This document shows, in pieces, positions 1-54,678 of a stretch of DNA of 54,678 nt. The DNA is taken from assembly GCF_000381125.1 (NCBI RefSeq), contig NZ_KB905950.1, positions 1-54,678 of the forward strand, written 5' to 3'. Under the pieces are notes generated by a model that was not told where the DNA came from, did no database searches, and worked only from the letters and a program-made list of their open reading frames with translations. The stretch is from Caldimonas manganoxidans ATCC BAA-369 (GTDB taxonomy: Bacteria > Pseudomonadota > Gammaproteobacteria > Burkholderiales > Burkholderiaceae_C). The position numbers and the translations under genes were made by a program. Position 1 is the first letter of the stretch. Each line of letters begins with the position of its first letter.

Positions 1-387
1 GACAAGCTCCTGGCCGAGCGCGACGGGATCCTCGCGTGGGCGGTCGAGGGGTGTCTGGCCTGGCAGCGCGAGGGGCTCCAGCCCCCGGCCAGCGTGGTGT
101 CGGCCACCGCCGAGTACTTCGACGAGGAGGACGCCGTGCGCGACTTCCTGGACGAGGAGGCCCAGCGCCACCCGCAGGCCCGCGTGGCCGTGGCCGACGT
201 GTTCCAGCGCTGGCAGGACTGGGCCGGCCGGCGCGGCGAGTACGTGGGCACGAGCCGCTGGCTCGCCCAGCAACTGGCCAACCGCGGCTTCGAGCGCACG
301 CGCATCCACGGCGGCGTCAAGGCCCTGGCGGGCCTGTCGCTCAAGCCCAAGGACTACGGCGTACGGCTCCCGTACCGAGACGACTGA
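1..387 (+). CDS. phage/plasmid primase (P4 type), C-terminal part
   Basis: The gene runs in from the left edge, so only its last 128 codons are seen. The visible part has the ERDGILAWAVEGCLAW segment typical of the end of the D5/P4 helicase-primase family. That segment follows the last helicase motifs and precedes a small winged-helix-like tail (residues about 45-125 here, ending KPKDYGVRLPYRDD). Family members unwind and prime phage or plasmid DNA for replication. The catalytic domains would lie upstream of the window. Its position ahead of a RuvC-like gene suits a phage replication module. The family assignment rests on this C-terminal segment alone. Confidence 0.75.
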   Translation, partial: DKLLAERDGILAWAVEGCLAWQREGLQPPASVVSATAEYFDEEDAVRDFLDEEAQRHPQARVAVADVFQRWQDWAGRRGEYVGTSRWLAQQLANRGFERTRIHGGVKALAGLSLKPKDYGVRLPYRDD

Positions 388-394
388 ACCCCGA

Positions 395-495
395 GGGTGA
401 CCGAAGGTGACTGGCCCAGGGATTGAGTCTCTTTACGCGCGTACGCGCGCGCGGGCGGAAGGACGATTCCCCACGGCGGTCACCTTCGGTCACCC
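395..495. repeat. 17-bp perfect inverted repeat built from GGTGAC units
   Basis: The left arm at 395-411 (GGGTGACCGAAGGTGAC) is the exact reverse complement of the right arm at 479-495. The spacer is 67 nt. Each arm carries two GGTGAC hexamers nine bp apart, and the spacer contains an alternating CG/GTACGCG tract. It lies between the primase stop and the start of the RuvC-like gene. It could be a protein-binding or replication element; nothing in the sequence proves a role. Confidence 0.75.
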
Positions 496-517
496 GATGC
501 TGACAAGGACCGACACG

Positions 518-994
518 ATGCACACCACCCTCCTCGCCCTCGACCTGGGCACCTCCACCGGCTGGGCGCTGCGCGGCAGCGACGGCCACATTACCAGCGG
601 CGCCGAGAGCTTTCGGCCGCAGCGCTTCGAAGGCGGCGGCATGCGCTTCCTGCGCTTTCGGCGCTGGATTTCTGAAATTCAGCAATCCGTTTCTGAAATT
701 CAGTTTTTGTACTTCGAGGAGGTACGCCGACACGCTGGCGTCGATGCCGCGCACGCCTACGGCGGGTTCCTGGCCACGCTCACGGCCTGGTGCGAGCACC
801 ACGGCATTCCCTACCAGGGCGTGCCGGTGGGCACGATCAAGAAGCACGCCACCGGCCGCGGCAACGCCGGCAAGGACGCGGTGATGGCGGCCGTGCGTGC
901 GCGGGGCCACGCCCCGGCGGACGACGACGAGGCCGACGCCTTGGCGCTGTTGCTCTGGGCCCTCCAGCTTCACGACGCGGCGCAGGAGGACTGA
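518..994 (+). CDS. RuvC-like Holliday-junction resolvase superfamily protein
   Basis: The 158-aa product begins MHTTLLALDLGTSTGWAL, the first beta strand of RuvC/RNase H-fold proteins with an early acidic residue (LALDLGT). A second acidic strand follows (FLYFEEVRRHAG), and the protein ends with DDDEADALALLLWAL, the late aspartates of the fold. These acidic residues would bind metal for nucleolytic activity. I chose ATG 518 because an AAGGA lies about nine bases upstream; an in-frame ATG at 497 is possible. Phage versions lie in replication modules and are thought to resolve branched DNA. The fold is well supported, the exact reaction is inferred. Confidence 0.72.
   Translation: MHTTLLALDLGTSTGWALRGSDGHITSGAESFRPQRFEGGGMRFLRFRRWISEIQQSVSEIQFLYFEEVRRHAGVDAAHAYGGFLATLTAWCEHHGIPYQGVPVGTIKKHATGRGNAGKDAVMAAVRARGHAPADDDEADALALLLWALQLHDAAQED
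669..703. repeat. 14-bp direct repeat TTTCTGAAATTCAG, 21 bp apart
   Basis: Copies lie at 669-682 and 690-703 inside the RuvC-like gene. The unit is AT-rich in GC-rich surroundings and nearly palindromic. The 21-bp period equals seven codons (repeating SEIQ in the protein) and two helical turns. It may be only a coding repeat or may bind a protein. Confidence 0.6.
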
Positions 995-995
995 G

Positions 996-1205
996 ATGAT
1001 TGTTCCGACCCCTCGCTACCGCTGCCCGCTCGGTCGGCTGCAGCCCGAGTCGATGGACGTGGAGGCCGTCAAGCGCCGCGGCTGGCGCGAGCAGCGCCTG
1101 CTCGTCGTCTCCCTCGACGACGACCGGCTCGACTGGATGGAACGCGAGCTGATCCGGCAAATCGGCGAGCGGCTCTACGGTGCACGGGAGGCGCGCCATG
1201 GCTGA
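996..1205 (+). CDS. hypothetical phage protein
   Basis: A 69-residue product that I do not recognise. ATG 996 follows the upstream stop by one base, and the stop overlaps the start of the next gene by eight bases, so it sits in a translationally coupled string. The product is charged and probably soluble (RQIGERLYGAREARHG at the end), with no signal peptide, membrane segment or cysteine cluster. Its position suggests an accessory part of the early phage region. Confidence 0.55.
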   Translation: MIVPTPRYRCPLGRLQPESMDVEAVKRRGWREQRLLVVSLDDDRLDWMERELIRQIGERLYGAREARHG

Positions 1206-1569
1206 GTGGACCGTCGAGCGTGTGGCCGAGCGCTTCCGGGAGGCGGCCATCACCGCCCACCGCTTGCCGTCCGTGCGCGTGCAGGGCTACTTCAACACCT
1301 GGCCCGCGATCCGGCGCATGCCCTGGGAGACGCTGGGGGCCGAACCCACGATCCGGCGCTTCCCGCCCAGTCCCGAGGCCATCGAGCGCATGCTCGAAGC
1401 CATGCGCTGGGTGCAGTGGCTGGAGGAAGAGGAACGGCACCTCGTGTGGATGCGCGCCGACCGCCACCGCTGGCGCGACATCTGCGCCCGCTTCGGCTGC
1501 GATCGGACCACAGCGTGGCGGCGCTGGCAGCGGGCGTTGCAGATCGTGGCCGACCGTCTGAACGGGTGA
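1198..1569 (+). CDS. DUF6362 family HTH-like phage protein
   Basis: A 123-aa protein resembling the DUF6362 family. It has the signature RLPSVRVQGYFNTWP near residue 22 and a C-terminal helix-turn-helix-like stretch WRDICARFGCDRTTAWRRW (about residues 96-114). The C-terminal half looks like a sigma-70 region 4 or small-terminase type DNA-binding helix pair. In phages this family sits next to RuvC-like and regulator genes. A DNA-binding role is inferred from the HTH; the target is unknown. I chose ATG 1198, eight bases inside the previous gene; an in-frame upstream codon at 1180 also exists. Confidence 0.7.
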   Translation: MAEWTVERVAERFREAAITAHRLPSVRVQGYFNTWPAIRRMPWETLGAEPTIRRFPPSPEAIERMLEAMRWVQWLEEEERHLVWMRADRHRWRDICARFGCDRTTAWRRWQRALQIVADRLNG

Positions 1570-1587
1570 GTTCCACCCAGCGTCATG

Positions 1588-1606
1588 TATCAATAGGTGA
1601 TAAAAT
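1588..1606 (+). promoter_or_regulatory. probable promoter/operator of the MazE/MazF-like pair
   Basis: An AT-rich island just upstream of the toxin-antitoxin genes holds the inverted repeat TATCA-ATAGG-TGATA (1588-1602), merging into the -10-like TAAAAT (1601-1606). Such an arrangement fits autorepression by the antitoxin-toxin complex. It is inferred from pattern only. Confidence 0.4.
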
Positions 1607-1664
1607 GCGGTTCTCGGCGGAGCGGGTTTGAGCCGGGCGATCCGGATCGAGCGGAGGACATGTG

Positions 1665-1874
1665 ATGAAACAGACCGTGGAAGCCATCATCGACGAACAG
1701 GGGCATGTCCGTCTGGCCGAGCCCGTCAAGATCAAAGGCCTGCATCGCGCCTTGGTGACCATCCTCGACGAGGCGCCGGTGGAGATCGACGAGGTCACTC
1801 AGCTGGCTGAAACGGCCCTCGCGGAGGATTGGCTGAAACCGGAAGAGGATGAGGCATGGACGCACCTGCAATAG
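1665..1874 (+). CDS. antitoxin of a MazE/MazF-like type II pair
   Basis: This 69-aa acidic protein begins MKQTVEAIIDEQGHVRLAEP, the beta-hairpin start shared by small AbrB/DUF104-like antitoxins. It ends with the acidic tail EDWLKPEEDEAWTHLQ, which would wrap the toxin. A GGAGG at 1654-1658 lies seven bases before ATG 1665; a GTG at 1662 is the other choice. Its last 19 bases overlap the toxin gene, which implies translational coupling. It probably neutralises the downstream toxin and represses its own promoter. Confidence 0.68.
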   Translation: MKQTVEAIIDEQGHVRLAEPVKIKGLHRALVTILDEAPVEIDEVTQLAETALAEDWLKPEEDEAWTHLQ

Positions 1875-2203
1875 GCGACGTGGTCCTCGTGCCTTTCCCG
1901 TTCTCCGATTTATCGACATCCAAGCTTCGGCCAGCACTCGTTCTTGCCCATGCAGGACGGGAGGACTGGCTGTGCCTGCAGATCACGAGCCGCTCTTACG
2001 CCGACCCCTTCGCGATCGAACTGGCGGATGGGGACTTCTCCCGGGGCTCCCTCCAGCGGACCAGCTTCATCCGTCCCGGAAAACTGTTCACCGCGCATCA
2101 AGGCCTGTTCCAACGCGTGGCAGGACGCATCAGGGACGAGAAGCTGGAGCAGGTGCGAAACCGGGTCGTCGAGCTGGTACGCAAAGGCCGACTATCCGAG
2201 TGA
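1856..2203 (+). CDS. MazF/PemK-family toxin (type II TA)
   Basis: A 115-aa protein with the MazF/PemK/CcdB-fold signature DVVLVPFPFSDLSTSKLRPA at residues 8-27, followed by ITSRSYADPF and SFIRPGKLF. Family members are mostly endoribonucleases that cleave mRNA at short sequences and stop growth when the antitoxin is lost. The gene overlaps its antitoxin, as in typical mazEF loci. Location inside a phage early region suggests plasmid-like maintenance or anti-phage use. Cleavage specificity cannot be read from the sequence. Confidence 0.85.
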   Translation: MDAPAIGDVVLVPFPFSDLSTSKLRPALVLAHAGREDWLCLQITSRSYADPFAIELADGDFSRGSLQRTSFIRPGKLFTAHQGLFQRVAGRIRDEKLEQVRNRVVELVRKGRLSE

Positions 2204-2241
2204 TGGGCGATCGGAAGGACCGCCCTGCGCAGCAAGGTGAA

Positions 2242-2598
2242 ATGACGATGAAACCGATCGTGATCGGGATCATGCCGCAGGACAAGATCCGCGAGCGTGT
2301 GCTCGCGATCGCGCGAGGCGAGCACAAGCCCAAGCCGGGCGAGCCGAAGATCTGGTTCACTTCGATGAAGTCGCTGGCCGAGGTGCTCAGCGACGACAAC
2401 CGGGCGTTGATCCGGGTGATCGCCGAGACCCGGCCCGGCTCGATCTCGGAACTGGCCGAGGCCACCGGGCGCAAACCGAGCAACCTCTCGCGCACGCTCA
2501 AGACGATGTCGCGCTACGGCATCGTCGAGCTCCAGCGCGAGAAGAACCACGTCCGTCCTGTGGCCAAGGCGACGGAGTTTCGGATCGTCGCGGCTTGA
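2242..2598 (+). CDS. winged-helix transcriptional regulator (MarR/HVO_A0114-like)
   Basis: An 118-aa protein with a central winged helix: LIRVIAETRPGSISELAEAT (about 57-76), recognition helix KPSNLSRTLKTM, then the wing YGIVELQREKN. This matches a family of small regulators often encoded as antitoxins beside DUF6516-type toxins. No such toxin is adjacent here; the neighbour upstream is the MazF-like gene 38 bp away. I chose ATG 2242 because AAGG at 2234-2237 is well placed. The regulator fold is clear; the antitoxin role is only possible. Confidence 0.7.
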   Translation: MTMKPIVIGIMPQDKIRERVLAIARGEHKPKPGEPKIWFTSMKSLAEVLSDDNRALIRVIAETRPGSISELAEATGRKPSNLSRTLKTMSRYGIVELQREKNHVRPVAKATEFRIVAA

Positions 2599-2632
2599 GC
2601 GCTTTTTGTCGGCACACAACGAAGAATCGACC

Positions 2633-2953
2633 ATGGCCGTGAAGAGAGGCAAGAGTCGCATCCTGCAAGAGGTTCATGAGATGGCCTCCGACCTGCATCG
2701 CCTGGGCTTCATCGACAAGCGCAAGATGCGCAAGTACGACGCGCTGTGCTTGGAGCCGGTGCAGGAGTACGACGCTGAGAAAGTGCGCGCCTTGCGCGAA
2801 CGCCTGCACTTGAGTCAGGCCGTGCTGGCATCGGTCCTCAACACCAGCGTCTCGACCGTGCGCAAGTGGGAAGTGGGCGACAAGAAGCCCAGCGGTCCCT
2901 CGCAGAAGTTGCTCGACCTCATCGAACGCAAGGGCCTGGAGGCCGTGCTCTGA
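2633..2953 (+). CDS. XRE/HigA-type HTH protein
   Basis: This 106-aa protein ends in a Cro/C1-type helix-turn-helix: LRERLHLSQAVLASVLNTSV (about 59-78) then STVRKWEVGDKKPSGPSQKL. The N-terminal half (KRGKSRILQEVHEMASDLHR) resembles the NadS/HigA-2 antitoxins that pair with HigB/RelE-like toxins. No toxin gene overlaps it, so it may be an orphan antitoxin or a phage regulator. It lies 34 bp after the previous regulator and may be cotranscribed with it. ATG 2633 was taken as start because it opens the conserved region. Confidence 0.75.
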   Translation: MAVKRGKSRILQEVHEMASDLHRLGFIDKRKMRKYDALCLEPVQEYDAEKVRALRERLHLSQAVLASVLNTSVSTVRKWEVGDKKPSGPSQKLLDLIERKGLEAVL

Positions 2954-3228
2954 TGCTCTGAAGTCGCTGGGCACGAGCGCATACCAAACGCGCCTGCGTG
3001 TTTTGGCGTGATTTGGCGGGTTGGATCGCGCATCCGCGTGTGCCAGCGGGCCAATGCGGCTTTCGCCGCTGCAACAGATCCACCGGTTCGAGGGTAGGAT
3101 TTCGGCTAACTTCTGGACAGCGGTGACGGCAAAGGAAGCCGCCCGAAAAACCAACGGGTCCTTCCTGGCCAAGAAGCCATGCGGGGGGCGAGAGCGCGGC
3201 GCTTTTTTAGCGTCAGGCCGCAAAATCA

Positions 3229-3264
3229 GGTTACCACCCGGCCAGGTTACCGGCCCCGGTTACC
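3229..3264. repeat. three GGTTACC direct repeats
   Basis: GGTTACC starts at 3229, 3245 and 3258. The same region carries the related GGTCACC further on. It resembles the GGTGAC units of the inverted repeat at 395-495. It may be a binding site for a phage regulator; function unknown. Confidence 0.5.
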
Positions 3265-3303
3265 ACCCCGCAGAGCGGTCACCGCGTCACCCGAACTCAC
3301 ACG

Positions 3304-3337
3304 ACCCGCCCGGCGGCCACGCCCGGCGGGTTTTGCT
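3304..3337 (+). terminator. terminator-like hairpin ACCCGCC/GGCGGGT with T-rich tail
   Basis: A seven-bp stem (3304-3310 with 3325-3331) is followed by TTTGCTTTT. The same stem sequence recurs at 15773 and 31386, each time just before a gene start. Confidence 0.55.
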
Positions 3338-3343
3338 TTTGGA

Positions 3344-4780
3344 ATGTCCACGTTGAACTCGCTCAACGTCGAGTACCGCAAGGTCGAGGCGCTGATTCCC
3401 TACGCCCGCAACCCGCGCACGCATCCGGATGCGCAGATTGCCAAGATCGCCGCCAGCATCGTCGAGTTCGGCTGGACGAACCCGATCCTGGTCGATGGCG
3501 AGAGCGGCATCATCGCCGGGCACGGGCGTCTGGCCGCTGCGCGCAAGTTGGGGCTCACCGAGGTGCCGGTGATCGAGCTGGGTCACCTCACGCCGGCGCA
3601 AAAGCGTGCCTATGTCATCGCCGACAACCGGCTCGCGCTCGATGCCGGCTGGGATGAGGAACTGCTCGCGTTGGAGCTGGCCGAGTTGTCCGAAGCGGGC
3701 TACGACCTGGCGTTGACCGGGTTCGAGGGGGAGGAGATCGAAGCGTTGCTCGCTGAAGCGACAGCTGATGCCCAAACTGAGCCCGACGCCGAGGATCCGG
3801 ACGCCGCAGACGACGTTCCCGAAGCCCCGGCCGTCCCGGTGTCCCGCCCCGGCGACATCTGGGCGATTGGCCCGCACCGCCTGATTTGCGGCGACGCCAC
3901 CGACCCGGACGTCATCGCCGCGCTGATGCAGGGCGAGACGGCTGCGTTGTGCTTCACCTCGCCGCCCTACGGCAACCAGCGCGACTACACCACGGGCGGC
4001 ATCGCCGATTGGGACGGCCTGATGCGTGGCGTCTTTGCCCACCTGCCGATGGCAGACGATGGTCAGGTGCTGGTGAACCTCGGCCTGATCCACCGCGACA
4101 ACGAAGTCGTCCCGTACTGGGATGCGTGGCTCGCCTGGATGCGCCAGCAGGGCTGGCGGCGCTTCGCCTGGTACGTGTGGGACCAGGGGCCGGGGATGCC
4201 CGGCGACTGGCAGGGGCGGCTGGCGCCTGCCTTCGAGTTCGTCTTTCACTTCAACCGGCAAAGCCGCAAACCGAACAAGATCGTGCCGTGCAAGTTCGCC
4301 GGGCAAGAGACCCACCTGCGCGCCGATGGGTCATCGACGGCAATGCGCGGCAAGGACGGCGAAGTGGGCGGCTGGACCCATGCCGGCCAGCCGACGCAGG
4401 ACACGCGCATCACCGACTCGGTGATCCGGGTGATGCGCCACAAGGGCAAGATTGGCCAGGGGATCGACCACCCGGCCGTGTTCCCGGTGGCGCTGCCGCA
4501 GTTCGTCATCGAGGCCTATACGGATCCCGATGATCTCGTGTTCGAGCCCTTTGGCGGCAGCGGCACGACCATGCTGGCCGCCGAGCGCACCGGCCGCGTC
4601 TGCCGCAGCGTGGAGATCGCGCCCGAGTACGTGGACGTGGCCATCGAGCGCTTCCGGCAGAACCATCCGGAGGTGCCGGTGACGCTGCTGGCCACCGGGC
4701 AGACCTTCGAGGACGTTGCTGCCGAACGTGGCCTCAGTAGTGGTAACGCCCCTGCAAGAACTCCACCCGGTCGGCCTTGA
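3344..4780 (+). CDS. ParB-like nuclease domain fused to DNA methyltransferase (first copy)
   Basis: A 478-aa fusion. Residues about 10-90 form a ParB/Srx-like domain (PYARNPRTHPDAQIAKIAAS, then GIIAGHGRLAAARKLG). The methylase domain follows from about 165, with catalytic motif TSPPYGNQRDYT near 205 and the AdoMet-binding motif FEPFGGSGTTMLAAERTG near 401. A TSPPY catalytic motif is more usual for N4-cytosine methylases than N6-adenine ones. Phage enzymes of this kind modify phage DNA, often against host restriction. ATG 3344 is chosen because homology starts there and GGA precedes it. The 3' end overlaps the antisense yoeB gene by 47 bp. Confidence 0.88.
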   Translation: MSTLNSLNVEYRKVEALIPYARNPRTHPDAQIAKIAASIVEFGWTNPILVDGESGIIAGHGRLAAARKLGLTEVPVIELGHLTPAQKRAYVIADNRLALDAGWDEELLALELAELSEAGYDLALTGFEGEEIEALLAEATADAQTEPDAEDPDAADDVPEAPAVPVSRPGDIWAIGPHRLICGDATDPDVIAALMQGETAALCFTSPPYGNQRDYTTGGIADWDGLMRGVFAHLPMADDGQVLVNLGLIHRDNEVVPYWDAWLAWMRQQGWRRFAWYVWDQGPGMPGDWQGRLAPAFEFVFHFNRQSRKPNKIVPCKFAGQETHLRADGSSTAMRGKDGEVGGWTHAGQPTQDTRITDSVIRVMRHKGKIGQGIDHPAVFPVALPQFVIEAYTDPDDLVFEPFGGSGTTMLAAERTGRVCRSVEIAPEYVDVAIERFRQNHPEVPVTLLATGQTFEDVAAERGLSSGNAPARTPPGRP

Positions 4781-5012
4781 CCAGATAGACGCAGCGATGT
4801 TCCTGGGTGATGCGTCGCGACCAGATGTCCGGTCCCAGATATTTCAAGGGCTCGGGTTTGCCGATGCCGTCGAAGGGATCACGCAGCGTGGCCTCGACGA
4901 GGTCGAGCAAGCGCTTGGCGGTACGCCGGTCGGTCTCGACCCAGTGGCGCAGGTCTTCGAGGAATTCCGGATGGCAGACCGCAAGCCGGGCTGCCTTACG
5001 CATCGATGCCAA
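4734..5012 (-). CDS. yoeB: Txe/YoeB-family toxin
   Basis: A 92-aa protein with the YoeB hallmarks FLEDLRHWVETDRRTAKRLL, KPEPLKYLGPDIWSRRITQE and the C-terminal HRCVYLVKADRVEFLQGRYHY. YoeB is a ribosome-dependent mRNA interferase of the RelE superfamily; the C-terminal His-Tyr and the EHR stretch match its catalytic region. It overlaps the antitoxin gene by 17 bp, and its tail overlaps the end of the upstream methylase gene in antisense. Probably a functional addiction or defence pair carried by the phage. Confidence 0.92.
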   Translation of the reverse strand: MASMRKAARLAVCHPEFLEDLRHWVETDRRTAKRLLDLVEATLRDPFDGIGKPEPLKYLGPDIWSRRITQEHRCVYLVKADRVEFLQGRYHY

Positions 5013-5277
5013 CGTCCTTCCTGAGCTTTGCAGGTGTGGTTGGCTTCAGATCACGGGTTCTGGCACGGAGGAGTGCAGTCAGCAGGCGTTCGGCGTTCTT
5101 CGATGAACGCAGCAAATGCGCCGTCTCCAGCAGGCTTTCGAGTTCGTCCGCCGCGATCATCGCCACGGCATTGCCCGAACGACGCTTCACCACGATGACC
5201 TCGCGGTCATCGACGGCACGATCCATCAGCGCCTTGAGCTGCTCGCGCGCCTGGCTGTAGGTGGTTTCAATGGTCAT
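4996..5277 (-). CDS. yefM: YefM-family antitoxin
   Basis: A 93-aa Phd/YefM protein. The N-terminal dimerising domain reads MTIETTYSQAREQLKALMDR, then VIVVKRRSGNAVAMIAADEL, and the tail after residue 70 is basic and disordered and should bind YoeB. Family members bind DNA at palindromes with a TGTACA core and repress the operon; such a palindrome lies 24 bp upstream of this start (5301-5318). The pair is transcribed leftward, divergent from the second methylase gene. Confidence 0.92.
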   Translation of the reverse strand: MTIETTYSQAREQLKALMDRAVDDREVIVVKRRSGNAVAMIAADELESLLETAHLLRSSKNAERLLTALLRARTRDLKPTTPAKLRKDVGIDA

Positions 5278-5300
5278 GGCGTGGCTCCATCATTGGACAG

Positions 5301-5318
5301 ATATATTGTACAAGATAT
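5301..5318. promoter_or_regulatory. YefM-type operator, TGTACA-core palindrome
   Basis: The 18-bp stretch ATATATTGTACAAGATAT is symmetrical except for one base pair and is centred on TGTACA, the core reported for YefM operators. It lies between yefM and the divergent methylase gene and includes the first two bases of the methylase ATG (5317). Confidence 0.7.
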
Positions 5319-6564
5319 GAATATCCAATGGCTGGCCGAGCGGATCGAGCAGTGGCCAACGACCAAGCTCATGCCCTACGCCCGCAATGCGCGCACCCAC
5401 TCCGAGGAGCAGGTGGCGCAGATCGCTGCCAGCATCGCCGAGTTCGGCTTCACCAACCCGATCCTGGCAGGCTCGGATGGCGTGATCGTGGCCGGACACG
5501 GGCGGCTGGCGGCCGCCCGCAAGCTCGGGCTGGAGCGAGTGCCGGTCGTGGTGCTCGATCACCTCACGCCCACCCAGCGCCGCGCACTGATCATCGCTGA
5601 CAACCGCATCGCCGAGAACGCCGGTTGGGACGAGGAAATGCTGCGGATCGAACTCGAAGCCTTGCAGAGCGAAGGATTTGACATGGATCTCACGGGCTTC
5701 GATGCCGATGCGCTGGCCGATCTGCTCGCGGGCGACGAGCCGGACAACCAGGGCCAGACCGATGACGATGCGGTGCCGGAGGTTGGCGAGACGCCCACCT
5801 CGCGCCCGGGCGATGTCTGGGTCTGCGGCAAACACCGCGTGCTCTGCGGTGATGCGACAGACCCGGACGCTTACGCTTCAGTGCTTGGCGATGGCATCGC
5901 CGACATGGTCTTCACCGACCCGCCGTACAACGTGAACTACGGGAGCAGCGCGAAGGACAAGCTGCGCGGCAAGCACCGCGCGATCCTCAACGACAACCTG
6001 GGCGACGGCTTCCACGACTTCCTGCTGGCGGCGCTCACACCCACCATCGCCCACTGCCGCGGCGCAATTTACGTGGCCATGTCATCGTCGGAACTCGACA
6101 CCCTGCAGGCCGCTTTCCGCGCCGCCGGTGGCCACTGGTCGACCTTCATCATCTGGGCCAAGAACACCTTCACGCTGGGGCGCGCCGACTACCAACGCCA
6201 GTACGAGCCGATCCTCTACGGATGGCCCGAAGGCGCGCAGCGTCACTGGTGCGGCGACCGCGACCAGGGCGACGTGTGGCACTTCAACAAGCCGCAAAAG
6301 AACGACCTGCACCCAACGATGAAGCCGGTGGAACTGGTCGAGCGGGCGATCCGCAATTCCAGCCGACCCGGCAACGTGGTGCTCGACCCGTTCGGTGGCT
6401 CGGGCACGACATTGATCGCGGCGGAGAAGTCGGGGCGCAGAGCGCGACTGATCGAGCTCGACCCGAAGTACGTGGATGTGATCGTGCGTCGTTGGCAGGA
6501 ATGGAGTGGGCAGGAAGCCTATCGGGAAGAGGATGGGTTCAAGTTCAATGATCTGGCTGGTTAG
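5317..6564 (+). CDS. ParB-like nuclease domain fused to DNA methyltransferase (second copy)
   Basis: A 415-aa paralogue of the gene at 3344 with the same layout. The ParB-like domain is at about 12-95 (PYARNARTHSEEQVAQIAAS, VIVAGHGRLAAARKLG). The methylase has catalytic motif FTDPPYNVNYGSSA near 202 and DPFGGSGTTLIAAEKSGRRA near 357. DPPY is the motif of N6-adenine and some N4-cytosine methylases, so this copy probably has a different specificity from the TSPPY copy. The start ATG 5317 lies within the YefM-like palindrome and lacks a strong ribosome-binding site. Its stop overlaps the antisense relE-like gene by four bases. Confidence 0.88.
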   Translation: MNIQWLAERIEQWPTTKLMPYARNARTHSEEQVAQIAASIAEFGFTNPILAGSDGVIVAGHGRLAAARKLGLERVPVVVLDHLTPTQRRALIIADNRIAENAGWDEEMLRIELEALQSEGFDMDLTGFDADALADLLAGDEPDNQGQTDDDAVPEVGETPTSRPGDVWVCGKHRVLCGDATDPDAYASVLGDGIADMVFTDPPYNVNYGSSAKDKLRGKHRAILNDNLGDGFHDFLLAALTPTIAHCRGAIYVAMSSSELDTLQAAFRAAGGHWSTFIIWAKNTFTLGRADYQRQYEPILYGWPEGAQRHWCGDRDQGDVWHFNKPQKNDLHPTMKPVELVERAIRNSSRPGNVVLDPFGGSGTTLIAAEKSGRRARLIELDPKYVDVIVRRWQEWSGQEAYREEDGFKFNDLAG

Positions 6565-6839
6565 CGCTCGGTGCGTTTGAGGTCGCGGTAGAAATTCTCG
6601 TGCGGACCGACCATCAACAGCTTGAGGGTGTTTTCATCCAGAACGCGGTAGGCGAGCAGGCAGAGCAAGCTGCCCATGCGGAACTTGTAAACCTGCACCC
6701 CAGCCAGGTCACCAACTTTGGCTTCGCCGACTTCGGGCTGACTGGCAATGGTGCGTACCGCTTCGTCGAGCGCGGCCTTCTGCTGCTTGTGCAGCTTTTT
6801 GACGGCACGCTCGAAGGTCGGAGTGACAAGGATGCGCAT
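6561..6839 (-). CDS. RelE/ParE-superfamily toxin (first paralogous pair)
   Basis: A 92-aa protein with a RelE-like core: FERAVKKLHKQQKAALDEAV, then VGDLAGVQVYKFRMGSLLCL, and the C-terminal signature GPHENFYRDLKRTER. The last motif is shared with the toxin at 13572-13853. It is likely a ribosome-dependent mRNase or related growth inhibitor. The start overlaps the last base of the antitoxin stop, so the two are coupled. Confidence 0.8.
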   Translation of the reverse strand: MRILVTPTFERAVKKLHKQQKAALDEAVRTIASQPEVGEAKVGDLAGVQVYKFRMGSLLCLLAYRVLDENTLKLLMVGPHENFYRDLKRTER

Positions 6840-7048
6840 CAGCCAAACCGGTACTCACCCACCGGCGCTTCCTGATCGGCGATCAGGATGTCGCGGATGA
6901 CGGAAAAGGGCAGGTCCGGGTTTTCAGCGGCGATCTTGCCAATTTGAGACCAGTATTCGATTTGCTTGGGCACCGAGCGGTGCTCGATGGCGCCGTAACG
7001 CTTGGCGGTCTCGACCAAGGCTTCGGGCAGTTTGACATTGACGGCCAT
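6839..7048 (-). CDS. ParD-like antitoxin (first paralogous pair)
   Basis: A 69-aa protein beginning MAVNVKLPEALVETAKRYGA with HRSVPKQIEYWSQIGKIA. This is a ribbon-helix-helix layout seen in ParD-like antitoxins that accompany this RelE subgroup. The same QIEYW...G core and NPDLP segment occur in the antitoxin at 13850. It should bind the operator upstream and neutralise the downstream toxin. Upstream DNA (7050-7090) holds a GGAGG ribosome-binding site and an imperfect ATTATGGCGCCTAAT symmetry. Confidence 0.75.
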   Translation of the reverse strand: MAVNVKLPEALVETAKRYGAIEHRSVPKQIEYWSQIGKIAAENPDLPFSVIRDILIADQEAPVGEYRFG

Positions 7049-7144
7049 ACGAACCTCCTGTGAGGAGGATCATTATGGCGCCTAATGGTCCAAAACGGAA
7101 CCTTCGCCATCAGGCGACCAGGGACTCCTCGACGATCGCGCAGT

Positions 7145-7203
7145 GAATCACCAAGCCGTTGGCTGCGGCCTCCCACGCGGGAGGCGCTGCCCCATCGTGA
7201 TTC
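7145..7203. terminator. nested inverted repeats at the end of the DUF3489 gene
   Basis: An outer pair GAATCAC/GTGATTC (7145-7151 with 7197-7203) encloses an inner perfect seven-bp hairpin GCCTCCC-ACGC-GGGAGGC (7168-7185). It lies immediately downstream of the minus-strand DUF3489 stop, so it may end that transcript, though no clear U-tract follows. Confidence 0.4.
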
Positions 7204-7783
7204 AAGCGAGCCGGTAAACGCGCTCGCCGCCCTGCGGCTTGTCCGACACGACGCTCAGACCCAGCTTCTTCTTGAGCGCCCCGGCCAAGGTGCCGCGCAC
7301 CGTGTGCGCTTGCCAGCCGGTGGCGTCCATGATCTGGCGGATCGTGGTGCCCTCAGGGCTGCGCAGCATCGCGATGACCCGGGCCTGCTTGCTGTCGGCA
7401 CGGATGCGACGCGGCGCATCGTCCTTCGCCTGCGTCCACGTGGCTTCGGCAGCCGTCACGGCCGCCTCCAACTCGGGATCGCTCGCGGCGGCGGGTGCCC
7501 CTTCGGCGTTGGCAATGATCTGATCCAGACGCGCCTCGAAGGAGCCGGCGCGATTCTTGTTCCCGCCCGGGCGCGGCAGCCCCAAAGCATCGTAGCCCTC
7601 GGCGGTGACGAACCAGTTGTTGCCATCGGTGGTGATCAGGGCGCGGTTGAACATCCCGTCGAGCACCTTGCGGCGCGCGCCGCCTTTGATGTGCTCGGGG
7701 AACCAGTCGATCTTGCCGCCGCTGGTGTGGATGGCCTTGGCCAGGATGGCGTGCTGGACGGGGGTGAGTTGGGTGGTGGTCAT
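7202..7783 (-). CDS. DUF3489 domain protein
   Basis: A 193-aa protein. Residues about 1-70 form a winged-helix-like region (LTPVQHAILAKAIHTSGGKI). The C-terminal 70 residues match DUF3489: SKQARVIAMLRSPEGTTIRQ, then WQAHTVRGTLAGALKKKLGL and ERVYRL. The DUF3489 segment also looks like a winged helix, so DNA binding is likely but unproven. It is read against the surrounding phage genes and has its own upstream element (7817-7850), shared with the next minus-strand gene. Confidence 0.85.
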   Translation of the reverse strand: MTTTQLTPVQHAILAKAIHTSGGKIDWFPEHIKGGARRKVLDGMFNRALITTDGNNWFVTAEGYDALGLPRPGGNKNRAGSFEARLDQIIANAEGAPAAASDPELEAAVTAAEATWTQAKDDAPRRIRADSKQARVIAMLRSPEGTTIRQIMDATGWQAHTVRGTLAGALKKKLGLSVVSDKPQGGERVYRLA

Positions 7784-7816
7784 GGTCTGCTCCTTGGCAG
7801 GGGTGGATCGGGTGAG

Positions 7817-7850
7817 GTGATGAACGCGCTGTTCGGCAGAGAAGCCAAGC
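7817..7850 (-). promoter_or_regulatory. repeated 34-bp upstream element, copy A
   Basis: A 17-bp block (GTGATGAACGCGCTGTT on the + strand) and a 10-bp block (GAAGCCAAGC), seven bases apart, lie 34 bp upstream of the DUF3489 start. The same two blocks with the same gap recur at 8177-8210. Copy A also begins a perfect nine-bp inverted repeat AAGCCAAGC/GCTTGGCTT (7842-7866). It is a candidate promoter or operator for the minus-strand genes. Confidence 0.55.
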
Positions 7851-7877
7851 GCTTTCTGCTTGGCTTGGTGGGGTGAG

Positions 7878-8144
7878 TCAGGCTTTGCGCAACACCGCGA
7901 TGCCGGCTTGCGCCAGTTCGAGCGCTGCGGCGTGGAATGCGGCTTCGGCCACCCAGGGCGCAGCCCGCGCGTCGTCGAGCAACTGGTCGATGACCGGCCT
8001 GGCCTTGGCGCGCATCGCCGCGCAGGCGGCCTCCAAGTCGTCGCGGCTGGCGGCAGCCACCTCGTTGCGGCAGCAGCGCACCAGGATCGTCAGCGCCGCT
8101 TCGGCCAGCTTCGTGGCCAGGGTATCGGGGGTGTTGGCGTTCAT
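7878..8144 (-). CDS. hypothetical phage protein, 88 aa
   Basis: I do not recognise this family. The protein is helical and alanine-rich (LATKLAEAALTILVRCCRNE, then DDLEAACAAMRAKARPVIDQ), with no membrane segment or signal peptide. ATG 8144 is chosen because a good AAAGGA site precedes it by about eight bases; an upstream in-frame extension lacks such a site. It lies 94 bp upstream of the DUF3489 gene on the same strand and has the same 34-bp element at the same distance before its start, so the two are probably coregulated. Confidence 0.6.
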   Translation of the reverse strand: MNANTPDTLATKLAEAALTILVRCCRNEVAAASRDDLEAACAAMRAKARPVIDQLLDDARAAPWVAEAAFHAAALELAQAGIAVLRKA

Positions 8145-8176
8145 CGGGGGTCCTTTCGATGGTGGGTTGGCGTGCC

Positions 8177-8210
8177 GTGATGAACGCGCTGTTGCCGATG
8201 GAAGCCAAGC
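8177..8210 (-). promoter_or_regulatory. repeated 34-bp upstream element, copy B
   Basis: This is the second copy of the element at 7817-7850, exactly 360 bp away and 33 bp upstream of the 88-aa gene start at 8144. At least 27 of 34 positions are identical, and the seven-base gap between blocks is kept while its sequence differs. Confidence 0.55.
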
Positions 8211-8253
8211 TCGATCTGCAGGAATGACGAACAAATGATTGAAGAAGGTGACG

Positions 8254-8813
8254 ATGGGTCTTTCCATTCGCGCCTACGCGCGCCACCGGGGCGTGTCGCA
8301 CGTGGCTGTGAAAAAGGCCATCGACACCGGGCGGATCACGCCGCTGCCGGATGGCACGATCGATCCGGCCATGGCCGACGCGCAGTGGGCGCAAAACACC
8401 CTGCAGCCGCGGCAAGCGCAAGCGCCGGCCCCAGCCGCCAAGGGGCGCGCCAGGCCAGCGGCATCGGCCCAGTCCGCGCCGCGCGACACGGCCGACGCCG
8501 GGGGGCGCCCTGGTCGGCCGGTGGCACCACGCTGCTGCAGGCACGCACCGCCAACGAAGTGCTCAAGGCCCAGCTCCACAAAATCGAGCTGGCGCAGCGC
8601 AAGGGCGAGCTCGTCGATCGCGCGCAGGCCGTCTCTCATGTATTCAAGCTCGCACGCACCGAGCGCGATGCCTGGCTGAACTGGCCGGCGCGCATCTCGG
8701 CGCAGATGGCCGCGCGACTGAACGTCGATGCCCATGCGCTGCACGTGGCGCTCGATGCGGCCGTGCGTGAGCACCTGCAGGAACTGGGCGAGTTGCGCCC
8801 CAGTGTCGATTGA
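8254..8813 (+). pseudogene. terminase small subunit, frameshifted
   Basis: The N-terminal frame encodes MGLSIRAYARHRGVSHVAVK, an HTH DNA-binding start, then a proline/alanine linker. The C-terminal frame encodes LLQARTANEVLKAQLHKIEL, then RKGELVDRAQAVSHVFKLAR and RDAWLNWPARISAQMAARL, and ends at 8813. The two parts match the two halves of known siphophage small terminases, which bind pac/cos DNA and load it on the large subunit. They join in frame if one G is added to the run of six Gs near 8503-8510. This is a single-base deletion or a sequencing error; without correction the motor would lack its partner. Confidence 0.8.
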
Positions 8814-8829
8814 CTGGGGAGAAAGGACG

Positions 8830-10791
8830 ATGGACTACGAAGGTGCGGCCGAGATCGAACGCGCCTGGCGCGACGGGCTCACCCCCGACCCGCTGCTGAC
8901 GGTCTCCGAGTGGGCCGACCGACATCGGGTGCTCGGAAGCCGGGCCTCGGCCGAGCCGGGACGCTGGCGTACCCGCCGCACGCCGTACCTGCGCGAGATC
9001 ATGGATTGCCTCTCACCGACCTCGCCCATCGAGCGCGTGGTGTTCATGAAGGCAGCGCAACTTGGCGCCACCGAGATGGGCAGCAACTGGATCGGCTACG
9101 TGATCCACCATGCGCCGGGTCCGATGATGGCGGTCTGGCCCACCGTGGAGATGGCCAAGCGCGCCTCCAAGCAGCGCATCGACCCGCTGATCGAGGAGTC
9201 GCCGGTGCTCTGCGAACTCATCGCCCCGGCGCGCAGCCGGGATTCCGGCAACACCATCCTCGCCAAGGAGTTCCGCGGCGGCGTGCTGGTGATGACCGGG
9301 GCCAACAGCGCGGTGGGCCTGCGCTCGATGCCGGTGCGGTATCTGTTCCTCGACGAGGTCGACGGTTATCCGCTGGACGTCGAGGGTGAAGGGGATGCGA
9401 TCTCGCTGGCCGAGGCGCGTACCCGCACCTTCGCGCGGCGCAAGATCTTCATCGTCTCGACGCCGACGATCTCAGGAGCATCGGCCATCGAGCGCGAGTA
9501 CGAGGCCAGCGACCAACGTCGCTACTTCGTGCCGTGCCCGCACTGCTCGCACCGGCAATGGCTGCGTTTCGAGCAATTGCGCTGGGACAAAGGGCAACCC
9601 GACACGGCGGCCTACATCTGCGAATCGTGCGACGCGCCGATTGCCGAGCACCACAAGACCTGGATGCTGGAGCACGGCGAGTGGCGGGCCATGGCGCCCG
9701 GCGCCAAGACGGCCGGTTTCCATCTTTCCTCGCTCTACAGCCCGTTGGGCTGGCGCTCCTGGCGCGACATCGCCGCGGCCTGGGAGGCGGCGGTCAGCAA
9801 GGAATCCGGCTCGGCCGCGGCGATCAAGACCTTCAAGAACACCGAACTGGGTGAAACCTGGGTGGAAGAGGGTGAAGCGCCGGACTGGCAGCGCCTCATC
9901 GAGCGCCGCGAGGACTACCCGCTGGGCCGGGTGCCCGCAGGCGGCCTGCTGCTGGTGGGTGGTGCCGATGTGCAGAAGGATCGCATCGAGGCCTCGATCT
10001 GGGCCTTCGGGCGTGGCAAGGAGGCCTGGCTCATCGAGCACCGGGTGCTGATGGGCGACACCGCACGGGATGCGGTGTGGAAACGCCTGGCCGAACTGAT
10101 CGCCGAGACCTGGACGCACGCTTGCGGAGCACCGATGCCGCTGGCCCGCCTCGCGCTGGACACGGGATTTGCGACGCAGGAGGCCTATGCCTTCGTGCGC
10201 GCTTGCCGCGACCCGCGCGTGATGGCGGTCAAGGGCGTTGCGCGTGGTGCCGCCCTGATCGGCACGCCGACCGCGGTGGACGTCTCGCTCGCCGGCAAGA
10301 AGCTGCGCCGGGGCATCAAGGTCTACAGCGTGGCGGTCGGTATCGCCAAGCTCGAGTTCTACAACAACCTGCGCAAGAGCGCCGATGTGGACGAGAACGG
10401 CGTGACGGTGAGGTACCCGGCCGGCTTCGTTCACCTGCCCAAGATCGACGCCGAGTTCATCCAGCAGCTGTGCGCCGAGCAACTGATCACCCGGCGCGAC
10501 CGCAACGGCTACCCGGTGCGCGAGTGGCAGAAGATGCGCGAGCGCAATGAAGCCCTGGACTGCTACGTCTACGCCCGCGCGGCCGCTGCGGCCGCAGGTC
10601 TGGACCGCTTCGAGGAACGCCATTGGCGCGAACTGGAGCGGCAACTGGGGCTGACGCCGCCCGATGAGCCCATGCCGTCGAACGAAATGCCCATCGAACG
10701 ACCTCCCGAGGCCACCCATCGCGGTGGCCTTGGTGTCTCTGCCACCCGCCACCCCGGCCGGCGCGTGATCCGCAGCCCCTGGCTGCGCTGA
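8830..10791 (+). CDS. terminase large subunit (lambda gpA/GpA family)
   Basis: A 653-aa DNA-packaging motor. The ATPase region has the deviant Walker A VFMKAAQLGATEMGSNW near residue 76 and the Walker B LFLDEVDGYP near 174. A zinc-binding CPHC...CESC pair lies near 236-266. The C-terminal nuclease domain carries LLLVGGADVQKDRIEASIWA near 376, LALDTGF near 439 and ALDCYVYARAAA near 576. It translocates DNA into proheads and cuts at the packaging site. ATG 8830 has a GAAAGGA site and follows the small subunit by 16 bp. Length is typical of the GpA family. Confidence 0.95.
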   Translation: MDYEGAAEIERAWRDGLTPDPLLTVSEWADRHRVLGSRASAEPGRWRTRRTPYLREIMDCLSPTSPIERVVFMKAAQLGATEMGSNWIGYVIHHAPGPMMAVWPTVEMAKRASKQRIDPLIEESPVLCELIAPARSRDSGNTILAKEFRGGVLVMTGANSAVGLRSMPVRYLFLDEVDGYPLDVEGEGDAISLAEARTRTFARRKIFIVSTPTISGASAIEREYEASDQRRYFVPCPHCSHRQWLRFEQLRWDKGQPDTAAYICESCDAPIAEHHKTWMLEHGEWRAMAPGAKTAGFHLSSLYSPLGWRSWRDIAAAWEAAVSKESGSAAAIKTFKNTELGETWVEEGEAPDWQRLIERREDYPLGRVPAGGLLLVGGADVQKDRIEASIWAFGRGKEAWLIEHRVLMGDTARDAVWKRLAELIAETWTHACGAPMPLARLALDTGFATQEAYAFVRACRDPRVMAVKGVARGAALIGTPTAVDVSLAGKKLRRGIKVYSVAVGIAKLEFYNNLRKSADVDENGVTVRYPAGFVHLPKIDAEFIQQLCAEQLITRRDRNGYPVREWQKMRERNEALDCYVYARAAAAAAGLDRFEERHWRELERQLGLTPPDEPMPSNEMPIERPPEATHRGGLGVSATRHPGRRVIRSPWLR

Positions 10792-10827
10792 TCCCCGCTG
10801 GCAGGCCTGAACCTTCAAGGAGCGCCC

Positions 10828-11319
10828 ATGAGTCTGGCCACCCGCATTGAAAGCCTGGTCCTGCGCGTCGCGCAGGAGTTCAACGACGTGCGCGCCAAGG
10901 CCGGGCATCTCGCCAACCTGACCACCACCGACAAGTCGAATCTGGTCGCGGCCATCAACGAACTGAAGGCGGCCGTGGTGTCCTCGGCGGTGATCGACGA
11001 TGCGCAGGTCGCCACCACCAGCACCTATTCGTCCAGCAAGATCGTCACGCTGCTCGATGCGCTGAAAGCCGAGATCCTGGGCGGGGCCGATGCCGCCTTT
11101 GATACGCTGCTGGAAATCCAGCAACTGCTGCAGGACGGCACCAGTGGCCTGGATGCGCTGCTCGCCGCCGTCAACCACCGTGTGCGCTTCGATGCGGCGC
11201 AGACCCTGACCGCGGCCGAAGCCGCCCTGGCGCGCAGCAACATCGGCGCGGTGGCCGCCAGTGATGTCGGCGACACCGACACCGACTTCGTCGCGATCTT
11301 CGAGGGGGCGCTGGTCTGA
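10828..11319 (+). CDS. putative phage fibre-like structural protein
   Basis: A 163-aa protein that begins MSLATRIESLVLRVAQEFND. The motif HLANLTTTDKSNLVAAINEL (residues about 28-47) is common in phage tail-fibre and neck-fibre proteins, and QTLTAAEAALARSNIGA near 130 is another fibre-type repeat motif. Such segments form trimeric coiled coils or beta-helical stalks. It sits between the terminase and gpW genes rather than in the tail region. A head or neck fibre is one reading; a displaced tail fibre is another. The stop overlaps the next start. Confidence 0.55.
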   Translation: MSLATRIESLVLRVAQEFNDVRAKAGHLANLTTTDKSNLVAAINELKAAVVSSAVIDDAQVATTSTYSSSKIVTLLDALKAEILGGADAAFDTLLEIQQLLQDGTSGLDALLAAVNHRVRFDAAQTLTAAEAALARSNIGAVAASDVGDTDTDFVAIFEGALV

Positions 11320-11711
11320 TGGGACTGGTTTCGCGCATCAGCGCCTTGGCCAGCCGCATCGGCCTGGAGGTCAAGACCAAGATCGACGCGACCCACCCCG
11401 GCCTGGCCCGGGCGTGGGTGTGCTTCGGCTTTGTGGGCAACCAGATCGTCGTGCGCGCGTCGCACAACGTGGCCAGCGTCACCCGGACGGCGGTGGGTCG
11501 CTACCGTGTGACCTTCGCCGTTGCCATGCCCGACGCCAACTACTGCTGGACGGCGCTCGCCCGCAGCAGCACCAACAGTGGCACGCAGCGCATCGCCATC
11601 GTGCGATCCACCTCCGACCAGAAGACCGCCCAGTACGTCGACATCAGTTGTGCGACGAGCTCGGCGTCGTTTTCCGATTCCTCCGAAATCAACCTCGTGG
11701 TCTACCGCTGA
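11319..11711 (+). CDS. putative fibre tip/knob protein
   Basis: The 130-aa product starts MGLVSRISALASRIGLEV, like its upstream neighbour. It continues as a beta-rich domain (FVGNQIVVRASHNVASVTRT, GRYRVTFAVAMPDANYCWTA) and ends SEINLVVYR. The GRYRVTFAxAMPDANY pattern occurs at the C-termini of phage fibre or receptor-contact domains. It overlaps both neighbours by one base, so it is made together with the preceding fibre-like protein and probably forms its tip. Confidence 0.5.
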   Translation: MGLVSRISALASRIGLEVKTKIDATHPGLARAWVCFGFVGNQIVVRASHNVASVTRTAVGRYRVTFAVAMPDANYCWTALARSSTNSGTQRIAIVRSTSDQKTAQYVDISCATSSASFSDSSEINLVVYR

Positions 11712-11932
11712 TGGCCTACACCCAAGCCCACCTCGACGCACTGGAAGCGGCACTGGTCAAGGGCGAAAAGCGCGTGACCTTGGGCGACAAGACGGTCGAG
11801 TACCGCAGCGTCGATGAACTGAAGGCCGCCATCGCAGCGGTCAAGCGCGACCTCTTCGAGCAGGCCGTGGCCACCGGCCTGTGGCCGGGTGCGCCGCGCC
11901 AGATCCGCATCACCACCGGCAAAGGGTTCTGA
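11711..11932 (+). CDS. gpW-like head-tail joining protein
   Basis: A 73-aa protein: YTQAHLDALEAALVKGEKRV, then VEYRSVDELKAAIAAVKRDL. The helix, short hairpin and helix pattern and the length match lambda gpW (68 aa), which plugs the portal after packaging and prepares the head for tail joining. It sits directly before the portal gene, as in lambda (A-W-B), with only one base between the genes. It lacks cysteines and membrane segments. Confidence 0.75.
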   Translation: MAYTQAHLDALEAALVKGEKRVTLGDKTVEYRSVDELKAAIAAVKRDLFEQAVATGLWPGAPRQIRITTGKGF

Positions 11933-11933
11933 G

Positions 11934-13451
11934 ATGGCCTGGCTCAAGCCACTGCGGCGCCGTCTGGCCGCAAGCCTGCTCGGCAGTACCCCGCTCTACG
12001 ACGGCATCGGCGGCGGCCGTCGCGCCTTGGCCTGGCAGGTCGGCAATCCGGGGGCGGTCGCGGCGCTGGCCTTCACCCAGAACGAACTGCGCGCCAAGAG
12101 CCGCGATCTGGTACGCCGCAATGCCTGGGCCGCCGCCGGCGTCGAGGCCTTCGTCGCCAACGCCATCGGCACCGGCATCAAGCCGCAGAGCATGGTGACC
12201 GATGCGGCCGTACGCGAAGCCATCCATGCGCTGTGGTGGGACTGGTGCGAGGACGCCGATGCGGCCGGCTTGACCGATTTCTATGGCCTGCAGGCCTTGG
12301 CCTGTCGCGCGATGGTCGAGGGTGGCGAGTGTCTGGTGCGGCTGCGCTACCGCCGCCCGGAAGATGGCCTGCCGGTCGGCCTGCAATTGCAGGTGCTCGA
12401 ACCCGAACACCTGCCCGCCACGCTGAATCAGGAGTTGGCCTCGGGCAACGTGATCCGCGCGGGCATCGAGTTCGACAAGCTCGGGCGGCGGGTGGCCTAT
12501 CACCTGTACCGCTCGCATCCGGGCGATGGAAGTCTCGCGCCGATGTCCGGCACGGGCGGGATGGAGACGGTGCGCGTGCCGGCGCAGGAGCTGATCCACC
12601 TGTTCCGCCCCTTGCGCCCCGGCCAGATCCGCGGTGAACCGTGGTTGGCGCGTGCACTGGTCAAGCTCCACGAACTCGACCAGTACGACGACGCCGAACT
12701 GGTGCGCAAGAAAACCGCCGCGATGTTCGCCGGCTTCATCACGCGGATGAGCCCCGAGGACAGCCTGATGGGCGAAGGACTGCCGGACGCCCAGGGCGCG
12801 GCACTCGCGGGGCTCGAACCCGGCACCTTGCAGATTCTGGAGCCCGGCGAGGACATCAAGTTCTCGGCACCGGCCGATGTCGGCAGTTCCTACGCCGAGT
12901 TCATGCGCCAGCAGTTCCGGGCGGTGGCCGCGGCCATGGGCATCACCTACGAGATGCTGACCGGCGATCTCACCCAGGTGAACTACTCCAGCATCCGCGC
13001 CGGGCTGCTGGAGTTTCGCCGGCGCTGCGAGGCCATCCAGCATGGGGTGATCGTCCACCAGCTGTGCCGCCCGATCTGGCGGGCCTGGATGGAACAAGCC
13101 GTTCTGGAAGGCGCGCTGGCGTTGCCACAGTTCAGCGCCAGGAAGCGCGAGTACCTGTCGGCCAAGTGGATTCCGCAGGGCTGGCAGTGGGTCGATCCCA
13201 AGAAGGAGTTCGACGCGATGCTGACCGCCATCCGCGCCGGGCTGCTGTCGCGCTCGGAAGCCATCTCGGCCTTCGGCTACGACGCCGAGGATGTCGATCG
13301 TGAGATCGCGGCCGACAATCGGCGCGCCGATGCGCTCGGACTGGTGTTTGACTCCGACCCGCGACACGAGCTCACTTCCGCCACCACCACAGCACCAGGG
13401 TCAGCAGCAGCGACAGCAGAATCGATGTCGTCTGCGGAAAGTGGAAGCTGA
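11934..13451 (+). CDS. portal protein (lambda gpB family)
   Basis: A 505-aa portal. Family features are NAWAAAGVEAFVANAIGTGI near 63, ALACRAMVEGGECLVRLRYR near 120, RGEPWLARALVKLHELDQYD near 232 and AAAMGITYEMLTGDLTQVNY near 337. Twelve copies form the ring through which DNA enters, and the tail joins to it. After residue about 475 the family sequence gives way to a low-complexity ELTSATTTAPGSAAATAESM tail that reads antisense through the end of the DUF2905 gene. The natural last residues may therefore have been replaced when that cassette was inserted. The core is complete. Confidence 0.95.
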   Translation: MAWLKPLRRRLAASLLGSTPLYDGIGGGRRALAWQVGNPGAVAALAFTQNELRAKSRDLVRRNAWAAAGVEAFVANAIGTGIKPQSMVTDAAVREAIHALWWDWCEDADAAGLTDFYGLQALACRAMVEGGECLVRLRYRRPEDGLPVGLQLQVLEPEHLPATLNQELASGNVIRAGIEFDKLGRRVAYHLYRSHPGDGSLAPMSGTGGMETVRVPAQELIHLFRPLRPGQIRGEPWLARALVKLHELDQYDDAELVRKKTAAMFAGFITRMSPEDSLMGEGLPDAQGAALAGLEPGTLQILEPGEDIKFSAPADVGSSYAEFMRQQFRAVAAAMGITYEMLTGDLTQVNYSSIRAGLLEFRRRCEAIQHGVIVHQLCRPIWRAWMEQAVLEGALALPQFSARKREYLSAKWIPQGWQWVDPKKEFDAMLTAIRAGLLSRSEAISAFGYDAEDVDREIAADNRRADALGLVFDSDPRHELTSATTTAPGSAAATAESMSSAESGS

Positions 13452-13575
13452 AGTGCTCGCGCTCGATGTGGATGTCGCTGGGCAGGCGGCCAAAGGGCAG
13501 TTTCGACAGCCAGGGCCACAGCAGACCCACCACGACGAGTGCTATGCCAAGGAAGATCAGCAGACGTTGTATCAG
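13372..13575 (-). CDS. DUF2905 family small membrane protein
   Basis: A 67-aa protein with two membrane segments: LLIFLGIALVVVGLLWPWL (about 5-23) and ILLSLLLTLVLWWW (about 52-65). Between them is the DUF2905 signature FGRLPSDIHIEREHFSFHFP. It needs a non-ATG start. The best choice is CTG 13575, which overlaps the toxin stop (CTGA), so it may be coupled to the upstream RelE-like gene. Its 3' end overlaps the portal gene by 80 bp in antisense. The function of DUF2905 is unknown. It looks like part of an imported three-gene minus-strand cassette. Confidence 0.75.
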   Translation of the reverse strand: MIQRLLIFLGIALVVVGLLWPWLSKLPFGRLPSDIHIEREHFSFHFPQTTSILLSLLLTLVLWWWRK

Positions 13576-13853
13576 CGGCGCTTGAGGTCGCGATAGAAGT
13601 TCTCGTGCGGGCCGACTGCTTCCAGATAGATCAGCCGGACTTCGTCATCGACGGTGTAGCCCAAGAGGTAGAGCTGATTCTGGCTGCGGAATTTGTAGAC
13701 GAACAAATCGGCCAGATCGCCCTTTTTACGCTCGCCCACCGAGGGATCGGCGGCCACGACCTCGACGGCGGCATCGACGTCTGCCGCGACGTTGTCGTGC
13801 AGCTTCTTGTAGGCGCGGGCGAAGCGGCGCGTTTGCCTGAGGCCGTAGCTCAT
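13572..13853 (-). CDS. RelE/ParE-superfamily toxin (second paralogous pair)
   Basis: A 93-aa toxin: MSYGLRQTRRFARAYKKLHD, then KKGDLADLFVYKFRSQNQLY and the signature AVGPHENFYRDLKRR. The ending is nearly the same as in the toxin at 6561-6839, which shows common descent. It should act as an mRNase-type growth inhibitor. Its ATG overlaps the antitoxin stop (ATGA). It sits on the minus strand between portal and protease genes that are otherwise adjacent in lambda-like phages. Confidence 0.82.
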   Translation of the reverse strand: MSYGLRQTRRFARAYKKLHDNVAADVDAAVEVVAADPSVGERKKGDLADLFVYKFRSQNQLYLLGYTVDDEVRLIYLEAVGPHENFYRDLKRR

Positions 13854-14083
13854 GCCCGGCGCGAACGGGGCACGAAGGGCGTGGCGTCCTCGCGCGGCTC
13901 GGCCAGCGAGGCCAGCGACTCGGCGATGAAACTCACCGGCAGATCGGGATTGTCCAGGGCAGCGCGACCAACCTTGGCCCAGTACTCGATCTGGCCGGCA
14001 ATGGTCCGATGTTCGGCCAGGGCTTCGCTGCGTGCCTGCTCGTAGAGCTTCTGGTCGATGCGGATGGAAGTCGATGTCGTCAT
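13850..14083 (-). CDS. ParD-like antitoxin (second paralogous pair)
   Basis: A 77-aa protein, MTTSTSIRIDQKLYEQARSE, with a ribbon-helix-helix N-terminus and the core RTIAGQIEYWAKVGRAALDN. It shares the QIEYW-x-x-x-G-x-x-A pattern and NPDLP with the antitoxin at 6839. The C-terminal tail (EPREDATPFVPRSRRA) would contact the toxin. A near-perfect palindrome 21 bp upstream is a likely operator. Confidence 0.78.
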   Translation of the reverse strand: MTTSTSIRIDQKLYEQARSEALAEHRTIAGQIEYWAKVGRAALDNPDLPVSFIAESLASLAEPREDATPFVPRSRRA

Positions 14084-14104
14084 GGCGTCCCCGCTGAAAT
14101 CGGG

Positions 14105-14122
14105 TTACCACAATTGTAGTAA
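14105..14122. promoter_or_regulatory. operator-like palindrome TTACCACAATTGTAGTAA
   Basis: This 18-bp sequence is symmetrical except for one base pair (TTAC-x-ACAATTGT-x-GTAA). It lies between the minus-strand antitoxin start and the + strand protease gene. It is the only AT-rich spot nearby and is placed where an RHH antitoxin would autorepress. Confidence 0.6.
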
Positions 14123-14145
14123 GCCTCCCCAGGGAGTTCAACCCC

Positions 14146-15360
14146 ATGCTGTCCCATCTCGCCTCCCGCATCTTTGGGATGCCCTTGCTCGTCCATCGCG
14201 CCAAGCTCGATGTGATTCTGGCCGTGCTCTCAGAGCGTCTTGGCGTCTGTGCTCCGCAAGCCGATCTGGCTCTGCCGACGCCGCGCGCCGCACCTGCCTC
14301 ACCCCCAGGTATCGCCGTGATTCCGATCCACGGCACCCTTGTGAAACGGACCATCGGGCTGGATGCAGCCTCAGGACTGACGAGCTACCAGGACATCGGC
14401 ACGATGCTCGATGCGGCGCTGGCCGACCCAGGCGTCACCGGCATTCTGCTGGATGTCGATTCGCCGGGGGGCGAAGCCTCGGGCAGCTTCGAACTGGCCC
14501 GCCGCGTGCGCGAGGCTGCCGCGCTGAAACCCGTCTGGGCGGTGGCGAATGATTCCGCATTCTCGGCGGCCTACGCCATCGCAGCGTCCGCGCATCGTCT
14601 TGTCGTCACAGAGACCGGCGGTGTCGGCTCAATCGGCGTGATCGCGCTGCACATCGACCAGTCGGTCAAGGATGCCAATGACGGCTACCGCTACACGGCG
14701 ATCACGGCTGGGGCGCACAAGAACGACTTCTCACCCCACGAGCCGCTCACCGACGCCGCGAAAGCCGAACTCCAGGCCGAGGTCGACCGGCTCTACGACC
14801 TCTTCGTCGGCCATGTGGCCGCCATGCGCGGGTTGTCGGAGTCGGCGGTGCGCGCCACCGAGGCCGCCCTCTACTTCGGTCCGAACGCCGTCGCTGCTGG
14901 CCTTGCCGACGCGGTCGGCACGCTGGAGGCGACGCTCGCCGATTTCTCGACTTACCTCAGCTCTCGAGGCCGCAAGGCGCCCCCGACTCGGAGCTTGACA
15001 CGATCCGGGGCGACGCACTTACAGGAGGACGAGATGTCTCTCGAAGAAACCAGCGAAATGATCGGCGTGGATCAGGCCGCCGTCTTGGTGGCCGAGGCTC
15101 GCCGCGAGGTAACCCAATCCGCCCAGGCCATCGCCGAGTTGTGTCTGATCGCCGGCTGCCCGGACAAGGCCGCCGCCTTGATTGCCGAAGGCAAGAGCGA
15201 GGCGGAGGTACGCCAGCTGCTCATCGAGGCCAAGGCTTCCCAGTCGGAAGCCGCGCGCATCCATTCGGCCATCCTGCCGGATGCCGGCATCGAAGCCAAC
15301 CTGCGACCTGAGGCCTCTCCCGTGGTCGCCGCCGTCAAAAAACTCATCCCCAAGGAGTAA
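14146..15360 (+). CDS. prohead protease (S49 ClpP-fold) with C-terminal scaffold region
   Basis: A 404-aa protein like lambda gpC. The S49/SppA protease domain starts near residue 55 (GIAVIPIHGTLVKRT), with LLDVDSPGGEASGSFELARR near 104. The likely nucleophile Ser is in AFSAAYAIAASAHRL near 140-142, and the general-base Lys is in AGAHKNDFSPHEPLT near 191. From residue 297 the chain is a helical scaffold (MSLEETSEMIGVDQAAVLV) that can also be made alone. The protease matures capsid, portal and scaffold during head assembly. AGGGAG precedes ATG 14146. Confidence 0.92.
   Translation: MLSHLASRIFGMPLLVHRAKLDVILAVLSERLGVCAPQADLALPTPRAAPASPPGIAVIPIHGTLVKRTIGLDAASGLTSYQDIGTMLDAALADPGVTGILLDVDSPGGEASGSFELARRVREAAALKPVWAVANDSAFSAAYAIAASAHRLVVTETGGVGSIGVIALHIDQSVKDANDGYRYTAITAGAHKNDFSPHEPLTDAAKAELQAEVDRLYDLFVGHVAAMRGLSESAVRATEAALYFGPNAVAAGLADAVGTLEATLADFSTYLSSRGRKAPPTRSLTRSGATHLQEDEMSLEETSEMIGVDQAAVLVAEARREVTQSAQAIAELCLIAGCPDKAAALIAEGKSEAEVRQLLIEAKASQSEAARIHSAILPDAGIEANLRPEASPVVAAVKKLIPKE
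15034..15360 (+). CDS. nested scaffold protein (internal start in protease gene)
   Basis: Inside the protease gene an in-frame ATG at 15034 is preceded by a very strong AGGAGG at 15022-15027 (spacing six). It would give a 108-aa helical protein, MSLEETSEMIGVD to AAVKKLIPKE, identical to the C-terminus of the protease. This copies the lambda C/Nu3 arrangement, in which the nested product is the internal scaffold of the prohead. No separate scaffold gene exists nearby. Confidence 0.72.
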   Translation: MSLEETSEMIGVDQAAVLVAEARREVTQSAQAIAELCLIAGCPDKAAALIAEGKSEAEVRQLLIEAKASQSEAARIHSAILPDAGIEANLRPEASPVVAAVKKLIPKE

Positions 15361-15363
15361 GCC

Positions 15364-15741
15364 ATGCCGTCCGTCTCTCAACCCAAGAACCTCGGCGACC
15401 TGCTCAAGTACGAAGCGCCGAATCTCTACTCGCGCGAGCAGGCCACCGTCGCGGCCGCGCAGCACCTGCCGCTGGGCAGCGTGGTCGGCCTCGATGCGGC
15501 CACGGGCAAGCTCAAGGCCCTCGACCCCAGCGCCAGCGACGGCACGGAAATCGCCGCAGGCGTGCTCGGCAACGAGGTCGATGCGACGCTGATCGACCGC
15601 GAGGACGCGATCCTGATCGCCCGTCACGCCATCGTGGCCCGAGGCGCGCTCGTCTGGCCTGCGGGCATCACCGCCGCGCAACAGGCGGCCGCCATCGCCC
15701 AACTGCAAGCGCGCGGCATCCTGGTGCGCGACAGCGCCTGA
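15364..15741 (+). CDS. head decoration protein (lambda gpD-like)
   Basis: A 125-aa protein with an alanine-rich beta domain: QPKNLGDLLKYEAPNLYSRE, then TVAAAQHLPLGSVVGLDAAT and ASDGTEIAAGVLGNEVDATL. This matches the HDPD/gpD decoration family that caps three-fold axes of the expanded head and stabilises it against DNA pressure. The gene lies between protease and major capsid genes, three bases after the protease stop, as D does in lambda. Confidence 0.88.
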   Translation: MPSVSQPKNLGDLLKYEAPNLYSREQATVAAAQHLPLGSVVGLDAATGKLKALDPSASDGTEIAAGVLGNEVDATLIDREDAILIARHAIVARGALVWPAGITAAQQAAAIAQLQARGILVRDSA

Positions 15742-15772
15742 CCGCCCTCCCATCCCGATCTCACCCCGCACG

Positions 15773-15799
15773 ACCCGCCGCCTGGCGGGTTGGCTGTTT
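15773..15799 (+). terminator. terminator-like hairpin ACCCGCC-GCCT-GGCGGGT before the capsid gene
   Basis: A perfect seven-bp stem with a four-base loop (15773-15790) is followed by a T-rich stretch and then the capsid GGAG site. The same stem occurs at 3304 and 31386. It may reduce readthrough, or stabilise a processed capsid mRNA. Confidence 0.55.
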
Positions 15800-15812
15800 C
15801 TGGAGCCCCGAC

Positions 15813-16835
15813 ATGCAGAACCCTTTCGACCACCCCGGCTTCTCGATGGCCAGCCTCACCGCCGCCATCAACCTCCTGCCCAACCGCTACGGGCGGCTGG
15901 AGCAGTTGAACCTGTTCCCGGCCAAACCGGTGCGCACCCGGCAGATCATCGTCGAGGAGTACGCCGGGCGCCTGAACCTGCTGCCGACCAAACCGCCGGG
16001 CTCGCCGGGGACGGTCGGCGAGCGTGGGCAGCGCCGGCTGCGCTCCTTCGTGATCCCGCACATCCCGCACGACGACGTGGTGCTGCCCGAGGAAGTGCAG
16101 GGCATCCGCGCCTTCGGCTCGGAGACCGAGACGGAGGCCATCGCCGGCGTCATGGCCCGCCACCTGGAGACCATGCGCAACAAGCACGCCATCACCCAGG
16201 AGCATCTGCGCATGGGCGCGCTCAAGGGCAAGATCCTGGATGCCGACGGCAGCGAACTGGTCGATCTGTTCGACGAGTTCGACATCACGGCGCAGAGCGT
16301 GGCCTTCGAGTTCTCCACCGCCGCGGACAACGGCCAGATCAAGAGTGCCTGCCTGGAACTCCTGGGCCTGATGGACGAAGCCCTGGCGGGCGAGTTCTCG
16401 ACCGGCATCCACGTCCTGTGCTCGCCGGAGTTCTTCCGGGCGCTGACCACCCACAAGGAGGTCCGGACCGCCTACCAGAACTGGCAGCAGGGCGCGGTGC
16501 TCATCAACGACATGCGCGCAGGCTTCAGCTACAGCGGCATCACCTTCGAGGAGTACCGGGGCCAGGCGTCCTTCGTGCAAGCCGACGGCACGCTGGGCAC
16601 GCGCCGCTTCATCGCCGCCGGCGAGGCCCACGCCTTCCCGCTGGGGACGGTGGACACCTTCGCCACCTACTTCGCGCCGGCCGATTTCAATGAAACGGTG
16701 AACACCCTCGGCCAGCCGCTGTATGCCAAACAGGAGCCGCGCAAGTTCGACCGCGGCACCGATCTGCACACGCAGAGCAACCCGCTGCCGATGTGCCACC
16801 GCCCGGGCGTGCTGATCAAGCTCGTTGCAGCCTGA
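15813..16835 (+). CDS. major capsid protein (lambda gpE family)
   Basis: A 340-aa HK97-fold capsid protein of the lambda gpE type. Features are FDHPGFSMASLTAAINLLPN near 5, RSFVIPHIPHDDVVLPEEVQ near 77, the E-loop/spine region AGVMARHLETMRNKHAITQE near 112 and the C-terminal FKRGTD-like REPRKFDRGTDLHTQSNPLP near 310. Hundreds of copies build the icosahedral head. Length equals that of lambda gpE (341). A GGAG site precedes ATG 15813, and a hairpin lies just before it. Confidence 0.95.
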   Translation: MQNPFDHPGFSMASLTAAINLLPNRYGRLEQLNLFPAKPVRTRQIIVEEYAGRLNLLPTKPPGSPGTVGERGQRRLRSFVIPHIPHDDVVLPEEVQGIRAFGSETETEAIAGVMARHLETMRNKHAITQEHLRMGALKGKILDADGSELVDLFDEFDITAQSVAFEFSTAADNGQIKSACLELLGLMDEALAGEFSTGIHVLCSPEFFRALTTHKEVRTAYQNWQQGAVLINDMRAGFSYSGITFEEYRGQASFVQADGTLGTRRFIAAGEAHAFPLGTVDTFATYFAPADFNETVNTLGQPLYAKQEPRKFDRGTDLHTQSNPLPMCHRPGVLIKLVAA

Positions 16836-17113
16836 TGGATGTCGCGACGCTGTACGAAGCGGCCCGCAGTGCAGGACTGCTGACCCCCGTCACGGTGGCG
16901 GGCACCACCGTGCCCTGCGCCTTCCGTGCCCCGGATGACACCGTGCTGGATGGGCTGGCGCTGTCGCGGGACTACCAGATCGACTACCCGGCGGCCTGGC
17001 TGACGCTGGCGGTCGGGGACACCGTCGAGGTGGCAGGCCACCCCTATCAGGTGCGCGAGGTGCGCGCCATCGGCGACGGCACCGAGCATCGCGCCTGGCT
17101 CTCTCGACTCTGA
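16835..17113 (+). CDS. head-tail joining protein (gpFII-like)
   Basis: A 92-aa beta-rich protein: LYEAARSAGLLTPVTVAGTT, then DDTVLDGLALSRDYQIDYPA and VEVAGHPYQVREVRAIGDGT. This matches the gpFII-type connector family, in which a beta-sandwich ring at the head neck provides the tail attachment surface. The start overlaps the capsid stop (TGATG), and the position after gene E equals that of FII in lambda. Confidence 0.72.
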   Translation: MDVATLYEAARSAGLLTPVTVAGTTVPCAFRAPDDTVLDGLALSRDYQIDYPAAWLTLAVGDTVEVAGHPYQVREVRAIGDGTEHRAWLSRL

Positions 17114-17123
17114 GGTGACTGAC

Positions 17124-17549
17124 ATGAACTCCGTCCGCGAGCGCCTCTTGCGGGAGGTCGTCGCACGCCTGTCCTCGGCGATTGCACCGGTGCCGGTGCT
17201 GCGCATGCCGGCCGTGCCGGTCACCCGCGAGGCCAGTCCGGCGCTGCTGCTGTTCGTCGAGGGCGACAGCATCACGGCCCACGCCAACCATCTCGTCGAC
17301 CGGCAGCTGTCTGTCCGGCTTGCCGTGGTCGCCCGCGGTGCGGATGCCTTCGACGTCGCCGACCGGCTGCTCACCGCGGCCCACGCGGCAATGCTCGCCG
17401 ACCCGAACCTCGGGGGGCTCTCCATCGCCGTGCGCGAGATCGACTGCGAATGGGAGTTCGACGACGCCGACGCCGGGGCCGTGCTGCTGCCCGCCCGCTA
17501 CGAGATCCGCTACCGCACCCACGCCATCGACCTCACCCAAACAGGATGA
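17124..17549 (+). CDS. tail terminator/minor tail protein U-like
   Basis: A 141-aa alpha/beta protein: MNSVRERLLREVVARLSSAI, then PALLLFVEGDSITAHANHLV and the end DADAGAVLLPARYEIRYRTH. Pattern and position match gpU-type tail-completion proteins, which cap the tail tube and set its length. ATG 17124 follows a GAGGTGA site; an in-frame GTG at 17115 is less likely. It is ten bases from the upstream gene. Confidence 0.68.
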   Translation: MNSVRERLLREVVARLSSAIAPVPVLRMPAVPVTREASPALLLFVEGDSITAHANHLVDRQLSVRLAVVARGADAFDVADRLLTAAHAAMLADPNLGGLSIAVREIDCEWEFDDADAGAVLLPARYEIRYRTHAIDLTQTG

Positions 17550-17556
17550 ATCCCAC

Positions 17557-17760
17557 ATGCACATCGAACTACTGAAACCCCATACCCACGCGGGCAAACG
17601 CCTCAAAGTGGGTGAGCGCCTTGAACTCACCGAGACCAGCGCCCGTTGGCTGATCGCGCAAGGCACGGCCAAAGCGGCCACCCCTGCCACCGATTCCAAA
17701 TCCATCCGCCGTGATGCCACGTCCGGTGTGTCCGCCACTGCAGCCACCCAAGGAGACTGA
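17557..17760 (+). CDS. DUF7210-like small phage protein
   Basis: A 67-aa protein: MHIELLKPHTHAGKRLKVGE, then RLELTETSARWLIAQGTAKA and a Thr/Ser/Ala tail. The first 45 residues match a small phage domain found before tail-tube genes (the KxHxHxGKxxxxGxxLxLxxxxAxWLxxxG pattern). It is probably a tail-assembly accessory; the role is unknown. It lies two bases before the tail tube gene, so coexpression is likely. Confidence 0.6.
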   Translation: MHIELLKPHTHAGKRLKVGERLELTETSARWLIAQGTAKAATPATDSKSIRRDATSGVSATAATQGD

Positions 17761-17762
17761 CC

Positions 17763-18515
17763 ATGGCCTACTTCTCTGGACAAGGCCGCGTCTACATCGG
17801 CGCGCGCGACATCGACGGCAACCCGGCAGGCCTCACCTTCGTCGGCAACGTGCCTGAGCTGAAGGTATCGCTGTCGGTGGACACCATCGAGCATCAGGAG
17901 GCGCAGTCGGGTCAGCGCCTGACCGACCTGCAACTGATCAAGACCAAGAAAGGCGAGTTCGCCTGCACGCTGGAAGAGCTGATCGCCACCAACCTGGCGC
18001 TCGCGCTCTACGGCATCACGACCACGATCACCCCCGGCACGGTGACCGGCGAGCGGCTGCCCAATCCGGTCACCCCGGGCAGTCTGTATCCGCTCGCACA
18101 CCAGAACGTCTCTGCCGTGCAGATCCAGGACTCGGACGCCACGCCCCGGACGCTGCCGGTCAGCCAGTACAGCGTCAATGCCAAGCATGGGTCGCTGGTG
18201 ATGCTGGACGTCACCACCGGCGGCCCCTATGTCGAGCCCTTCACGGTGGACTACGCCTATGGCGGGGCGCAGAGCACGGCGATGTTCACGCAAGCCTTGC
18301 CCGAACGCTGGATCCGCTTCGAGGGGCTCAACACCGCCGACGGCAACCGCGAGGTGGTGATCGACCTGTACCGCGTGGCCATCAACCCGGCGAAAGAACT
18401 CTCGATCATCACGGACGAACTGCTGAAGTTCGAGTTGTCGGGCCAGGTGCTGGCGGATCTGACCAAGCCCGCCGACGGCGACTTGGGCCAGTTCGGACGC
18501 CTCGTGCTCTTGTAA
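17763..18515 (+). CDS. major tail tube protein
   Basis: A 250-aa protein beginning MAYFSGQGRVYIGARDIDGN, with FVGNVPELKVSLSVDTIEHQ near 22 and a C-terminal RFEGLNTADGNREVVIDLYR near 181. This pattern is that of the siphophage tail-tube subunits, which stack as hexamers into the non-contractile tail. The position between the tail terminator and the tail-assembly chaperone equals gene V in lambda. No Ig-like C-terminal domain is evident. Confidence 0.88.
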   Translation: MAYFSGQGRVYIGARDIDGNPAGLTFVGNVPELKVSLSVDTIEHQEAQSGQRLTDLQLIKTKKGEFACTLEELIATNLALALYGITTTITPGTVTGERLPNPVTPGSLYPLAHQNVSAVQIQDSDATPRTLPVSQYSVNAKHGSLVMLDVTTGGPYVEPFTVDYAYGGAQSTAMFTQALPERWIRFEGLNTADGNREVVIDLYRVAINPAKELSIITDELLKFELSGQVLADLTKPADGDLGQFGRLVLL

Positions 18516-18525
18516 GGGGATGGCG

Positions 18526-18951
18526 ATGACCCACATGAGCACCGATTTCCAGACCTTCCCGCCCACGCCGAAGATCGTGACGCTGTCCGGCACCGCGCTG
18601 GAACTGACGCCGATCCGGCTGGGTGAGTTGCCACGCCTGCTGGCCGTGGTGCGCCCGCTGGCCGCCGATCTTTCGGCCGAGCCGGATTGGCTCGATCTGT
18701 TGGGGCGACATGGCGAGGCCGTGCTGGATTTGTTGGCGATCACCACCCGGCGTGAGCGGGCGTGGATCAACGATCTGTCGCTGGAAGATGCGGTGCAACT
18801 GGCCGCCGCCGTGTTCGAGGTGAATGCGGATTTTTTCGTGGCGCACGTCGTCCCGGCGGTTCAGGGCGCAGCCCAGCGACTCGCCCCGACGCTGCGCTCG
18901 CTGACGAACTCGGCTGGCAATCCTCCTGGGACAGTGCCGTCGCCCGCCTGA
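18526..18951 (+). CDS. tail assembly chaperone, short form (gpG-like)
   Basis: A 141-aa protein: TFPPTPKIVTLSGTALELTP, then PIRLGELPRLLAVVRPLAAD and AGNPPGTVPSPA at the end. Size and place between tail tube and tape measure match gpG. The shape is that of the first part of a two-frame tail chaperone that coats the tape measure during assembly. ATG 18526 has AAGGGG seven bases upstream; ATG 18520 would touch that site. A slippery TTTTTTC at 18831-18837 lets part of the ribosomes enter the -1 frame. Confidence 0.8.
   Translation: MTHMSTDFQTFPPTPKIVTLSGTALELTPIRLGELPRLLAVVRPLAADLSAEPDWLDLLGRHGEAVLDLLAITTRRERAWINDLSLEDAVQLAAAVFEVNADFFVAHVVPAVQGAAQRLAPTLRSLTNSAGNPPGTVPSPA
18831..18837 (+). promoter_or_regulatory. 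slippery heptamer T TTT TTC for -1 frameshifting
   Basis: The heptamer is in the X_XXY_YYZ phase of the gpG-like frame (GAT TTT TTC). The -1 frame is open across it and on to 19136. This is the classical signal for the gpG-gpT type fusion in siphophage tails. Confidence 0.8.
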
Positions 18952-19136
18952 TCCGCGCCGGGCACCGCCTGGACGACGTGATGGGCTACACGCTCACGCA
19001 GGTGCGGGCCTTTGTGGAGGCCGACGGCCGGATCGAACGGCAGCAACTCGCCCAGCTACTCGGCATTCATGCCGTAGCAGCACAGGGCGAGAAACGCGGC
19101 ATCGAACGACTGCAACGCGATCTGCTCAAGGACTGA
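18837..19136 (+). CDS. tail assembly chaperone, frameshift extension (gpT-like)
   Basis: This is the second part of a 203-aa fusion made as join 18526-18837, 18837-19136. The extension reads ATRPDAALADELGWQSSWDS, then DDVMGYTLTQVRAFVEADGR, and ends LLGIHAVAAQGEKRGIERLQ. The DxxxYTLxQVRxFxxA motif is common in gpT-like tails. It has no good start of its own and overlaps the gpG-like frame by more than 100 bases, so it is made by -1 slippage. The fused form is thought to bind the tape measure and recruit tube protein. Confidence 0.8.
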   Translation, partial: RGARRPGGSGRSPATRPDAALADELGWQSSWDSAVARLIRAGHRLDDVMGYTLTQVRAFVEADGRIERQQLAQLLGIHAVAAQGEKRGIERLQRDLLKD

Positions 19137-19140
19137 AAAC

Positions 19141-19785
19141 GTGCGCCTGTCTCTGACCACCACCGGGCTATTATTAGAAGCGCGCCAGTTGGCGGCGTGG
19201 AGCAGCGAGCGGCGTCGCGCCATCCACACCGCCGTCGCCAAGGGGATGCAGTCCGGCGGGCGCGAGGTGCGGGACGCGGCGCGATCCGAGATGCGCAGTG
19301 CCTTCACGGTCAAGCGCAACAGCTTCATTGCCTCGATGGGCGTGAAGCTGTTCGACCAGAAGCCCGATCGCCTGCCAGCGCTATGGGTGGGCAGCCGCAT
19401 TCCGTGGCTCGGCATCCACACCCAGGGCGGCACGGTGAGCGGCAATTTGCTGATCCCGGTGCTGCCGGGACGCATCGGCCCCAAGCGCTTCAAAGCGGTC
19501 ATCGACGGCCTGATGCGCTCGGGCAATGCCTTCTTCGTCGAGAAGAACGGCCGCGTGCTGCTGATGGCCGAGAACATCAAGGAGAACGCCGCGCAGCTGG
19601 GCCGCTTCAAGCGCGCTGAGCGAGCTCGCACCGGGACCAAGCAGATCAAGCGCGGCCAGGAGATTCCCATCGCGACGTTGGTCCGCCGCGTCGACCTCAA
19701 ACGACGACTGAATCTGGCCGGTGGCGTGCAACGTGCCTTGCCTGCACTGGCTCGGGCGATCGAGCGGGAGCTTGGCAGGCTTTGA
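19141..19785 (+). CDS. DUF6441 family phage tail-region protein
   Basis: A 214-aa basic protein from a GTG start at 19141, four bases after the chaperone stop. It contains HTAVAKGMQSGGREVRDAAR near 29, then AFTVKRNSFIASMGVKLFDQ near 54 and LPALWVGSRIPWLGIHTQGG near 78. It matches the DUF6441 phage family seen between the tail chaperone and the tape measure or tail tip genes. A structural or assembly role is inferred from position only. Confidence 0.7.
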   Translation: MRLSLTTTGLLLEARQLAAWSSERRRAIHTAVAKGMQSGGREVRDAARSEMRSAFTVKRNSFIASMGVKLFDQKPDRLPALWVGSRIPWLGIHTQGGTVSGNLLIPVLPGRIGPKRFKAVIDGLMRSGNAFFVEKNGRVLLMAENIKENAAQLGRFKRAERARTGTKQIKRGQEIPIATLVRRVDLKRRLNLAGGVQRALPALARAIERELGRL

Positions 19786-19788
19786 GGG

Positions 19789-20289
19789 TCAGAGCAGGCC
19801 GCGCACCGTCGCCAACGGCAGGAACAAGGTCAGCGGTGACTCGGGCAAGGTGATGAATCCGTGATGTCGGTAAAAGCTCGCAGCCGTTTCGTCCTTGGCA
19901 TCGACCGTCAGCGCGTAGGCTGCAATCTCGGCGCGGGCGGTGCGTGCCACCCCATCCGCCAGAAGCGCGCCACCCAGTCCCTGGCCCTGAAAGCGGCGAT
20001 CCACCGCCAGACGTCCCATGCGCACGGCGGGGACTGTGGGATAGCGCGGCAGCTTCTTGGCGATGCTGGGCGGCAAGTCGCCCAGCCACAGACTGGCCGA
20101 GGCCAAGGTGTAGTAGCCCGCAATGCAGCCATCGTCGGTGACGGCCACGAAGCAGGCGGCAACGCGGCGGCGCACGTCCTGCGAGACCTGCTCGCGCAGG
20201 TAGCGGTTCAGCACCGGGCTGTCGCAATCGAAGGCCGAGCGGTCGTGCGTGGCGGTAAGTGGCACCACGCGAAACGGGGCCCGGCTCAT
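19789..20289 (-). CDS. GNAT acetyltransferase toxin (TacT-like)
   Basis: A 166-aa GNAT protein. The acetyl-CoA-binding loop is RRFQGQGLGGALLADGVART (about 99-118), preceded by RMGRLAVD and followed by SFYRHHGFITLPESPLTLFL. The N-terminus FDCDSPVLNRYLREQVSQDV is the signature of the TacT/AtaT subgroup, which acetylates aminoacyl-tRNA and blocks translation. The coupled DUF1778 antitoxin (four-base overlap) confirms a TacAT-type pair. It is inserted on the minus strand within the tail module. Confidence 0.9.
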   Translation of the reverse strand: MSRAPFRVVPLTATHDRSAFDCDSPVLNRYLREQVSQDVRRRVAACFVAVTDDGCIAGYYTLASASLWLGDLPPSIAKKLPRYPTVPAVRMGRLAVDRRFQGQGLGGALLADGVARTARAEIAAYALTVDAKDETAASFYRHHGFITLPESPLTLFLPLATVRGLL

Positions 20290-20567
20290 TCAGCGTGCAG
20301 CAGTTTGCGGCGACGCGTGAAGGCGCGTTTGAGGGCCGGGGCCGGGGTGGGCGGTGACAGCAAAGCCTGGGCAAAGCATTCCTGATCGGCAACTGACAGT
20401 CGAATGACTTCGGCCTGCTCGACGGCGCGCTGGGCGGCTTCCTGCACAGCCGAGACGACGAAATCGGTCATCGTGCGCCCCTGCAGCTCGGACGCGCGCT
20501 TGAGCAGCGCATGCAGATCCGCGCTGATGCGCGCTTCGAGCCGGGCGGTGGTGGTATGGGCAGCCAT
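20286..20567 (-). CDS. DUF1778 antitoxin (TacA-like)
   Basis: A 93-aa RHH protein: TTTARLEARISADLHALLKR, then RASELQGRTMTDFVVSAVQE and ALKRAFTRRRKLLHAE. DUF1778 proteins bind the GNAT toxin through the C-terminal tail and DNA through the N-terminal ribbon. I take ATG 20567, with AGGAGG about eight bases upstream. A perfect palindrome at 20594-20610 is a likely operator. Confidence 0.9.
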   Translation of the reverse strand: MAAHTTTARLEARISADLHALLKRASELQGRTMTDFVVSAVQEAAQRAVEQAEVIRLSVADQECFAQALLSPPTPAPALKRAFTRRRKLLHAE

Positions 20568-20593
20568 GGGGGTCGTCCTCCTGACGCCAATCA

Positions 20594-20610
20594 TACGGCA
20601 AATTGCCGTA
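20594..20610. promoter_or_regulatory. operator TACGGCA-AAT-TGCCGTA with TATGAT -10
   Basis: Two perfect seven-bp arms around AAT lie 27 bp upstream of the DUF1778 start. On the minus strand the right arm runs into TATGAT, a good -10 box, so a bound antitoxin would block the promoter. This is typical of autoregulated TA operons. Confidence 0.7.
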
Positions 20611-20652
20611 CATTGCCAGCCGGCATGCTGACTCGTGGGAGAATGGCCGATC

Positions 20653-21174
20653 TCAAGTAACGACCGGCTGGATGCCGAGGGCGGAGTAGGCTTCCAGGTA
20701 GCGCTCGGCATCGATGAACCTCCCCACCGTCTGTACCCCATCCTCTTTGGTGCGGCCTTGCGGTTTGAAGTCGAGCGAGAGGTGGTAACTGTCGCTATTT
20801 GGGAATTGGCCGTTGAAGTAGTAGTGCAGTCCCCGAGCTACCACGGCAGCCGGGAACACATAGACCCGCGGCTCGCCCTGCGGCACGGCCAAGTCCACAC
20901 AGCAGATGAAGCGACGGTCGAGCGGAATCGCCTCGGTGTTGGGCTCGGCGTACTTCTTCTGCAGGATCCAGCGGCGGGAATACTGCGCTGAGGATTTCAC
21001 TTCGAGAAACGCCACGTTCCCGACCTTGTCGAACACCAGGATGTCGTAGCCGATGGCGGTTCCCCACTGCAGGGTCACCATATATCCGCGTTGAGTCAGG
21101 CGCGAGGCGACAAGGAATTCCCCGGCCAGGCGGTTGAGGTTCTTCTTCTCGTTGCTGACGCGGGTCGTCTTCAT
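20653..21174 (-). CDS. PD-(D/E)XK nuclease-like protein coupled to a FitA-like protein
   Basis: A 173-aa protein with a restriction-endonuclease-like core. The helix is LAGEFLVASRLTQRGYMVTL, then GYDILVFDKVGNVAFLEVKS, giving the D...E-x-K pattern, and RRFICCVDLA follows. It resembles the small PD-(D/E)XK proteins related to intron-associated endonucleases (PF11645-like). The ATG overlaps the stop of the FitA-like gene by ATGA, so the two are made together. FitA-type antitoxins normally pair with PIN-domain toxins; a nuclease of this fold in that place is unusual. Function as a toxin is a hypothesis. Confidence 0.7.
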   Translation of the reverse strand: MKTTRVSNEKKNLNRLAGEFLVASRLTQRGYMVTLQWGTAIGYDILVFDKVGNVAFLEVKSSAQYSRRWILQKKYAEPNTEAIPLDRRFICCVDLAVPQGEPRVYVFPAAVVARGLHYYFNGQFPNSDSYHLSLDFKPQGRTKEDGVQTVGRFIDAERYLEAYSALGIQPVVT

Positions 21175-21422
21175 TCCAAGGGCACTTCACGAGACAGGGA
21201 TCGGTCCCGCTGATCAAGCAGCGCCACCTCCTCATCAGTGAGCCTCAAATCTCGGCCGACATCGACCAGGAGTGTACCCAGCGCCGGGGATGCTTCGGCT
21301 TGGACAGCTGCTACGACGATCGCACGTGCCTCGTCTTCCAGGCTGCGCCCGTGTCGCGCCGCGCGCTGGCGCAGAGCACTCAGCACGGCAGCAGGCAGGT
21401 TGCGAAGGGATAGCTCAGGCAT
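21171..21422 (-). CDS. FitA/VapB-like ribbon-helix-helix antitoxin
   Basis: An 83-aa protein: MPELSLRNLPAAVLSALRQR, then HGRSLEDEARAIVVAAVQAE and a tail LTDEEVALLDQRDRSLSREV. This is the FitA-like RHH pattern with an acidic/arginine tail that usually enters a PIN toxin. I chose ATG 21422 because it opens the conserved ribbon. The expected PIN partner is absent; the overlapping downstream gene encodes a PD-(D/E)XK protein. Confidence 0.8.
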   Translation of the reverse strand: MPELSLRNLPAAVLSALRQRAARHGRSLEDEARAIVVAAVQAEASPALGTLLVDVGRDLRLTDEEVALLDQRDRSLSREVPLE

Positions 21423-21518
21423 GGCTGCATTGCACCACATCCCCACCGCATTCGCCATGACATCGAACGTCCAGGCCGAAAGAACTCCAAGGCTTGATCC
21501 AGACTCCCGTCCAGCACC

Positions 21519-24221
21519 ATGACCGCCCGTGCCCAAATCCTGATCAGTGCCGTCGACCAGACCAAGGCCGCCTTCGACTCGATCCAGCGGGGTCTTGGCG
21601 GTCTGACCGATGCCGCCAAGCGCGTCAACGGCGTGCTGGCCAACCTCGGGGTGGCTGTCTCCGTGGCTGGTCTGACCGCGATGGTCAAATCGGCCATCGA
21701 CACTGGTGATGCGCTGGACGAGATGTCGCAACGTGTCGGCGTCAGCGTCGAGACCCTGTCGGTGTGGAAACCGGCAGCCGAGCAGTCCGGCGTCTCCGGC
21801 GAATCGTTCGAGAAGGGGCTGCGCAAGCTGTCCACCACGATGCTGGAAGCCGCGACCGGGTCGGAGGACGCAGCCCGCAACTTCGCGGCGGTGGGCGTCG
21901 AGTTCAAGCACCAGGACGGCCAGCTTCGCGCCACCGATCAGGTGCTGCTCGATCTGGCCGAGCGCTTCAAGGCCATGCCCGATGGCGCGGAAAAGACTGC
22001 GCTGGCCGTGCAACTGTTCGGCAAGTCGGGCGCGGAGCTGATCCCATTCCTGAATCAGGGGCGCGACGGCATCGAGGAGCTTGCCGCCGAGATGCAGGCG
22101 CTCGGCGTGCAGATGAGCAGCGAAACGGCGGCGCAGGCGGGCCATTTCAACGATACCCTCGACAAGCTGAAACTCGCCACCACCAGCATCGGTAACCAGA
22201 TCATCGCGTCCTTGTTGCCCGCTCTGAATGACATGGCCGGTGGCATGGTCGAGTCGGCCAAGCAAGGCGGCACGCTGCGCGCGATCCTGGATGGCGTGGT
22301 GCTGGTGCTCAAGACCCTGGCGCTGGGTGCCGCCACCGTCGGCAAGGCCTTCGTCGCCTTGGGCGAAGCCATCGGCGCTGGTGTTGCGGCGGCGGTCGAA
22401 GCGCTCAAGGGCAATACCGACGGGGCCAAGGCCATCATTGCCGACCTCAAGGGCAATCTGGTCAAACGGCTGAATGAACTGGCGTCTTTTCGTGACAGCC
22501 TGTTCGACCCCAAGCCCATCGAGGTCAAAGCACCCAAGATCCAGGCCGATCCGGAACTGCTTCAACGCCTGACCAAACCCAAAGCCGTCAAGCCAGCGCA
22601 GGACACGACCGGCGCGCAGACCACGCTGATGAAAGCGCAACTGGATGCCGAGTTCGCGCTGCTCAAGGACGGTCTGACCCGGCAACAAACCGCGCTGGAT
22701 GCTGCGCTCGAAGACCGTCTGATCTCGATCCGCGACTACTACGCGCAGAAAACGGCCCTCGAACAGCGCGAGCTCGATGCCGAGATCGCGCGCACGCAGC
22801 AGGAGCTGGCCCGCAGCCAGCAAGTCGCCGCCTCCGGCAAGAGCGAGTCCGAGCGTCTGCGCGCCAAGGCCGAGGTCGCCAAGGCGGAAGCCGAGCTGAT
22901 CACGCTCAATCAGCGCCGAGCCGACATCGAGCAGGCCAATGCCCGCAAGGCATCCAAGGCCGAGCGGGACCTGGCCGAGGCGCTGCAAGCCGCGCGCGAG
23001 GAACTGGCCCAGATCACCGGCACCGCCACCGATGCCGACCGACGCGCCGCGATCGAGCGCGGGTTCCAGGACCTGCGCGCCCGCCTGATCGCGGGGGGGG
23101 ATGCGGCGGGCGTCGCCGTCATCGACCGGCTGAGCAACGTCAAGGCTGCCCAGGCCAACCTCGAGGCGCTGGAGGCGCAATGGCGGCAGGTCACCGAACG
23201 TCTGCGCAATGCGCAGGAGGCCATCCAGACCCAGCAGCAGGCAGGACTCCTGACCGAAGCGCAGGCGCGTCAGCAGATCGTGGCCCTCCAGCAGCGGTCG
23301 GCCACGGAGATGGCGCGCCTGCTGCCGTTGATGGAGCAAGCCGCGCAGGCCATCGGCCCGGAGGCGGTGATCCGCGTGGCGGCCTTCCGCAACGAGCTGG
23401 AGCGCACGCGCCTGGTCACCGACGAGCTGGCCCCGGTGTGGAACCGCATCGGCGAGGGCGTCAGCCAGGCGGTGGAAGGCATCATCAGCGGCGCGCAATC
23501 CTTGCGTGAGGCGCTCTCCAACATCTTCCGCAGCATCGCGGGCGCCTTCCTGCAGCAGATGGTGCTGCAGCCCTTCCAGCAGTGGGTGGCGATGCAGGCG
23601 CGGATGCTGGCGCTCAAGCTCGGCTTCACCCAGCAAGAGCAGGCCATCGAGCAAGCGGCAGCGGCCCAGTCGGTGGCCACCAAGCAGGCCGAGGCGGCGG
23701 CCACGGTCAGCGCCAACGCGGCGGCGGCCGGCTCCGGCGCGGCGGCCTCACAGGCTTCCATCCCCATCGTCGGCCCGGGGCTGGCCATCGCCGCGATGGC
23801 GGCGATGGTGGCCGCCGTCATGGCGCTCTTGGGCAACATCAAGAAGTTTGCTGCCGGCGGCTATGTCACCGGGCCGGGTACCTCCACTTCAGACTCCATC
23901 CCGGCACGTCTGTCCGCCGGTGAATACGTCATCCGGGCGGCCGCCGTGCAGCGCGTGGGGGTGGCGTTTCTGGATGCGATCAACGGCTTGCGCACGCCGC
24001 CCGCCTGGGACGGCCAGCGTCTGGCCTTTGCCGCCGGGGGACTCGTGCCCCAGGTCCAGGTGCAACCGGCCGCGCCGCAGGTCAACACCGCCGTGCGCAT
24101 CGTCAACGCCATCGACCCGGGCGTGACCCACGACCACCTGCAAACCCCTGCCGGCGAGCGGGTGATCCTCAACATCATCGGGCGCAACGCGCGGGCGGTG
24201 CGCGCGGCGCTGCAAGGCTGA
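21519..24221 (+). CDS. tail tape measure protein
   Basis: A 900-aa protein that sets tail length. It begins with ILISAVDQTKAAFDSIQRGL and the TMP core DALDEMSQRVGVSVETLSVW near 67. Long coiled coils fill about 350-640 (many E/A/Q/R heptads such as LARSQQVAASGKSESERLRA). A hydrophobic stretch IPIVGPGLAIAAMAAMVAAV lies near 748-767, and the typical TMP end KFAAGGYVTGPGTSTSDSIP with RLSAGEYVIRAAAVQRVG lies near 778-815. At 2.7 kb it predicts a tail of roughly lambda size. It is the first + strand gene after the two minus-strand cassettes. Confidence 0.93.
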   Translation: MTARAQILISAVDQTKAAFDSIQRGLGGLTDAAKRVNGVLANLGVAVSVAGLTAMVKSAIDTGDALDEMSQRVGVSVETLSVWKPAAEQSGVSGESFEKGLRKLSTTMLEAATGSEDAARNFAAVGVEFKHQDGQLRATDQVLLDLAERFKAMPDGAEKTALAVQLFGKSGAELIPFLNQGRDGIEELAAEMQALGVQMSSETAAQAGHFNDTLDKLKLATTSIGNQIIASLLPALNDMAGGMVESAKQGGTLRAILDGVVLVLKTLALGAATVGKAFVALGEAIGAGVAAAVEALKGNTDGAKAIIADLKGNLVKRLNELASFRDSLFDPKPIEVKAPKIQADPELLQRLTKPKAVKPAQDTTGAQTTLMKAQLDAEFALLKDGLTRQQTALDAALEDRLISIRDYYAQKTALEQRELDAEIARTQQELARSQQVAASGKSESERLRAKAEVAKAEAELITLNQRRADIEQANARKASKAERDLAEALQAAREELAQITGTATDADRRAAIERGFQDLRARLIAGGDAAGVAVIDRLSNVKAAQANLEALEAQWRQVTERLRNAQEAIQTQQQAGLLTEAQARQQIVALQQRSATEMARLLPLMEQAAQAIGPEAVIRVAAFRNELERTRLVTDELAPVWNRIGEGVSQAVEGIISGAQSLREALSNIFRSIAGAFLQQMVLQPFQQWVAMQARMLALKLGFTQQEQAIEQAAAAQSVATKQAEAAATVSANAAAAGSGAAASQASIPIVGPGLAIAAMAAMVAAVMALLGNIKKFAAGGYVTGPGTSTSDSIPARLSAGEYVIRAAAVQRVGVAFLDAINGLRTPPAWDGQRLAFAAGGLVPQVQVQPAAPQVNTAVRIVNAIDPGVTHDHLQTPAGERVILNIIGRNARAVRAALQG

Positions 24222-24240
24222 GTTTTCAGAGGAAGGTCCC

Positions 24241-25277
24241 ATGGCACTGCTGTTCATCGACGGCTTCGACCACTACGACCCCCAGGCACTCGACCCCTTT
24301 GGCGATCCGTGGCTGGCGCGCGGCAAGGCCGACTATCTCTCGCCGCGGCCACGCGCATTGCCGGCCGGCGCCCATCCTCCTATGCCCTGCGCTTGCCCGC
24401 AGGACCGGGCGGCGGCTATGTGAAGAACCTGTCCGCGGGGGTCAACAACCTCATCGTCGGAGCCGCCGTGCGCGTCGCTCCGTTCGAGAACGCCACCCTG
24501 ATGCCGGTGCTGCTGGGCGTGCGCAAAGCCAATGGGTCGGTCATGACCTTTGTCAGCCTCTGCGAGGACGGCCGGATCGGCCTGTATCTGAATGACCAGA
24601 GGATCTCCAAATCGAACATCAGCGCGCCGGTGCGAGGCTGGCACTACATCGAGATGCAAGCCTCGTCGAGCACTGGCAGCATCATCGTGCGCGTCAACGG
24701 CGTGCTTGCGATCTACCAGACGATGGTGTACGCCCTCGAAACCGGAGGGCCGCTGTTGACGGCCTTCCTGGGGGCCGTGCCAGGGGCGTATTGCCCGGTC
24801 ACCGTCGATGTGGACGATCTCTACCTCGCCGACGTCGGCGGCCCGATCAACAGCACCTTCTTGGGCGACGTGCGCGTCGATGCCTTGCAGGTGCAAGGCG
24901 ATGGCAGCCTGAACCAGTGGACGGTCGAAGGCGCCTCCAGCGCCTGGGCGGCGGTCAGCGACGGCAACGAGGCCACGGCCATCCGTGCGGCCACCGCAGG
25001 CCTGCGCCAGACCTTCGATGTCGCGCCGCTGCCGGCGATGAGCGCGCCGGCCATCCATGGCGTGCAGCTCACGATGCTGGCGCGCAAGACCGATGCGGGC
25101 AACGGCCGTGTGCGTGGGCTCGTGGCCAGCGGTGCGCAGACTGCCGTCAGCGCCGACCTCGTGTTGCAAGAGCAACTGGCCTGGCACACGGCGATGTTCG
25201 AGGGCAACCCCAACGGCAATGTGCAGTGGACCGAAGCGGCCTTCAATGCGGCCGAGTTCGGCGTGGAGTCGGCATGA
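24241..25277 (+). pseudogene. tail protein, frameshifted near its start
   Basis: The start frame gives MALLFIDGFDHYDPQALDPF and DPWLARGKADYLS. The downstream frame continues AATRIAGRRPSSYALRLPAG and runs to FNAAEFGVESA at 25277. The two join if one G is restored near 24340-24342 (TCGCCGCGG to TCGGCCGCGG). The full 345-residue product has a lectin-like beta-sandwich look (GWHYIEMQASSSTGSIIVRV, DVDDLYLADVGG) and is a family common downstream of tape measures, perhaps a tail-tip or surface-binding protein. The upstream gene ends 19 bp before it. Confidence 0.72.
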
Positions 25278-26874
25278 CGACACAGGTCTCGCACGAGCTG
25301 GCCGAAGTCCTCAGCCGGCCGGTGGCCGGCGGCGCAGCAGCGCGGCTCGAGGTAGAGACCGTGGCACAGCCCCAGGCGGCCGCTGCGGCGGCTGCGGGCA
25401 TCGCGGCCGAGACCGCCGCCAGCCCATGGCAGCCGCCGCTGCAGGCCGCATTGCTGTACGTCGAAGGCGCAACACGGCCGCAGCCGCCGGTGGCTGCGGC
25501 GGCCTTCGTCGTCGAAGTGCTGCGCCGCGACACCGCGGCGGCTGACGTGCGAACGTCTGCCATCGATGCCTTCGGGCAAAGCCCGTGGCCGGATGCGCCG
25601 TGCGGCGTGTTCGCCTTCCGCCATGACTGGGCCACCCCCCTGGTGGAGCGGCTGCAGTGGCAATCCTCGGTCGTGCGCACCGCCAGCGGTGTGGAGGTGC
25701 GCAGCGCGCAGCGGTTCGTGCCGCGCCGGCTGATGCGCTACAGCCTGGGCCACGGCAGCGCGCACGACGCACTGGTGGTCGACTGGCTGGCTGACCACCT
25801 CGGTGCGCTTGCATGGTGGCCGCTGCCGCAGTATGCGGTCGTGCTGGAACAGCCCGTGCCGGCCGGCGCGGTGGCCATCGATGCGCAGGGCATTGTGCCG
25901 GACGGCTTCCTGCCCGCGCAGCATCAGCCCGTGCTGGATCGTGACGGTCAGTCCTGGGAGGTGGGCGACGGCACTGTCTGGCGCTGGCCATCGAGGCCGA
26001 GCGCTGGCAGGTGTTGACCCTCACCGAGGTGCAGACGGGGCGACTGTGGCTGGCGCAGCCGCTGGCGCGGCCGCTGGGCCCTGGGGCGCTGGTCATGCCT
26101 TTGGTGCGTGGGGTGGCCGATGCCACAGAGGACATGGCGCTGTGGCGGCCAGGGGTGGCTGAGGGGCAGGTGTGGGCCCGCTTGGCGGTTGCATCGGCGC
26201 CGCAGCCCGAAGACGACCCGCCCGACCCCATGCTGGACGGGCTTCCCGTGTGGCCCGATGCGAACTGGAGCCACGACCCGCAGGCCGCCGGCAGCGGTGA
26301 GATCACGCTGATGGACCACGCACCGGCCGACCCCTGGCTGCGGCGAGACGATCCCTGGCCAACGACGACGCTGCAGCGCCGCTATCTGGCCGCCGGGACG
26401 CAGCAGATCGCACAGTGGCGCGCCCGGCTGTACCGCATGCAAGGCCGCGTGGGCGAGTGCTGGTCGCCCGATGGCGTGGCCCCGGTGTTGCGCGTCAGCA
26501 GGGCCGCTGCACCGGATGACGGCTTCTTGCGCGTCAGCGGCGCAGGCCCGCAGGCGTACTGGCATCGACCCGCCGCGGCGATCATCCTTCACCCCGATGG
26601 ATCGCGTCAGCACGTGCTGACCGGACCGTACCACCACGACCACGGCGGCGTGCTGGTGCTGCGCAGCGGATTGGACGCCGCCGTGCCCACGGGCAGCCGC
26701 CTCATACGGCTGGTGCACTGCCGACTCGACCACGACGCCGTGGACTTGCACTGGCACACGCCCTGGCTCGTCGAGATCTCGCTGAGGCTGCGCGTGTTGC
26801 CGCCGCAGCGCGGCATGACCGAGGAAGACGGAGCAGGCGGCGGACCGGGCGGCGAAGAACCGCCACCCTCCTGA
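25274..26874 (+). pseudogene. tail-tip protein, frameshifted in the middle
   Basis: The first frame reads MTTQVSHELAEVLSRPVAGG and SAQRFVPRRLMRYSLGHGSA up to DGTVW near 25980. The second frame continues LAIEAERWQVLTLTEVQTGR and runs to 26874 (HWHTPWLVEISLRLRVLP). Adding one G (GTCTGG-GCGCTGGCC) gives VWALAIEAERWQVLT, a smooth join, so one base is missing here. The restored 534-codon gene is a large tail protein without a family I can name; the poly-alanine region near 35-60 is linker-like. Its start overlaps the previous stop by ATGA. Confidence 0.7.
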
Positions 26875-26885
26875 GGAGGCAAACG

Positions 26886-27659
26886 ATGCACGAAGTCGAG
26901 CTCTACGAATTCTCCGGCAGCGAGGTCTTCCGGCTCACCCCCCACGAAGTCGTGGTCGAGATGGGCGGGGATGCCTACCAGCCTGCGCCCATCCAGCGCA
27001 ACCCATTGGCGCTGGGGGCCGAGGCGGCCAAATCGGCGCTGGAGCTGAGCCTGCCGCCGGACCATGCGGTGGTGCGCCATCTGCTGCGGGCCGCCACGCT
27101 GGGTCACACTACCGAGGTCGTCTTGCGCATGGCGCGGCGTTCTACCGAGAACAGCGACACCTGGACACTGGACGGCGCCCGCTGGATGGGCCGGGTGCTG
27201 GGCGTCGAGGTCAGCGATGAAGCCGCGCGCATCCGCTGCGAACCTGCGCTGGTGAGTTTGAAGCGCATTGGCCTGCGACGGCTGTACAGCCGCGCCTGCT
27301 CGCATGTGCTGTATTCGCAGGCCTGCGGCGCCACCCCTGTCAGCGCCAGCGCCACGGTTGTGCACACCGAAGGCAGCCGCGTGTACCTCGACGGCGGCGT
27401 GCCCGCTGCGCTCGGCGGCGCCCTGGCCGGGGGCTGGCTGGAGACGGCTTCCGGCATGCGCTACATGATCGTCACGGAATATGTCGACGCCGTGGAGCTG
27501 CTCTATCCGGTGGCGGTGCAAGCCGGGCACACCGTGGTTCTCGTGGCCGGCTGCGACCACACCATGACGACCTGCCGCGAGCGCTTCGACAACCTCGCCA
27601 ACTACGGCGGCTTCCCGTTCATTCCCCTCAAGAACCCGTTCGCCACGGGCGTGTTCTGA
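26886..27659 (+). CDS. phage BR0599/DUF2163-family tail protein
   Basis: A 257-aa protein. The family signature is at the end: LVAGCDHTMTTCRERFDNLA then NYGGFPFIPLKNPF. Paired cysteines also occur near 138-148 (SRACSHVLYSQACG). These are the features of the phage conserved BR0599 family in gene-transfer-agent and siphophage tail tips, placed before the hub protein. It is probably a baseplate-hub component (gpL-like iron-sulfur or disulfide protein). GAGG precedes ATG 26886. Confidence 0.82.
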   Translation: MHEVELYEFSGSEVFRLTPHEVVVEMGGDAYQPAPIQRNPLALGAEAAKSALELSLPPDHAVVRHLLRAATLGHTTEVVLRMARRSTENSDTWTLDGARWMGRVLGVEVSDEAARIRCEPALVSLKRIGLRRLYSRACSHVLYSQACGATPVSASATVVHTEGSRVYLDGGVPAALGGALAGGWLETASGMRYMIVTEYVDAVELLYPVAVQAGHTVVLVAGCDHTMTTCRERFDNLANYGGFPFIPLKNPFATGVF

Positions 27660-27678
27660 ATCCCGAGGAAAAAGCGCC

Positions 27679-27906
27679 ATGTGGTACCTGGTCGTCATCG
27701 TGGTGGCTGCGCTGGTGTCGGCCGCGCTCGCGCCCAAGCCGCCCGCACCCAAACCGGCCGAACTCTCCGACTTCGATGCCCCCACCGCCGAGCAGGGGCG
27801 GCCCATTCCCGTCGTCTTTGGAGCGGTGCTGATCAAGGGGGCCAATGTCGTGTGGTACGGCGATCTGGACGTCGAGCCGATCAAGAAGAAGGGCGGCAAG
27901 AAATGA
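27679..27906 (+). CDS. small tail-tip-associated membrane-anchored protein
   Basis: A 75-aa protein with an N-terminal hydrophobic helix, MWYLVVIVVAALVSAALAP, followed by proline-rich linker KPPAPKPAELSDFDAPTAEQ and GRPIPVVFGAVLIKGANVVW. The GRPIPVVFGxVxxxGxNVxWxG motif is the start of many phage central tail or tip-attachment proteins, so this looks like their N-terminal part coded on its own. It ends in a lysine-rich KKKGGKK tail and overlaps the next gene by four bases. Confidence 0.65.
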   Translation: MWYLVVIVVAALVSAALAPKPPAPKPAELSDFDAPTAEQGRPIPVVFGAVLIKGANVVWYGDLDVEPIKKKGGKK

Positions 27907-28115
27907 GTGAGCTCATCATCACCATCGATCACGTGCGCGCCGCAGGGCTCTGCGTGCACGGCACGCGCACCTGGTTTGCGCGTCAGGGCCTGGACTTCCG
28001 CGCCTTCCTCGCGCAAGGGCTTCCCGCCTCGACCCTGCGGGCCACCGGCGATGCGATGGCGCAGCGCGTGGTGAGTTGTGCAGAAGCGAAGGCCCGCCCG
28101 CAGGAGCACAACTGA
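27903..28115 (+). CDS. hypothetical tail-region protein, 70 aa
   Basis: The product reads MSELIITIDHVRAAGLCVHG, then TRTWFARQGLDFRAFLAQGL and DAMAQRVVSCAEAKARPQEH. It is a small helical protein like those found between the tail-tip protein genes of related phages. It overlaps both neighbours (ATGA and TGATG), so it is translated in step with them. No catalytic motif is visible. Confidence 0.6.
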   Translation: MSELIITIDHVRAAGLCVHGTRTWFARQGLDFRAFLAQGLPASTLRATGDAMAQRVVSCAEAKARPQEHN

Positions 28116-30388
28116 TGGGCGGCCGCAGCAAGAAGCAAACCGTCGGCTACCGCTACCGCATGGGCCTGCACCTGGTGCTGTGCCAAGGGCCGGTGGATGC
28201 GGTGCAGGAAATCCAGATCGGCGAGCGCACGGCCTGGGGCGACGCCAGCCGTGCGCCGGATCTTCCGACCGGCGGCTTGGGGCGGCTGCACATCCATCAG
28301 CCCGACCTGTTCGGCGGGGACAGTCGGGAAGGCGGCGTCGTGGGCGATGTGGATGTGATGAGCGGCGCACCCACCCAGGGCCGCAACGACTACCTGATGG
28401 CACAGCTCGGCGCGGATATTCCGGCCTTCCGCGGCGTGCTGTCCTTGGTGGCGCGCAAGATCCTGCTGGCCGCCAACAACCCCTACCTCAAGCCCTGGGC
28501 GGTGCGCGTGCGGCGATTCCGCGAAGGCTGGCATGACGATGCGCCGTGGATGGCGCCTTATGCGCACGTGACCGGCTTGGACGAAGGCGGCCAGCGCGTC
28601 AGCGTTGGCATGAACCCGGCGCACATCCTGGTGCAGTGCCTCACCGATCCCCACTGGGGCATGGGCTACCCCATGAGTGCCCTGGGCTCCAGCTTCGAAG
28701 ATGCGGCCGTGCAACTCATGGAGGAGGAATTCGGGCTGAACTTCCTCTGGACGCGCCAGCAGCCCATCGAGAGCTTCATCGCCCAGGTGCTCGACCACAT
28801 CGGCGCCATCCTCTACACCGACCCGCAACGCGGCACGTTTGAGCTCAAGCTGCTGCGCGGCTTGGACGACAGCCCTGAGCTGCCCTGGCTGGGTCCGGAC
28901 CAGATCGTGCGCGTGGAGCGCTTCGAGCGCGCCCAGTGGGGCGAGCTGCCCAACGAGATCACGGTGGTCTACACCGATTGGCACACCGGCGGCCAAGCCT
29001 CCGTGTCCGTGCAGAACCTGGCAGCGATCCAGCTTCAGGGCGGGGTGATCAACCAGCGGCGCGACTATCCGGGCGTCAACCACGGGCCGCTGGCCGCGCG
29101 GCTGGCGCTGCGGGATCTGCGGGTGTTGGGCTCACCCTTGGCGCGGCTGACGCTGACCATCGTGCCCAGTGCCCTGCAGCGGCCGCCCCTGCCGGGCGAC
29201 GTGTTCCTGCTGCACTGGCCGCGCCTGGGCATCGAGCGCATGGCGGTGCGCATCACCGGCATCGACACCGGCGCCTTGGGCGCGGCCGAGTGGCGCATCG
29301 ACGCGATGGAAGACGTCTTCGAGATGAACGACACGGTGCTGTCGCCGCCACCACCGCGCCCCGAGGAGCCGACCATCGAGCCACTGCCACCCTCACTGGT
29401 GCTGGCCGTGGAGGTGCCGTACTGGGAACTGGCCCGGCGTCTGAGCCGGGCGGATATGGCCTACCTGACCGACACCGACACCTATGTCGGCGCGCTGGCC
29501 TGTGCGGGCGGCACGGGTCAGCTCAACTGGCAGCTTCGAACTGGCGCCTCGGCATCCGCGCTCGAAGGCGTCGCCGACGAAGACTACGCCCCCTTGCTCA
29601 CGCTCGATGCCGCCTTGCCGGCCAGCGAGGTCGATGCCCTCGGCGTGCCGGTGACCGCCCTCAGCCAGCCGCAGCGACTGGCCGTGGGCGACTACGCCTA
29701 TCTGGTGGATGGCAGTGGGGCCATTGCCGAAGCGGTGGCGATCCTCGCCTTCGATGCTGTCGCGGGCACGGTCGATCTCGCCCGCGGCGTGCTCGACACC
29801 ACGCCCAAAGCGCACGCCGCCGGCACGCGGCTGATCGGTGTGGGCGAATGGCTGGCATCCGAAGGTGCGGAGCGGGCCCCGGGCGAGTCGGTCTATGTGG
29901 CCGCCGTTCCCCGCACCTCGAGCGGCCAAGGCGATGCCGTGTTGGCCGCCAATGGGCAGCCGATGGTGCTGGCCGGTCGGCAGGCTCTGCCGTATCCCCC
30001 TGGTCGCATCCGCCTCAACGGCCAGACCGAACCGGCCGTGGTCGCCGGTGACGCCACCCTCACCTGGGCCCACCGCGACCGCACCCAGCAGACCGCCTAT
30101 CTCGTGCAACAAGACGAAGGCGATATCGGCCCAGAGCCCGGAACCACCTACACCGTCCGTGTGCGCGATCGCAACGGCACGCTGGTGCGCAGCGCCAGTG
30201 GTCTGACCGGCACATCCTGGAGCTGGGATGTGGCCAGCGCCGCCCTGGATGCCGGCGTCGCGGGCGATACCGTCACCGTCGAGATCGAAGCCGAGCGGCA
30301 GGGGCTCGTGAGTTGGCGGGCGCAGGTGCGCAGCGTTGCGCGCGCGGGCTATGGCCTGCGTTGGGGGCAGCATTGGAGCGGGGTGTGA
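28115..30388 (+). CDS. central tail/tail-tip protein (gpJ-like hub, N-terminal type)
   Basis: A 757-aa protein: MGGRSKKQTVGYRYRMGLHL, then QGRNDYLMAQLGADIPAFRG near 88 and PAHILVQCLTDPHWGMGYPM near 168. The middle forms a phage tail-hub fold (QLMEEEFGLNFLWTRQQPIE), and a fibronectin-like segment lies near 640-730 (PGRIRLNGQTEPAVVAGDAT, TYTVRVRDRNGTLV). This is the family of long siphophage tail tip proteins that hold the receptor-binding parts. It lies last among the large tail genes, where J lies in lambda. It starts at TGATG. Confidence 0.85.
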   Translation: MGGRSKKQTVGYRYRMGLHLVLCQGPVDAVQEIQIGERTAWGDASRAPDLPTGGLGRLHIHQPDLFGGDSREGGVVGDVDVMSGAPTQGRNDYLMAQLGADIPAFRGVLSLVARKILLAANNPYLKPWAVRVRRFREGWHDDAPWMAPYAHVTGLDEGGQRVSVGMNPAHILVQCLTDPHWGMGYPMSALGSSFEDAAVQLMEEEFGLNFLWTRQQPIESFIAQVLDHIGAILYTDPQRGTFELKLLRGLDDSPELPWLGPDQIVRVERFERAQWGELPNEITVVYTDWHTGGQASVSVQNLAAIQLQGGVINQRRDYPGVNHGPLAARLALRDLRVLGSPLARLTLTIVPSALQRPPLPGDVFLLHWPRLGIERMAVRITGIDTGALGAAEWRIDAMEDVFEMNDTVLSPPPPRPEEPTIEPLPPSLVLAVEVPYWELARRLSRADMAYLTDTDTYVGALACAGGTGQLNWQLRTGASASALEGVADEDYAPLLTLDAALPASEVDALGVPVTALSQPQRLAVGDYAYLVDGSGAIAEAVAILAFDAVAGTVDLARGVLDTTPKAHAAGTRLIGVGEWLASEGAERAPGESVYVAAVPRTSSGQGDAVLAANGQPMVLAGRQALPYPPGRIRLNGQTEPAVVAGDATLTWAHRDRTQQTAYLVQQDEGDIGPEPGTTYTVRVRDRNGTLVRSASGLTGTSWSWDVASAALDAGVAGDTVTVEIEAERQGLVSWRAQVRSVARAGYGLRWGQHWSGV

Positions 30389-30999
30389 TGCAGGTGATCG
30401 ACATGCACCCCCAGCCGCACGTCGACGTTCACCTGCTCACCCTGAACGAGCCTGCCGGATGGCGTGAGGAATGCCTGGCGAGCCTCGCCGGCGCGCCGAT
30501 CCGGTTGCACGTGCTACCGGGCATTCCGGGGCGGACCGGCGAGGCCCGTGCGGTGGGCTTCGCGCGAGGCACCTTGCCGCTCGTGGCCTGCGTCGATCCC
30601 GACGACCGCTACGAGGCCGCGGCCTTCGCGCCCCTGGCCGATGCGCTCGAAGCCTGCCCCTCGGCGGTGCTGGCCTACACCGACGAGGCGCTGATCGACG
30701 AGGACGGCCGCCCCCTCGGCGTGCGGCGACTGGCCTACAGCGCCTTCCAGCACGCCCACTCGGCCAGCCATGTCCACGGCTTGATCGTGATGCGCCGCAG
30801 CGCCGTCGAGCCGGTGCTCTACCGCATTGTGGACTTCGACGCGGGGGCCGACTGGCTCCTCACCCGCCTCGTGGCCAGGCACGGCCGCGTGCTGCATCTG
30901 CCCCTCGTCGGCCGCCACTGGCGGCAGCACCCGCACCAACACCACCGCCGCGCGCGCAGCACGGTTTTGGGGTCACTGCCGAGTCTTGCGACACCTTGA
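30388..30999 (+). CDS. glycosyltransferase-like phage protein
   Basis: A 203-aa protein with a GT-A family 2 pattern. The nucleotide-binding strand is HVDVHLLTLNEPAGWREECL, then IPGRTGEARAVGFARGTLPL and the DxD-like ACVDPDDRYEAAAFAPLADA; YTDEALIDEDGRPLGVRRLA follows, with ARHGRVLHLPLVGRHWRQHP at the end. Similar small proteins lie next to tail-tip genes in some phages. It may glycosylate phage or host surface components, or be a structural domain borrowed from such enzymes. Start ATG 30388 overlaps the previous stop. There is no membrane segment. Confidence 0.65.
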   Translation: MQVIDMHPQPHVDVHLLTLNEPAGWREECLASLAGAPIRLHVLPGIPGRTGEARAVGFARGTLPLVACVDPDDRYEAAAFAPLADALEACPSAVLAYTDEALIDEDGRPLGVRRLAYSAFQHAHSASHVHGLIVMRRSAVEPVLYRIVDFDAGADWLLTRLVARHGRVLHLPLVGRHWRQHPHQHHRRARSTVLGSLPSLATP

Positions 31000-31011
31000 G
31001 GAGTTGAACCG

Positions 31012-31362
31012 ATGCCAAAGTTTGAACCGAACCTGGGCCTCGCCTACGGCTGGACGCTGGGCGAGTCCGGCTGGCACACCGGGATGGACGCGAACCTGAA
31101 GCGCCTGGGTGCCATCGTGGGCCTGTCCGTGAAAGACCGCGGCCTGACCACGCCGCCCGCCAGCCCCACCGATGGCGATCGCTACATCGTGCCAGCCGGT
31201 GCCACCGGCGCCTGGGCCGGCAGGGCCGACCAGATCGCGCTGTGGATCGACGGTGCCTGGGAGTACCACGCGCCCAAGGTCGGGTGGCTGGCTTTTATTG
31301 CCGCCGAGGACAGACTCGCCGTCTACAAGGCGGGCGGCTGGAGTACCGGCATTTCCGTCTGA
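31012..31362 (+). CDS. DUF2793 domain protein
   Basis: A 116-aa protein: MPKFEPNLGLAYGWTLGESG, then TTPPASPTDGDRYIVPAGAT and GAWAGRADQIALWIDGAWEY, ending AEDRLAVYKAGGWSTGI. This is DUF2793, a short beta-rich domain of phage tail-fibre or tip proteins that often stands alone before the lysis genes. It could be the receptor-contact or spike part. The family is clear; the function is not. It follows the previous gene by 12 bp. Confidence 0.85.
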   Translation: MPKFEPNLGLAYGWTLGESGWHTGMDANLKRLGAIVGLSVKDRGLTTPPASPTDGDRYIVPAGATGAWAGRADQIALWIDGAWEYHAPKVGWLAFIAAEDRLAVYKAGGWSTGISV

Positions 31363-31385
31363 CCCCGCACCCCGCCGTCACCCCC

Positions 31386-31414
31386 GAACCCGCCCGCGTG
31401 GCGGGTTCGTCGTT
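31386..31414 (+). terminator. terminator-like hairpin GAACCCGCC/GGCGGGTTC
   Basis: A nine-bp perfect stem with a five-base loop (31386-31408) is followed by GTCGTTTTT and then GGAG before ATG 31430. It is the strongest of three copies of this hairpin-plus-RBS module (others at 3304 and 15773). It probably ends or attenuates tail transcription before the lysis genes. Confidence 0.65.
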
Positions 31415-31429
31415 TTTGGAGACAAGCCC

Positions 31430-31732
31430 ATGACCGAACCGACCCATCCGCCCGCACTCGTCGAGAACAGGCTGCTCCTGCGCCGCGAGGACTTCGACGA
31501 CCTGCTCGACCGCGCCGCCGAGCGGGGAGCCGAGCGGGTGCTGGCCCACCTCGGCCTCGAGAACGGCCACGCCGCGCGCGACATCCGCGAACTGCGCGAC
31601 CTGCTGGATGCCTGGCGCGACGCCCGCCGCACCGCGTGGCAGACCACCGTCAAGCTCATCACCACCGGCATCCTGGCCGCGCTGCTGGTGGGTGCCGCCA
31701 TCAAGTTGAAGCTGATGGGAGGCTCGCAATGA
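31430..31732 (+). CDS. DUF6127-like membrane-anchored lysis-region protein
   Basis: A 100-aa protein with a charged helical N-terminus (ENRLLLRREDFDDLLDRAAE and AARDIRELRDLLDAWRDARR) and one C-terminal membrane helix (TVKLITTGILAALLVGAAIK). The layout matches the DUF6127 phage family and small accessory holins. It is likely cotranslated with the next gene, since its stop overlaps that start. It could help in membrane permeabilisation or anchor another lysis protein. Confidence 0.7.
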   Translation: MTEPTHPPALVENRLLLRREDFDDLLDRAAERGAERVLAHLGLENGHAARDIRELRDLLDAWRDARRTAWQTTVKLITTGILAALLVGAAIKLKLMGGSQ

Positions 31733-32214
31733 TCGAGACCTTGCTCGGTGGCCTCCTTGGTGGGGCCTTCCGCCTTGCGCCTGAGGTCTTGAAGTGGCTC
31801 GACCGCAAGGGCGAGCGCAGCCATGAACTGGCGATGCAGGACAAGGCGCTGGAATTCGAGAAGCTGCGCGGCGCGCAGCGCATGGCCGAGATCGGTGCGG
31901 GTGCCGATGCGGCGTGGAACACCGGCGCCATCGAGGCCTTGCGCGAGGCGGTGGTGGCGCAGGGCCGAACGTCTGGCGTGAAGTGGGCCGATGCGCTCTC
32001 CAGCAGCGTGCGGCCCGTCATCACCTACTGGTTCATGGCCCTCTACTGCGCCGCCAAGACCGCAGCCTTCGTAGGTGTGATCAACGGCGGTGGCGACTGG
32101 GACGCCGCGATCCTGCACGCCTGGACCGAGGCCGACCAGGCCCTGTGGGCCGGCGTCCTGAACTTCTGGTTCCTCGGCCGCGTGTTCGAACGGGTGCGGC
32201 CCACGAACTGGTAA
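31729..32214 (+). CDS. 3TM phage holin
   Basis: A 161-aa protein: MIETLLGGLLGGAFRLAPEV, then a charged middle helix (MQDKALEFEKLRGAQRMAEI) and two membrane segments VRPVITYWFMALYCAAKTAA (about 100-125) and ALWAGVLNFWFLGRVFERVR (about 138-157). This is the three-TM holin family; the first hydrophobic segment at 3-19 may be the third. It would form holes that release endolysin. It precedes the lysozyme gene. Confidence 0.8.
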   Translation: MIETLLGGLLGGAFRLAPEVLKWLDRKGERSHELAMQDKALEFEKLRGAQRMAEIGAGADAAWNTGAIEALREAVVAQGRTSGVKWADALSSSVRPVITYWFMALYCAAKTAAFVGVINGGGDWDAAILHAWTEADQALWAGVLNFWFLGRVFERVRPTNW

Positions 32215-32241
32215 GTGTCGCTTACAAGTTCAGAGCCAGAG

Positions 32242-32721
32242 ATGCGTATTCCTCCACAAGCCATCGAGCTGGCCAAGCGCTTCGAGGGCTTCCATCGCGT
32301 GCCCAAGCATGACCCCGGCCGTGCGCATCCCTACGTCTGCCCAGCCGGCTACTGGACCATCGGCTACGGGCATCTGTGCGATCCGAAGCACCCGCCGATC
32401 ACGGAAGGCGAGGCCGAGGCCTACCTTGCCCAGGATCTGAAGGTGGCGCTTGCTGCCACGTTGCGGTACTGCCCGGTGCTGGCCGCGGAGCCGGAGGGGA
32501 GGCTCGCAGCCATCGTGGACTTCACCTTCAACCTGGGGGCGGGGCGGCTGCAGACCTCGACGTTGCGGCGGCGGGTCAATCAGCGAGATTGGGAGGCTGT
32601 CGCGACAGAGCTGAGGCGCTGGGTCTACGGTGGCGGCAAGGTGCTGCCGGGACTCGTGATGCGCCGAGAAGCCGAAATCGAGCTGTTGGTCGACCGATCG
32701 ACGACCAACGAATCGGCATGA
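32242..32721 (+). CDS. GH24 lysozyme (endolysin)
   Basis: A 159-aa muramidase of the lambdoid/T4-type GH24 family: AIELAKRFEGFHRVPKHDPG, then PYVCPAGYWTIGYGHLCDP. The Glu in RFEGF is the catalytic acid, and the C-x5-T pattern (CPAGYWT) matches the second and third active-site positions; family members with Cys at the second position exist. AIVDFTFNLGAGRLQTSTLR is the second family block. It cuts peptidoglycan at the end of infection. No signal peptide is seen, so it depends on the holin upstream. ATG 32242 was chosen for its GAG site and the family start. No Rz-like genes follow. Confidence 0.9.
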   Translation: MRIPPQAIELAKRFEGFHRVPKHDPGRAHPYVCPAGYWTIGYGHLCDPKHPPITEGEAEAYLAQDLKVALAATLRYCPVLAAEPEGRLAAIVDFTFNLGAGRLQTSTLRRRVNQRDWEAVATELRRWVYGGGKVLPGLVMRREAEIELLVDRSTTNESA

Positions 32722-32742
32722 ACCGACCTGAACCGGCATGAA
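32714..32742. repeat. three tandem 10-bp repeats upstream of the DISARM promoter
   Basis: CGGCATGAA (32714), CGACCTGAA (32724) and CGGCATGAA (32734) follow each other at exact 10-bp steps, over the lysozyme stop and just before the -35 box. The one-helical-turn spacing would place a bound regulator on one face. Confidence 0.6.
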
Positions 32743-32747
32743 TCGCA

Positions 32748-32776
32748 TTTACCCGGCCCAAATCCTGTGACAATAT
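32748..32776 (+). promoter_or_regulatory. probable sigma-70-type promoter of the DISARM operon
   Basis: TTTACC (32748-32753) and CAATAT (32771-32776) are separated by 17 bp. The ATG at 32775 falls in the -10 box, so the first gene should start later, at 32796. Strength is moderate: four and three of six bases agree with consensus. Confidence 0.5.
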
Positions 32777-32795
32777 GCGTCCTGGAGTCCACGCG

Positions 32796-33008
32796 ATGGA
32801 AAGCGCCATGGCCGATCGTTGGTTATCCGTCGAGGAAATAGCCGAATACCTCGGCGTGAGCAGGGACACCGTCTACGCGTGGATCGCGAAAAAGGACATG
32901 CCGGCCCACAAGGTGGGGAGGTTTTGGAAGTTCAAGGCCGACGAGGTCGACGAATGGGTGCGCTCCGGCAAGGCGTCGGAGGAATCCGATTCGGCGGCGG
33001 GCCATTGA
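32796..33008 (+). CDS. small excisionase-type HTH protein at the head of the DISARM operon
   Basis: A 70-aa MerR-like HTH_17 protein: WLSVEEIAEYLGVSRDTVYA, then WIAKKDMPAHKVGRFWKFKA and DEVDEWVRSGK. This is the excisionase or DNA-binding fold that often precedes defence systems as a regulator. ATG 32796 has GGAG eight bases upstream; 32808 is also in frame. The tandem repeats before the promoter are good candidate targets. It lies 58 bp ahead of the methylase gene and may repress or activate the operon. Confidence 0.85.
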   Translation: MESAMADRWLSVEEIAEYLGVSRDTVYAWIAKKDMPAHKVGRFWKFKADEVDEWVRSGKASEESDSAAGH

Positions 33009-33066
33009 CTGCCCTGGGGATCGGAGTGCCCAGTTCGCCAGGACCGACTTCGCGAGGAGAGGAAGA

Positions 33067-34179
33067 ATGACCAAGTTGGCCTGCATCGATTTGTTCTGTG
33101 GGGCGGGAGGGCTCACGCACGGCTTGATCTCGGAAGGCGTGCCGGTCGTGGCCGGCATCGACGTCGATCCGGCTTGCCGCCACCCGTTCGAAATGAACAA
33201 CGGCTCTCGGTTCATCGAGGAAGACGTTTCGAGGACGAAGCCAGCGGTTCTGAAGGATCTCTTCGGGGACGCGGACGTTCGCATCCTCGCCGGATGCGCG
33301 CCTTGTCAGCCGTTCTCGACCTATGCCCAACGCTACGACACGGTGGGAAGTCCACGATGGGCACTGCTGTATGAGTTCGCGCGCCTGGTCAAAGCCGTTC
33401 GCCCTGATCTCGTCACCATGGAGAACGTGCCGACGGTGGAGAAACACGCGGTGTACGACGACTTCGTCACTGCCTTGGGGAAGTGCGGCTATCGAGTCTG
33501 GCACGGTGTCGTCGATTGCTCCGATTACGGGTTGCCACAACGCCGACGCAGGATGGTGCTGCTCGCCTCGCGCATCGGGCCGATCGAGTTGATCGAGCAC
33601 ACCCACGAGCGGCCCCAAACCGTGCGCGAAGCGATCGGGAAGCTTCCGCCGATACCGGCGGGCGGCACTCTGCCTTCCGATCCGTTGCACACGGCGTCCA
33701 AGCTTTCCAAGCTCAACCTCCAACGCATCCGCGCATCCCGTCCCGGCGGGACTTGGAGGGATTGGCCCAAACGTTTGATCGCGGATTGCCATCGCCGTGA
33801 TAGCGGCCGGACATACCCGGGTGTCTATGGCCGCATGGTTTGGGACGAACCCGCCCCGACCCTCACCACCCAGTTCTACGGTTTCGGCAACGGTCGCTTC
33901 GGACACCCCGAGCAGGATCGGGCGATATCGCTGCGTGAAGGAGCGATCCTGCAAGGTTTCCCGGAAGACTATTCCTTCGTCCCGGATGGTGCGCCGATCC
34001 ACTTCAAGAGCTTGGGCCGCATGATCGGCAACGCGGTGCCCGTCACTTTGGGGAGGATCATCGGCCGGAGCATCCTGCGGCATCTCGCCGTCGTGCCCGA
34101 GACGAAGACGGTCGACGAAACCACCCGGTCCGTCGCCGAGAGGAAGCGAAATGCCAAGTGTGAGCCCCTCGTCGCCTGA
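33067..34179 (+). CDS. dcm: C5-cytosine DNA methyltransferase
   Basis: A 370-aa enzyme with the C5-MTase motifs in order: I DLFCGAGG (9-16), IV APCQPFS near 78 with the catalytic Cys, VI MENVPTV near 118, VIII GLPQRRRRMVLL near 155 and X GRMIGNAVPVTLG near 317. It puts a methyl on cytosine C5 to mark self DNA. Its 3' end overlaps vsr by 29 bases, as in dcm-vsr loci. Class 2 DISARM uses a C5 enzyme (DrmMII) whereas class 1 uses DrmMI; both are present here. Sequence specificity cannot be read, but the Vsr neighbour suggests CCWGG-like sites. Confidence 0.93.
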   Translation: MTKLACIDLFCGAGGLTHGLISEGVPVVAGIDVDPACRHPFEMNNGSRFIEEDVSRTKPAVLKDLFGDADVRILAGCAPCQPFSTYAQRYDTVGSPRWALLYEFARLVKAVRPDLVTMENVPTVEKHAVYDDFVTALGKCGYRVWHGVVDCSDYGLPQRRRRMVLLASRIGPIELIEHTHERPQTVREAIGKLPPIPAGGTLPSDPLHTASKLSKLNLQRIRASRPGGTWRDWPKRLIADCHRRDSGRTYPGVYGRMVWDEPAPTLTTQFYGFGNGRFGHPEQDRAISLREGAILQGFPEDYSFVPDGAPIHFKSLGRMIGNAVPVTLGRIIGRSILRHLAVVPETKTVDETTRSVAERKRNAKCEPLVA

Positions 34180-34579
34180 AGCCAGCCGCCGCATGGCGCG
34201 CGTGCGCCAGCGAGGAACGGACGTCGAGATCGAACTGCGGCGGGCCCTGCATGCCCTGGGCCTTCGCTACCGCTTGCAAGTGCCACTGTCCAAAAAACCG
34301 CGACGGGTCGCCGACATCGTGTTCATCGGTGCGCGCGTGGCGGTTTTCGTCGATGGGTGTTTCTGGCACGGGTGTCCACTCCACGCCACCTGGCCAAAGG
34401 AGAACGCCGGATTCTGGCGCGCCAAGATCGAAGCCAACCGAGCGCGCGATGCCGACACCACCCGGCGCCTGCGAGAACTCGGTTGGGAAGTGATTCGCGT
34501 CTGGTCTCATGAAGATCCGGTCGAGGCCGCCCGCCTCATCTACGACCGCGTGCTGGAACGGAAGGGAAGAGCCTCATGA
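34151..34579 (+). CDS. vsr: very short patch repair endonuclease Vsr
   Basis: A 142-aa Vsr protein: RRMARVRQRGTDVEIELRRA, LGLRYRLQVPLSKKPRRVAD, IVFIGARVAVFVDGCFWHGC and AGFWRAKIEANRARDADTTR. The catalytic Asp (RVADIVF), DGCFWHGC and the REL-GWEVIRVWSHE end match the family. Vsr nicks at T:G mismatches left by deaminated 5-methylcytosine and so protects sites of the partner methylase. It overlaps the methylase gene and, by ATGA, drmD. Confidence 0.95.
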   Translation: MPSVSPSSPEASRRMARVRQRGTDVEIELRRALHALGLRYRLQVPLSKKPRRVADIVFIGARVAVFVDGCFWHGCPLHATWPKENAGFWRAKIEANRARDADTTRRLRELGWEVIRVWSHEDPVEAARLIYDRVLERKGRAS

Positions 34580-37500
34580 GCGTCACGCCACGATCGACTG
34601 GCGCCCGCTTCGTCCATGCGACCACCCCGGAGCCCGGCCAGCTGGTCGAGGTGCGACGGCGTCAGTGGGTCGTCGCCGACGTCGTCTCGTCGAATTTGGA
34701 GGGGGCACCACAGAACTGCGTGACACTCTCGTCGATCGACGAAGATGGCCTCGGCGAGGAGTTGGAAGTCGTCTGGGAGATCGAACCCGGTGCCCAGGTC
34801 ATCGAGCGGGCGGGCCTGCCATCCATAACCGGACAGGACGACGCGACCACGCTCGACGCCTTCCTCGACGCCGTGCGCTGGGGCGCAGCCACCAACGCCG
34901 ACCGCGGGTTCCTCCAGGCACCGTTCCGCAGCGGCGTCAGCATCGAGGACTTCCAGCTCGATCCATTGGTGCGAGCCATCGACATGGCCCGCGTCAACCT
35001 GCTCATCGCCGACGACGTCGGTCTCGGCAAGACCATCGAGGCCGGGCTGGTCATCCAGGAGCTCCTGTTGCGGCACCGCGCCCGCACCGTCCTCATCGTC
35101 TGCCCCGCCTCGCTGCAGGAGAAGTGGCGCGTCGAGATGCTGGAGAAGTTCGGCCTCGACTTCCGGGTGGTGGACACCGAGTACATCAAACGGTTGCGGC
35201 GCGAGCGCGGCATCCACGCCAACCCGTGGACGTCGCATCCGCGTCTCATCACGTCGATGGATTGGGCCAAGGGCGGCGAGGGGCTGCGTGCCATGCGCGA
35301 CGTGCTCCCGCCCCATGTCGGCCATCCGCGCAAGTTCGATCTGCTGGTCGTGGACGAGGCGCACAACGTCGCGCCCGCCGCGGGCGCGCACTACGCGCTG
35401 GAGAGCCAGCGCACGCGCTTCATCCGGACCATCGCTCCGCACTTCCAGCACCGCCTGTTCCTGACCGCCACACCCCACAATGGGTACACCGAGTCGTTCA
35501 CCTCGCTTCTGGAGTTGCTGGACGACCAGCGTTTCGCACGCAACATCCTCCCCGACGAGAAGCGCCTGAGCCAGGTGATGATCCGTCGCCTCAAGAGTGA
35601 TCTCGTCGATGCGCAGGGCAACCCCCTCTACGCGCGGCGCAATCTGCAGGCGCTGCCGATCCACTACACACCGGAAGAGCGTGAGATCCACCGCAAGCTG
35701 AGCGACTACTGTGCCAGCCGCGAGCAGCACGCCGAACGGGCCGGCAACGGCTTCGGCACGACCTTCGTCAACCGGCTGCTCAAGAAACGCTTGCTCTCGT
35801 CTCCGGCCGCGTTCGCCGCCACCCTCGAGAAGCACGCCAACTCCCTCTCCGCAACTCGGCCCGAGAAGCGCGACGCCATGGCCGAGCGCATCCTGCACAA
35901 GGCCATCCTGAGGGTCGAGGAGGACTACGCCGACGATCGGGAGGTCGAGAACGCCCAGGCCGAGGCCATCGAGGAGGCCACGCGCAGCACGCCGCCGCTG
36001 ACGGCGGAGCAGCGAGCGATGCTCGACGATCTGAGGTCGTGGGCCCAGCGCGCCAGGAACCAGGTCGATTCCAAGGCCCGCGCCATCCTCGACTGGCTCG
36101 AAAAACACCTCAAAGGGCCGAACGGCGAATGGAACGACCGCCGGGTGATCCTGTTCACCGAGTACCGCACGACGCACGAGTGGATGCATCGGATCCTCGC
36201 CAGCCACGGCTTCGGCGGTGAGCGCCTCGCGCTGCTGCACGGCGGTCTCTCCCAGGAGGAGCGCGAACCCATCAAGGCAGCGTTCCAGGCCTCCCCCAAG
36301 GACTCCCCCGTCCGCATCCTGCTCGCCACCGACGCGGCCTCCGAGGGCATCGACTTGCAGAACCACTGCAACATGCTCATCCACCTGGAGATCCCCTACA
36401 ACCCCAATGTGATGGAGCAGCGCAACGGGCGCATCGACCGCCACGGCCAGCGCGAGAGGGAGGTGCTGATCTGGCACCCGGTCGATGGCGGTGACGCTCG
36501 AGGCACCTCGGTCGGCGGCCACGCCGAGGACATCCTGCGCGCCCTGCGCAAGCTGGACTCGATGCGCGCCGACATGGGCAGCGTCAATCCGGTAATCGCG
36601 CCGCAGATGTCCGGCCTCATCGAAGGCTCGCTGAAGGACCTGGACACCCGCATGGCCGAGGCCCGGATCGCCCGGGCCAGGAACTTCGTCCGAGCCGAAC
36701 GCGAGTTGAAGGAGCGCGTCGCCAAGCTGCACGAACGGCTGCTGGCCACCAAGCAGGACTTCCACCTCGATCCCCAGCACATCCTGATGGCGGTCAAGAC
36801 CGGCCTCGCCTTGGCGGGCCGTCCACCCCTGGAGCCCGTCGAACTGCCCGGCGCCCCGCCCGGCACCGTCTTCCGCATGCCCGCGCTCTCCGGATCCTGG
36901 GCGCGCTGCCTGGAAGGATTGCGTCATCCCCACACGCAGAAGATCCGCCCCATCACCTTCGACCACGCCGTCGCCAGCGGCCGCGACGACGTGGTGCTCG
37001 TCCACCTGAACCATCGCCTGGTGCAGATGTGTCTGCGCCTGCTGCGCGCCGAGATCTGGGCCCGCGACGACGTGAAGAAGCTGCACCGCGTCACCGTCCG
37101 CAGCGCCCCCGACGTGCTACTCGACGGTCCGGCCGTGGTGATCGTCTCGCGGCTGGTGATCACTGGCGGCAACCATCACCGCTTGCACGAGGAGCTGACC
37201 GTCTCCGGCGGCTACCTGCGTGATCAGTCCTTCCGCCGTGAAGAGAGGGTCACCCGCGTCCAGCAGTGGCTGGACGACGGCAAGCCGACCACCGCGGCGG
37301 CGCCCCTGTTCGACGCGCTCCGCGTCCGCTTCGATCGCCACCGCGAAGCCATCCTCGAGGCGGTCGCTGCCCGCTCCAAGGAACGGCTGCGCTACCTGAC
37401 CAACACGCTGCAGACCCGCAAACGGCAGGAGATCGACGACATCGGTACCGTGCTCGACGAGCTGGAGCGAGCGATCCAAGCCGAACTGGCGAAGGGTGGG

Positions 37501-37710
37501 CAGCCCGAACAGCTCTCGCTCTTCACCGAGGACGAGCGCATGCAGCTGCGGCGTGACATCGCCGCGCTGCAGGCCCGGCTCGCTCGCATCCCGGAGGAGC
37601 GCCGCATGGAGACCGAGGTCGTCGAATCCCGCTATGCCAAGCTCGACGACCGCACCTTCCCGGTCGCCGTGATCTTCGTCGTGCCCGAGTCCGCCGGAGG
37701 TGCCGCATGA
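34576..37710 (+). CDS. drmD: DISARM SNF2-like helicase DrmD
   Basis: A 1044-aa superfamily 2 helicase. Walker A IADDVGLGKTIEAGLVIQEL lies at about 143-162, LIVCPASLQEKW near 173, the DEAH box LLVVDEAHNVAPAAG at 255-269 and FLTATPHNGYTESF near 295. The C-terminal helicase half has ILFTEYRTTHEWMHRILASH near 525 and motif VI MEQRNGRIDRHGQRERE near 612. A long C-terminal region with coiled coil follows (QEIDDIGTVLDELERAIQAE). DrmD marks class 1 DISARM and acts with the other Drm proteins against unmodified invading DNA. It overlaps both vsr and drmMI by ATGA. Confidence 0.93.
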   Translation: MSVTPRSTGARFVHATTPEPGQLVEVRRRQWVVADVVSSNLEGAPQNCVTLSSIDEDGLGEELEVVWEIEPGAQVIERAGLPSITGQDDATTLDAFLDAVRWGAATNADRGFLQAPFRSGVSIEDFQLDPLVRAIDMARVNLLIADDVGLGKTIEAGLVIQELLLRHRARTVLIVCPASLQEKWRVEMLEKFGLDFRVVDTEYIKRLRRERGIHANPWTSHPRLITSMDWAKGGEGLRAMRDVLPPHVGHPRKFDLLVVDEAHNVAPAAGAHYALESQRTRFIRTIAPHFQHRLFLTATPHNGYTESFTSLLELLDDQRFARNILPDEKRLSQVMIRRLKSDLVDAQGNPLYARRNLQALPIHYTPEEREIHRKLSDYCASREQHAERAGNGFGTTFVNRLLKKRLLSSPAAFAATLEKHANSLSATRPEKRDAMAERILHKAILRVEEDYADDREVENAQAEAIEEATRSTPPLTAEQRAMLDDLRSWAQRARNQVDSKARAILDWLEKHLKGPNGEWNDRRVILFTEYRTTHEWMHRILASHGFGGERLALLHGGLSQEEREPIKAAFQASPKDSPVRILLATDAASEGIDLQNHCNMLIHLEIPYNPNVMEQRNGRIDRHGQREREVLIWHPVDGGDARGTSVGGHAEDILRALRKLDSMRADMGSVNPVIAPQMSGLIEGSLKDLDTRMAEARIARARNFVRAERELKERVAKLHERLLATKQDFHLDPQHILMAVKTGLALAGRPPLEPVELPGAPPGTVFRMPALSGSWARCLEGLRHPHTQKIRPITFDHAVASGRDDVVLVHLNHRLVQMCLRLLRAEIWARDDVKKLHRVTVRSAPDVLLDGPAVVIVSRLVITGGNHHRLHEELTVSGGYLRDQSFRREERVTRVQQWLDDGKPTTAAAPLFDALRVRFDRHREAILEAVAARSKERLRYLTNTLQTRKRQEIDDIGTVLDELERAIQAELAKGGQPEQLSLFTEDERMQLRRDIAALQARLARIPEERRMETEVVESRYAKLDDRTFPVAVIFVVPESAGGAA

Positions 37711-37835
37711 GCATGCACCACGACTGGCTCTCGCTCATCGAGATCTCCGGCCCCTTCCTCGCCGTCCCGGTCCTGAAGGAAGCCTTCCCGCAAGGGCTGG
37801 AGGGCACTTCGCATAACCCCATTTCCGAAGGCTGA
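37707..37835 (+). pseudogene. drmMI: drmMI 5' fragment, cut off by the IS
   Basis: The start ATG 37707 overlaps the drmD stop by ATGA. The 31 true codons read MSMHHDWLSLIEISGPFLAV then PVLKEAFPQGL, the typical start of a DrmMI/PglX-like methylase. At 37802 the IS begins and the frame runs only 11 more codons to TGA at 37833. The natural continuation is on the other side of the IS (39108 onward). The short product would have no catalytic part. Confidence 0.88.
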
Positions 37836-39103
37836 ACCGGCATGAGGGCGCTCGCGTCGTTCAGTTCGGGGTTCTCGGTGCCGCTCAGGCCCCGTCATCG
37901 CAGCCTTGGCGGGCACCCGAGGCCCTGCAAAACTGCGTTTGCAGGCTGCAGCGGGCGCACCTCTCCCTTCATCGCGCACACCCGCACGGGTCATGGCGCA
38001 CCAGCCAGACCAGCCGCTTGGCGTTGTACGCCGCGCACTTGAGCAGGATCGCCAGTTCGTTTCTCGCCAGCGTCATCGCCCGCACGCACTTGCCGCCCAA
38101 CTGCTCGAGGCCGGCGAACACATGTTCGCCTCTGGCGCGGACGCGGTTGATCGCCTTGTTGCGCGCGTCCAGTCGCACGCGCCGCTCCTGCCCGGGCTTG
38201 GCACGCCGCGCGATGCCGTCGCGCAGCCCGTGGGCCTGCAGCAACTGGCGGTTGGTCTGCGCGTCGTAGCCTCGGTCGGCCAGCAGCCGCGCGCCGGTGT
38301 TGGCGCGGTCCAGCACCTCCTTGAGCGTCTGGCCGTCGTCGGCGTTGGCTGGCGTGACCTTCGCCTGGCGGATCAGCTTGTAGCGCGCGTCCGCGTTGGC
38401 GTGCACCTTGTAGCCGTAGAAGCTCTTGCCGTGCTTCTTGGTCCAGCGCGCGTCGCGGTCGGTGTGCTGCAGCCGCTTGGCATTCCAGCCCTCGGGCCTG
38501 CGGCCTTCGTTGAGCGCTTCGCGCTCGTCCTTGTTCGCCTGGGTGAGCGGTGCCTGCACGATGCTGGCATCCACGATCTGCCCGCCGCGCGGGATGTAGC
38601 CGTGCTGCTGCAACTGCAGGCTCACCGCCTCGAAGATGGCGCGGCCGCCCAGACCGCCTTGGGCCAAGCGCTGCTTGAAACTCCACAGCGTGCGCGCATC
38701 GGGGATGTGCAGTGCTCCGTCCAGGCGGCAGAAGTGCTGGAAGCTCATGCGGTCCAGCACCTGGTACTCGCAGTCCTCGTCGCTGAGGTTGTACAGCGAC
38801 TGGATGAACAGCAGCCGCACCATCACCTCGGTGGGGTACGGCGGGCGCCCGCCTTTGCTACGGTCAGCGCGAGGGCAGGCGGTGTCGACCCGGGCGGCAA
38901 TGGCCGCGAAGTCGATCAGTTCGTCCATTGCTGCCAGGTTGGCGATGAAGCCGCCGAGCTTGGCTTGGCGCTGGTCCTGCACGAACAGGTCAGCGCCGGG
39001 CTGAGAGCGCCAGAAGGACGAGGGCTTGATGCGCGATGTGCTCATGGGCGCCATCATGCCGGCTCACGGGCTGCAAGGGGGAGGGAGGTTTCGAGAAGTG
39101 CCC
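37802..39103. mobile_element. complete IS5-family insertion sequence, 1302 bp
   Basis: The element has perfect nine-bp terminal repeats GGGCACTTC (37802-37810) and GAAGTGCCC (39095-39103), then further similarity inward. It is flanked by the direct repeat TGGA (37798-37801 and 39104-39107), the expected 4-bp target duplication. It holds one transposase gene on the minus strand and a small hairpin CTGCAAA/TTTGCAG near its left end. It sits within drmMI and looks intact and recent. Confidence 0.93.
37969..39045 (-). CDS. IS5-family transposase
   Basis: A 358-aa DDE transposase. The N-terminal DUF772 domain reads RSKGGRPPYPTEVMVRLLFI near 71 and LSDEDCEYQVLDRMSFQHFC near 95. The DDE core has QIVDASIVQAP near 161 (first D), LLADRGYDAQTNRQLLQAHG near 257 (second D), and the YREK-like C-terminal RARGEHVFAGLEQLGGKCVR near 309 (E). 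It cuts and pastes the element using the GGGCACTTC ends. I chose ATG 39045; ATGs at 39054 and 39057 would add only three or four residues. It is intact, so the element may still move. Confidence 0.93.
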   Translation of the reverse strand: MSTSRIKPSSFWRSQPGADLFVQDQRQAKLGGFIANLAAMDELIDFAAIAARVDTACPRADRSKGGRPPYPTEVMVRLLFIQSLYNLSDEDCEYQVLDRMSFQHFCRLDGALHIPDARTLWSFKQRLAQGGLGGRAIFEAVSLQLQQHGYIPRGGQIVDASIVQAPLTQANKDEREALNEGRRPEGWNAKRLQHTDRDARWTKKHGKSFYGYKVHANADARYKLIRQAKVTPANADDGQTLKEVLDRANTGARLLADRGYDAQTNRQLLQAHGLRDGIARRAKPGQERRVRLDARNKAINRVRARGEHVFAGLEQLGGKCVRAMTLARNELAILLKCAAYNAKRLVWLVRHDPCGCAR

Positions 39104-42100
39104 TGGAGGAGCTCGACGTCGCCAAGCGCAAACGGCTGCGGCAGGCCTACGACGAGTGGCAGGAGGCGCTGGAGACGGGCGATCCACGCTTCGACGACCT
39201 GCACGCCGCCTGGATCGACGAGGTCCTCGCACGTGGGCTGGAGCTGGACGAGGACGGCCGGGGCGACGTGCTGAAGCGCCGCGACTGGTGCGCCGCGAAC
39301 GTGGTCGTCGATCTACCCGAGCACGGCGTGAGCCTGTCGCCGGAGTTCGCCGTCGTCGCCGACGGCGGCAAGCCGCTGCTGCTGATCCAGACCCACGGGC
39401 CAGAGGTCGATCTCGAAGCCACCCAGAGGCTGGACGGTTGGGCCAGTACGCCCGCGGAGCGCATGGTGGCGCTCTGCCGTGCCACCGGCTGCCGCCTGGG
39501 GCTCGTGACCAACGGCGAGCGCTGGATGCTGGTGGATGCCCCGGTGGGCGCGGTCACCACCTTCGCCAGTTGGTACGCGCGCATCTGGGGTCAGGAACCC
39601 GTCACCCTCCAGGCCTTCGTCCACCTGCTCGGCATCCGGCGCTTCTTCGTGGACGAGTCGGAACGGCTGCCCGCGCTCCTCGATCGCTCGCTGAAGTACC
39701 AGGACGAGGTCACCGACGCCCTGGGCGAGCAGGTGCGGCGTGCGGTCGAAGTGCTGATCCAGGCGCTCGACAAGGCCGACCAGGACCGCGATCGCACACT
39801 GCTGCGCGACGTGAAGGAGGCCGAACTCTACGAGGCCGCGCTGACGGTGATGATGCGGCTGGTCTTCCTGCTCTGCGCGGAGGAACGCGGCCTGCTGCTC
39901 CTGGGCGACGAGCGCTACGAGGCCCACTACGCCGTCTCCACCCTGCGCATGCAGCTGCGCGCCGAGTCCGATGAGATCCTCGAGCGCCGCTGGGACGCTT
40001 GGTCGCGCCTGCTCGCCGTGTTCCGTGCCGTCTATGGCGGCATCGAGCACGAGAACCTGCGCCTGCCCGCGCTCGGCGGCTCCCTGTTCGATCCGGATCG
40101 TTTCCCCTTCCTCGAGGGCCGAGCCAAGGGGTCCCATTGGCGCACCGATGCCGCGAAGCCGCTGCCCATCGACAACCGCACCGTGCTGCTGCTGCTCGAG
40201 GCCATCCAGCAGTTCCAGGGCCGTACGCTGTCCTACCGGGCGCTGGACGTGGAGCAGATCGGCTACGTCTACGAGGGCCTGCTCGAGCGCACCGTCAAGC
40301 GCACCACCGACGTCACGCTGGAGCTCGACGCCACCAAGAGCGCCCAGTCGCCCTGGGTCACGCTGGCCGAGCTCGAATCTGCCCGGCTCGACGGCACCGA
40401 GCACCTGGTCGCACTGCTGCGCGAGCGGTCGGGCAGCTCCGAGAGCCGCGTGCGCAACGACCTGGCCCGGCCCGTCGACGACGCGTTGGCGGAGCGTCTG
40501 CTCACCGCCTGCCACGGCGACACGCGGCTTCGTGACGACCGCATCCGGCCGTTCGCCCATCTGCTCCGCTCCGATCCATGGGGCTATCCGCTGGTCCATC
40601 CGGCCGGTGCCTACGTGGTCACCACCGGCTCCGACCGGCGCGAGACCGGCACGCACTACACGCCGAAGTCCCTCACCGAGGCCATCGTCGCCGAGACGCT
40701 CACTCCCGTCGCCTACGTCGGCCCGGCGGAGGGCAAGCCGCGCGCCGAATGGGTGCTCAGGTCTCCCGAGGAATTGCTGGATCTGAAGGTCTGCGACCCG
40801 GCCATGGGTTCGGGCGCCTTCCTCGTGCAGGCCTGCCGCTGGCTCGCCGACCGGCTGGTGGAGGCCTGGGCTCGGGCCGAGGCCCAGGGCCATACGGTGG
40901 GCATCGATGGGCGGGTGGCGGAGGCCGGCTCAGAAGTCGAGCCGCTGCCGCGCGACGTCGAGGAGCGCACCATCGTCGCCCGCCGCCTCGTCGCCGAGCG
41001 CTGCCTCTACGGCGTGGACCTGAACCCGCTGGCGGTGGAGCTGGCCAAGCTCTCGCTGTGGCTCACCACGCTGGCCAAGGGGCGGCCCTTCGGCTTCCTC
41101 GACCACAACTTGCGTCAGGGCGACAGCTTGTTGGGTATCCATCGGCTGGATCAACTGACCCAGCTCACGATGAACCCCTCGGGCCAGGGGCAGCTGCGCC
41201 TGTTCGGCCAGACCATCGAACGCGCCGTGCGCGAGGCCATCGAGCTGCGGCAGCGGCTGCGCGAGACGCCCATCCGCGACATCCGCGACGTGGAGGTCAT
41301 GGCGAATCTGGATGCCGACGCACGCCAGAGGCTCGAAGTGCCCGAGCTCATCGCCGATGCGTTCATCGGGGAGATGTTCGCTGCGGGGGGCACTGGCGCG
41401 GCGTTGGAGAACGCCCTGGCCTCGCTCGCCGTCCAGGCCGGGCGGGCCATCGACGGCGATCAGGAGACGCTGGCCGCGATGTGTCGTCGATCCGTCGCCG
41501 CACTCTCGACCGATCTGCCCGCCGGAAAGCCAGTACGTCGGCCTTTCCATTGGCCGCTGGAGTTTCCGGAGGTGTTCGCCGATGGCCGCGGAGGATTCGA
41601 CGGCATCGTAGGCAATCCACCTTTTCTCGGCGGGCAGCGCATCACCGGTGTCGCAGGCACTGCCTTCCGCGATTGGCTGGTCACACACATCGCCGAGGGA
41701 CGTCGCGGTTCGGCCGATCTGGTCGCCTACTTCTTCCTGCGGGCGTGGAGCCTCCTGCGTGAAGGCGGTGGTTTCGGCCTGCTCGCGGTCAACACCATTG
41801 CGGAGGGCGATACGCGGCAAGTGGGGCTGGAAGCCATGGTCCGTGCGGGTGCCGTCATCCATGCGGCCTACCCGAACGAGCCCTGGCCCGGCAAGGCGGC
41901 AGTCGTCACCAGCCGAGTCCATGTTCACAAGGGCGAGTGGCGGGGCGAACGCTCGCTGCTCGGGCGGCCGGCCCCCTTCATATCGGCTTTTCTCTCGGAT
42001 CGTGAGGAATGGAGCCCGAAGCGGCTGAAGGCGAATGAGGGATTGGCGTATCAAGGCTCCATCGTGCTGGGCATGGGCTTCGTGCTTCTACCCGAGCAGG

Positions 42101-43389
42101 CTCGCAGGATGCTGGATGCCGATCCGAGGAACGCCGAAGTGGTCTTCCCTTACCTCAACGGCGATGACCTCAATTCAGACCCAGAGCAGAAACCGAGCCG
42201 CTGGGTGATCAACTTCTGGGATTGGTCGGAAGCGAAGGCGAAGACGTATACGCAGCCTTACGAATGGCTGGAAGAGAACGTGAAGGCGGAGCGTCTTTCC
42301 AACAAGGATAAAGGCGCACGCGAGAAGTGGTGGCTGTTTCTCCGGGCGAGATCTGAGCTATATCACGCCATCGGTCGTGGTCATCATTTCGAGCGTCACC
42401 CGGAGGGCTGGTTTCCCTGCCGGAGTCAACCAACTCGAGTGCTGGCGATTACGCGCGTCAGCAAGACGCTGGCGTTCTCGTTCGTCGATTCCAACATCGT
42501 CTTCTCCGATGCGACCGTCGCGTTCTCACTCTGTCGCGGGCGTGACTTCGCACTGTTGCAGTCGAACGTCCATACCGTCTTCGCGTGGCAGCACGCATCA
42601 CGTCTCAAGAGCGATTTGCGTTACAGCCAGACGGATGCACTCGAACCGTTTGCTTTCCCCGACGGATTCAGTGATACACACAACGACCCGCTTGATGACT
42701 TGGGAGATCGACTCCACCAAGGCCGCATTGAAGTCATGCAGGCCGAGCGCATTGGCCTGACCAAGCTATACAACCGCTTCCATACCGACACCGAACGCGA
42801 TCCCCGCATCGAAGGGCTGCGCGCATTGCAACGTGAAATGGACGTTGCCGTCGCACGCACCTATGGCTGGGACGACCTCGACCTCGAACACGGGTTCCAC
42901 GAAGTGCCATACCTGCCGGAGAACGACCGCGTGCGCTTCACCATTTCCGAGACTGCGCGCGTCGAAGTGCTGCGACGGCTGTCGGAGTTGAACCGTCAGC
43001 GGTACGAGGAGGAAGTCGCTCGAGGTTTGCACGGCAGCAGAGCCACCGACACTGTCACCCGCAGGCCACGCACCCTACGCATCGAAACTACATCCGTACG
43101 GCAAGCCTCATTCGGATTCGATATCGCCCCAGCCAACGAAGGCCGCTACCTCAAAGCCGCCGAACCGAGCGCCGGCTACCGAGCTGGGCCCGCCCATGCC
43201 ATCGTCGAACACCTGAAGACCCGTCCCGGCTGGCACGGTAAATCCGACATCCTCGCCGCCACAGGCATCACGGACGGCCAGTGGAACGCCGCGATCGCCG
43301 AGCTGCTCGCCGGCGGCCGAATCGAACGTCAAGGAGAGCGGCGCGGGGCGCGGTATCGAGCCACCAACGATGCGGAGGGATCGGCATGA
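39104..43389 (+). pseudogene. drmMI: drmMI 3' fragment: DISARM adenine methyltransferase DrmMI
   Basis: This holds nearly all of the methylase: about 1427 of 1458 codons. Numbering in the restored protein: LEELDVAKRKRLRQAYDEWQ near 31, AdoMet motif KVCDPAMGSGAFLVQACRWL near 590, YGVDLNPLAVELAKLSLWLT near 668 and catalytic motif GIVGNPPFLGGQRI near 866. NPPF marks an N6-adenine methylase of the PglX/type IIG-like kind. A target-recognition region and a small winged-helix-like end (GKSDILAATGITDGQWNAAI) follow. DrmMI modifies host DNA in class 1 DISARM. The insertion removes the normal start; a fusion starting in the IS is possible. It overlaps the KAP gene by ATGA. Confidence 0.92.
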
Positions 43390-45527
43390 CGGCACTTTTG
43401 GCCGATCGGCCCAGTACCGACCCGAAGGACGATCTCTTCGGGCATGCACCGTTTGCCAAGAGCCTGGCCGACAGCATCTGCCGTTATCCGGGTGGCGATG
43501 GACTGGTGCTCGCGCTCTACGGCCCTTGGGGCTCCGGGAAGTCCACGGTACTGAGCTACGTGGGGCACTACCTCGACCAGCTTCCTGAAGGCGAACGGCC
43601 TGCCGTCGTGACCTTCAACCCCTGGTGGTTCTCGGGGCAGGAGAACCTGGCCCGTGCATTCCTCGGCCAACTCCAGGCGGTCCTACCCGCCAAGAGCGAG
43701 AAGTTCAAGAAGCTGGGCGACCTGCTGGGTGACTTCGCCGAAGGCATCGGCGGCCTGATCGATCTCTCCGGTGTCGCGGGGGGCGCGGCAGCCAAGCTCG
43801 GGAAGCTCATCGGCATGGCGACCAAGCGAAAGCCGAAAGACGTCCCGGCGCTCAAGGCGGAGATCTGCAGGGTCCTGAAGGAAGCCGGAAAACGCATCCT
43901 GGTCGTCATCGACGACATCGATCGACTGACGCCGGAAGAAACGCGCCAGCTGTTCACGGTCATCAAGGCGCTGGCGGATTTCCCGAACGTCGTCTATCTG
44001 CTGGCCTTCGACCGCGAAGTCGCCGCACAGGCCATCGAGCAGCAGGGCGGCCTGCCCGGTGAACGCTATCTGGAGAAAATCATCCAGGTGCCGTTCGAGC
44101 TGCCTCCCGTCGATCGCGTCGCTTTGCGTAGGGCCCTGTTCGAACGACTCGATCAGGTGCTGGGTGACACGCCAGAGGGTCTGTTCGATCGGTCCTACTG
44201 GACGAACGTGTTCTTCGACGGCATCGACCCGATGATCCAAGTACCGCGTGACGTCGTTCGTTTCACGAACACGCTGTCGGTCACCTATCCGGCGGTGCGC
44301 GGAGAAGTCAATCCGGTCGATTTCATCGCTCTCGAAGCGATTCGGGTTTTCCTGCCCGATCTGTACGACGTCATCCGGGCGAACCCCGATAGGTTTTCCG
44401 GCCACAGCCGCGACGACGGGTACGAGGGCGGCCGGGACGCGGCCCAAGCCTTTCACCAACGATGGGCGAGTGAGATACCCGAGCCGCTACGAGCGAGTAC
44501 ACAAGCTCTTCTGGAGCGCATCTTCCCGAAGATCGGCCAGATGGGGTATGGCCCAGACTGGCTGATCGAATGGCGCAGGAACCTGCGTGCCTGCCACCCG
44601 GAGGTCTTTCCCATCTATTTCCGACTGACGGTGCCTCCCGGCGCCGTCAGTCGGCAGGAAGTGACGGCCCTCTTGAGTTTGGCCGGTACGCCTGCCGATT
44701 TCGGGAATGCGCTCGTTCGGGCCAAGTCGGAACGTCGCCTTGATGGCCTCTCGAAAGCGAGGGCCCTGCTCGAACGCCTGATGGACCATGTCGAGAAGGA
44801 CATCCCGGAGGCGAATGTCCCGACGGTCATTCAGGCGCTCTTCGACGTGGGCGACGCGTTGATCGACCCTGACGACGAACGGGGCATGTTCGACTTCGGC
44901 AACGTCTCGCGCGCGGCTCGTCCGGTCTATCACCTGTTGAAGCGGCTGCCGAGCGACCGTCGCGCCGCCGTGCTGGCGTCGGCCATCGAGGCGGGACGAG
45001 CCGTCGCGGTCCAGGCGTGGCTACTGCGGTCACTGGACGATGAAGCCACGAAGGCGAAGGACTCCAACGAGACCACCCTGTTGCCAGCCGAAGAAGTCAC
45101 GAAGCTCAAGCGAGTGTGGCTGGGTCGGGTACGGACCCTCTCCGGTGAGGCCGGGTTCCTGGATCACCCGGAGTTGCCGAGGCTTCTGGCCACCTGGAAG
45201 CGCTGGGCCGATGGTGCCGAGGTGCGGGCATGGTGTGACCGAGTCACCACGTCCGACGGAGGACTCCTGGCCCTGTTGTCGAAGTTTCTCCGGCACACGA
45301 AATCGCAGACCATGGGCGATTGGGCGGTTCGCCTCAGGCCTCGTCTCGATCCGCGCTGGTTGAGCGATTACATCGATACGGAGGCGACTGCGGAACGACT
45401 TCGTCGTCTGCAGCAGGATGGGCAGGTTTCCGACGCCATGCGGGAGGCCGTGACGCAGTATCTGAAGGAGCACGAGATGCTCAAGTCTGGCAAGGATCCT
45501 GACGGCTTTACCGCATTCGAAGACTAG
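43386..45527 (+). CDS. KAP family P-loop NTPase
   Basis: A 713-aa NTPase. Walker A LVLALYGPWGSGKSTVLSYV lies near 43-62 with the family sequence VVTFNPWWFSGQENLARAFL near 76. Walker B KRILVVIDDIDRLTPEETRQ lies near 169, with VYLLAFDREVAAQAIEQQ (the KAP D-R motif) near 205. The region between the two motifs has a mildly hydrophobic glycine-rich stretch (GLIDLSGVAGGAAAKLGKLI) where KAP proteins often carry membrane segments. The C-terminal half is helical. KAP NTPases occur in many defence systems. The gene overlaps drmMI and is nine bases ahead of the GHKL gene, inside the DISARM operon. Confidence 0.9.
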   Translation: MTALLADRPSTDPKDDLFGHAPFAKSLADSICRYPGGDGLVLALYGPWGSGKSTVLSYVGHYLDQLPEGERPAVVTFNPWWFSGQENLARAFLGQLQAVLPAKSEKFKKLGDLLGDFAEGIGGLIDLSGVAGGAAAKLGKLIGMATKRKPKDVPALKAEICRVLKEAGKRILVVIDDIDRLTPEETRQLFTVIKALADFPNVVYLLAFDREVAAQAIEQQGGLPGERYLEKIIQVPFELPPVDRVALRRALFERLDQVLGDTPEGLFDRSYWTNVFFDGIDPMIQVPRDVVRFTNTLSVTYPAVRGEVNPVDFIALEAIRVFLPDLYDVIRANPDRFSGHSRDDGYEGGRDAAQAFHQRWASEIPEPLRASTQALLERIFPKIGQMGYGPDWLIEWRRNLRACHPEVFPIYFRLTVPPGAVSRQEVTALLSLAGTPADFGNALVRAKSERRLDGLSKARALLERLMDHVEKDIPEANVPTVIQALFDVGDALIDPDDERGMFDFGNVSRAARPVYHLLKRLPSDRRAAVLASAIEAGRAVAVQAWLLRSLDDEATKAKDSNETTLLPAEEVTKLKRVWLGRVRTLSGEAGFLDHPELPRLLATWKRWADGAEVRAWCDRVTTSDGGLLALLSKFLRHTKSQTMGDWAVRLRPRLDPRWLSDYIDTEATAERLRRLQQDGQVSDAMREAVTQYLKEHEMLKSGKDPDGFTAFED

Positions 45528-45536
45528 GGGGAGCAC

Positions 45537-47492
45537 GTGGCAGATACCTACAAGATGACGGTCGACTTGAACGTGCTCGACCACCTGGGAATCAACCTCT
45601 ACAGCAACATCGCGGCCGTCCTGACGGAGGCCGTTGCGAACGCCTGGGATGCAGACGCTGAGACGGTCGACATCAGGATCGACCCGGGCGGAGATTGGAT
45701 CGAGATCGTCGATGACGGTATCGGCATGTCGGTCGACGACATGAACGACAAGTACCTTCGAGTCGGCTATCGGCGGCGTGAGGAAGATGCGCAGCACGGG
45801 AAGACCACTGCCAAGGGGCGGCCCGTCATGGGCCGCAAGGGACTTGGCAAGCTCTCTCTGTTTTCGATCGCCAACGTGATCGAAGTCGAATCGTCCAAGG
45901 ATGGCTGTGCTCATGGTCTGCGCATGAGCGTGGCCGGCATCCACGAGTCCGTTCAGAGACGGGAACCCTTTTACAGTCCGGAGCCGCTCCCGCCCGATGC
46001 GATCACACTGGCCAAGGGTACTCGTATCGTCCTGAAGGACATCAAGCGTCAACGCCTTGGGCGGGGAGCGCAGGCGCTGCGCAAACGTTTGGCTCGCCGT
46101 TTCTTCGTGATCGGGGAAGTGCATGGGTTCAAGATCCTGCTCGACGATCAGCCGATAACGCCGTCGGATCGCGGCGACCTGCCGATGGTGCAATTCCTAT
46201 GGCAGTTCGGTGAGGACGCACTCGATCTGTCCCCAGCGAGTCAGCTCCTGGAGCGAGAGTCGCTACCGAATCGATTCGATGGTTGGGATCCGGAGTGGAA
46301 GGTCAGCGGCTGGATCGGCACCGCCAGGCTTCCCAAGCAGCTCGACAGCGAGGATGCAGGCAACCTGAACGGAATCGTCGTGTTCGCTCGTGGTCGCTTG
46401 TTCCACGAGAACATCCTGGACAAGCTCAACGATGGACGGCTGTATACGAAATACCTCACTGGACAGATCGAGGCGGACTTCCTCGATGCAGACGATGCAC
46501 CAGACATCGCGACCAGCGACCGTCAGCGTGTGCAGGAGGACGATCCTCGATACGTGCAGCTCATCGCGTTCCTCAGATCTCGGCTGACCCAGGTGGAGAA
46601 GCGCTGGACGGAATGGCGCAAGAAGCACGAGGTCGAGAAGGCCAAGGAGACCTCTCCGGCCCTTTCGGAATGGCTGGATACGCTTCCCGATGGCTACAAG
46701 AAGAGCGCGGAGACGTTGATTGCCAAGTTGAGCGCCTTGCCGGTGGACGACGAAGAGGACCGCAAGCTCATGTATCGGCACGGCATCCTGGCATTCGAGC
46801 GGATGAAGCTTCGCGGCTCGACCGAGGAGTTCGTGACGAGCGTCGAGAGCGCAGAAAGACTCTTGGCCGTGCTCGCGGACAGGGATGCGCTCGAAGCCTC
46901 TCTCTACAGGGACATCGTGAAATCCCGCCTGGATGCGATCCGGGACTTCCAGACCATCGTCGACGAGGATGCGAAAGAGCGTGTCCTCCAGAAGTACCTT
47001 TTCGATCACCTCTGGTTGCTGGACCCGGCGTGGGAGCGGGCGACGGGCAGCCCGATCATGGAGTCGCGCCTGACGACGGAGGGCGTGCTCATCGAAGACT
47101 TGTCCGAGAAGGAGCGCCTGGGCCGGGTCGACATCGCCTACCGTACCAATGCAGGCAAGCACGTCATCGTCGAGCTGAAGAAGGCCGGTCGCAAGATGGG
47201 GCTGCTCGAGCTGGTCGAACAGGGGCAGACCTACGTCGACAAGCTAACGAAGATCCTGCGCGAGCAGAACCAGACGAGCCCCGACATCGAGGTGATCTTC
47301 GTCCTTGGCAAAGCCGTCGATGAGGAGGCCTCCAATCCGGATCGTCTCAAGTCGTCAATGACCTCGATCTCACCGGGTAGCCGCATCGTCCACTACGACA
47401 CCCTGATCCGTGGAGCTCAAGAAGCCTATTCGGCCTACATCGAGCAGAGCAAGGCGCTCGACAAGCTCGAGAAGATCGTGGACAGGATCTGA
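45537..47492 (+). CDS. GHKL (MutL/MORC/Hsp90-like) ATPase with C-terminal nuclease-like domain
   Basis: A 651-aa two-part protein from GTG 45537 (strong GGGGGAG site). The N-terminal ATPase shows the Bergerat motifs: N-box AVLTEAVANAWDADAETVDI (27-46), G1 IVDDGIGMSVDDMN (56-69) and G2 GRKGLGKLSLFSIAN (97-111). The C-terminal part has KERVLQKYLFDHLWLLDPAW near 480, then GRVDIAYRTNAGKHVIVELK near 529, a PD-(D/E)XK pattern like that of Shedu/Mrr nucleases. MORC/MutL-like ATPases are known in restriction operons with C5 methylases and Vsr. It probably clamps DNA and cuts or signals, together with KAP. Confidence 0.85.
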   Translation: MADTYKMTVDLNVLDHLGINLYSNIAAVLTEAVANAWDADAETVDIRIDPGGDWIEIVDDGIGMSVDDMNDKYLRVGYRRREEDAQHGKTTAKGRPVMGRKGLGKLSLFSIANVIEVESSKDGCAHGLRMSVAGIHESVQRREPFYSPEPLPPDAITLAKGTRIVLKDIKRQRLGRGAQALRKRLARRFFVIGEVHGFKILLDDQPITPSDRGDLPMVQFLWQFGEDALDLSPASQLLERESLPNRFDGWDPEWKVSGWIGTARLPKQLDSEDAGNLNGIVVFARGRLFHENILDKLNDGRLYTKYLTGQIEADFLDADDAPDIATSDRQRVQEDDPRYVQLIAFLRSRLTQVEKRWTEWRKKHEVEKAKETSPALSEWLDTLPDGYKKSAETLIAKLSALPVDDEEDRKLMYRHGILAFERMKLRGSTEEFVTSVESAERLLAVLADRDALEASLYRDIVKSRLDAIRDFQTIVDEDAKERVLQKYLFDHLWLLDPAWERATGSPIMESRLTTEGVLIEDLSEKERLGRVDIAYRTNAGKHVIVELKKAGRKMGLLELVEQGQTYVDKLTKILREQNQTSPDIEVIFVLGKAVDEEASNPDRLKSSMTSISPGSRIVHYDTLIRGAQEAYSAYIEQSKALDKLEKIVDRI

Positions 47493-47505
47493 GGGGGTCA
47501 AGGGT

Positions 47506-50500
47506 ATGACGAACAGTCCCAATGCCTGGATCGCCATCGACCACGGCCTCGGCACCGGTCGCAGGCTGGCGCCCTACACGTTGGCGTCGAAGGGTGACCG
47601 ATCCCAGTACCAGGCCGTCGCCGAGGACGACTGGGTGCTGGTACTCGACGCTGCCGGGGCAGTGGTGCGTGCCGGGCGTGTGCTGCGCATCCGATCCGAC
47701 CTCGAGACGACCACGATCTTCTTCGACCGCGTGTGCGCCGCCGGTGCGTCGGTACCGGCGGCCAGCCTGTCGCTGACGCCCCCGTCCTCTGGCAGCGTCG
47801 GGCGTATCTCGTGGGAGACCTTCGTCTCGGCTTTGTCCAAGGCGTTCGGCCACACCGTCGCGACCGTGCCGGTGATCGAAGACCGAGCCTACGTTCGCGA
47901 ACTGCTGCAACTGGCCGTGGTGGACGACCTGCTCGGCCCTGCCGGCGGCCCGCACGAGCGCATCGTGGACATGAGCGTGCGCGATCGCTACCTGGTCGGG
48001 AAGTTGGCTCCGCGCGAAGCGGCTCGAGGTGGCATCGAGGGTCTGGAGGGGCCGCTGGCGGAGGAAGAAGTGGAGGAACCCAGCGACCCGATCGTACCTG
48101 GCCAGCACGAACCGGGTGCTGAGTTCGGGACGGCGGCCGGACGGGTGGAACCCGAGTCGGATGCCTCCGATGAGATCGACGCCGCCAGCAATCAGTCGCT
48201 GGTGCCCAGCAGCTTCGGCATGACCTTTTGTGTCGACGGCGACGTCGAGCGGATCGAAATCGAGGCACGTTGGGGGAGGTACGAGCGCGTGCCCAACGAC
48301 GAGCACGAGCTGACGCGCCCGAATGGGCAGAAGGTCAAGGTCTGGCAACGCATTCCTTGTGGCGGCAAGCTGGTGCTACCCCTCACAGAAGGCGCGATCC
48401 CCCACCAGGCGCCCGACCCGAATCATCCGGCAGTACGGATCCAGGGTTCCGTCCGGGCCAGGAACGCCAAGGGTGATCGCTTGGTGACTCTGTTCCTGGT
48501 CAACGCGCAGGAGGAGCCTGACACCAACCGTGATACCGCCTGGCTGTTCCAGCCCGAGCTGATCGTGCGAGCGGAACCCGCGACCACAGGCCAGGCCATC
48601 TTTCGCCGCCGCCCGGTGTTGGACGCGGACGGGATGGATCCCGAGCGCGAGTCGTTGGAGATGATCTACCGCAACCGTGTGGAGTTCGCGGTCGGTCATG
48701 GCGTGGCCGTACATGCGGAGACGGCCGAGGACGACCCGACGCGGGCCATCGAGGTGCGCACCACCGTCGTGCCACAGTACGAGGTACAGGTGACCGAGAC
48801 GCCGGGTCTGGATCCCGCCGACCGCCCAGCGATGAGAGAGATGGTGGCGAGCGGCCTGCTCGACATGCAGCGCCTCGCCACCCTGGACGTGGCCGAGTTG
48901 GTCGAGGCGCTGAACACGCTGACCCGCGACTACGGGGCGTGGATCGCGGAGCAGCGCAGCCGCATCGGCCGGGACGTGGTCGGCTACGACATGCAGGCCG
49001 CCCAGGCGTTGGATCGGTGCGAGGAGATCCGAGCGCGGCTGCAGCAAGGCATCGACACGCTGAAGAACGACGAAAAGGCGCTGACCGCGTTCCGCTTCGC
49101 CAACCGAGCGATGGCATTACAGCGCGTGCGGAGCGTCTATGCTCTGAAACGGCGTCGGGGAGAGGATCCCGATCTCGGCGAGCTGGAGAAGAGCGAGAGG
49201 CCTTCCTGGCGTCCGTTCCAGTTGGCGTTCCTGCTGCTGTCGATCCCCTCGTTGGCCGATCCCATGCACGCGGATCGCGTGCAGCCCATGGAGGCCCACG
49301 CCGACCTGCTGTGGTTCCCCACCGGTGGTGGTAAGACCGAGGCCTATCTGGGCGTGGCGGCGTTCACCATGGCGATCCGGAGGCTGCAGGGCAAGCTCGG
49401 CGGCTACGACGGTTCGCGCGGGCTGGCCGTGATCATGCGCTACACCCTGCGGCTACTGACCTTGCAGCAGTTCCAGCGCGCCACGGCGCTGATCTGTGCG
49501 ATGGAGATGCTGCGTCGCGAGGCCCTGGCCGATGGCGACACCTCATTGGGTCACGAGCCATTCACCATCGGCCTGTGGGTCGGCAACAGGGTGACGCCGG
49601 GGACGACCGAGGACAGTCATCGGGCCATCGAGGACATCCGCAATCCCGGCAGACACCAGGCCGGGGCCACGTCCCCCGTACAGTTGACTAGTTGCCCGTG
49701 GTGTGGCTCCGACATCGCGCCGGGGCGCGACGTGGACGTCGACAAGGATCGCGGGCGCACGCTCGTCTTCTGCGGCGACAAGAAGGGCCGTTGCGAGTTC
49801 TCGAGAGGGAAGTCGAGCAAATCCCCGCATCCCGGCATCCCGGTGCTGACGGTGGACGAGGAGATCTACCACCGTCCGCCGACGATGATGATCGCCACCG
49901 TGGACAAATTCGCCATGATGGCGTGGCGTGGCCAGGTGCGCACGCTGTTCGGCCGGGTGAGCCAGGAATGCGAGCGCCATGGCCTGCTCTGGCCCGGCTG
50001 CGAGTGCAACACCGGCCACCGCGCATCCAAGGGCCTGCCCGCGGCGGCGGTGAGGTCCGTCAGCCCCATCCGGCCGCCCGATCTGATCATCCAGGACGAG
50101 TTCCACCTCATCAGCGGCCCGCTGGGCACGATGGTCGGCCTGTACGAATCGGCGGTGGACGAGCTGTGCGGGTGGACGCTCGACGGCAAGACGATCAAGC
50201 CGAAGATCGTCGCGTCCACGGCGACGGTCCGCAAAGCCAAGGAACAGGTGAACAACGTGTTCATGCGGCGCGTGTCGGTGTTCCCGCCGCATGGCCTGGA
50301 CGTGGAGGACAACTACTTCTCGGTCCAGCGTCCGATCGATCGGCGGCCTGGGCGTCGCTACCTCGGCGTGTGCTCGCCCGGCAGCTCGCGTCCCGCGATG
50401 CTGATTCGCGTCTACACCGCCTTCCTCACCGCGGCACAAGCCCTGTTCGAGCGCTTCGGTGAGGCCGCCGACCCGTACATGACGATGGTCGGATACTTCA

Positions 50501-51477
50501 ATTCACTGCGCGAGCTGGGTGGGATGCGACGGCTGGCCGAGGACGACGTCCAGACGCGTTCGTACCGCGTGCAGATGAGCATGGTCGAGCGGCCCGCGCT
50601 CGCCCAGCGCAGCGTCAGCAACATCCGGGAGCTGACGTCGCGCGTCTCCAGCCAGGACATCCCGAAGTACCTCGACGATCTGGAAGTCAAGTTCAAGGCC
50701 ACGTTCGATCCGAGTGTGGACAAATACGTGACGAGATGGAACGAGGGCGACACCCGCGCCATCGATGTGGTGCTGGCGACCAACATGCTGTCGGTCGGCG
50801 TGGACGTGAACCGGCTGGGCCTGATGGCGGTAAACGGACAGCCGAAAGGCACGGCCGAGTACATCCAGGCGACCAGCCGTGTGGGCCGGTCCTTCCCCGG
50901 GCTCGTCTGCTCGGTGCTCACGTGGGCAAGACCGCGCGACCTCTCGCACTACGAGACCTTCGAGCACTACCACGCGACGTTCTACAAGCACGTGGAGGCG
51001 CAGTCGGTGACACCGTTCTCGCCTCGTGCCATGGATCGCGGGCTGACCGGCGCGTTGCTGAGTCTGATGCGGCTGGAGTACGCCGACTTCAGCCCGAACG
51101 AGGGAGCGGCCGTACTCGACCGGTCCGACAAGCCCGAGGTCCTCGAGGCCATCGACGTGCTGGTGGGCCGAGCCTGGAACGTCAGCGAGAACCGCACCAT
51201 CGAGGCGCTGGCCGAACGTGAACTGAAGGAACGAGCCGACGAGTGGGCCAAGGAGGCGAGTGTCCCGGGACGGACCTTGGCCTACGAGAAACGCGGCGAA
51301 CGTGCGGCGACGATGGTTGCGCTGATCAAGTCGCCCGGCATCCACGCGTGGGACAACTGGACGGTCCCCATGTCGATGCGCGAGGTCGAGCCTGGCGTGC
51401 GGCTGATCATGAACACGGGGCGCCTATCGGACGGTCACGGCTGGAAGCCCCGCCCGGTGTCGAGTGACGAGGACTGA
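47506..51477 (+). CDS. drmA: DISARM helicase DrmA
   Basis: A 1323-aa helicase that defines DISARM with DrmB. The N-terminal 580 residues are the DrmA-specific region. The helicase has Walker A [20 protein letters not shown] near 600, [20 protein letters not shown] near 646, a cysteine pair SCPWCGSDI near 728 with [10 protein letters not shown] after it, and the DEFH box [20 protein letters not shown] near 862. The second half has [20 protein letters not shown] near 1092 and motif VI [14 protein letters not shown] near 1118. In DISARM the DrmA-DrmB complex loads on DNA ends or single strands. It starts 13 bp after the GHKL gene. Confidence 0.95.
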   Translation: [1323 protein letters not shown]

Positions 51478-51479
51478 AA

Positions 51480-53327
51480 ATGACCGATCGAACCCCCGTC
51501 GGCGAGGTGCGGCCGAGCCAATTGCTGTGGACGTATGGCCCAGGCGCGCTGATCGACCTCCCGAACCTGTCGGTGGTGACGCTGGGCATCGACCAGTGGG
51601 AGAAGGACCGCTGCCAGCCGATCCAGGAGCCGCGCCTGCTCGCCGCCGTCCGCAAGGTCCTCGGACCGCAGGTGGAGAACCTGCGCGTGCCCCCGTTCCA
51701 GAAGAGCGAGCTCGTCGATCCGTGGTCGGCGGAGGCGAACATCGGCGTTCCCGTGCGCCCGTTCCCGCGCTGGATGCGCTGCGTGAAGTGCGGTCTGCTG
51801 TCACCCTTTGACGCCGGCCTGTTCGAGATCAAGGAGCACCGCTTCCGTCCGGAGCGCACCCGCTTCGTCCACAAGAGCTGTCGTGGTTCCAAGGACGACC
51901 AGCCAGCGAAGGACGCCGATGCGGTTCCCGCGCGTTTCCTGCTGGCCTGCCGCAACGGCCATCTCGACGACTTTCCCTGGCACTACTTCGTCCACGGCGG
52001 CAACGGCGCCTGCAGGGGGACTCTGCGCTTCTTCGAGAGCGGCGCCTCGTTGCAGACCGAGAACCTGTGGGTGAAGTGCGATACCTGTGGGGCATCGCGC
52101 AGCATGGCGCAAGCCTTCGGCAAGGCAGGGAAGGAGAACCTGCCGAGCTGCCGAGGCAGGCATCCCCACCTGGACCATTTCGACGACGACTGTGACGAAG
52201 AGGCGCGGGCCATCCTCTTGGGCTCGACGAACGGTTGGTTTCCGATCACCCTGTCCGCACTCGCCATCCCCCAGGCCAAAGACCCGCTCGCCCAACTGAT
52301 CCAGGATGGCTGGGAGTTCTTCGACGATCTGGACTCGGAGGCCGCCGTCGCCGTGACGGTGAAGACGCTGAAGAAGACCGGAGTCCTACCGGGCATCGAC
52401 AAGTATTCGGCCTCCGCCATCTGGGCGGCGATCGAAGCGCATCGCCACGGCGGCGGGCGGGACACCGTCGGCGAGGCCGATATCAAAGGGCCGGAGTGGG
52501 ACGTCCTGACGGCAGCCGATCCGCCGGCCGACTACCCACACTTCATGAGCAAGAAGGTGGACACGCCGGCCGGATTCGAAAGGTACATCCGCAGAGTGTT
52601 GCTGCTGGAGAGGCTCCGAGAGGTCAATGCCCTGTTGGGCTTCACCCGCGTGGAAGCGCCCGAGGAGTCGAGCGATCCGGACGAGCGCCCTCGGATGGCG
52701 GCTCTCGCCCGCCACAAGCCCGATTGGGTGCCGGCGAATCAGGTGCATGGCGAGGGCATCTTCATCCAGTTCAGCGAGGAGGCACTACGGGCGTGGGAGG
52801 CGCTCGCGGGTGTCCAGCAGGTCGATCGGATGCTCATGGCCGGGCATCAGGGTTGGCGGAACTCGCGCCACCTCGATCCGAACGAGGGCTATCCGGGTAT
52901 CCGCTATGCCATGCTCCACACGCTGTCACACTTGCTCATCCGCGAGCTGGCACTCGAATGCGGCTACAACGCGGCGAGCATCCGTGAACGGATCTACGCC
53001 GATGCCGAGAATCGACGTGCGGGCATCCTCATCTACACGGCGGCGGCCGATTCGGACGGGACGCTGGGTGGCCTCGTCGACCTGGGCAAACCCGAGAACC
53101 TCGGCCGACTGCTGCGGCAGGCCCTGAACCGAGCGAAGGTCTGCTCGTCCGACCCGCTCTGCTCGGAGCACGACCCAGGCAAGGATCGCTCGCTCCACGC
53201 CGCCGCGTGCCATGCGTGCAGCCTGGTCGCGGAGACCTCCTGCGAGCGGGGCAACCGTTACCTCGACAGGTCTTTGCTGGTGCCGACCCTCGAACGAGGG
53301 AGCGCCGCGTTCTTCGCCGAGCTGTGA
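51480..53327 (+). CDS. drmB: DISARM protein DrmB (DUF1998)
   Basis: A 615-aa partner of DrmA: GEVRPSQLLWTYGPGALIDL near 8, then zinc-type pairs MRCVKCGLLSPFDAG near 98 and WVKCDTCGASRSMAQAF near 197. The DUF1998 core reads YAMLHTLSHLLIRELALECG near 476 and LIYTAAADSDGTLGGLVDLG near 517. Final cysteines are in CHACSLVAETSCERGNRYLD near 578. DrmB forms a complex with DrmA that senses and unwinds invader DNA. It follows drmA by two bases and precedes drmC by one. Confidence 0.95.
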   Translation: MTDRTPVGEVRPSQLLWTYGPGALIDLPNLSVVTLGIDQWEKDRCQPIQEPRLLAAVRKVLGPQVENLRVPPFQKSELVDPWSAEANIGVPVRPFPRWMRCVKCGLLSPFDAGLFEIKEHRFRPERTRFVHKSCRGSKDDQPAKDADAVPARFLLACRNGHLDDFPWHYFVHGGNGACRGTLRFFESGASLQTENLWVKCDTCGASRSMAQAFGKAGKENLPSCRGRHPHLDHFDDDCDEEARAILLGSTNGWFPITLSALAIPQAKDPLAQLIQDGWEFFDDLDSEAAVAVTVKTLKKTGVLPGIDKYSASAIWAAIEAHRHGGGRDTVGEADIKGPEWDVLTAADPPADYPHFMSKKVDTPAGFERYIRRVLLLERLREVNALLGFTRVEAPEESSDPDERPRMAALARHKPDWVPANQVHGEGIFIQFSEEALRAWEALAGVQQVDRMLMAGHQGWRNSRHLDPNEGYPGIRYAMLHTLSHLLIRELALECGYNAASIRERIYADAENRRAGILIYTAAADSDGTLGGLVDLGKPENLGRLLRQALNRAKVCSSDPLCSEHDPGKDRSLHAAACHACSLVAETSCERGNRYLDRSLLVPTLERGSAAFFAEL

Positions 53328-53328
53328 C

Positions 53329-54090
53329 ATGGAGAGACTCCTGGAAGCCGTCACAGCCGTGGTCTGTCTCGTTTCGCCGGAGAAAGTGCGGGCGCTGGCG
53401 GGCGCGATTCGGAAGATCGAGGACGCGAAGGCGAACGCCGCCCTGTCGGATGTCGTCGGCACGGCTACGGCCAAAGCCGTCGTCGATCGTCTCGTCGATG
53501 CTTGGCGGAGCACGTCGGTCGGTTCCGGCGAGTTGGCTTCGATGCTCCTCGCCGCCGGTCATGCATTCGAGAGCGTGTCGAAGCAGCAGTCGATTGAGCT
53601 CGTGTGGACGGGGCCGACGACGCCCTTCGTCTCGGCGCGCCGAACCGAACAGGCGCTGTTGCAGGTCATCGGTGCGGCCAGGCAAACCTTGTTCGTCACC
53701 AGTTTCGTGGCCTACGACGTCTCGACCATCGTGAAGGCGTTGAACGACGCCATCTCACGGGGGGTCAACGTCTCGATGCTCCTCGAGTCGTCACAGGATC
53801 ACGGGGGCAGCATCACCTTCGACGTGATCGGCAAGATGAGGGCACTGGTTCCCTCCGCGAAACTCTACGCCTGGCGTGAGCGAGCAGCCCCGTTCGCGGA
53901 TGGGCGGGTCCACGCCAAGGTCGCCGTCGCCGACGGCGCCGTCTGCTTCATCACCAGCGCCAATCTGACCGGTCATGCCATGGACCGAAACATGGAGGCT
54001 GGCGTACTCCTTACGGGCGGGCAAATCCCGAGGTTACTGCACGAACACTTGCAGGCGTTGGTCGACACGAAAACGGTGTCTCCCGTCTGA
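53329..54090 (+). CDS. drmC: DISARM phospholipase D-like protein DrmC
   Basis: A 253-aa PLD-family protein with one HKD motif, RVHAKVAVADGAVCFITSAN near 193, and TGHAMDRNMEAGVLLTGG after it. The first half is helical (LAGAIRKIEDAKANAALSDV), followed by ALLQVIGAARQTLFVTSFVA near 108. In DISARM it is the expected nuclease, possibly as a dimer that brings two HKD motifs together; it is dispensable in some tested systems. It is the last gene before the terminator at 54224. Confidence 0.93.
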   Translation: MERLLEAVTAVVCLVSPEKVRALAGAIRKIEDAKANAALSDVVGTATAKAVVDRLVDAWRSTSVGSGELASMLLAAGHAFESVSKQQSIELVWTGPTTPFVSARRTEQALLQVIGAARQTLFVTSFVAYDVSTIVKALNDAISRGVNVSMLLESSQDHGGSITFDVIGKMRALVPSAKLYAWRERAAPFADGRVHAKVAVADGAVCFITSANLTGHAMDRNMEAGVLLTGGQIPRLLHEHLQALVDTKTVSPV

Positions 54091-54424
54091 ACTTGCGAGG
54101 AAGTGCGCGAGGGCGTCCGGCTCATCCTCGGATGCGCTCACAGTGAAGAATCACTCCTACGGCGGCCTCTCCCGTCTGGCAGACGGGTTTCCTATGGTGG
54201 GAAACTCCACCACCACCATTCCACGCCCAACCGCCCTCGGTTGGGCGTTTTCATTCCCGGGTTGCGCCACACCACGCAACGGCTTCGCAGGAGCACGTCA
54301 CACGCGCAGGCTGTCTTTCGTGGGCATGACATGCGCGTGCGTCTCTTGGTGAACTCTCCCGAGTCGCCCCGCGTCGGCCGGTTTCTCGGTCTCCGTGCCC
54401 GCCAATTGGTCGGCCCTGCAAAAT
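54091..54424. other. intergenic region between drmC and the right-hand IS fragment
   Basis: No gene is evident in these 334 bp. It contains two small hairpins (54171-54187 with stem CCCGTCT/AGACGGG, and GGTGG/CCACC at 54197-54211), the intrinsic terminator and then sequence of unknown origin up to the IS5-like transposase. Part of it probably belongs to the end of that IS, but I cannot place its terminal repeat. Confidence 0.6.
54224..54252 (+). terminator. intrinsic terminator of the DISARM operon
   Basis: CGCCCAACC (54224-54232), loop GCCCTC and GGTTGGGCG (54239-54247) form a nine-bp GC-rich stem followed by TTTTCATT. It lies 134 bp after the drmC stop and is the strongest terminator in the window. 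Confidence 0.9.
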
Positions 54425-54678
54425 TCATCTCGCGGTGCCGACGAGAAGCGCCGGAGGTGCAAGAGTAGCGAGTCGACTCGCGAACGCGGCGAGCGCTGAC
54501 AGCAGCCAGAGCGAGCGCAAAAAGGCTGGAGCAATGCCCCGCCGGGCGATGGCACGCAGCAGCCAACGGATGTTGAAGCCGGCTGCGCACAACACCGCAT
54601 GCAGCGCGTCGCCCTCAGCGCCCTTGAGCCAGCAGCGCTTCATGCCGTGATCGTGCTTGGCATGCCCGATGGCCGGCT
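54425..54678 (-). CDS. IS5-like transposase, C-terminal part (runs off the right edge)
   Basis: The minus-strand frame from the right edge reads PAIGHAKHDHGMKRCWLKGA, then EGDALHAVLCAAGFNIRWLL and RAIARRG, and ends with a hydrophobic tail. The GHxKxDHxMxRxxLxGxxGDAxxAVLxAAGxNxRWLL pattern is the C-terminus of IS5-type DDE transposases; the catalytic D and E residues lie outside the window. It differs clearly from the transposase inside drmMI. It is present as a partial gene only because the window ends here. Confidence 0.8.
   Translation of the reverse strand, partial: PAIGHAKHDHGMKRCWLKGAEGDALHAVLCAAGFNIRWLLRAIARRGIAPAFLRSLWLLSALAAFASRLATLAPPALLVGTAR

Follow-up and report, generated by a model that had tools for sequence, protein, structure and literature searches.

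A predicted class 1 DISARM operon behind a prophage endolysin in Caldimonas manganoxidans as a probable chassis for exchangeable defense cassettes

The window, that is, the whole stretch of 54,678 nucleotides of Caldimonas manganoxidans ATCC BAA-369 DNA that was analyzed, carries a putative DISARM operon directly behind the endolysin of a prophage. Its genes were found in the order HTH, C5 methylase, Vsr, drmD, drmMI, KAP NTPase, GHKL-nuclease (paraMORC3-like), drmA, drmB, and drmC (Table 1). The first-pass annotation of this DNA had recognized the core drmD-drmMI-drmA-drmB-drmC, a C5 methylase with Vsr at the head of a class 1 operon, and two extra large genes between drmMI and drmA. PADLOC profile matches bore out the core at its place, PF00145, PF03852, and PADLOC matches the head, and profile matches likewise bore out the KAP and GHKL-nuclease genes that the annotation had named as the extra pair. 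The 66-aa HTH gene before the C5 methyltransferase and the prophage upstream had been overlooked.

Table 1. Coordinates of the features in the window, with strand and supporting matches
Feature	Position	Strand	Evidence
Phage gene of unknown function, second-to-last of prophage	31636-32214	+	phrog_6637
Endolysin, last prophage gene	32215-32721	+	phrog_7, PF00959
HTH/excisionase-like protein, 66 aa, before C5 methyltransferase	32808-33008	+	phrog_66, 54 bits
C5-cytosine DNA methyltransferase, DrmMII-like	33067-34179	+	PF00145 178 bits; PADLOC DrmMII 307 bits (best)
Vsr-type endonuclease	34151-34579	+	PF03852 62 bits; PADLOC Vsr
drmD, SNF2-like helicase	34576-37710	+	PADLOC DrmD 1543 bits
drmMI 5' piece	37707-37801	+	start overlaps drmD stop; severed by IS
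IS-like element in drmMI	37802-39103	-	DDE transposase ORF 37969-39057, PF01609/PF05598
drmMI 3' piece, MmeI-like N6-adenine methyltransferase	39104-43389	+	PADLOC DrmMI 1940 bits, PF07669, PF20466
Exchangeable slot, drmMI stop to drmA start	43390-47505	.	cross-locus comparison
KAP P-loop NTPase, first cassette gene	43386-45527	+	PF07693 203 bits; PADLOC PifA 385 bits
GHKL ATPase with C-terminal PD-(D/E)xK-type nuclease motif, second cassette gene	45537-47492	+	PF13589; PADLOC REase_II 383 bits
drmA, DISARM helicase	47506-51477	+	PADLOC DrmA 1630 bits
drmB	51480-53327	+	PADLOC DrmB 283 bits; MZB domain PF09369
drmC, PLD-type nuclease	53212-54090	+	PADLOC DrmC 397 bits from residue 40; PF13091; HKD motif

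Class 1 DISARM reportedly goes back to Ofir et al. in 2018. In the available part of its description, PADLOC defines the class by drmA, drmB, drmC, drmD, and drmMI with drmE absent (PMC9252829). All five genes are present in the window, drmMI being split by an IS-like element, and no DrmE was found among the best 25 matches of each of 13 proteins scanned. Class 2 DISARM has drmE plus DrmMII; the window has a DrmMII-like C5 methyltransferase and, in place of the DrmE not found in that scan, DrmD and DrmMI. On its gene content, the operon is assigned to class 1 DISARM, with a putative role in defense. The earlier statement that DISARM uses either DrmMI or DrmMII was too strict, since the accessible text of Bravo et al. 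2022 (PMC9142583) has "DrmMI and/or DrmMII" and "additional auxiliary genes." Compared with class 1 DISARM as presented there, the window shares the five core genes, all strong PADLOC matches, but adds the C5 methyltransferase-Vsr-HTH head, KAP and paraMORC3 between drmMI and drmA, and the split in drmMI. The best match of the drmD protein was PDLC02572 (1726 bits), a model labeled DrmA; identification as DrmA was rejected because this model is as long as DrmD models and the true DrmA matches different models. The true start of drmC may be at about 53329. Known catalytic motifs were found in all eight proteins examined out of nine (all but DrmB), including PCQPFS and ENV in the C5 methyltransferase.

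The element in drmMI is 1.3 kb long, has inverted-repeat ends and a flanking 4-bp direct repeat, and is inserted ~32 codons into the gene. In all five relatives compared, the DNA alignment stops at 37801-37803 and picks up again at 39103 or slightly later. For the downstream piece, the top PADLOC match begins at model position 28; the best match of DrmMI is a type IIG model (2047 bits), with the DrmMI model at 1940 bits. A 1827-aa ORF was rejected as the true drmMI gene because it reads through the element; in the viral contig L009, drmMI is uninterrupted, 1359 aa long, and starts at the drmD stop. The element was the sole match reported in its genome (40 of 131 candidates scored) and had no match in the comparison with plasmids. 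Tight overlaps running from the C5 methylase to drmC had been taken to indicate one transcript; this reading would fail in the window copy because the element sits in drmMI, breaking the series near the start of that gene. A promoter scan of 32600-46000 returned 0 sites (shuffles, 0.9). The insertion probably lowers or abolishes adenine marking in the C. manganoxidans genome and may reduce expression of the genes downstream. That it ended function altogether and left the locus a decaying passenger with a residual remainder is conceivable but doubtful: the position within about the first 32 codons would fit, but the remaining frames are open, motifs are kept in the eight proteins examined, other loci such as L009 have an uninterrupted drmMI, the in-frame ORF through the element makes a truncated product possible, and a single IS is no proof of long decay.

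In KAP proteins, the P-loop domain carries inserted transmembrane segments. The KAP gene of the window, whose start overlaps the drmMI stop, encodes a P-loop domain with Walker A and Walker B motifs, and the PifA match covers nearly the full length. The neighboring GHKL protein has a D-x13-E-x-K motif and is paraMORC3-like. In the available text of PMC2292703, paraMORC3 is a GHKL ATPase that ends in a nuclease motif of the RE-fold type and occurs together with C5 methylases and Vsr. The N-box, D59-G61-G63, and G99/K101/G102/K105 were invariant in 14 of 14 aligned sequences, leaving the ATP-binding motifs intact, and so were E481, D532, E546, and K548 of the nuclease motif, with strands modeled at 529-536 and 541-548. 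E481 would be the first E of the E-D-ExK motif, by which the protein is a candidate nuclease of this type, the RE fold itself being without match. In paraMORC3, an S5 domain follows the GHKL domain; in a Foldseek comparison bearing on this, the predicted structure (pLDDT 66) resembles Hsp90, an N-terminal fragment of MutL, and MORC2 over ~210-340 aligned columns, with query-length TM-scores of 0.20-0.26. In four of five DISARM relatives, paraMORC3 is 90-92% identical and its silent sites have diverged like those of its neighbors (38-55% identity). These results indicate purifying selection; recent transfer as the cause of the high identity was rejected on the same silent sites. L021, the fifth relative, has a paraMORC3 of only 74% identity, below that of DrmD, DrmA, and DrmB there. 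A search for relatives of the GHKL protein matched 6 of 60 genomes: G000 itself and five others with short GHKL-domain matches.

The interval that holds both genes was compared across DISARM loci anchored on DrmD. Twenty-two loci were fetched (7 genomes and 15 of the 27 plasmid records that reached 80% coverage or more; G273 and G341, with weaker DrmD matches, were left out), and 18 were measured after G1067 and L127 (drmABC on the opposite strand), L129 (interval crossing the record start), and L130 (drmA not found) were dropped. The drmMI-drmA interval was at least 1 kb in 11 of the 18, the drmD-drmMI interval in 1 of 18, the drmA-drmB interval in 0 of 18, and the drmB-drmC interval in 0 of 13. 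Wilcoxon tests of drmMI-drmA gave P = 2e-4 against drmA-drmB and 0.006 against drmD-drmMI, values that come from a convenience sample of 18 loci and ignore relatedness. By annotated gene ends, the interval in Oscillatoria is 992 bp. According to profiles, the slot holds KAP and paraMORC3, a UvrD-like helicase with DUF2290, GHKL with a methyltransferase, an RT-nitrilase, other genes, or nothing, and KAP with a YhcG nuclease was a further content among relatives. The slot protein of G323 matched Pfam RT at 24 bits, below the cut-off of 30, and PADLOC at 947 bits. Two cassettes are shared between different backbones (G573/G452, 73%; G604/Microvirga, 75%). The edges are the drmMI stop and the drmA start, and 9 of the 16 loci listed have a start codon overlapping a stop codon there. 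The window slot had neither a DNA match nor a translated match in four other slots.

G573 is a near-identical relative. Its DNA matches the window at 93.3% identity between the phage end and the end of drmD and at 95.3% across drmABC, and despite these near-identical flanks, the two slots have nothing detectable in common. Between the two DrmMI proteins, identity is 84-98% in the first 800 residues, drops to 32-40% at 900-1200, and rises again to 66-82% thereafter; the recognition region of drmMI, at about 42.1-42.7 kb, could not be aligned with any of five relatives. Judged by these alignments, the slot has been exchanged between G573 and the window, and the DrmMI recognition region as well. 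An in-frame stop in the G573 DrmD was rejected as a sign of decay. The 2.0 kb between drmD and drmMI in G573 was rejected as an IS: its ends do not form inverted repeats (13 of 60 positions), and it consists of an additional ORF, ~668 aa long, that begins at the drmD stop and had no PDB match.

The KAP/paraMORC3 layout is not confined to the window. KAP matches in species genomes lay within DISARM operons in 11 of 20 cases (Acidovorax, Rhodanobacteraceae, Denitrificimonas, Nitrincola, Alkalimonas, Microbulbifer, Lautropia, Zoogloea, a planctomycete MAG, an Anaerolineae MAG, and an unclassified MAG), and a further one lay in L009. Ten of the 11 have KAP between drmMI and drmA, and in the remaining one, L038, the DNA ends within KAP. 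Recurrence in unrelated genomes shows that the layout is not due to chance, and the merged-system view escaped refutation on one point, since homologous loci do share the added genes, at the same places. It is very unlikely that the added genes are ordinary defense-island neighbors, independent systems brought together by chance: 9 of 20 loci with KAP relatives have no DISARM match at all, and paraMORC3 relatives occur in phages and plasmids without DISARM, but the same order and strand are found in 11 genomes of three phyla, going by record titles, and the slot has the fixed edges and start/stop overlaps described above. KAP/paraMORC3 was found in none of the 18 loci reached through DrmD and is a minority occupant, no fixed part of DISARM. 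Among the open-access titles and abstract openings listed, a scope outside which most subscription literature lies, none describes KAP or paraMORC inside DISARM or an exchange at the drmMI-drmA junction.

At the head of the operon, the HTH/excisionase-like protein is a probable regulator. Its gene precedes the C5 methyltransferase, with 69-100% identity, in 13 phage and non-phage loci (L046-L051, L020, L021, G573, G604, G452, G1128, and Microvirga), with 35% in L052, and was not detected in other loci, e.g., L024, L029, L030, and L053. The head (C5 methyltransferase, usually with Vsr) also accompanies other slot contents, and L200 has it but no DISARM core. These data bear on an alternative in which a C5 methylase-Vsr-paraMORC3 restriction-modification unit is split around the DISARM core, both working as one with a common m5C mark. 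A C5 methylase is present in all six DISARM loci with the orthologous GHKL gene (window included) and in all eight examined loci with a GHKL relative outside the slot (11 kb away in L013), 15 DISARM head methylases and the partners of seven of the eight non-slot paraMORC3s form one supported group (98/97), and MORC/paraMORC genes in restriction-modification operons with C methylases and Vsr are already known from the available text of PMC2292703. The wider group, however, says little because the sample was collected mainly through paraMORC3. Most paraMORC3 partners lie outside a subgroup (94/93) made up of the head methylases, although L200 and the long-branched paraMORC3 partner L017 fall inside it. 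Heads without an intact paraMORC3 occur in L022, L025 (weak, 33%), L029, L036, G573, G604, G452, G323, G1128, and Microvirga; the near-identical sister operon G573 has a different cassette; and KAP occurs without a DISARM match while the 18 DrmD-anchored loci lack KAP/GHKL. We regard a single split unit as unlikely. The earlier idea of two defense logics merged in one operon stands insofar as the extra genes recur in place and fails insofar as they vary independently.

DISARM directly follows the phage-gene/endolysin pair in L046-L050 as well (the pair is broken in L047), and likewise in G573 and G604; an endolysin is upstream in five of eight viral contigs with close DrmD and in two single-contig genomes. 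No endolysin match was found in the fetched upstream flanks of eleven related loci, and Acidovorax has a partial match ~11 kb downstream instead. A DrmB scan of viral contigs gave no match, and no tRNA was found in nine pieces scanned. Location of DISARM inside the phage genome is putative, as no att sites or repeats were found as prophage borders in G573.

We consider it probable (roughly 0.75) that a class 1 DISARM behind a temperate-phage endolysin serves as a chassis with exchangeable defense cassettes. The constant core is drmD, the drmMI body, drmA, drmB, and drmC. The head module would add m5C as a second self-mark, with Vsr repairing its deamination, and swapping of the DrmMI recognition region among relatives would change the adenine mark. 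The slot takes in cassettes, often coupled through overlapping start and stop codons. Going by the protein families, the two methylases would mark lysogen DNA, DrmAB, with DrmD and DrmC serving it, would load on 5'-overhang DNA that lacks the marks, paraMORC3 would be a GHKL clamp that cuts unmarked DNA with its own nuclease as a second effector, and KAP may form an independent NTPase layer. A more tentative proposal, rather unlikely as a whole, is that class 1 DISARM is an assembly platform that licenses autonomous defense modules through methylation-based self/non-self discrimination and drmMI-drmA translational coupling, cassettes and the DrmMI specificity region being exchanged together by recombination between phage-borne copies. 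A lysogen would then renew mark and effector in one event, and the modules licensed would be RT-nitrilase, KAP and paraMORC3, UvrD-like and DUF2290, GHKL and methyltransferase, and YhcG nuclease.

Should the exchangeable slot of the chassis be general, any gene between drmMI and drmA would be a candidate defense gene, DISARM operons would be a place of discovery, and the "auxiliary genes" of DISARM would become a testable rule. MORC-type nucleases would be tied to DISARM self-marking, and very large defense operons could sit behind temperate-phage lysis genes. Near-identical operons with different cassettes, such as the window and G573, would then be natural swap experiments. A precedent for embedded defense genes is ShdA, which in the available text of PMC10270631 is an extra defense-type gene within about 70 DISARM-like operons of Pseudomonas; the window differs in its genes, in the several alternative cassettes at one boundary, and in the near-identical pair with exchanged contents. 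Unlike the paraMORC3 operons in the accessible part of PMC2292703, the window has paraMORC3 parted from the methylase by drmD, drmMI, and KAP, inside DISARM. The P2/P4 defense hotspots, as far as the available text of PMC9122126 goes, likewise combine a fixed phage site with variable defense genes, whereas the site in the window lies behind the endolysin of other tailed phages and its occupant is a ~21 kb DISARM operon. Hma, from the accessible part of PMC8565338, is similarly a large helicase/methylase/ATPase operon, yet a different system. A copy of Hma in the same genome follows a related endolysin and has two additional genes between hmaB and hmaC.

The operon in the window, a single complete contig (C22, 54,678 bp) of a 3.53-Mb genome, starts ~90 bp past the end of the prophage late genes. 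Its proteins gave strong family assignments, and motifs were found in all eight proteins checked of nine. The DISARM core plus added genes described in the first-pass annotation was borne out at the coordinates listed below. The gene order is valid for the operon type, but the uninterrupted transcript it had also proposed does not apply to the window copy. In this copy, an IS-like element with terminal inverted repeats and a flanking 4-bp direct repeat lies ~32 codons into drmMI and splits it, so uninterrupted transcription would not be expected. In DNA from five related loci or genomes (L046, L020, G604, G452, and G573), the alignment stops at 37801-37803 and resumes at 39103 or slightly beyond, and drmMI of viral contig L009 is intact (1359 aa), starting at the drmD stop. 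Upstream, at 3179-6564, two phage genes (both phrog_498) lie side by side, with domains of the ParB-like and DNA methyltransferase types.

Features of the prophage end and the DISARM operon
Feature	Position	Remark
Tailed-prophage late genes	8235-32721	Terminase, portal, protease, major head, tail, tape measure, endolysin
HTH	32808-33008	
C5 methyltransferase	33067-34179	
Vsr	34151-34579	
drmD	34576-37710	
drmMI	from 37707	
IS-like element in drmMI	37802-39103	DDE transposase on minus strand
KAP	43386-45527	
GHKL-nuclease	45537-47492	
drmA	47506-51477	
drmB	51480-53327	
drmC	to 54090	

A KAP protein scan of 84,980 species genomes, limited to close relatives, gave 20 loci. DISARM genes were present in 11 (L020-L025, L027, L029, L030, L036, and L038), whose hosts, going by record titles, belong to several Pseudomonadota families or are MAGs (a planctomycete, an Anaerolineae member, and one unclassified); in the other nine, KAP had no match to any other operon protein beside it within the locus sequence compared. 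KAP followed drmMI in all 11 DISARM loci and preceded drmA in all 10 whose sequence reaches drmA. The same gene order, which the first-pass annotation had proposed to seek elsewhere, thus recurs. An orthologous GHKL gene (paraMORC3) followed KAP in L020, L024, and L030 (90-91%), L021 (74%), and L009 (92%), while L027 carried a GHKL protein of another type (30%) and L036 a 49-residue GHKL stretch with a YhcG nuclease. KAP matches the PADLOC model of PifA, a phage-exclusion protein. The KAP genes of L030 (G070:C74) and L036 (G071:C3) matched in two pieces, with a break near residue 605 of the window KAP.

We also examined 18 loci reached via DrmD instead of KAP, plasmid regions included. The drmMI-drmA interval (the slot) was at least 1 kb in 11 of 18; this length was reached in 1/18 loci between drmD and drmMI, 0/18 between drmA and drmB, and 0/13 between drmB and drmC. 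By profile, the slot of G573 holds a UvrD-like helicase and DUF2290 (PADLOC, 974 and 265 bits) and that of G604 holds GHKL and Methyltransf_35. Both cassettes recur in other backbones, the former in G452 (assigned by 73% DNA identity) and the latter in Microvirga (assigned by 75% identity). RT_UG5-nitrilase occupies the slot of G323 (PADLOC, 947 bits). Record annotations give XisH/XisI on the opposite strand in Oscillatoria, a PIN gene in Planktothrix, an ATP-binding protein in Nostoc, PLD and XRE genes in Methylocystis, XRE in Acidibrevibacterium, and minus-strand genes in Nocardioides. In G1128, the interval is 8 bp. Among the KAP loci, L021 (14236-18995) has a second SNF2-like helicase (PADLOC DrmD, 2104 bits) stacked after KAP and paraMORC3, followed by a 544-aa protein with neither a Pfam nor a PADLOC match. 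In 9 of 16 loci inspected, the window included, the stop codon of drmMI shares bases with an ATG (ATGA), so translation of the first slot gene would there be coupled to that of drmMI.

Neither KAP nor a window-type GHKL gene in the slot was found in any of the 18 DrmD-anchored loci. By contrast, the head, consisting of HTH, C5 methylase, and Vsr 5' of drmD, had its methylase in all six loci whose DrmD reaches 67% identity or more (G573, G604, G452, G323, G1128, and Microvirga) and in none of the other 12, which are more distant, judged by similarity to the window's enzyme. These results indicate that the head belongs to a single lineage of DISARM and that the KAP-paraMORC3 pair is one slot occupant among several. 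Of the merged system proposed earlier, the sharing of added genes with other DISARM loci held, but KAP and paraMORC3 are not fixed. Deinococcus has methylase, Vsr, and paraMORC3 as a block of their own 3' of drmC. On phage contig L200 (10613-18785), HTH (63%), C5 methylase (85%), and Vsr (78%) lie 3' of a related endolysin; next come a further large ORF and a minus-strand DrmA/DrmB-like pair. The head is present there without the DISARM core.

G573, a single-contig genome from the window's taxonomic order, has the same prophage end and DISARM. DNA identity was 93.3% over 31401-37687 and 95.3% over 47517-54223, and silent-site identity was 90-93% in the shared genes except drmMI, whereas the two slots had no detectable common sequence. 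DrmMI identity was 84-98% over the first 800 residues, 62% over 800-900, 32-40% over 900-1200, and 66-82% beyond, and a stretch at ~42.1-42.7 kb could not be aligned in any of five relatives compared. From these alignments, the differences look like exchange at gene boundaries rather than random decay. G573 (L112/L113, ~1815013-1817019 of the contig) has an additional ORF of ~668 aa, without a match in a PDB search, between drmD and drmMI; this junction is a second, rarer insertion point.

The N-box, glycine motifs, and C-terminal D-x13-E-x-K of paraMORC3 were invariant in 14/14 sequences. The N-terminal part of its AlphaFold model (modest, pLDDT 66) matches Hsp90, a MutL N-terminal fragment, and MORC2, as expected for the family from passages of Iyer et al. 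(PMC2292703). In four of five DISARM-slot orthologues, paraMORC3 was 90-92% identical to the window's, with KAP at 70-80% and DrmA at 76-82%. Its silent-site identity there was 38-55%, comparable to that of adjacent genes, which rules out recent transfer as the source of the high protein identity and indicates that paraMORC3 is under strong constraint. In the fifth, L021, paraMORC3 identity fell below that of DrmD, DrmA, and DrmB of the same locus. In an unrooted tree, a single branch (90/99, below the starred level) separates DISARM-slot proteins from others. Outside the slot (L010-L017, from 5/35 plasmid records, the sole phage record, and 2/3 viral contigs), C5 methylase was present in 8/8 loci and Vsr in 6/8. 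On the plasmids of Rubrobacter (L013) and Rhizobium (L015), all three genes have very large DEAD/DEAH helicase genes nearby, possibly Druantia-like. Phage PhiR44_1 (L012, 9992-13040), which carries P2-type gene names, has annotated ParaMORC3 and Dcm between portal gene Q and replication gene A.

Passages of PMC9142583 report that DrmAB loads on 5'-overhang DNA and that its ATPase is stimulated by unmethylated DNA, less so by m5C-methylated DNA; passages of PMC12458937 describe a predicted EVE-like domain for modified bases in class 1 DrmA. Since DrmMI and the C5 enzyme co-occur, self DNA would carry two marks, and paraMORC3, with its clamp-like ATPase and nuclease motif, could plausibly be a second effector that responds to the m5C mark. 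Extra genes of DISARM are already in print, both as "additional auxiliary genes" (PMC9142583) and as ShdA, ~70 copies of which lie inside DISARM-like operons (PMC10270631). In searches of an open-access library, we found no account in which DISARM contains KAP or paraMORC, the drmMI-drmA junction takes alternative cassettes, or a phage carries DISARM of the window's kind.

Among eight viral contigs with a close DrmD, from a collection enriched by construction for such contigs, the endolysin was directly upstream in five and its neighbour gene (31636-32214 in the window) in six; in the four with a tail match, the tail protein was 39-76% identical to the window's. The single-contig bacterial genomes G573 and G604 have the same endolysin-DISARM junction. 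At the G573 borders, neither a clear att repeat nor an ORF bearing the recombinase motif applied was detected; the first ORF of viral contig L072 has a motif of this kind (motif match only). No endolysin was found in the fetched upstream flanks of 11 loci (L020, L021, L022, L024, L025, L029, L030, L036, G452, G323, and G1128), so DISARM of the window's type also resides outside the post-endolysin site. L020 has a partial endolysin match ~11 kb downstream. Two scans, with the best 80 matches of each used, provided 52 distinct post-endolysin sites that have 2.5 kb of DNA or more. Their largest ORF matched ResIII (9), HSDR_N (5), N6_N4_Mtase (5), GmrSD_N (4), or PglZ (3) in a raw tally without a control set, whose overlapping counts are not additive. 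This position resembles a general hotspot for defence genes. Phage AcaML1 (L126, 12216-18195) carries Dcm, McrB, and McrC after a related endolysin region (82% DNA identity). The window's genome has a second prophage end (contig C21, L123, 1-18744), with the endolysin (81%) and neighbour gene (86%); after these, the opposite strand carries a TIR/SEFIR-like gene, HmaC, PDC-M61B, PDC-M61A, HmaB, and HmaA. The same site thus holds another defence system, Hma, with two embedded genes between hmaB and hmaC.
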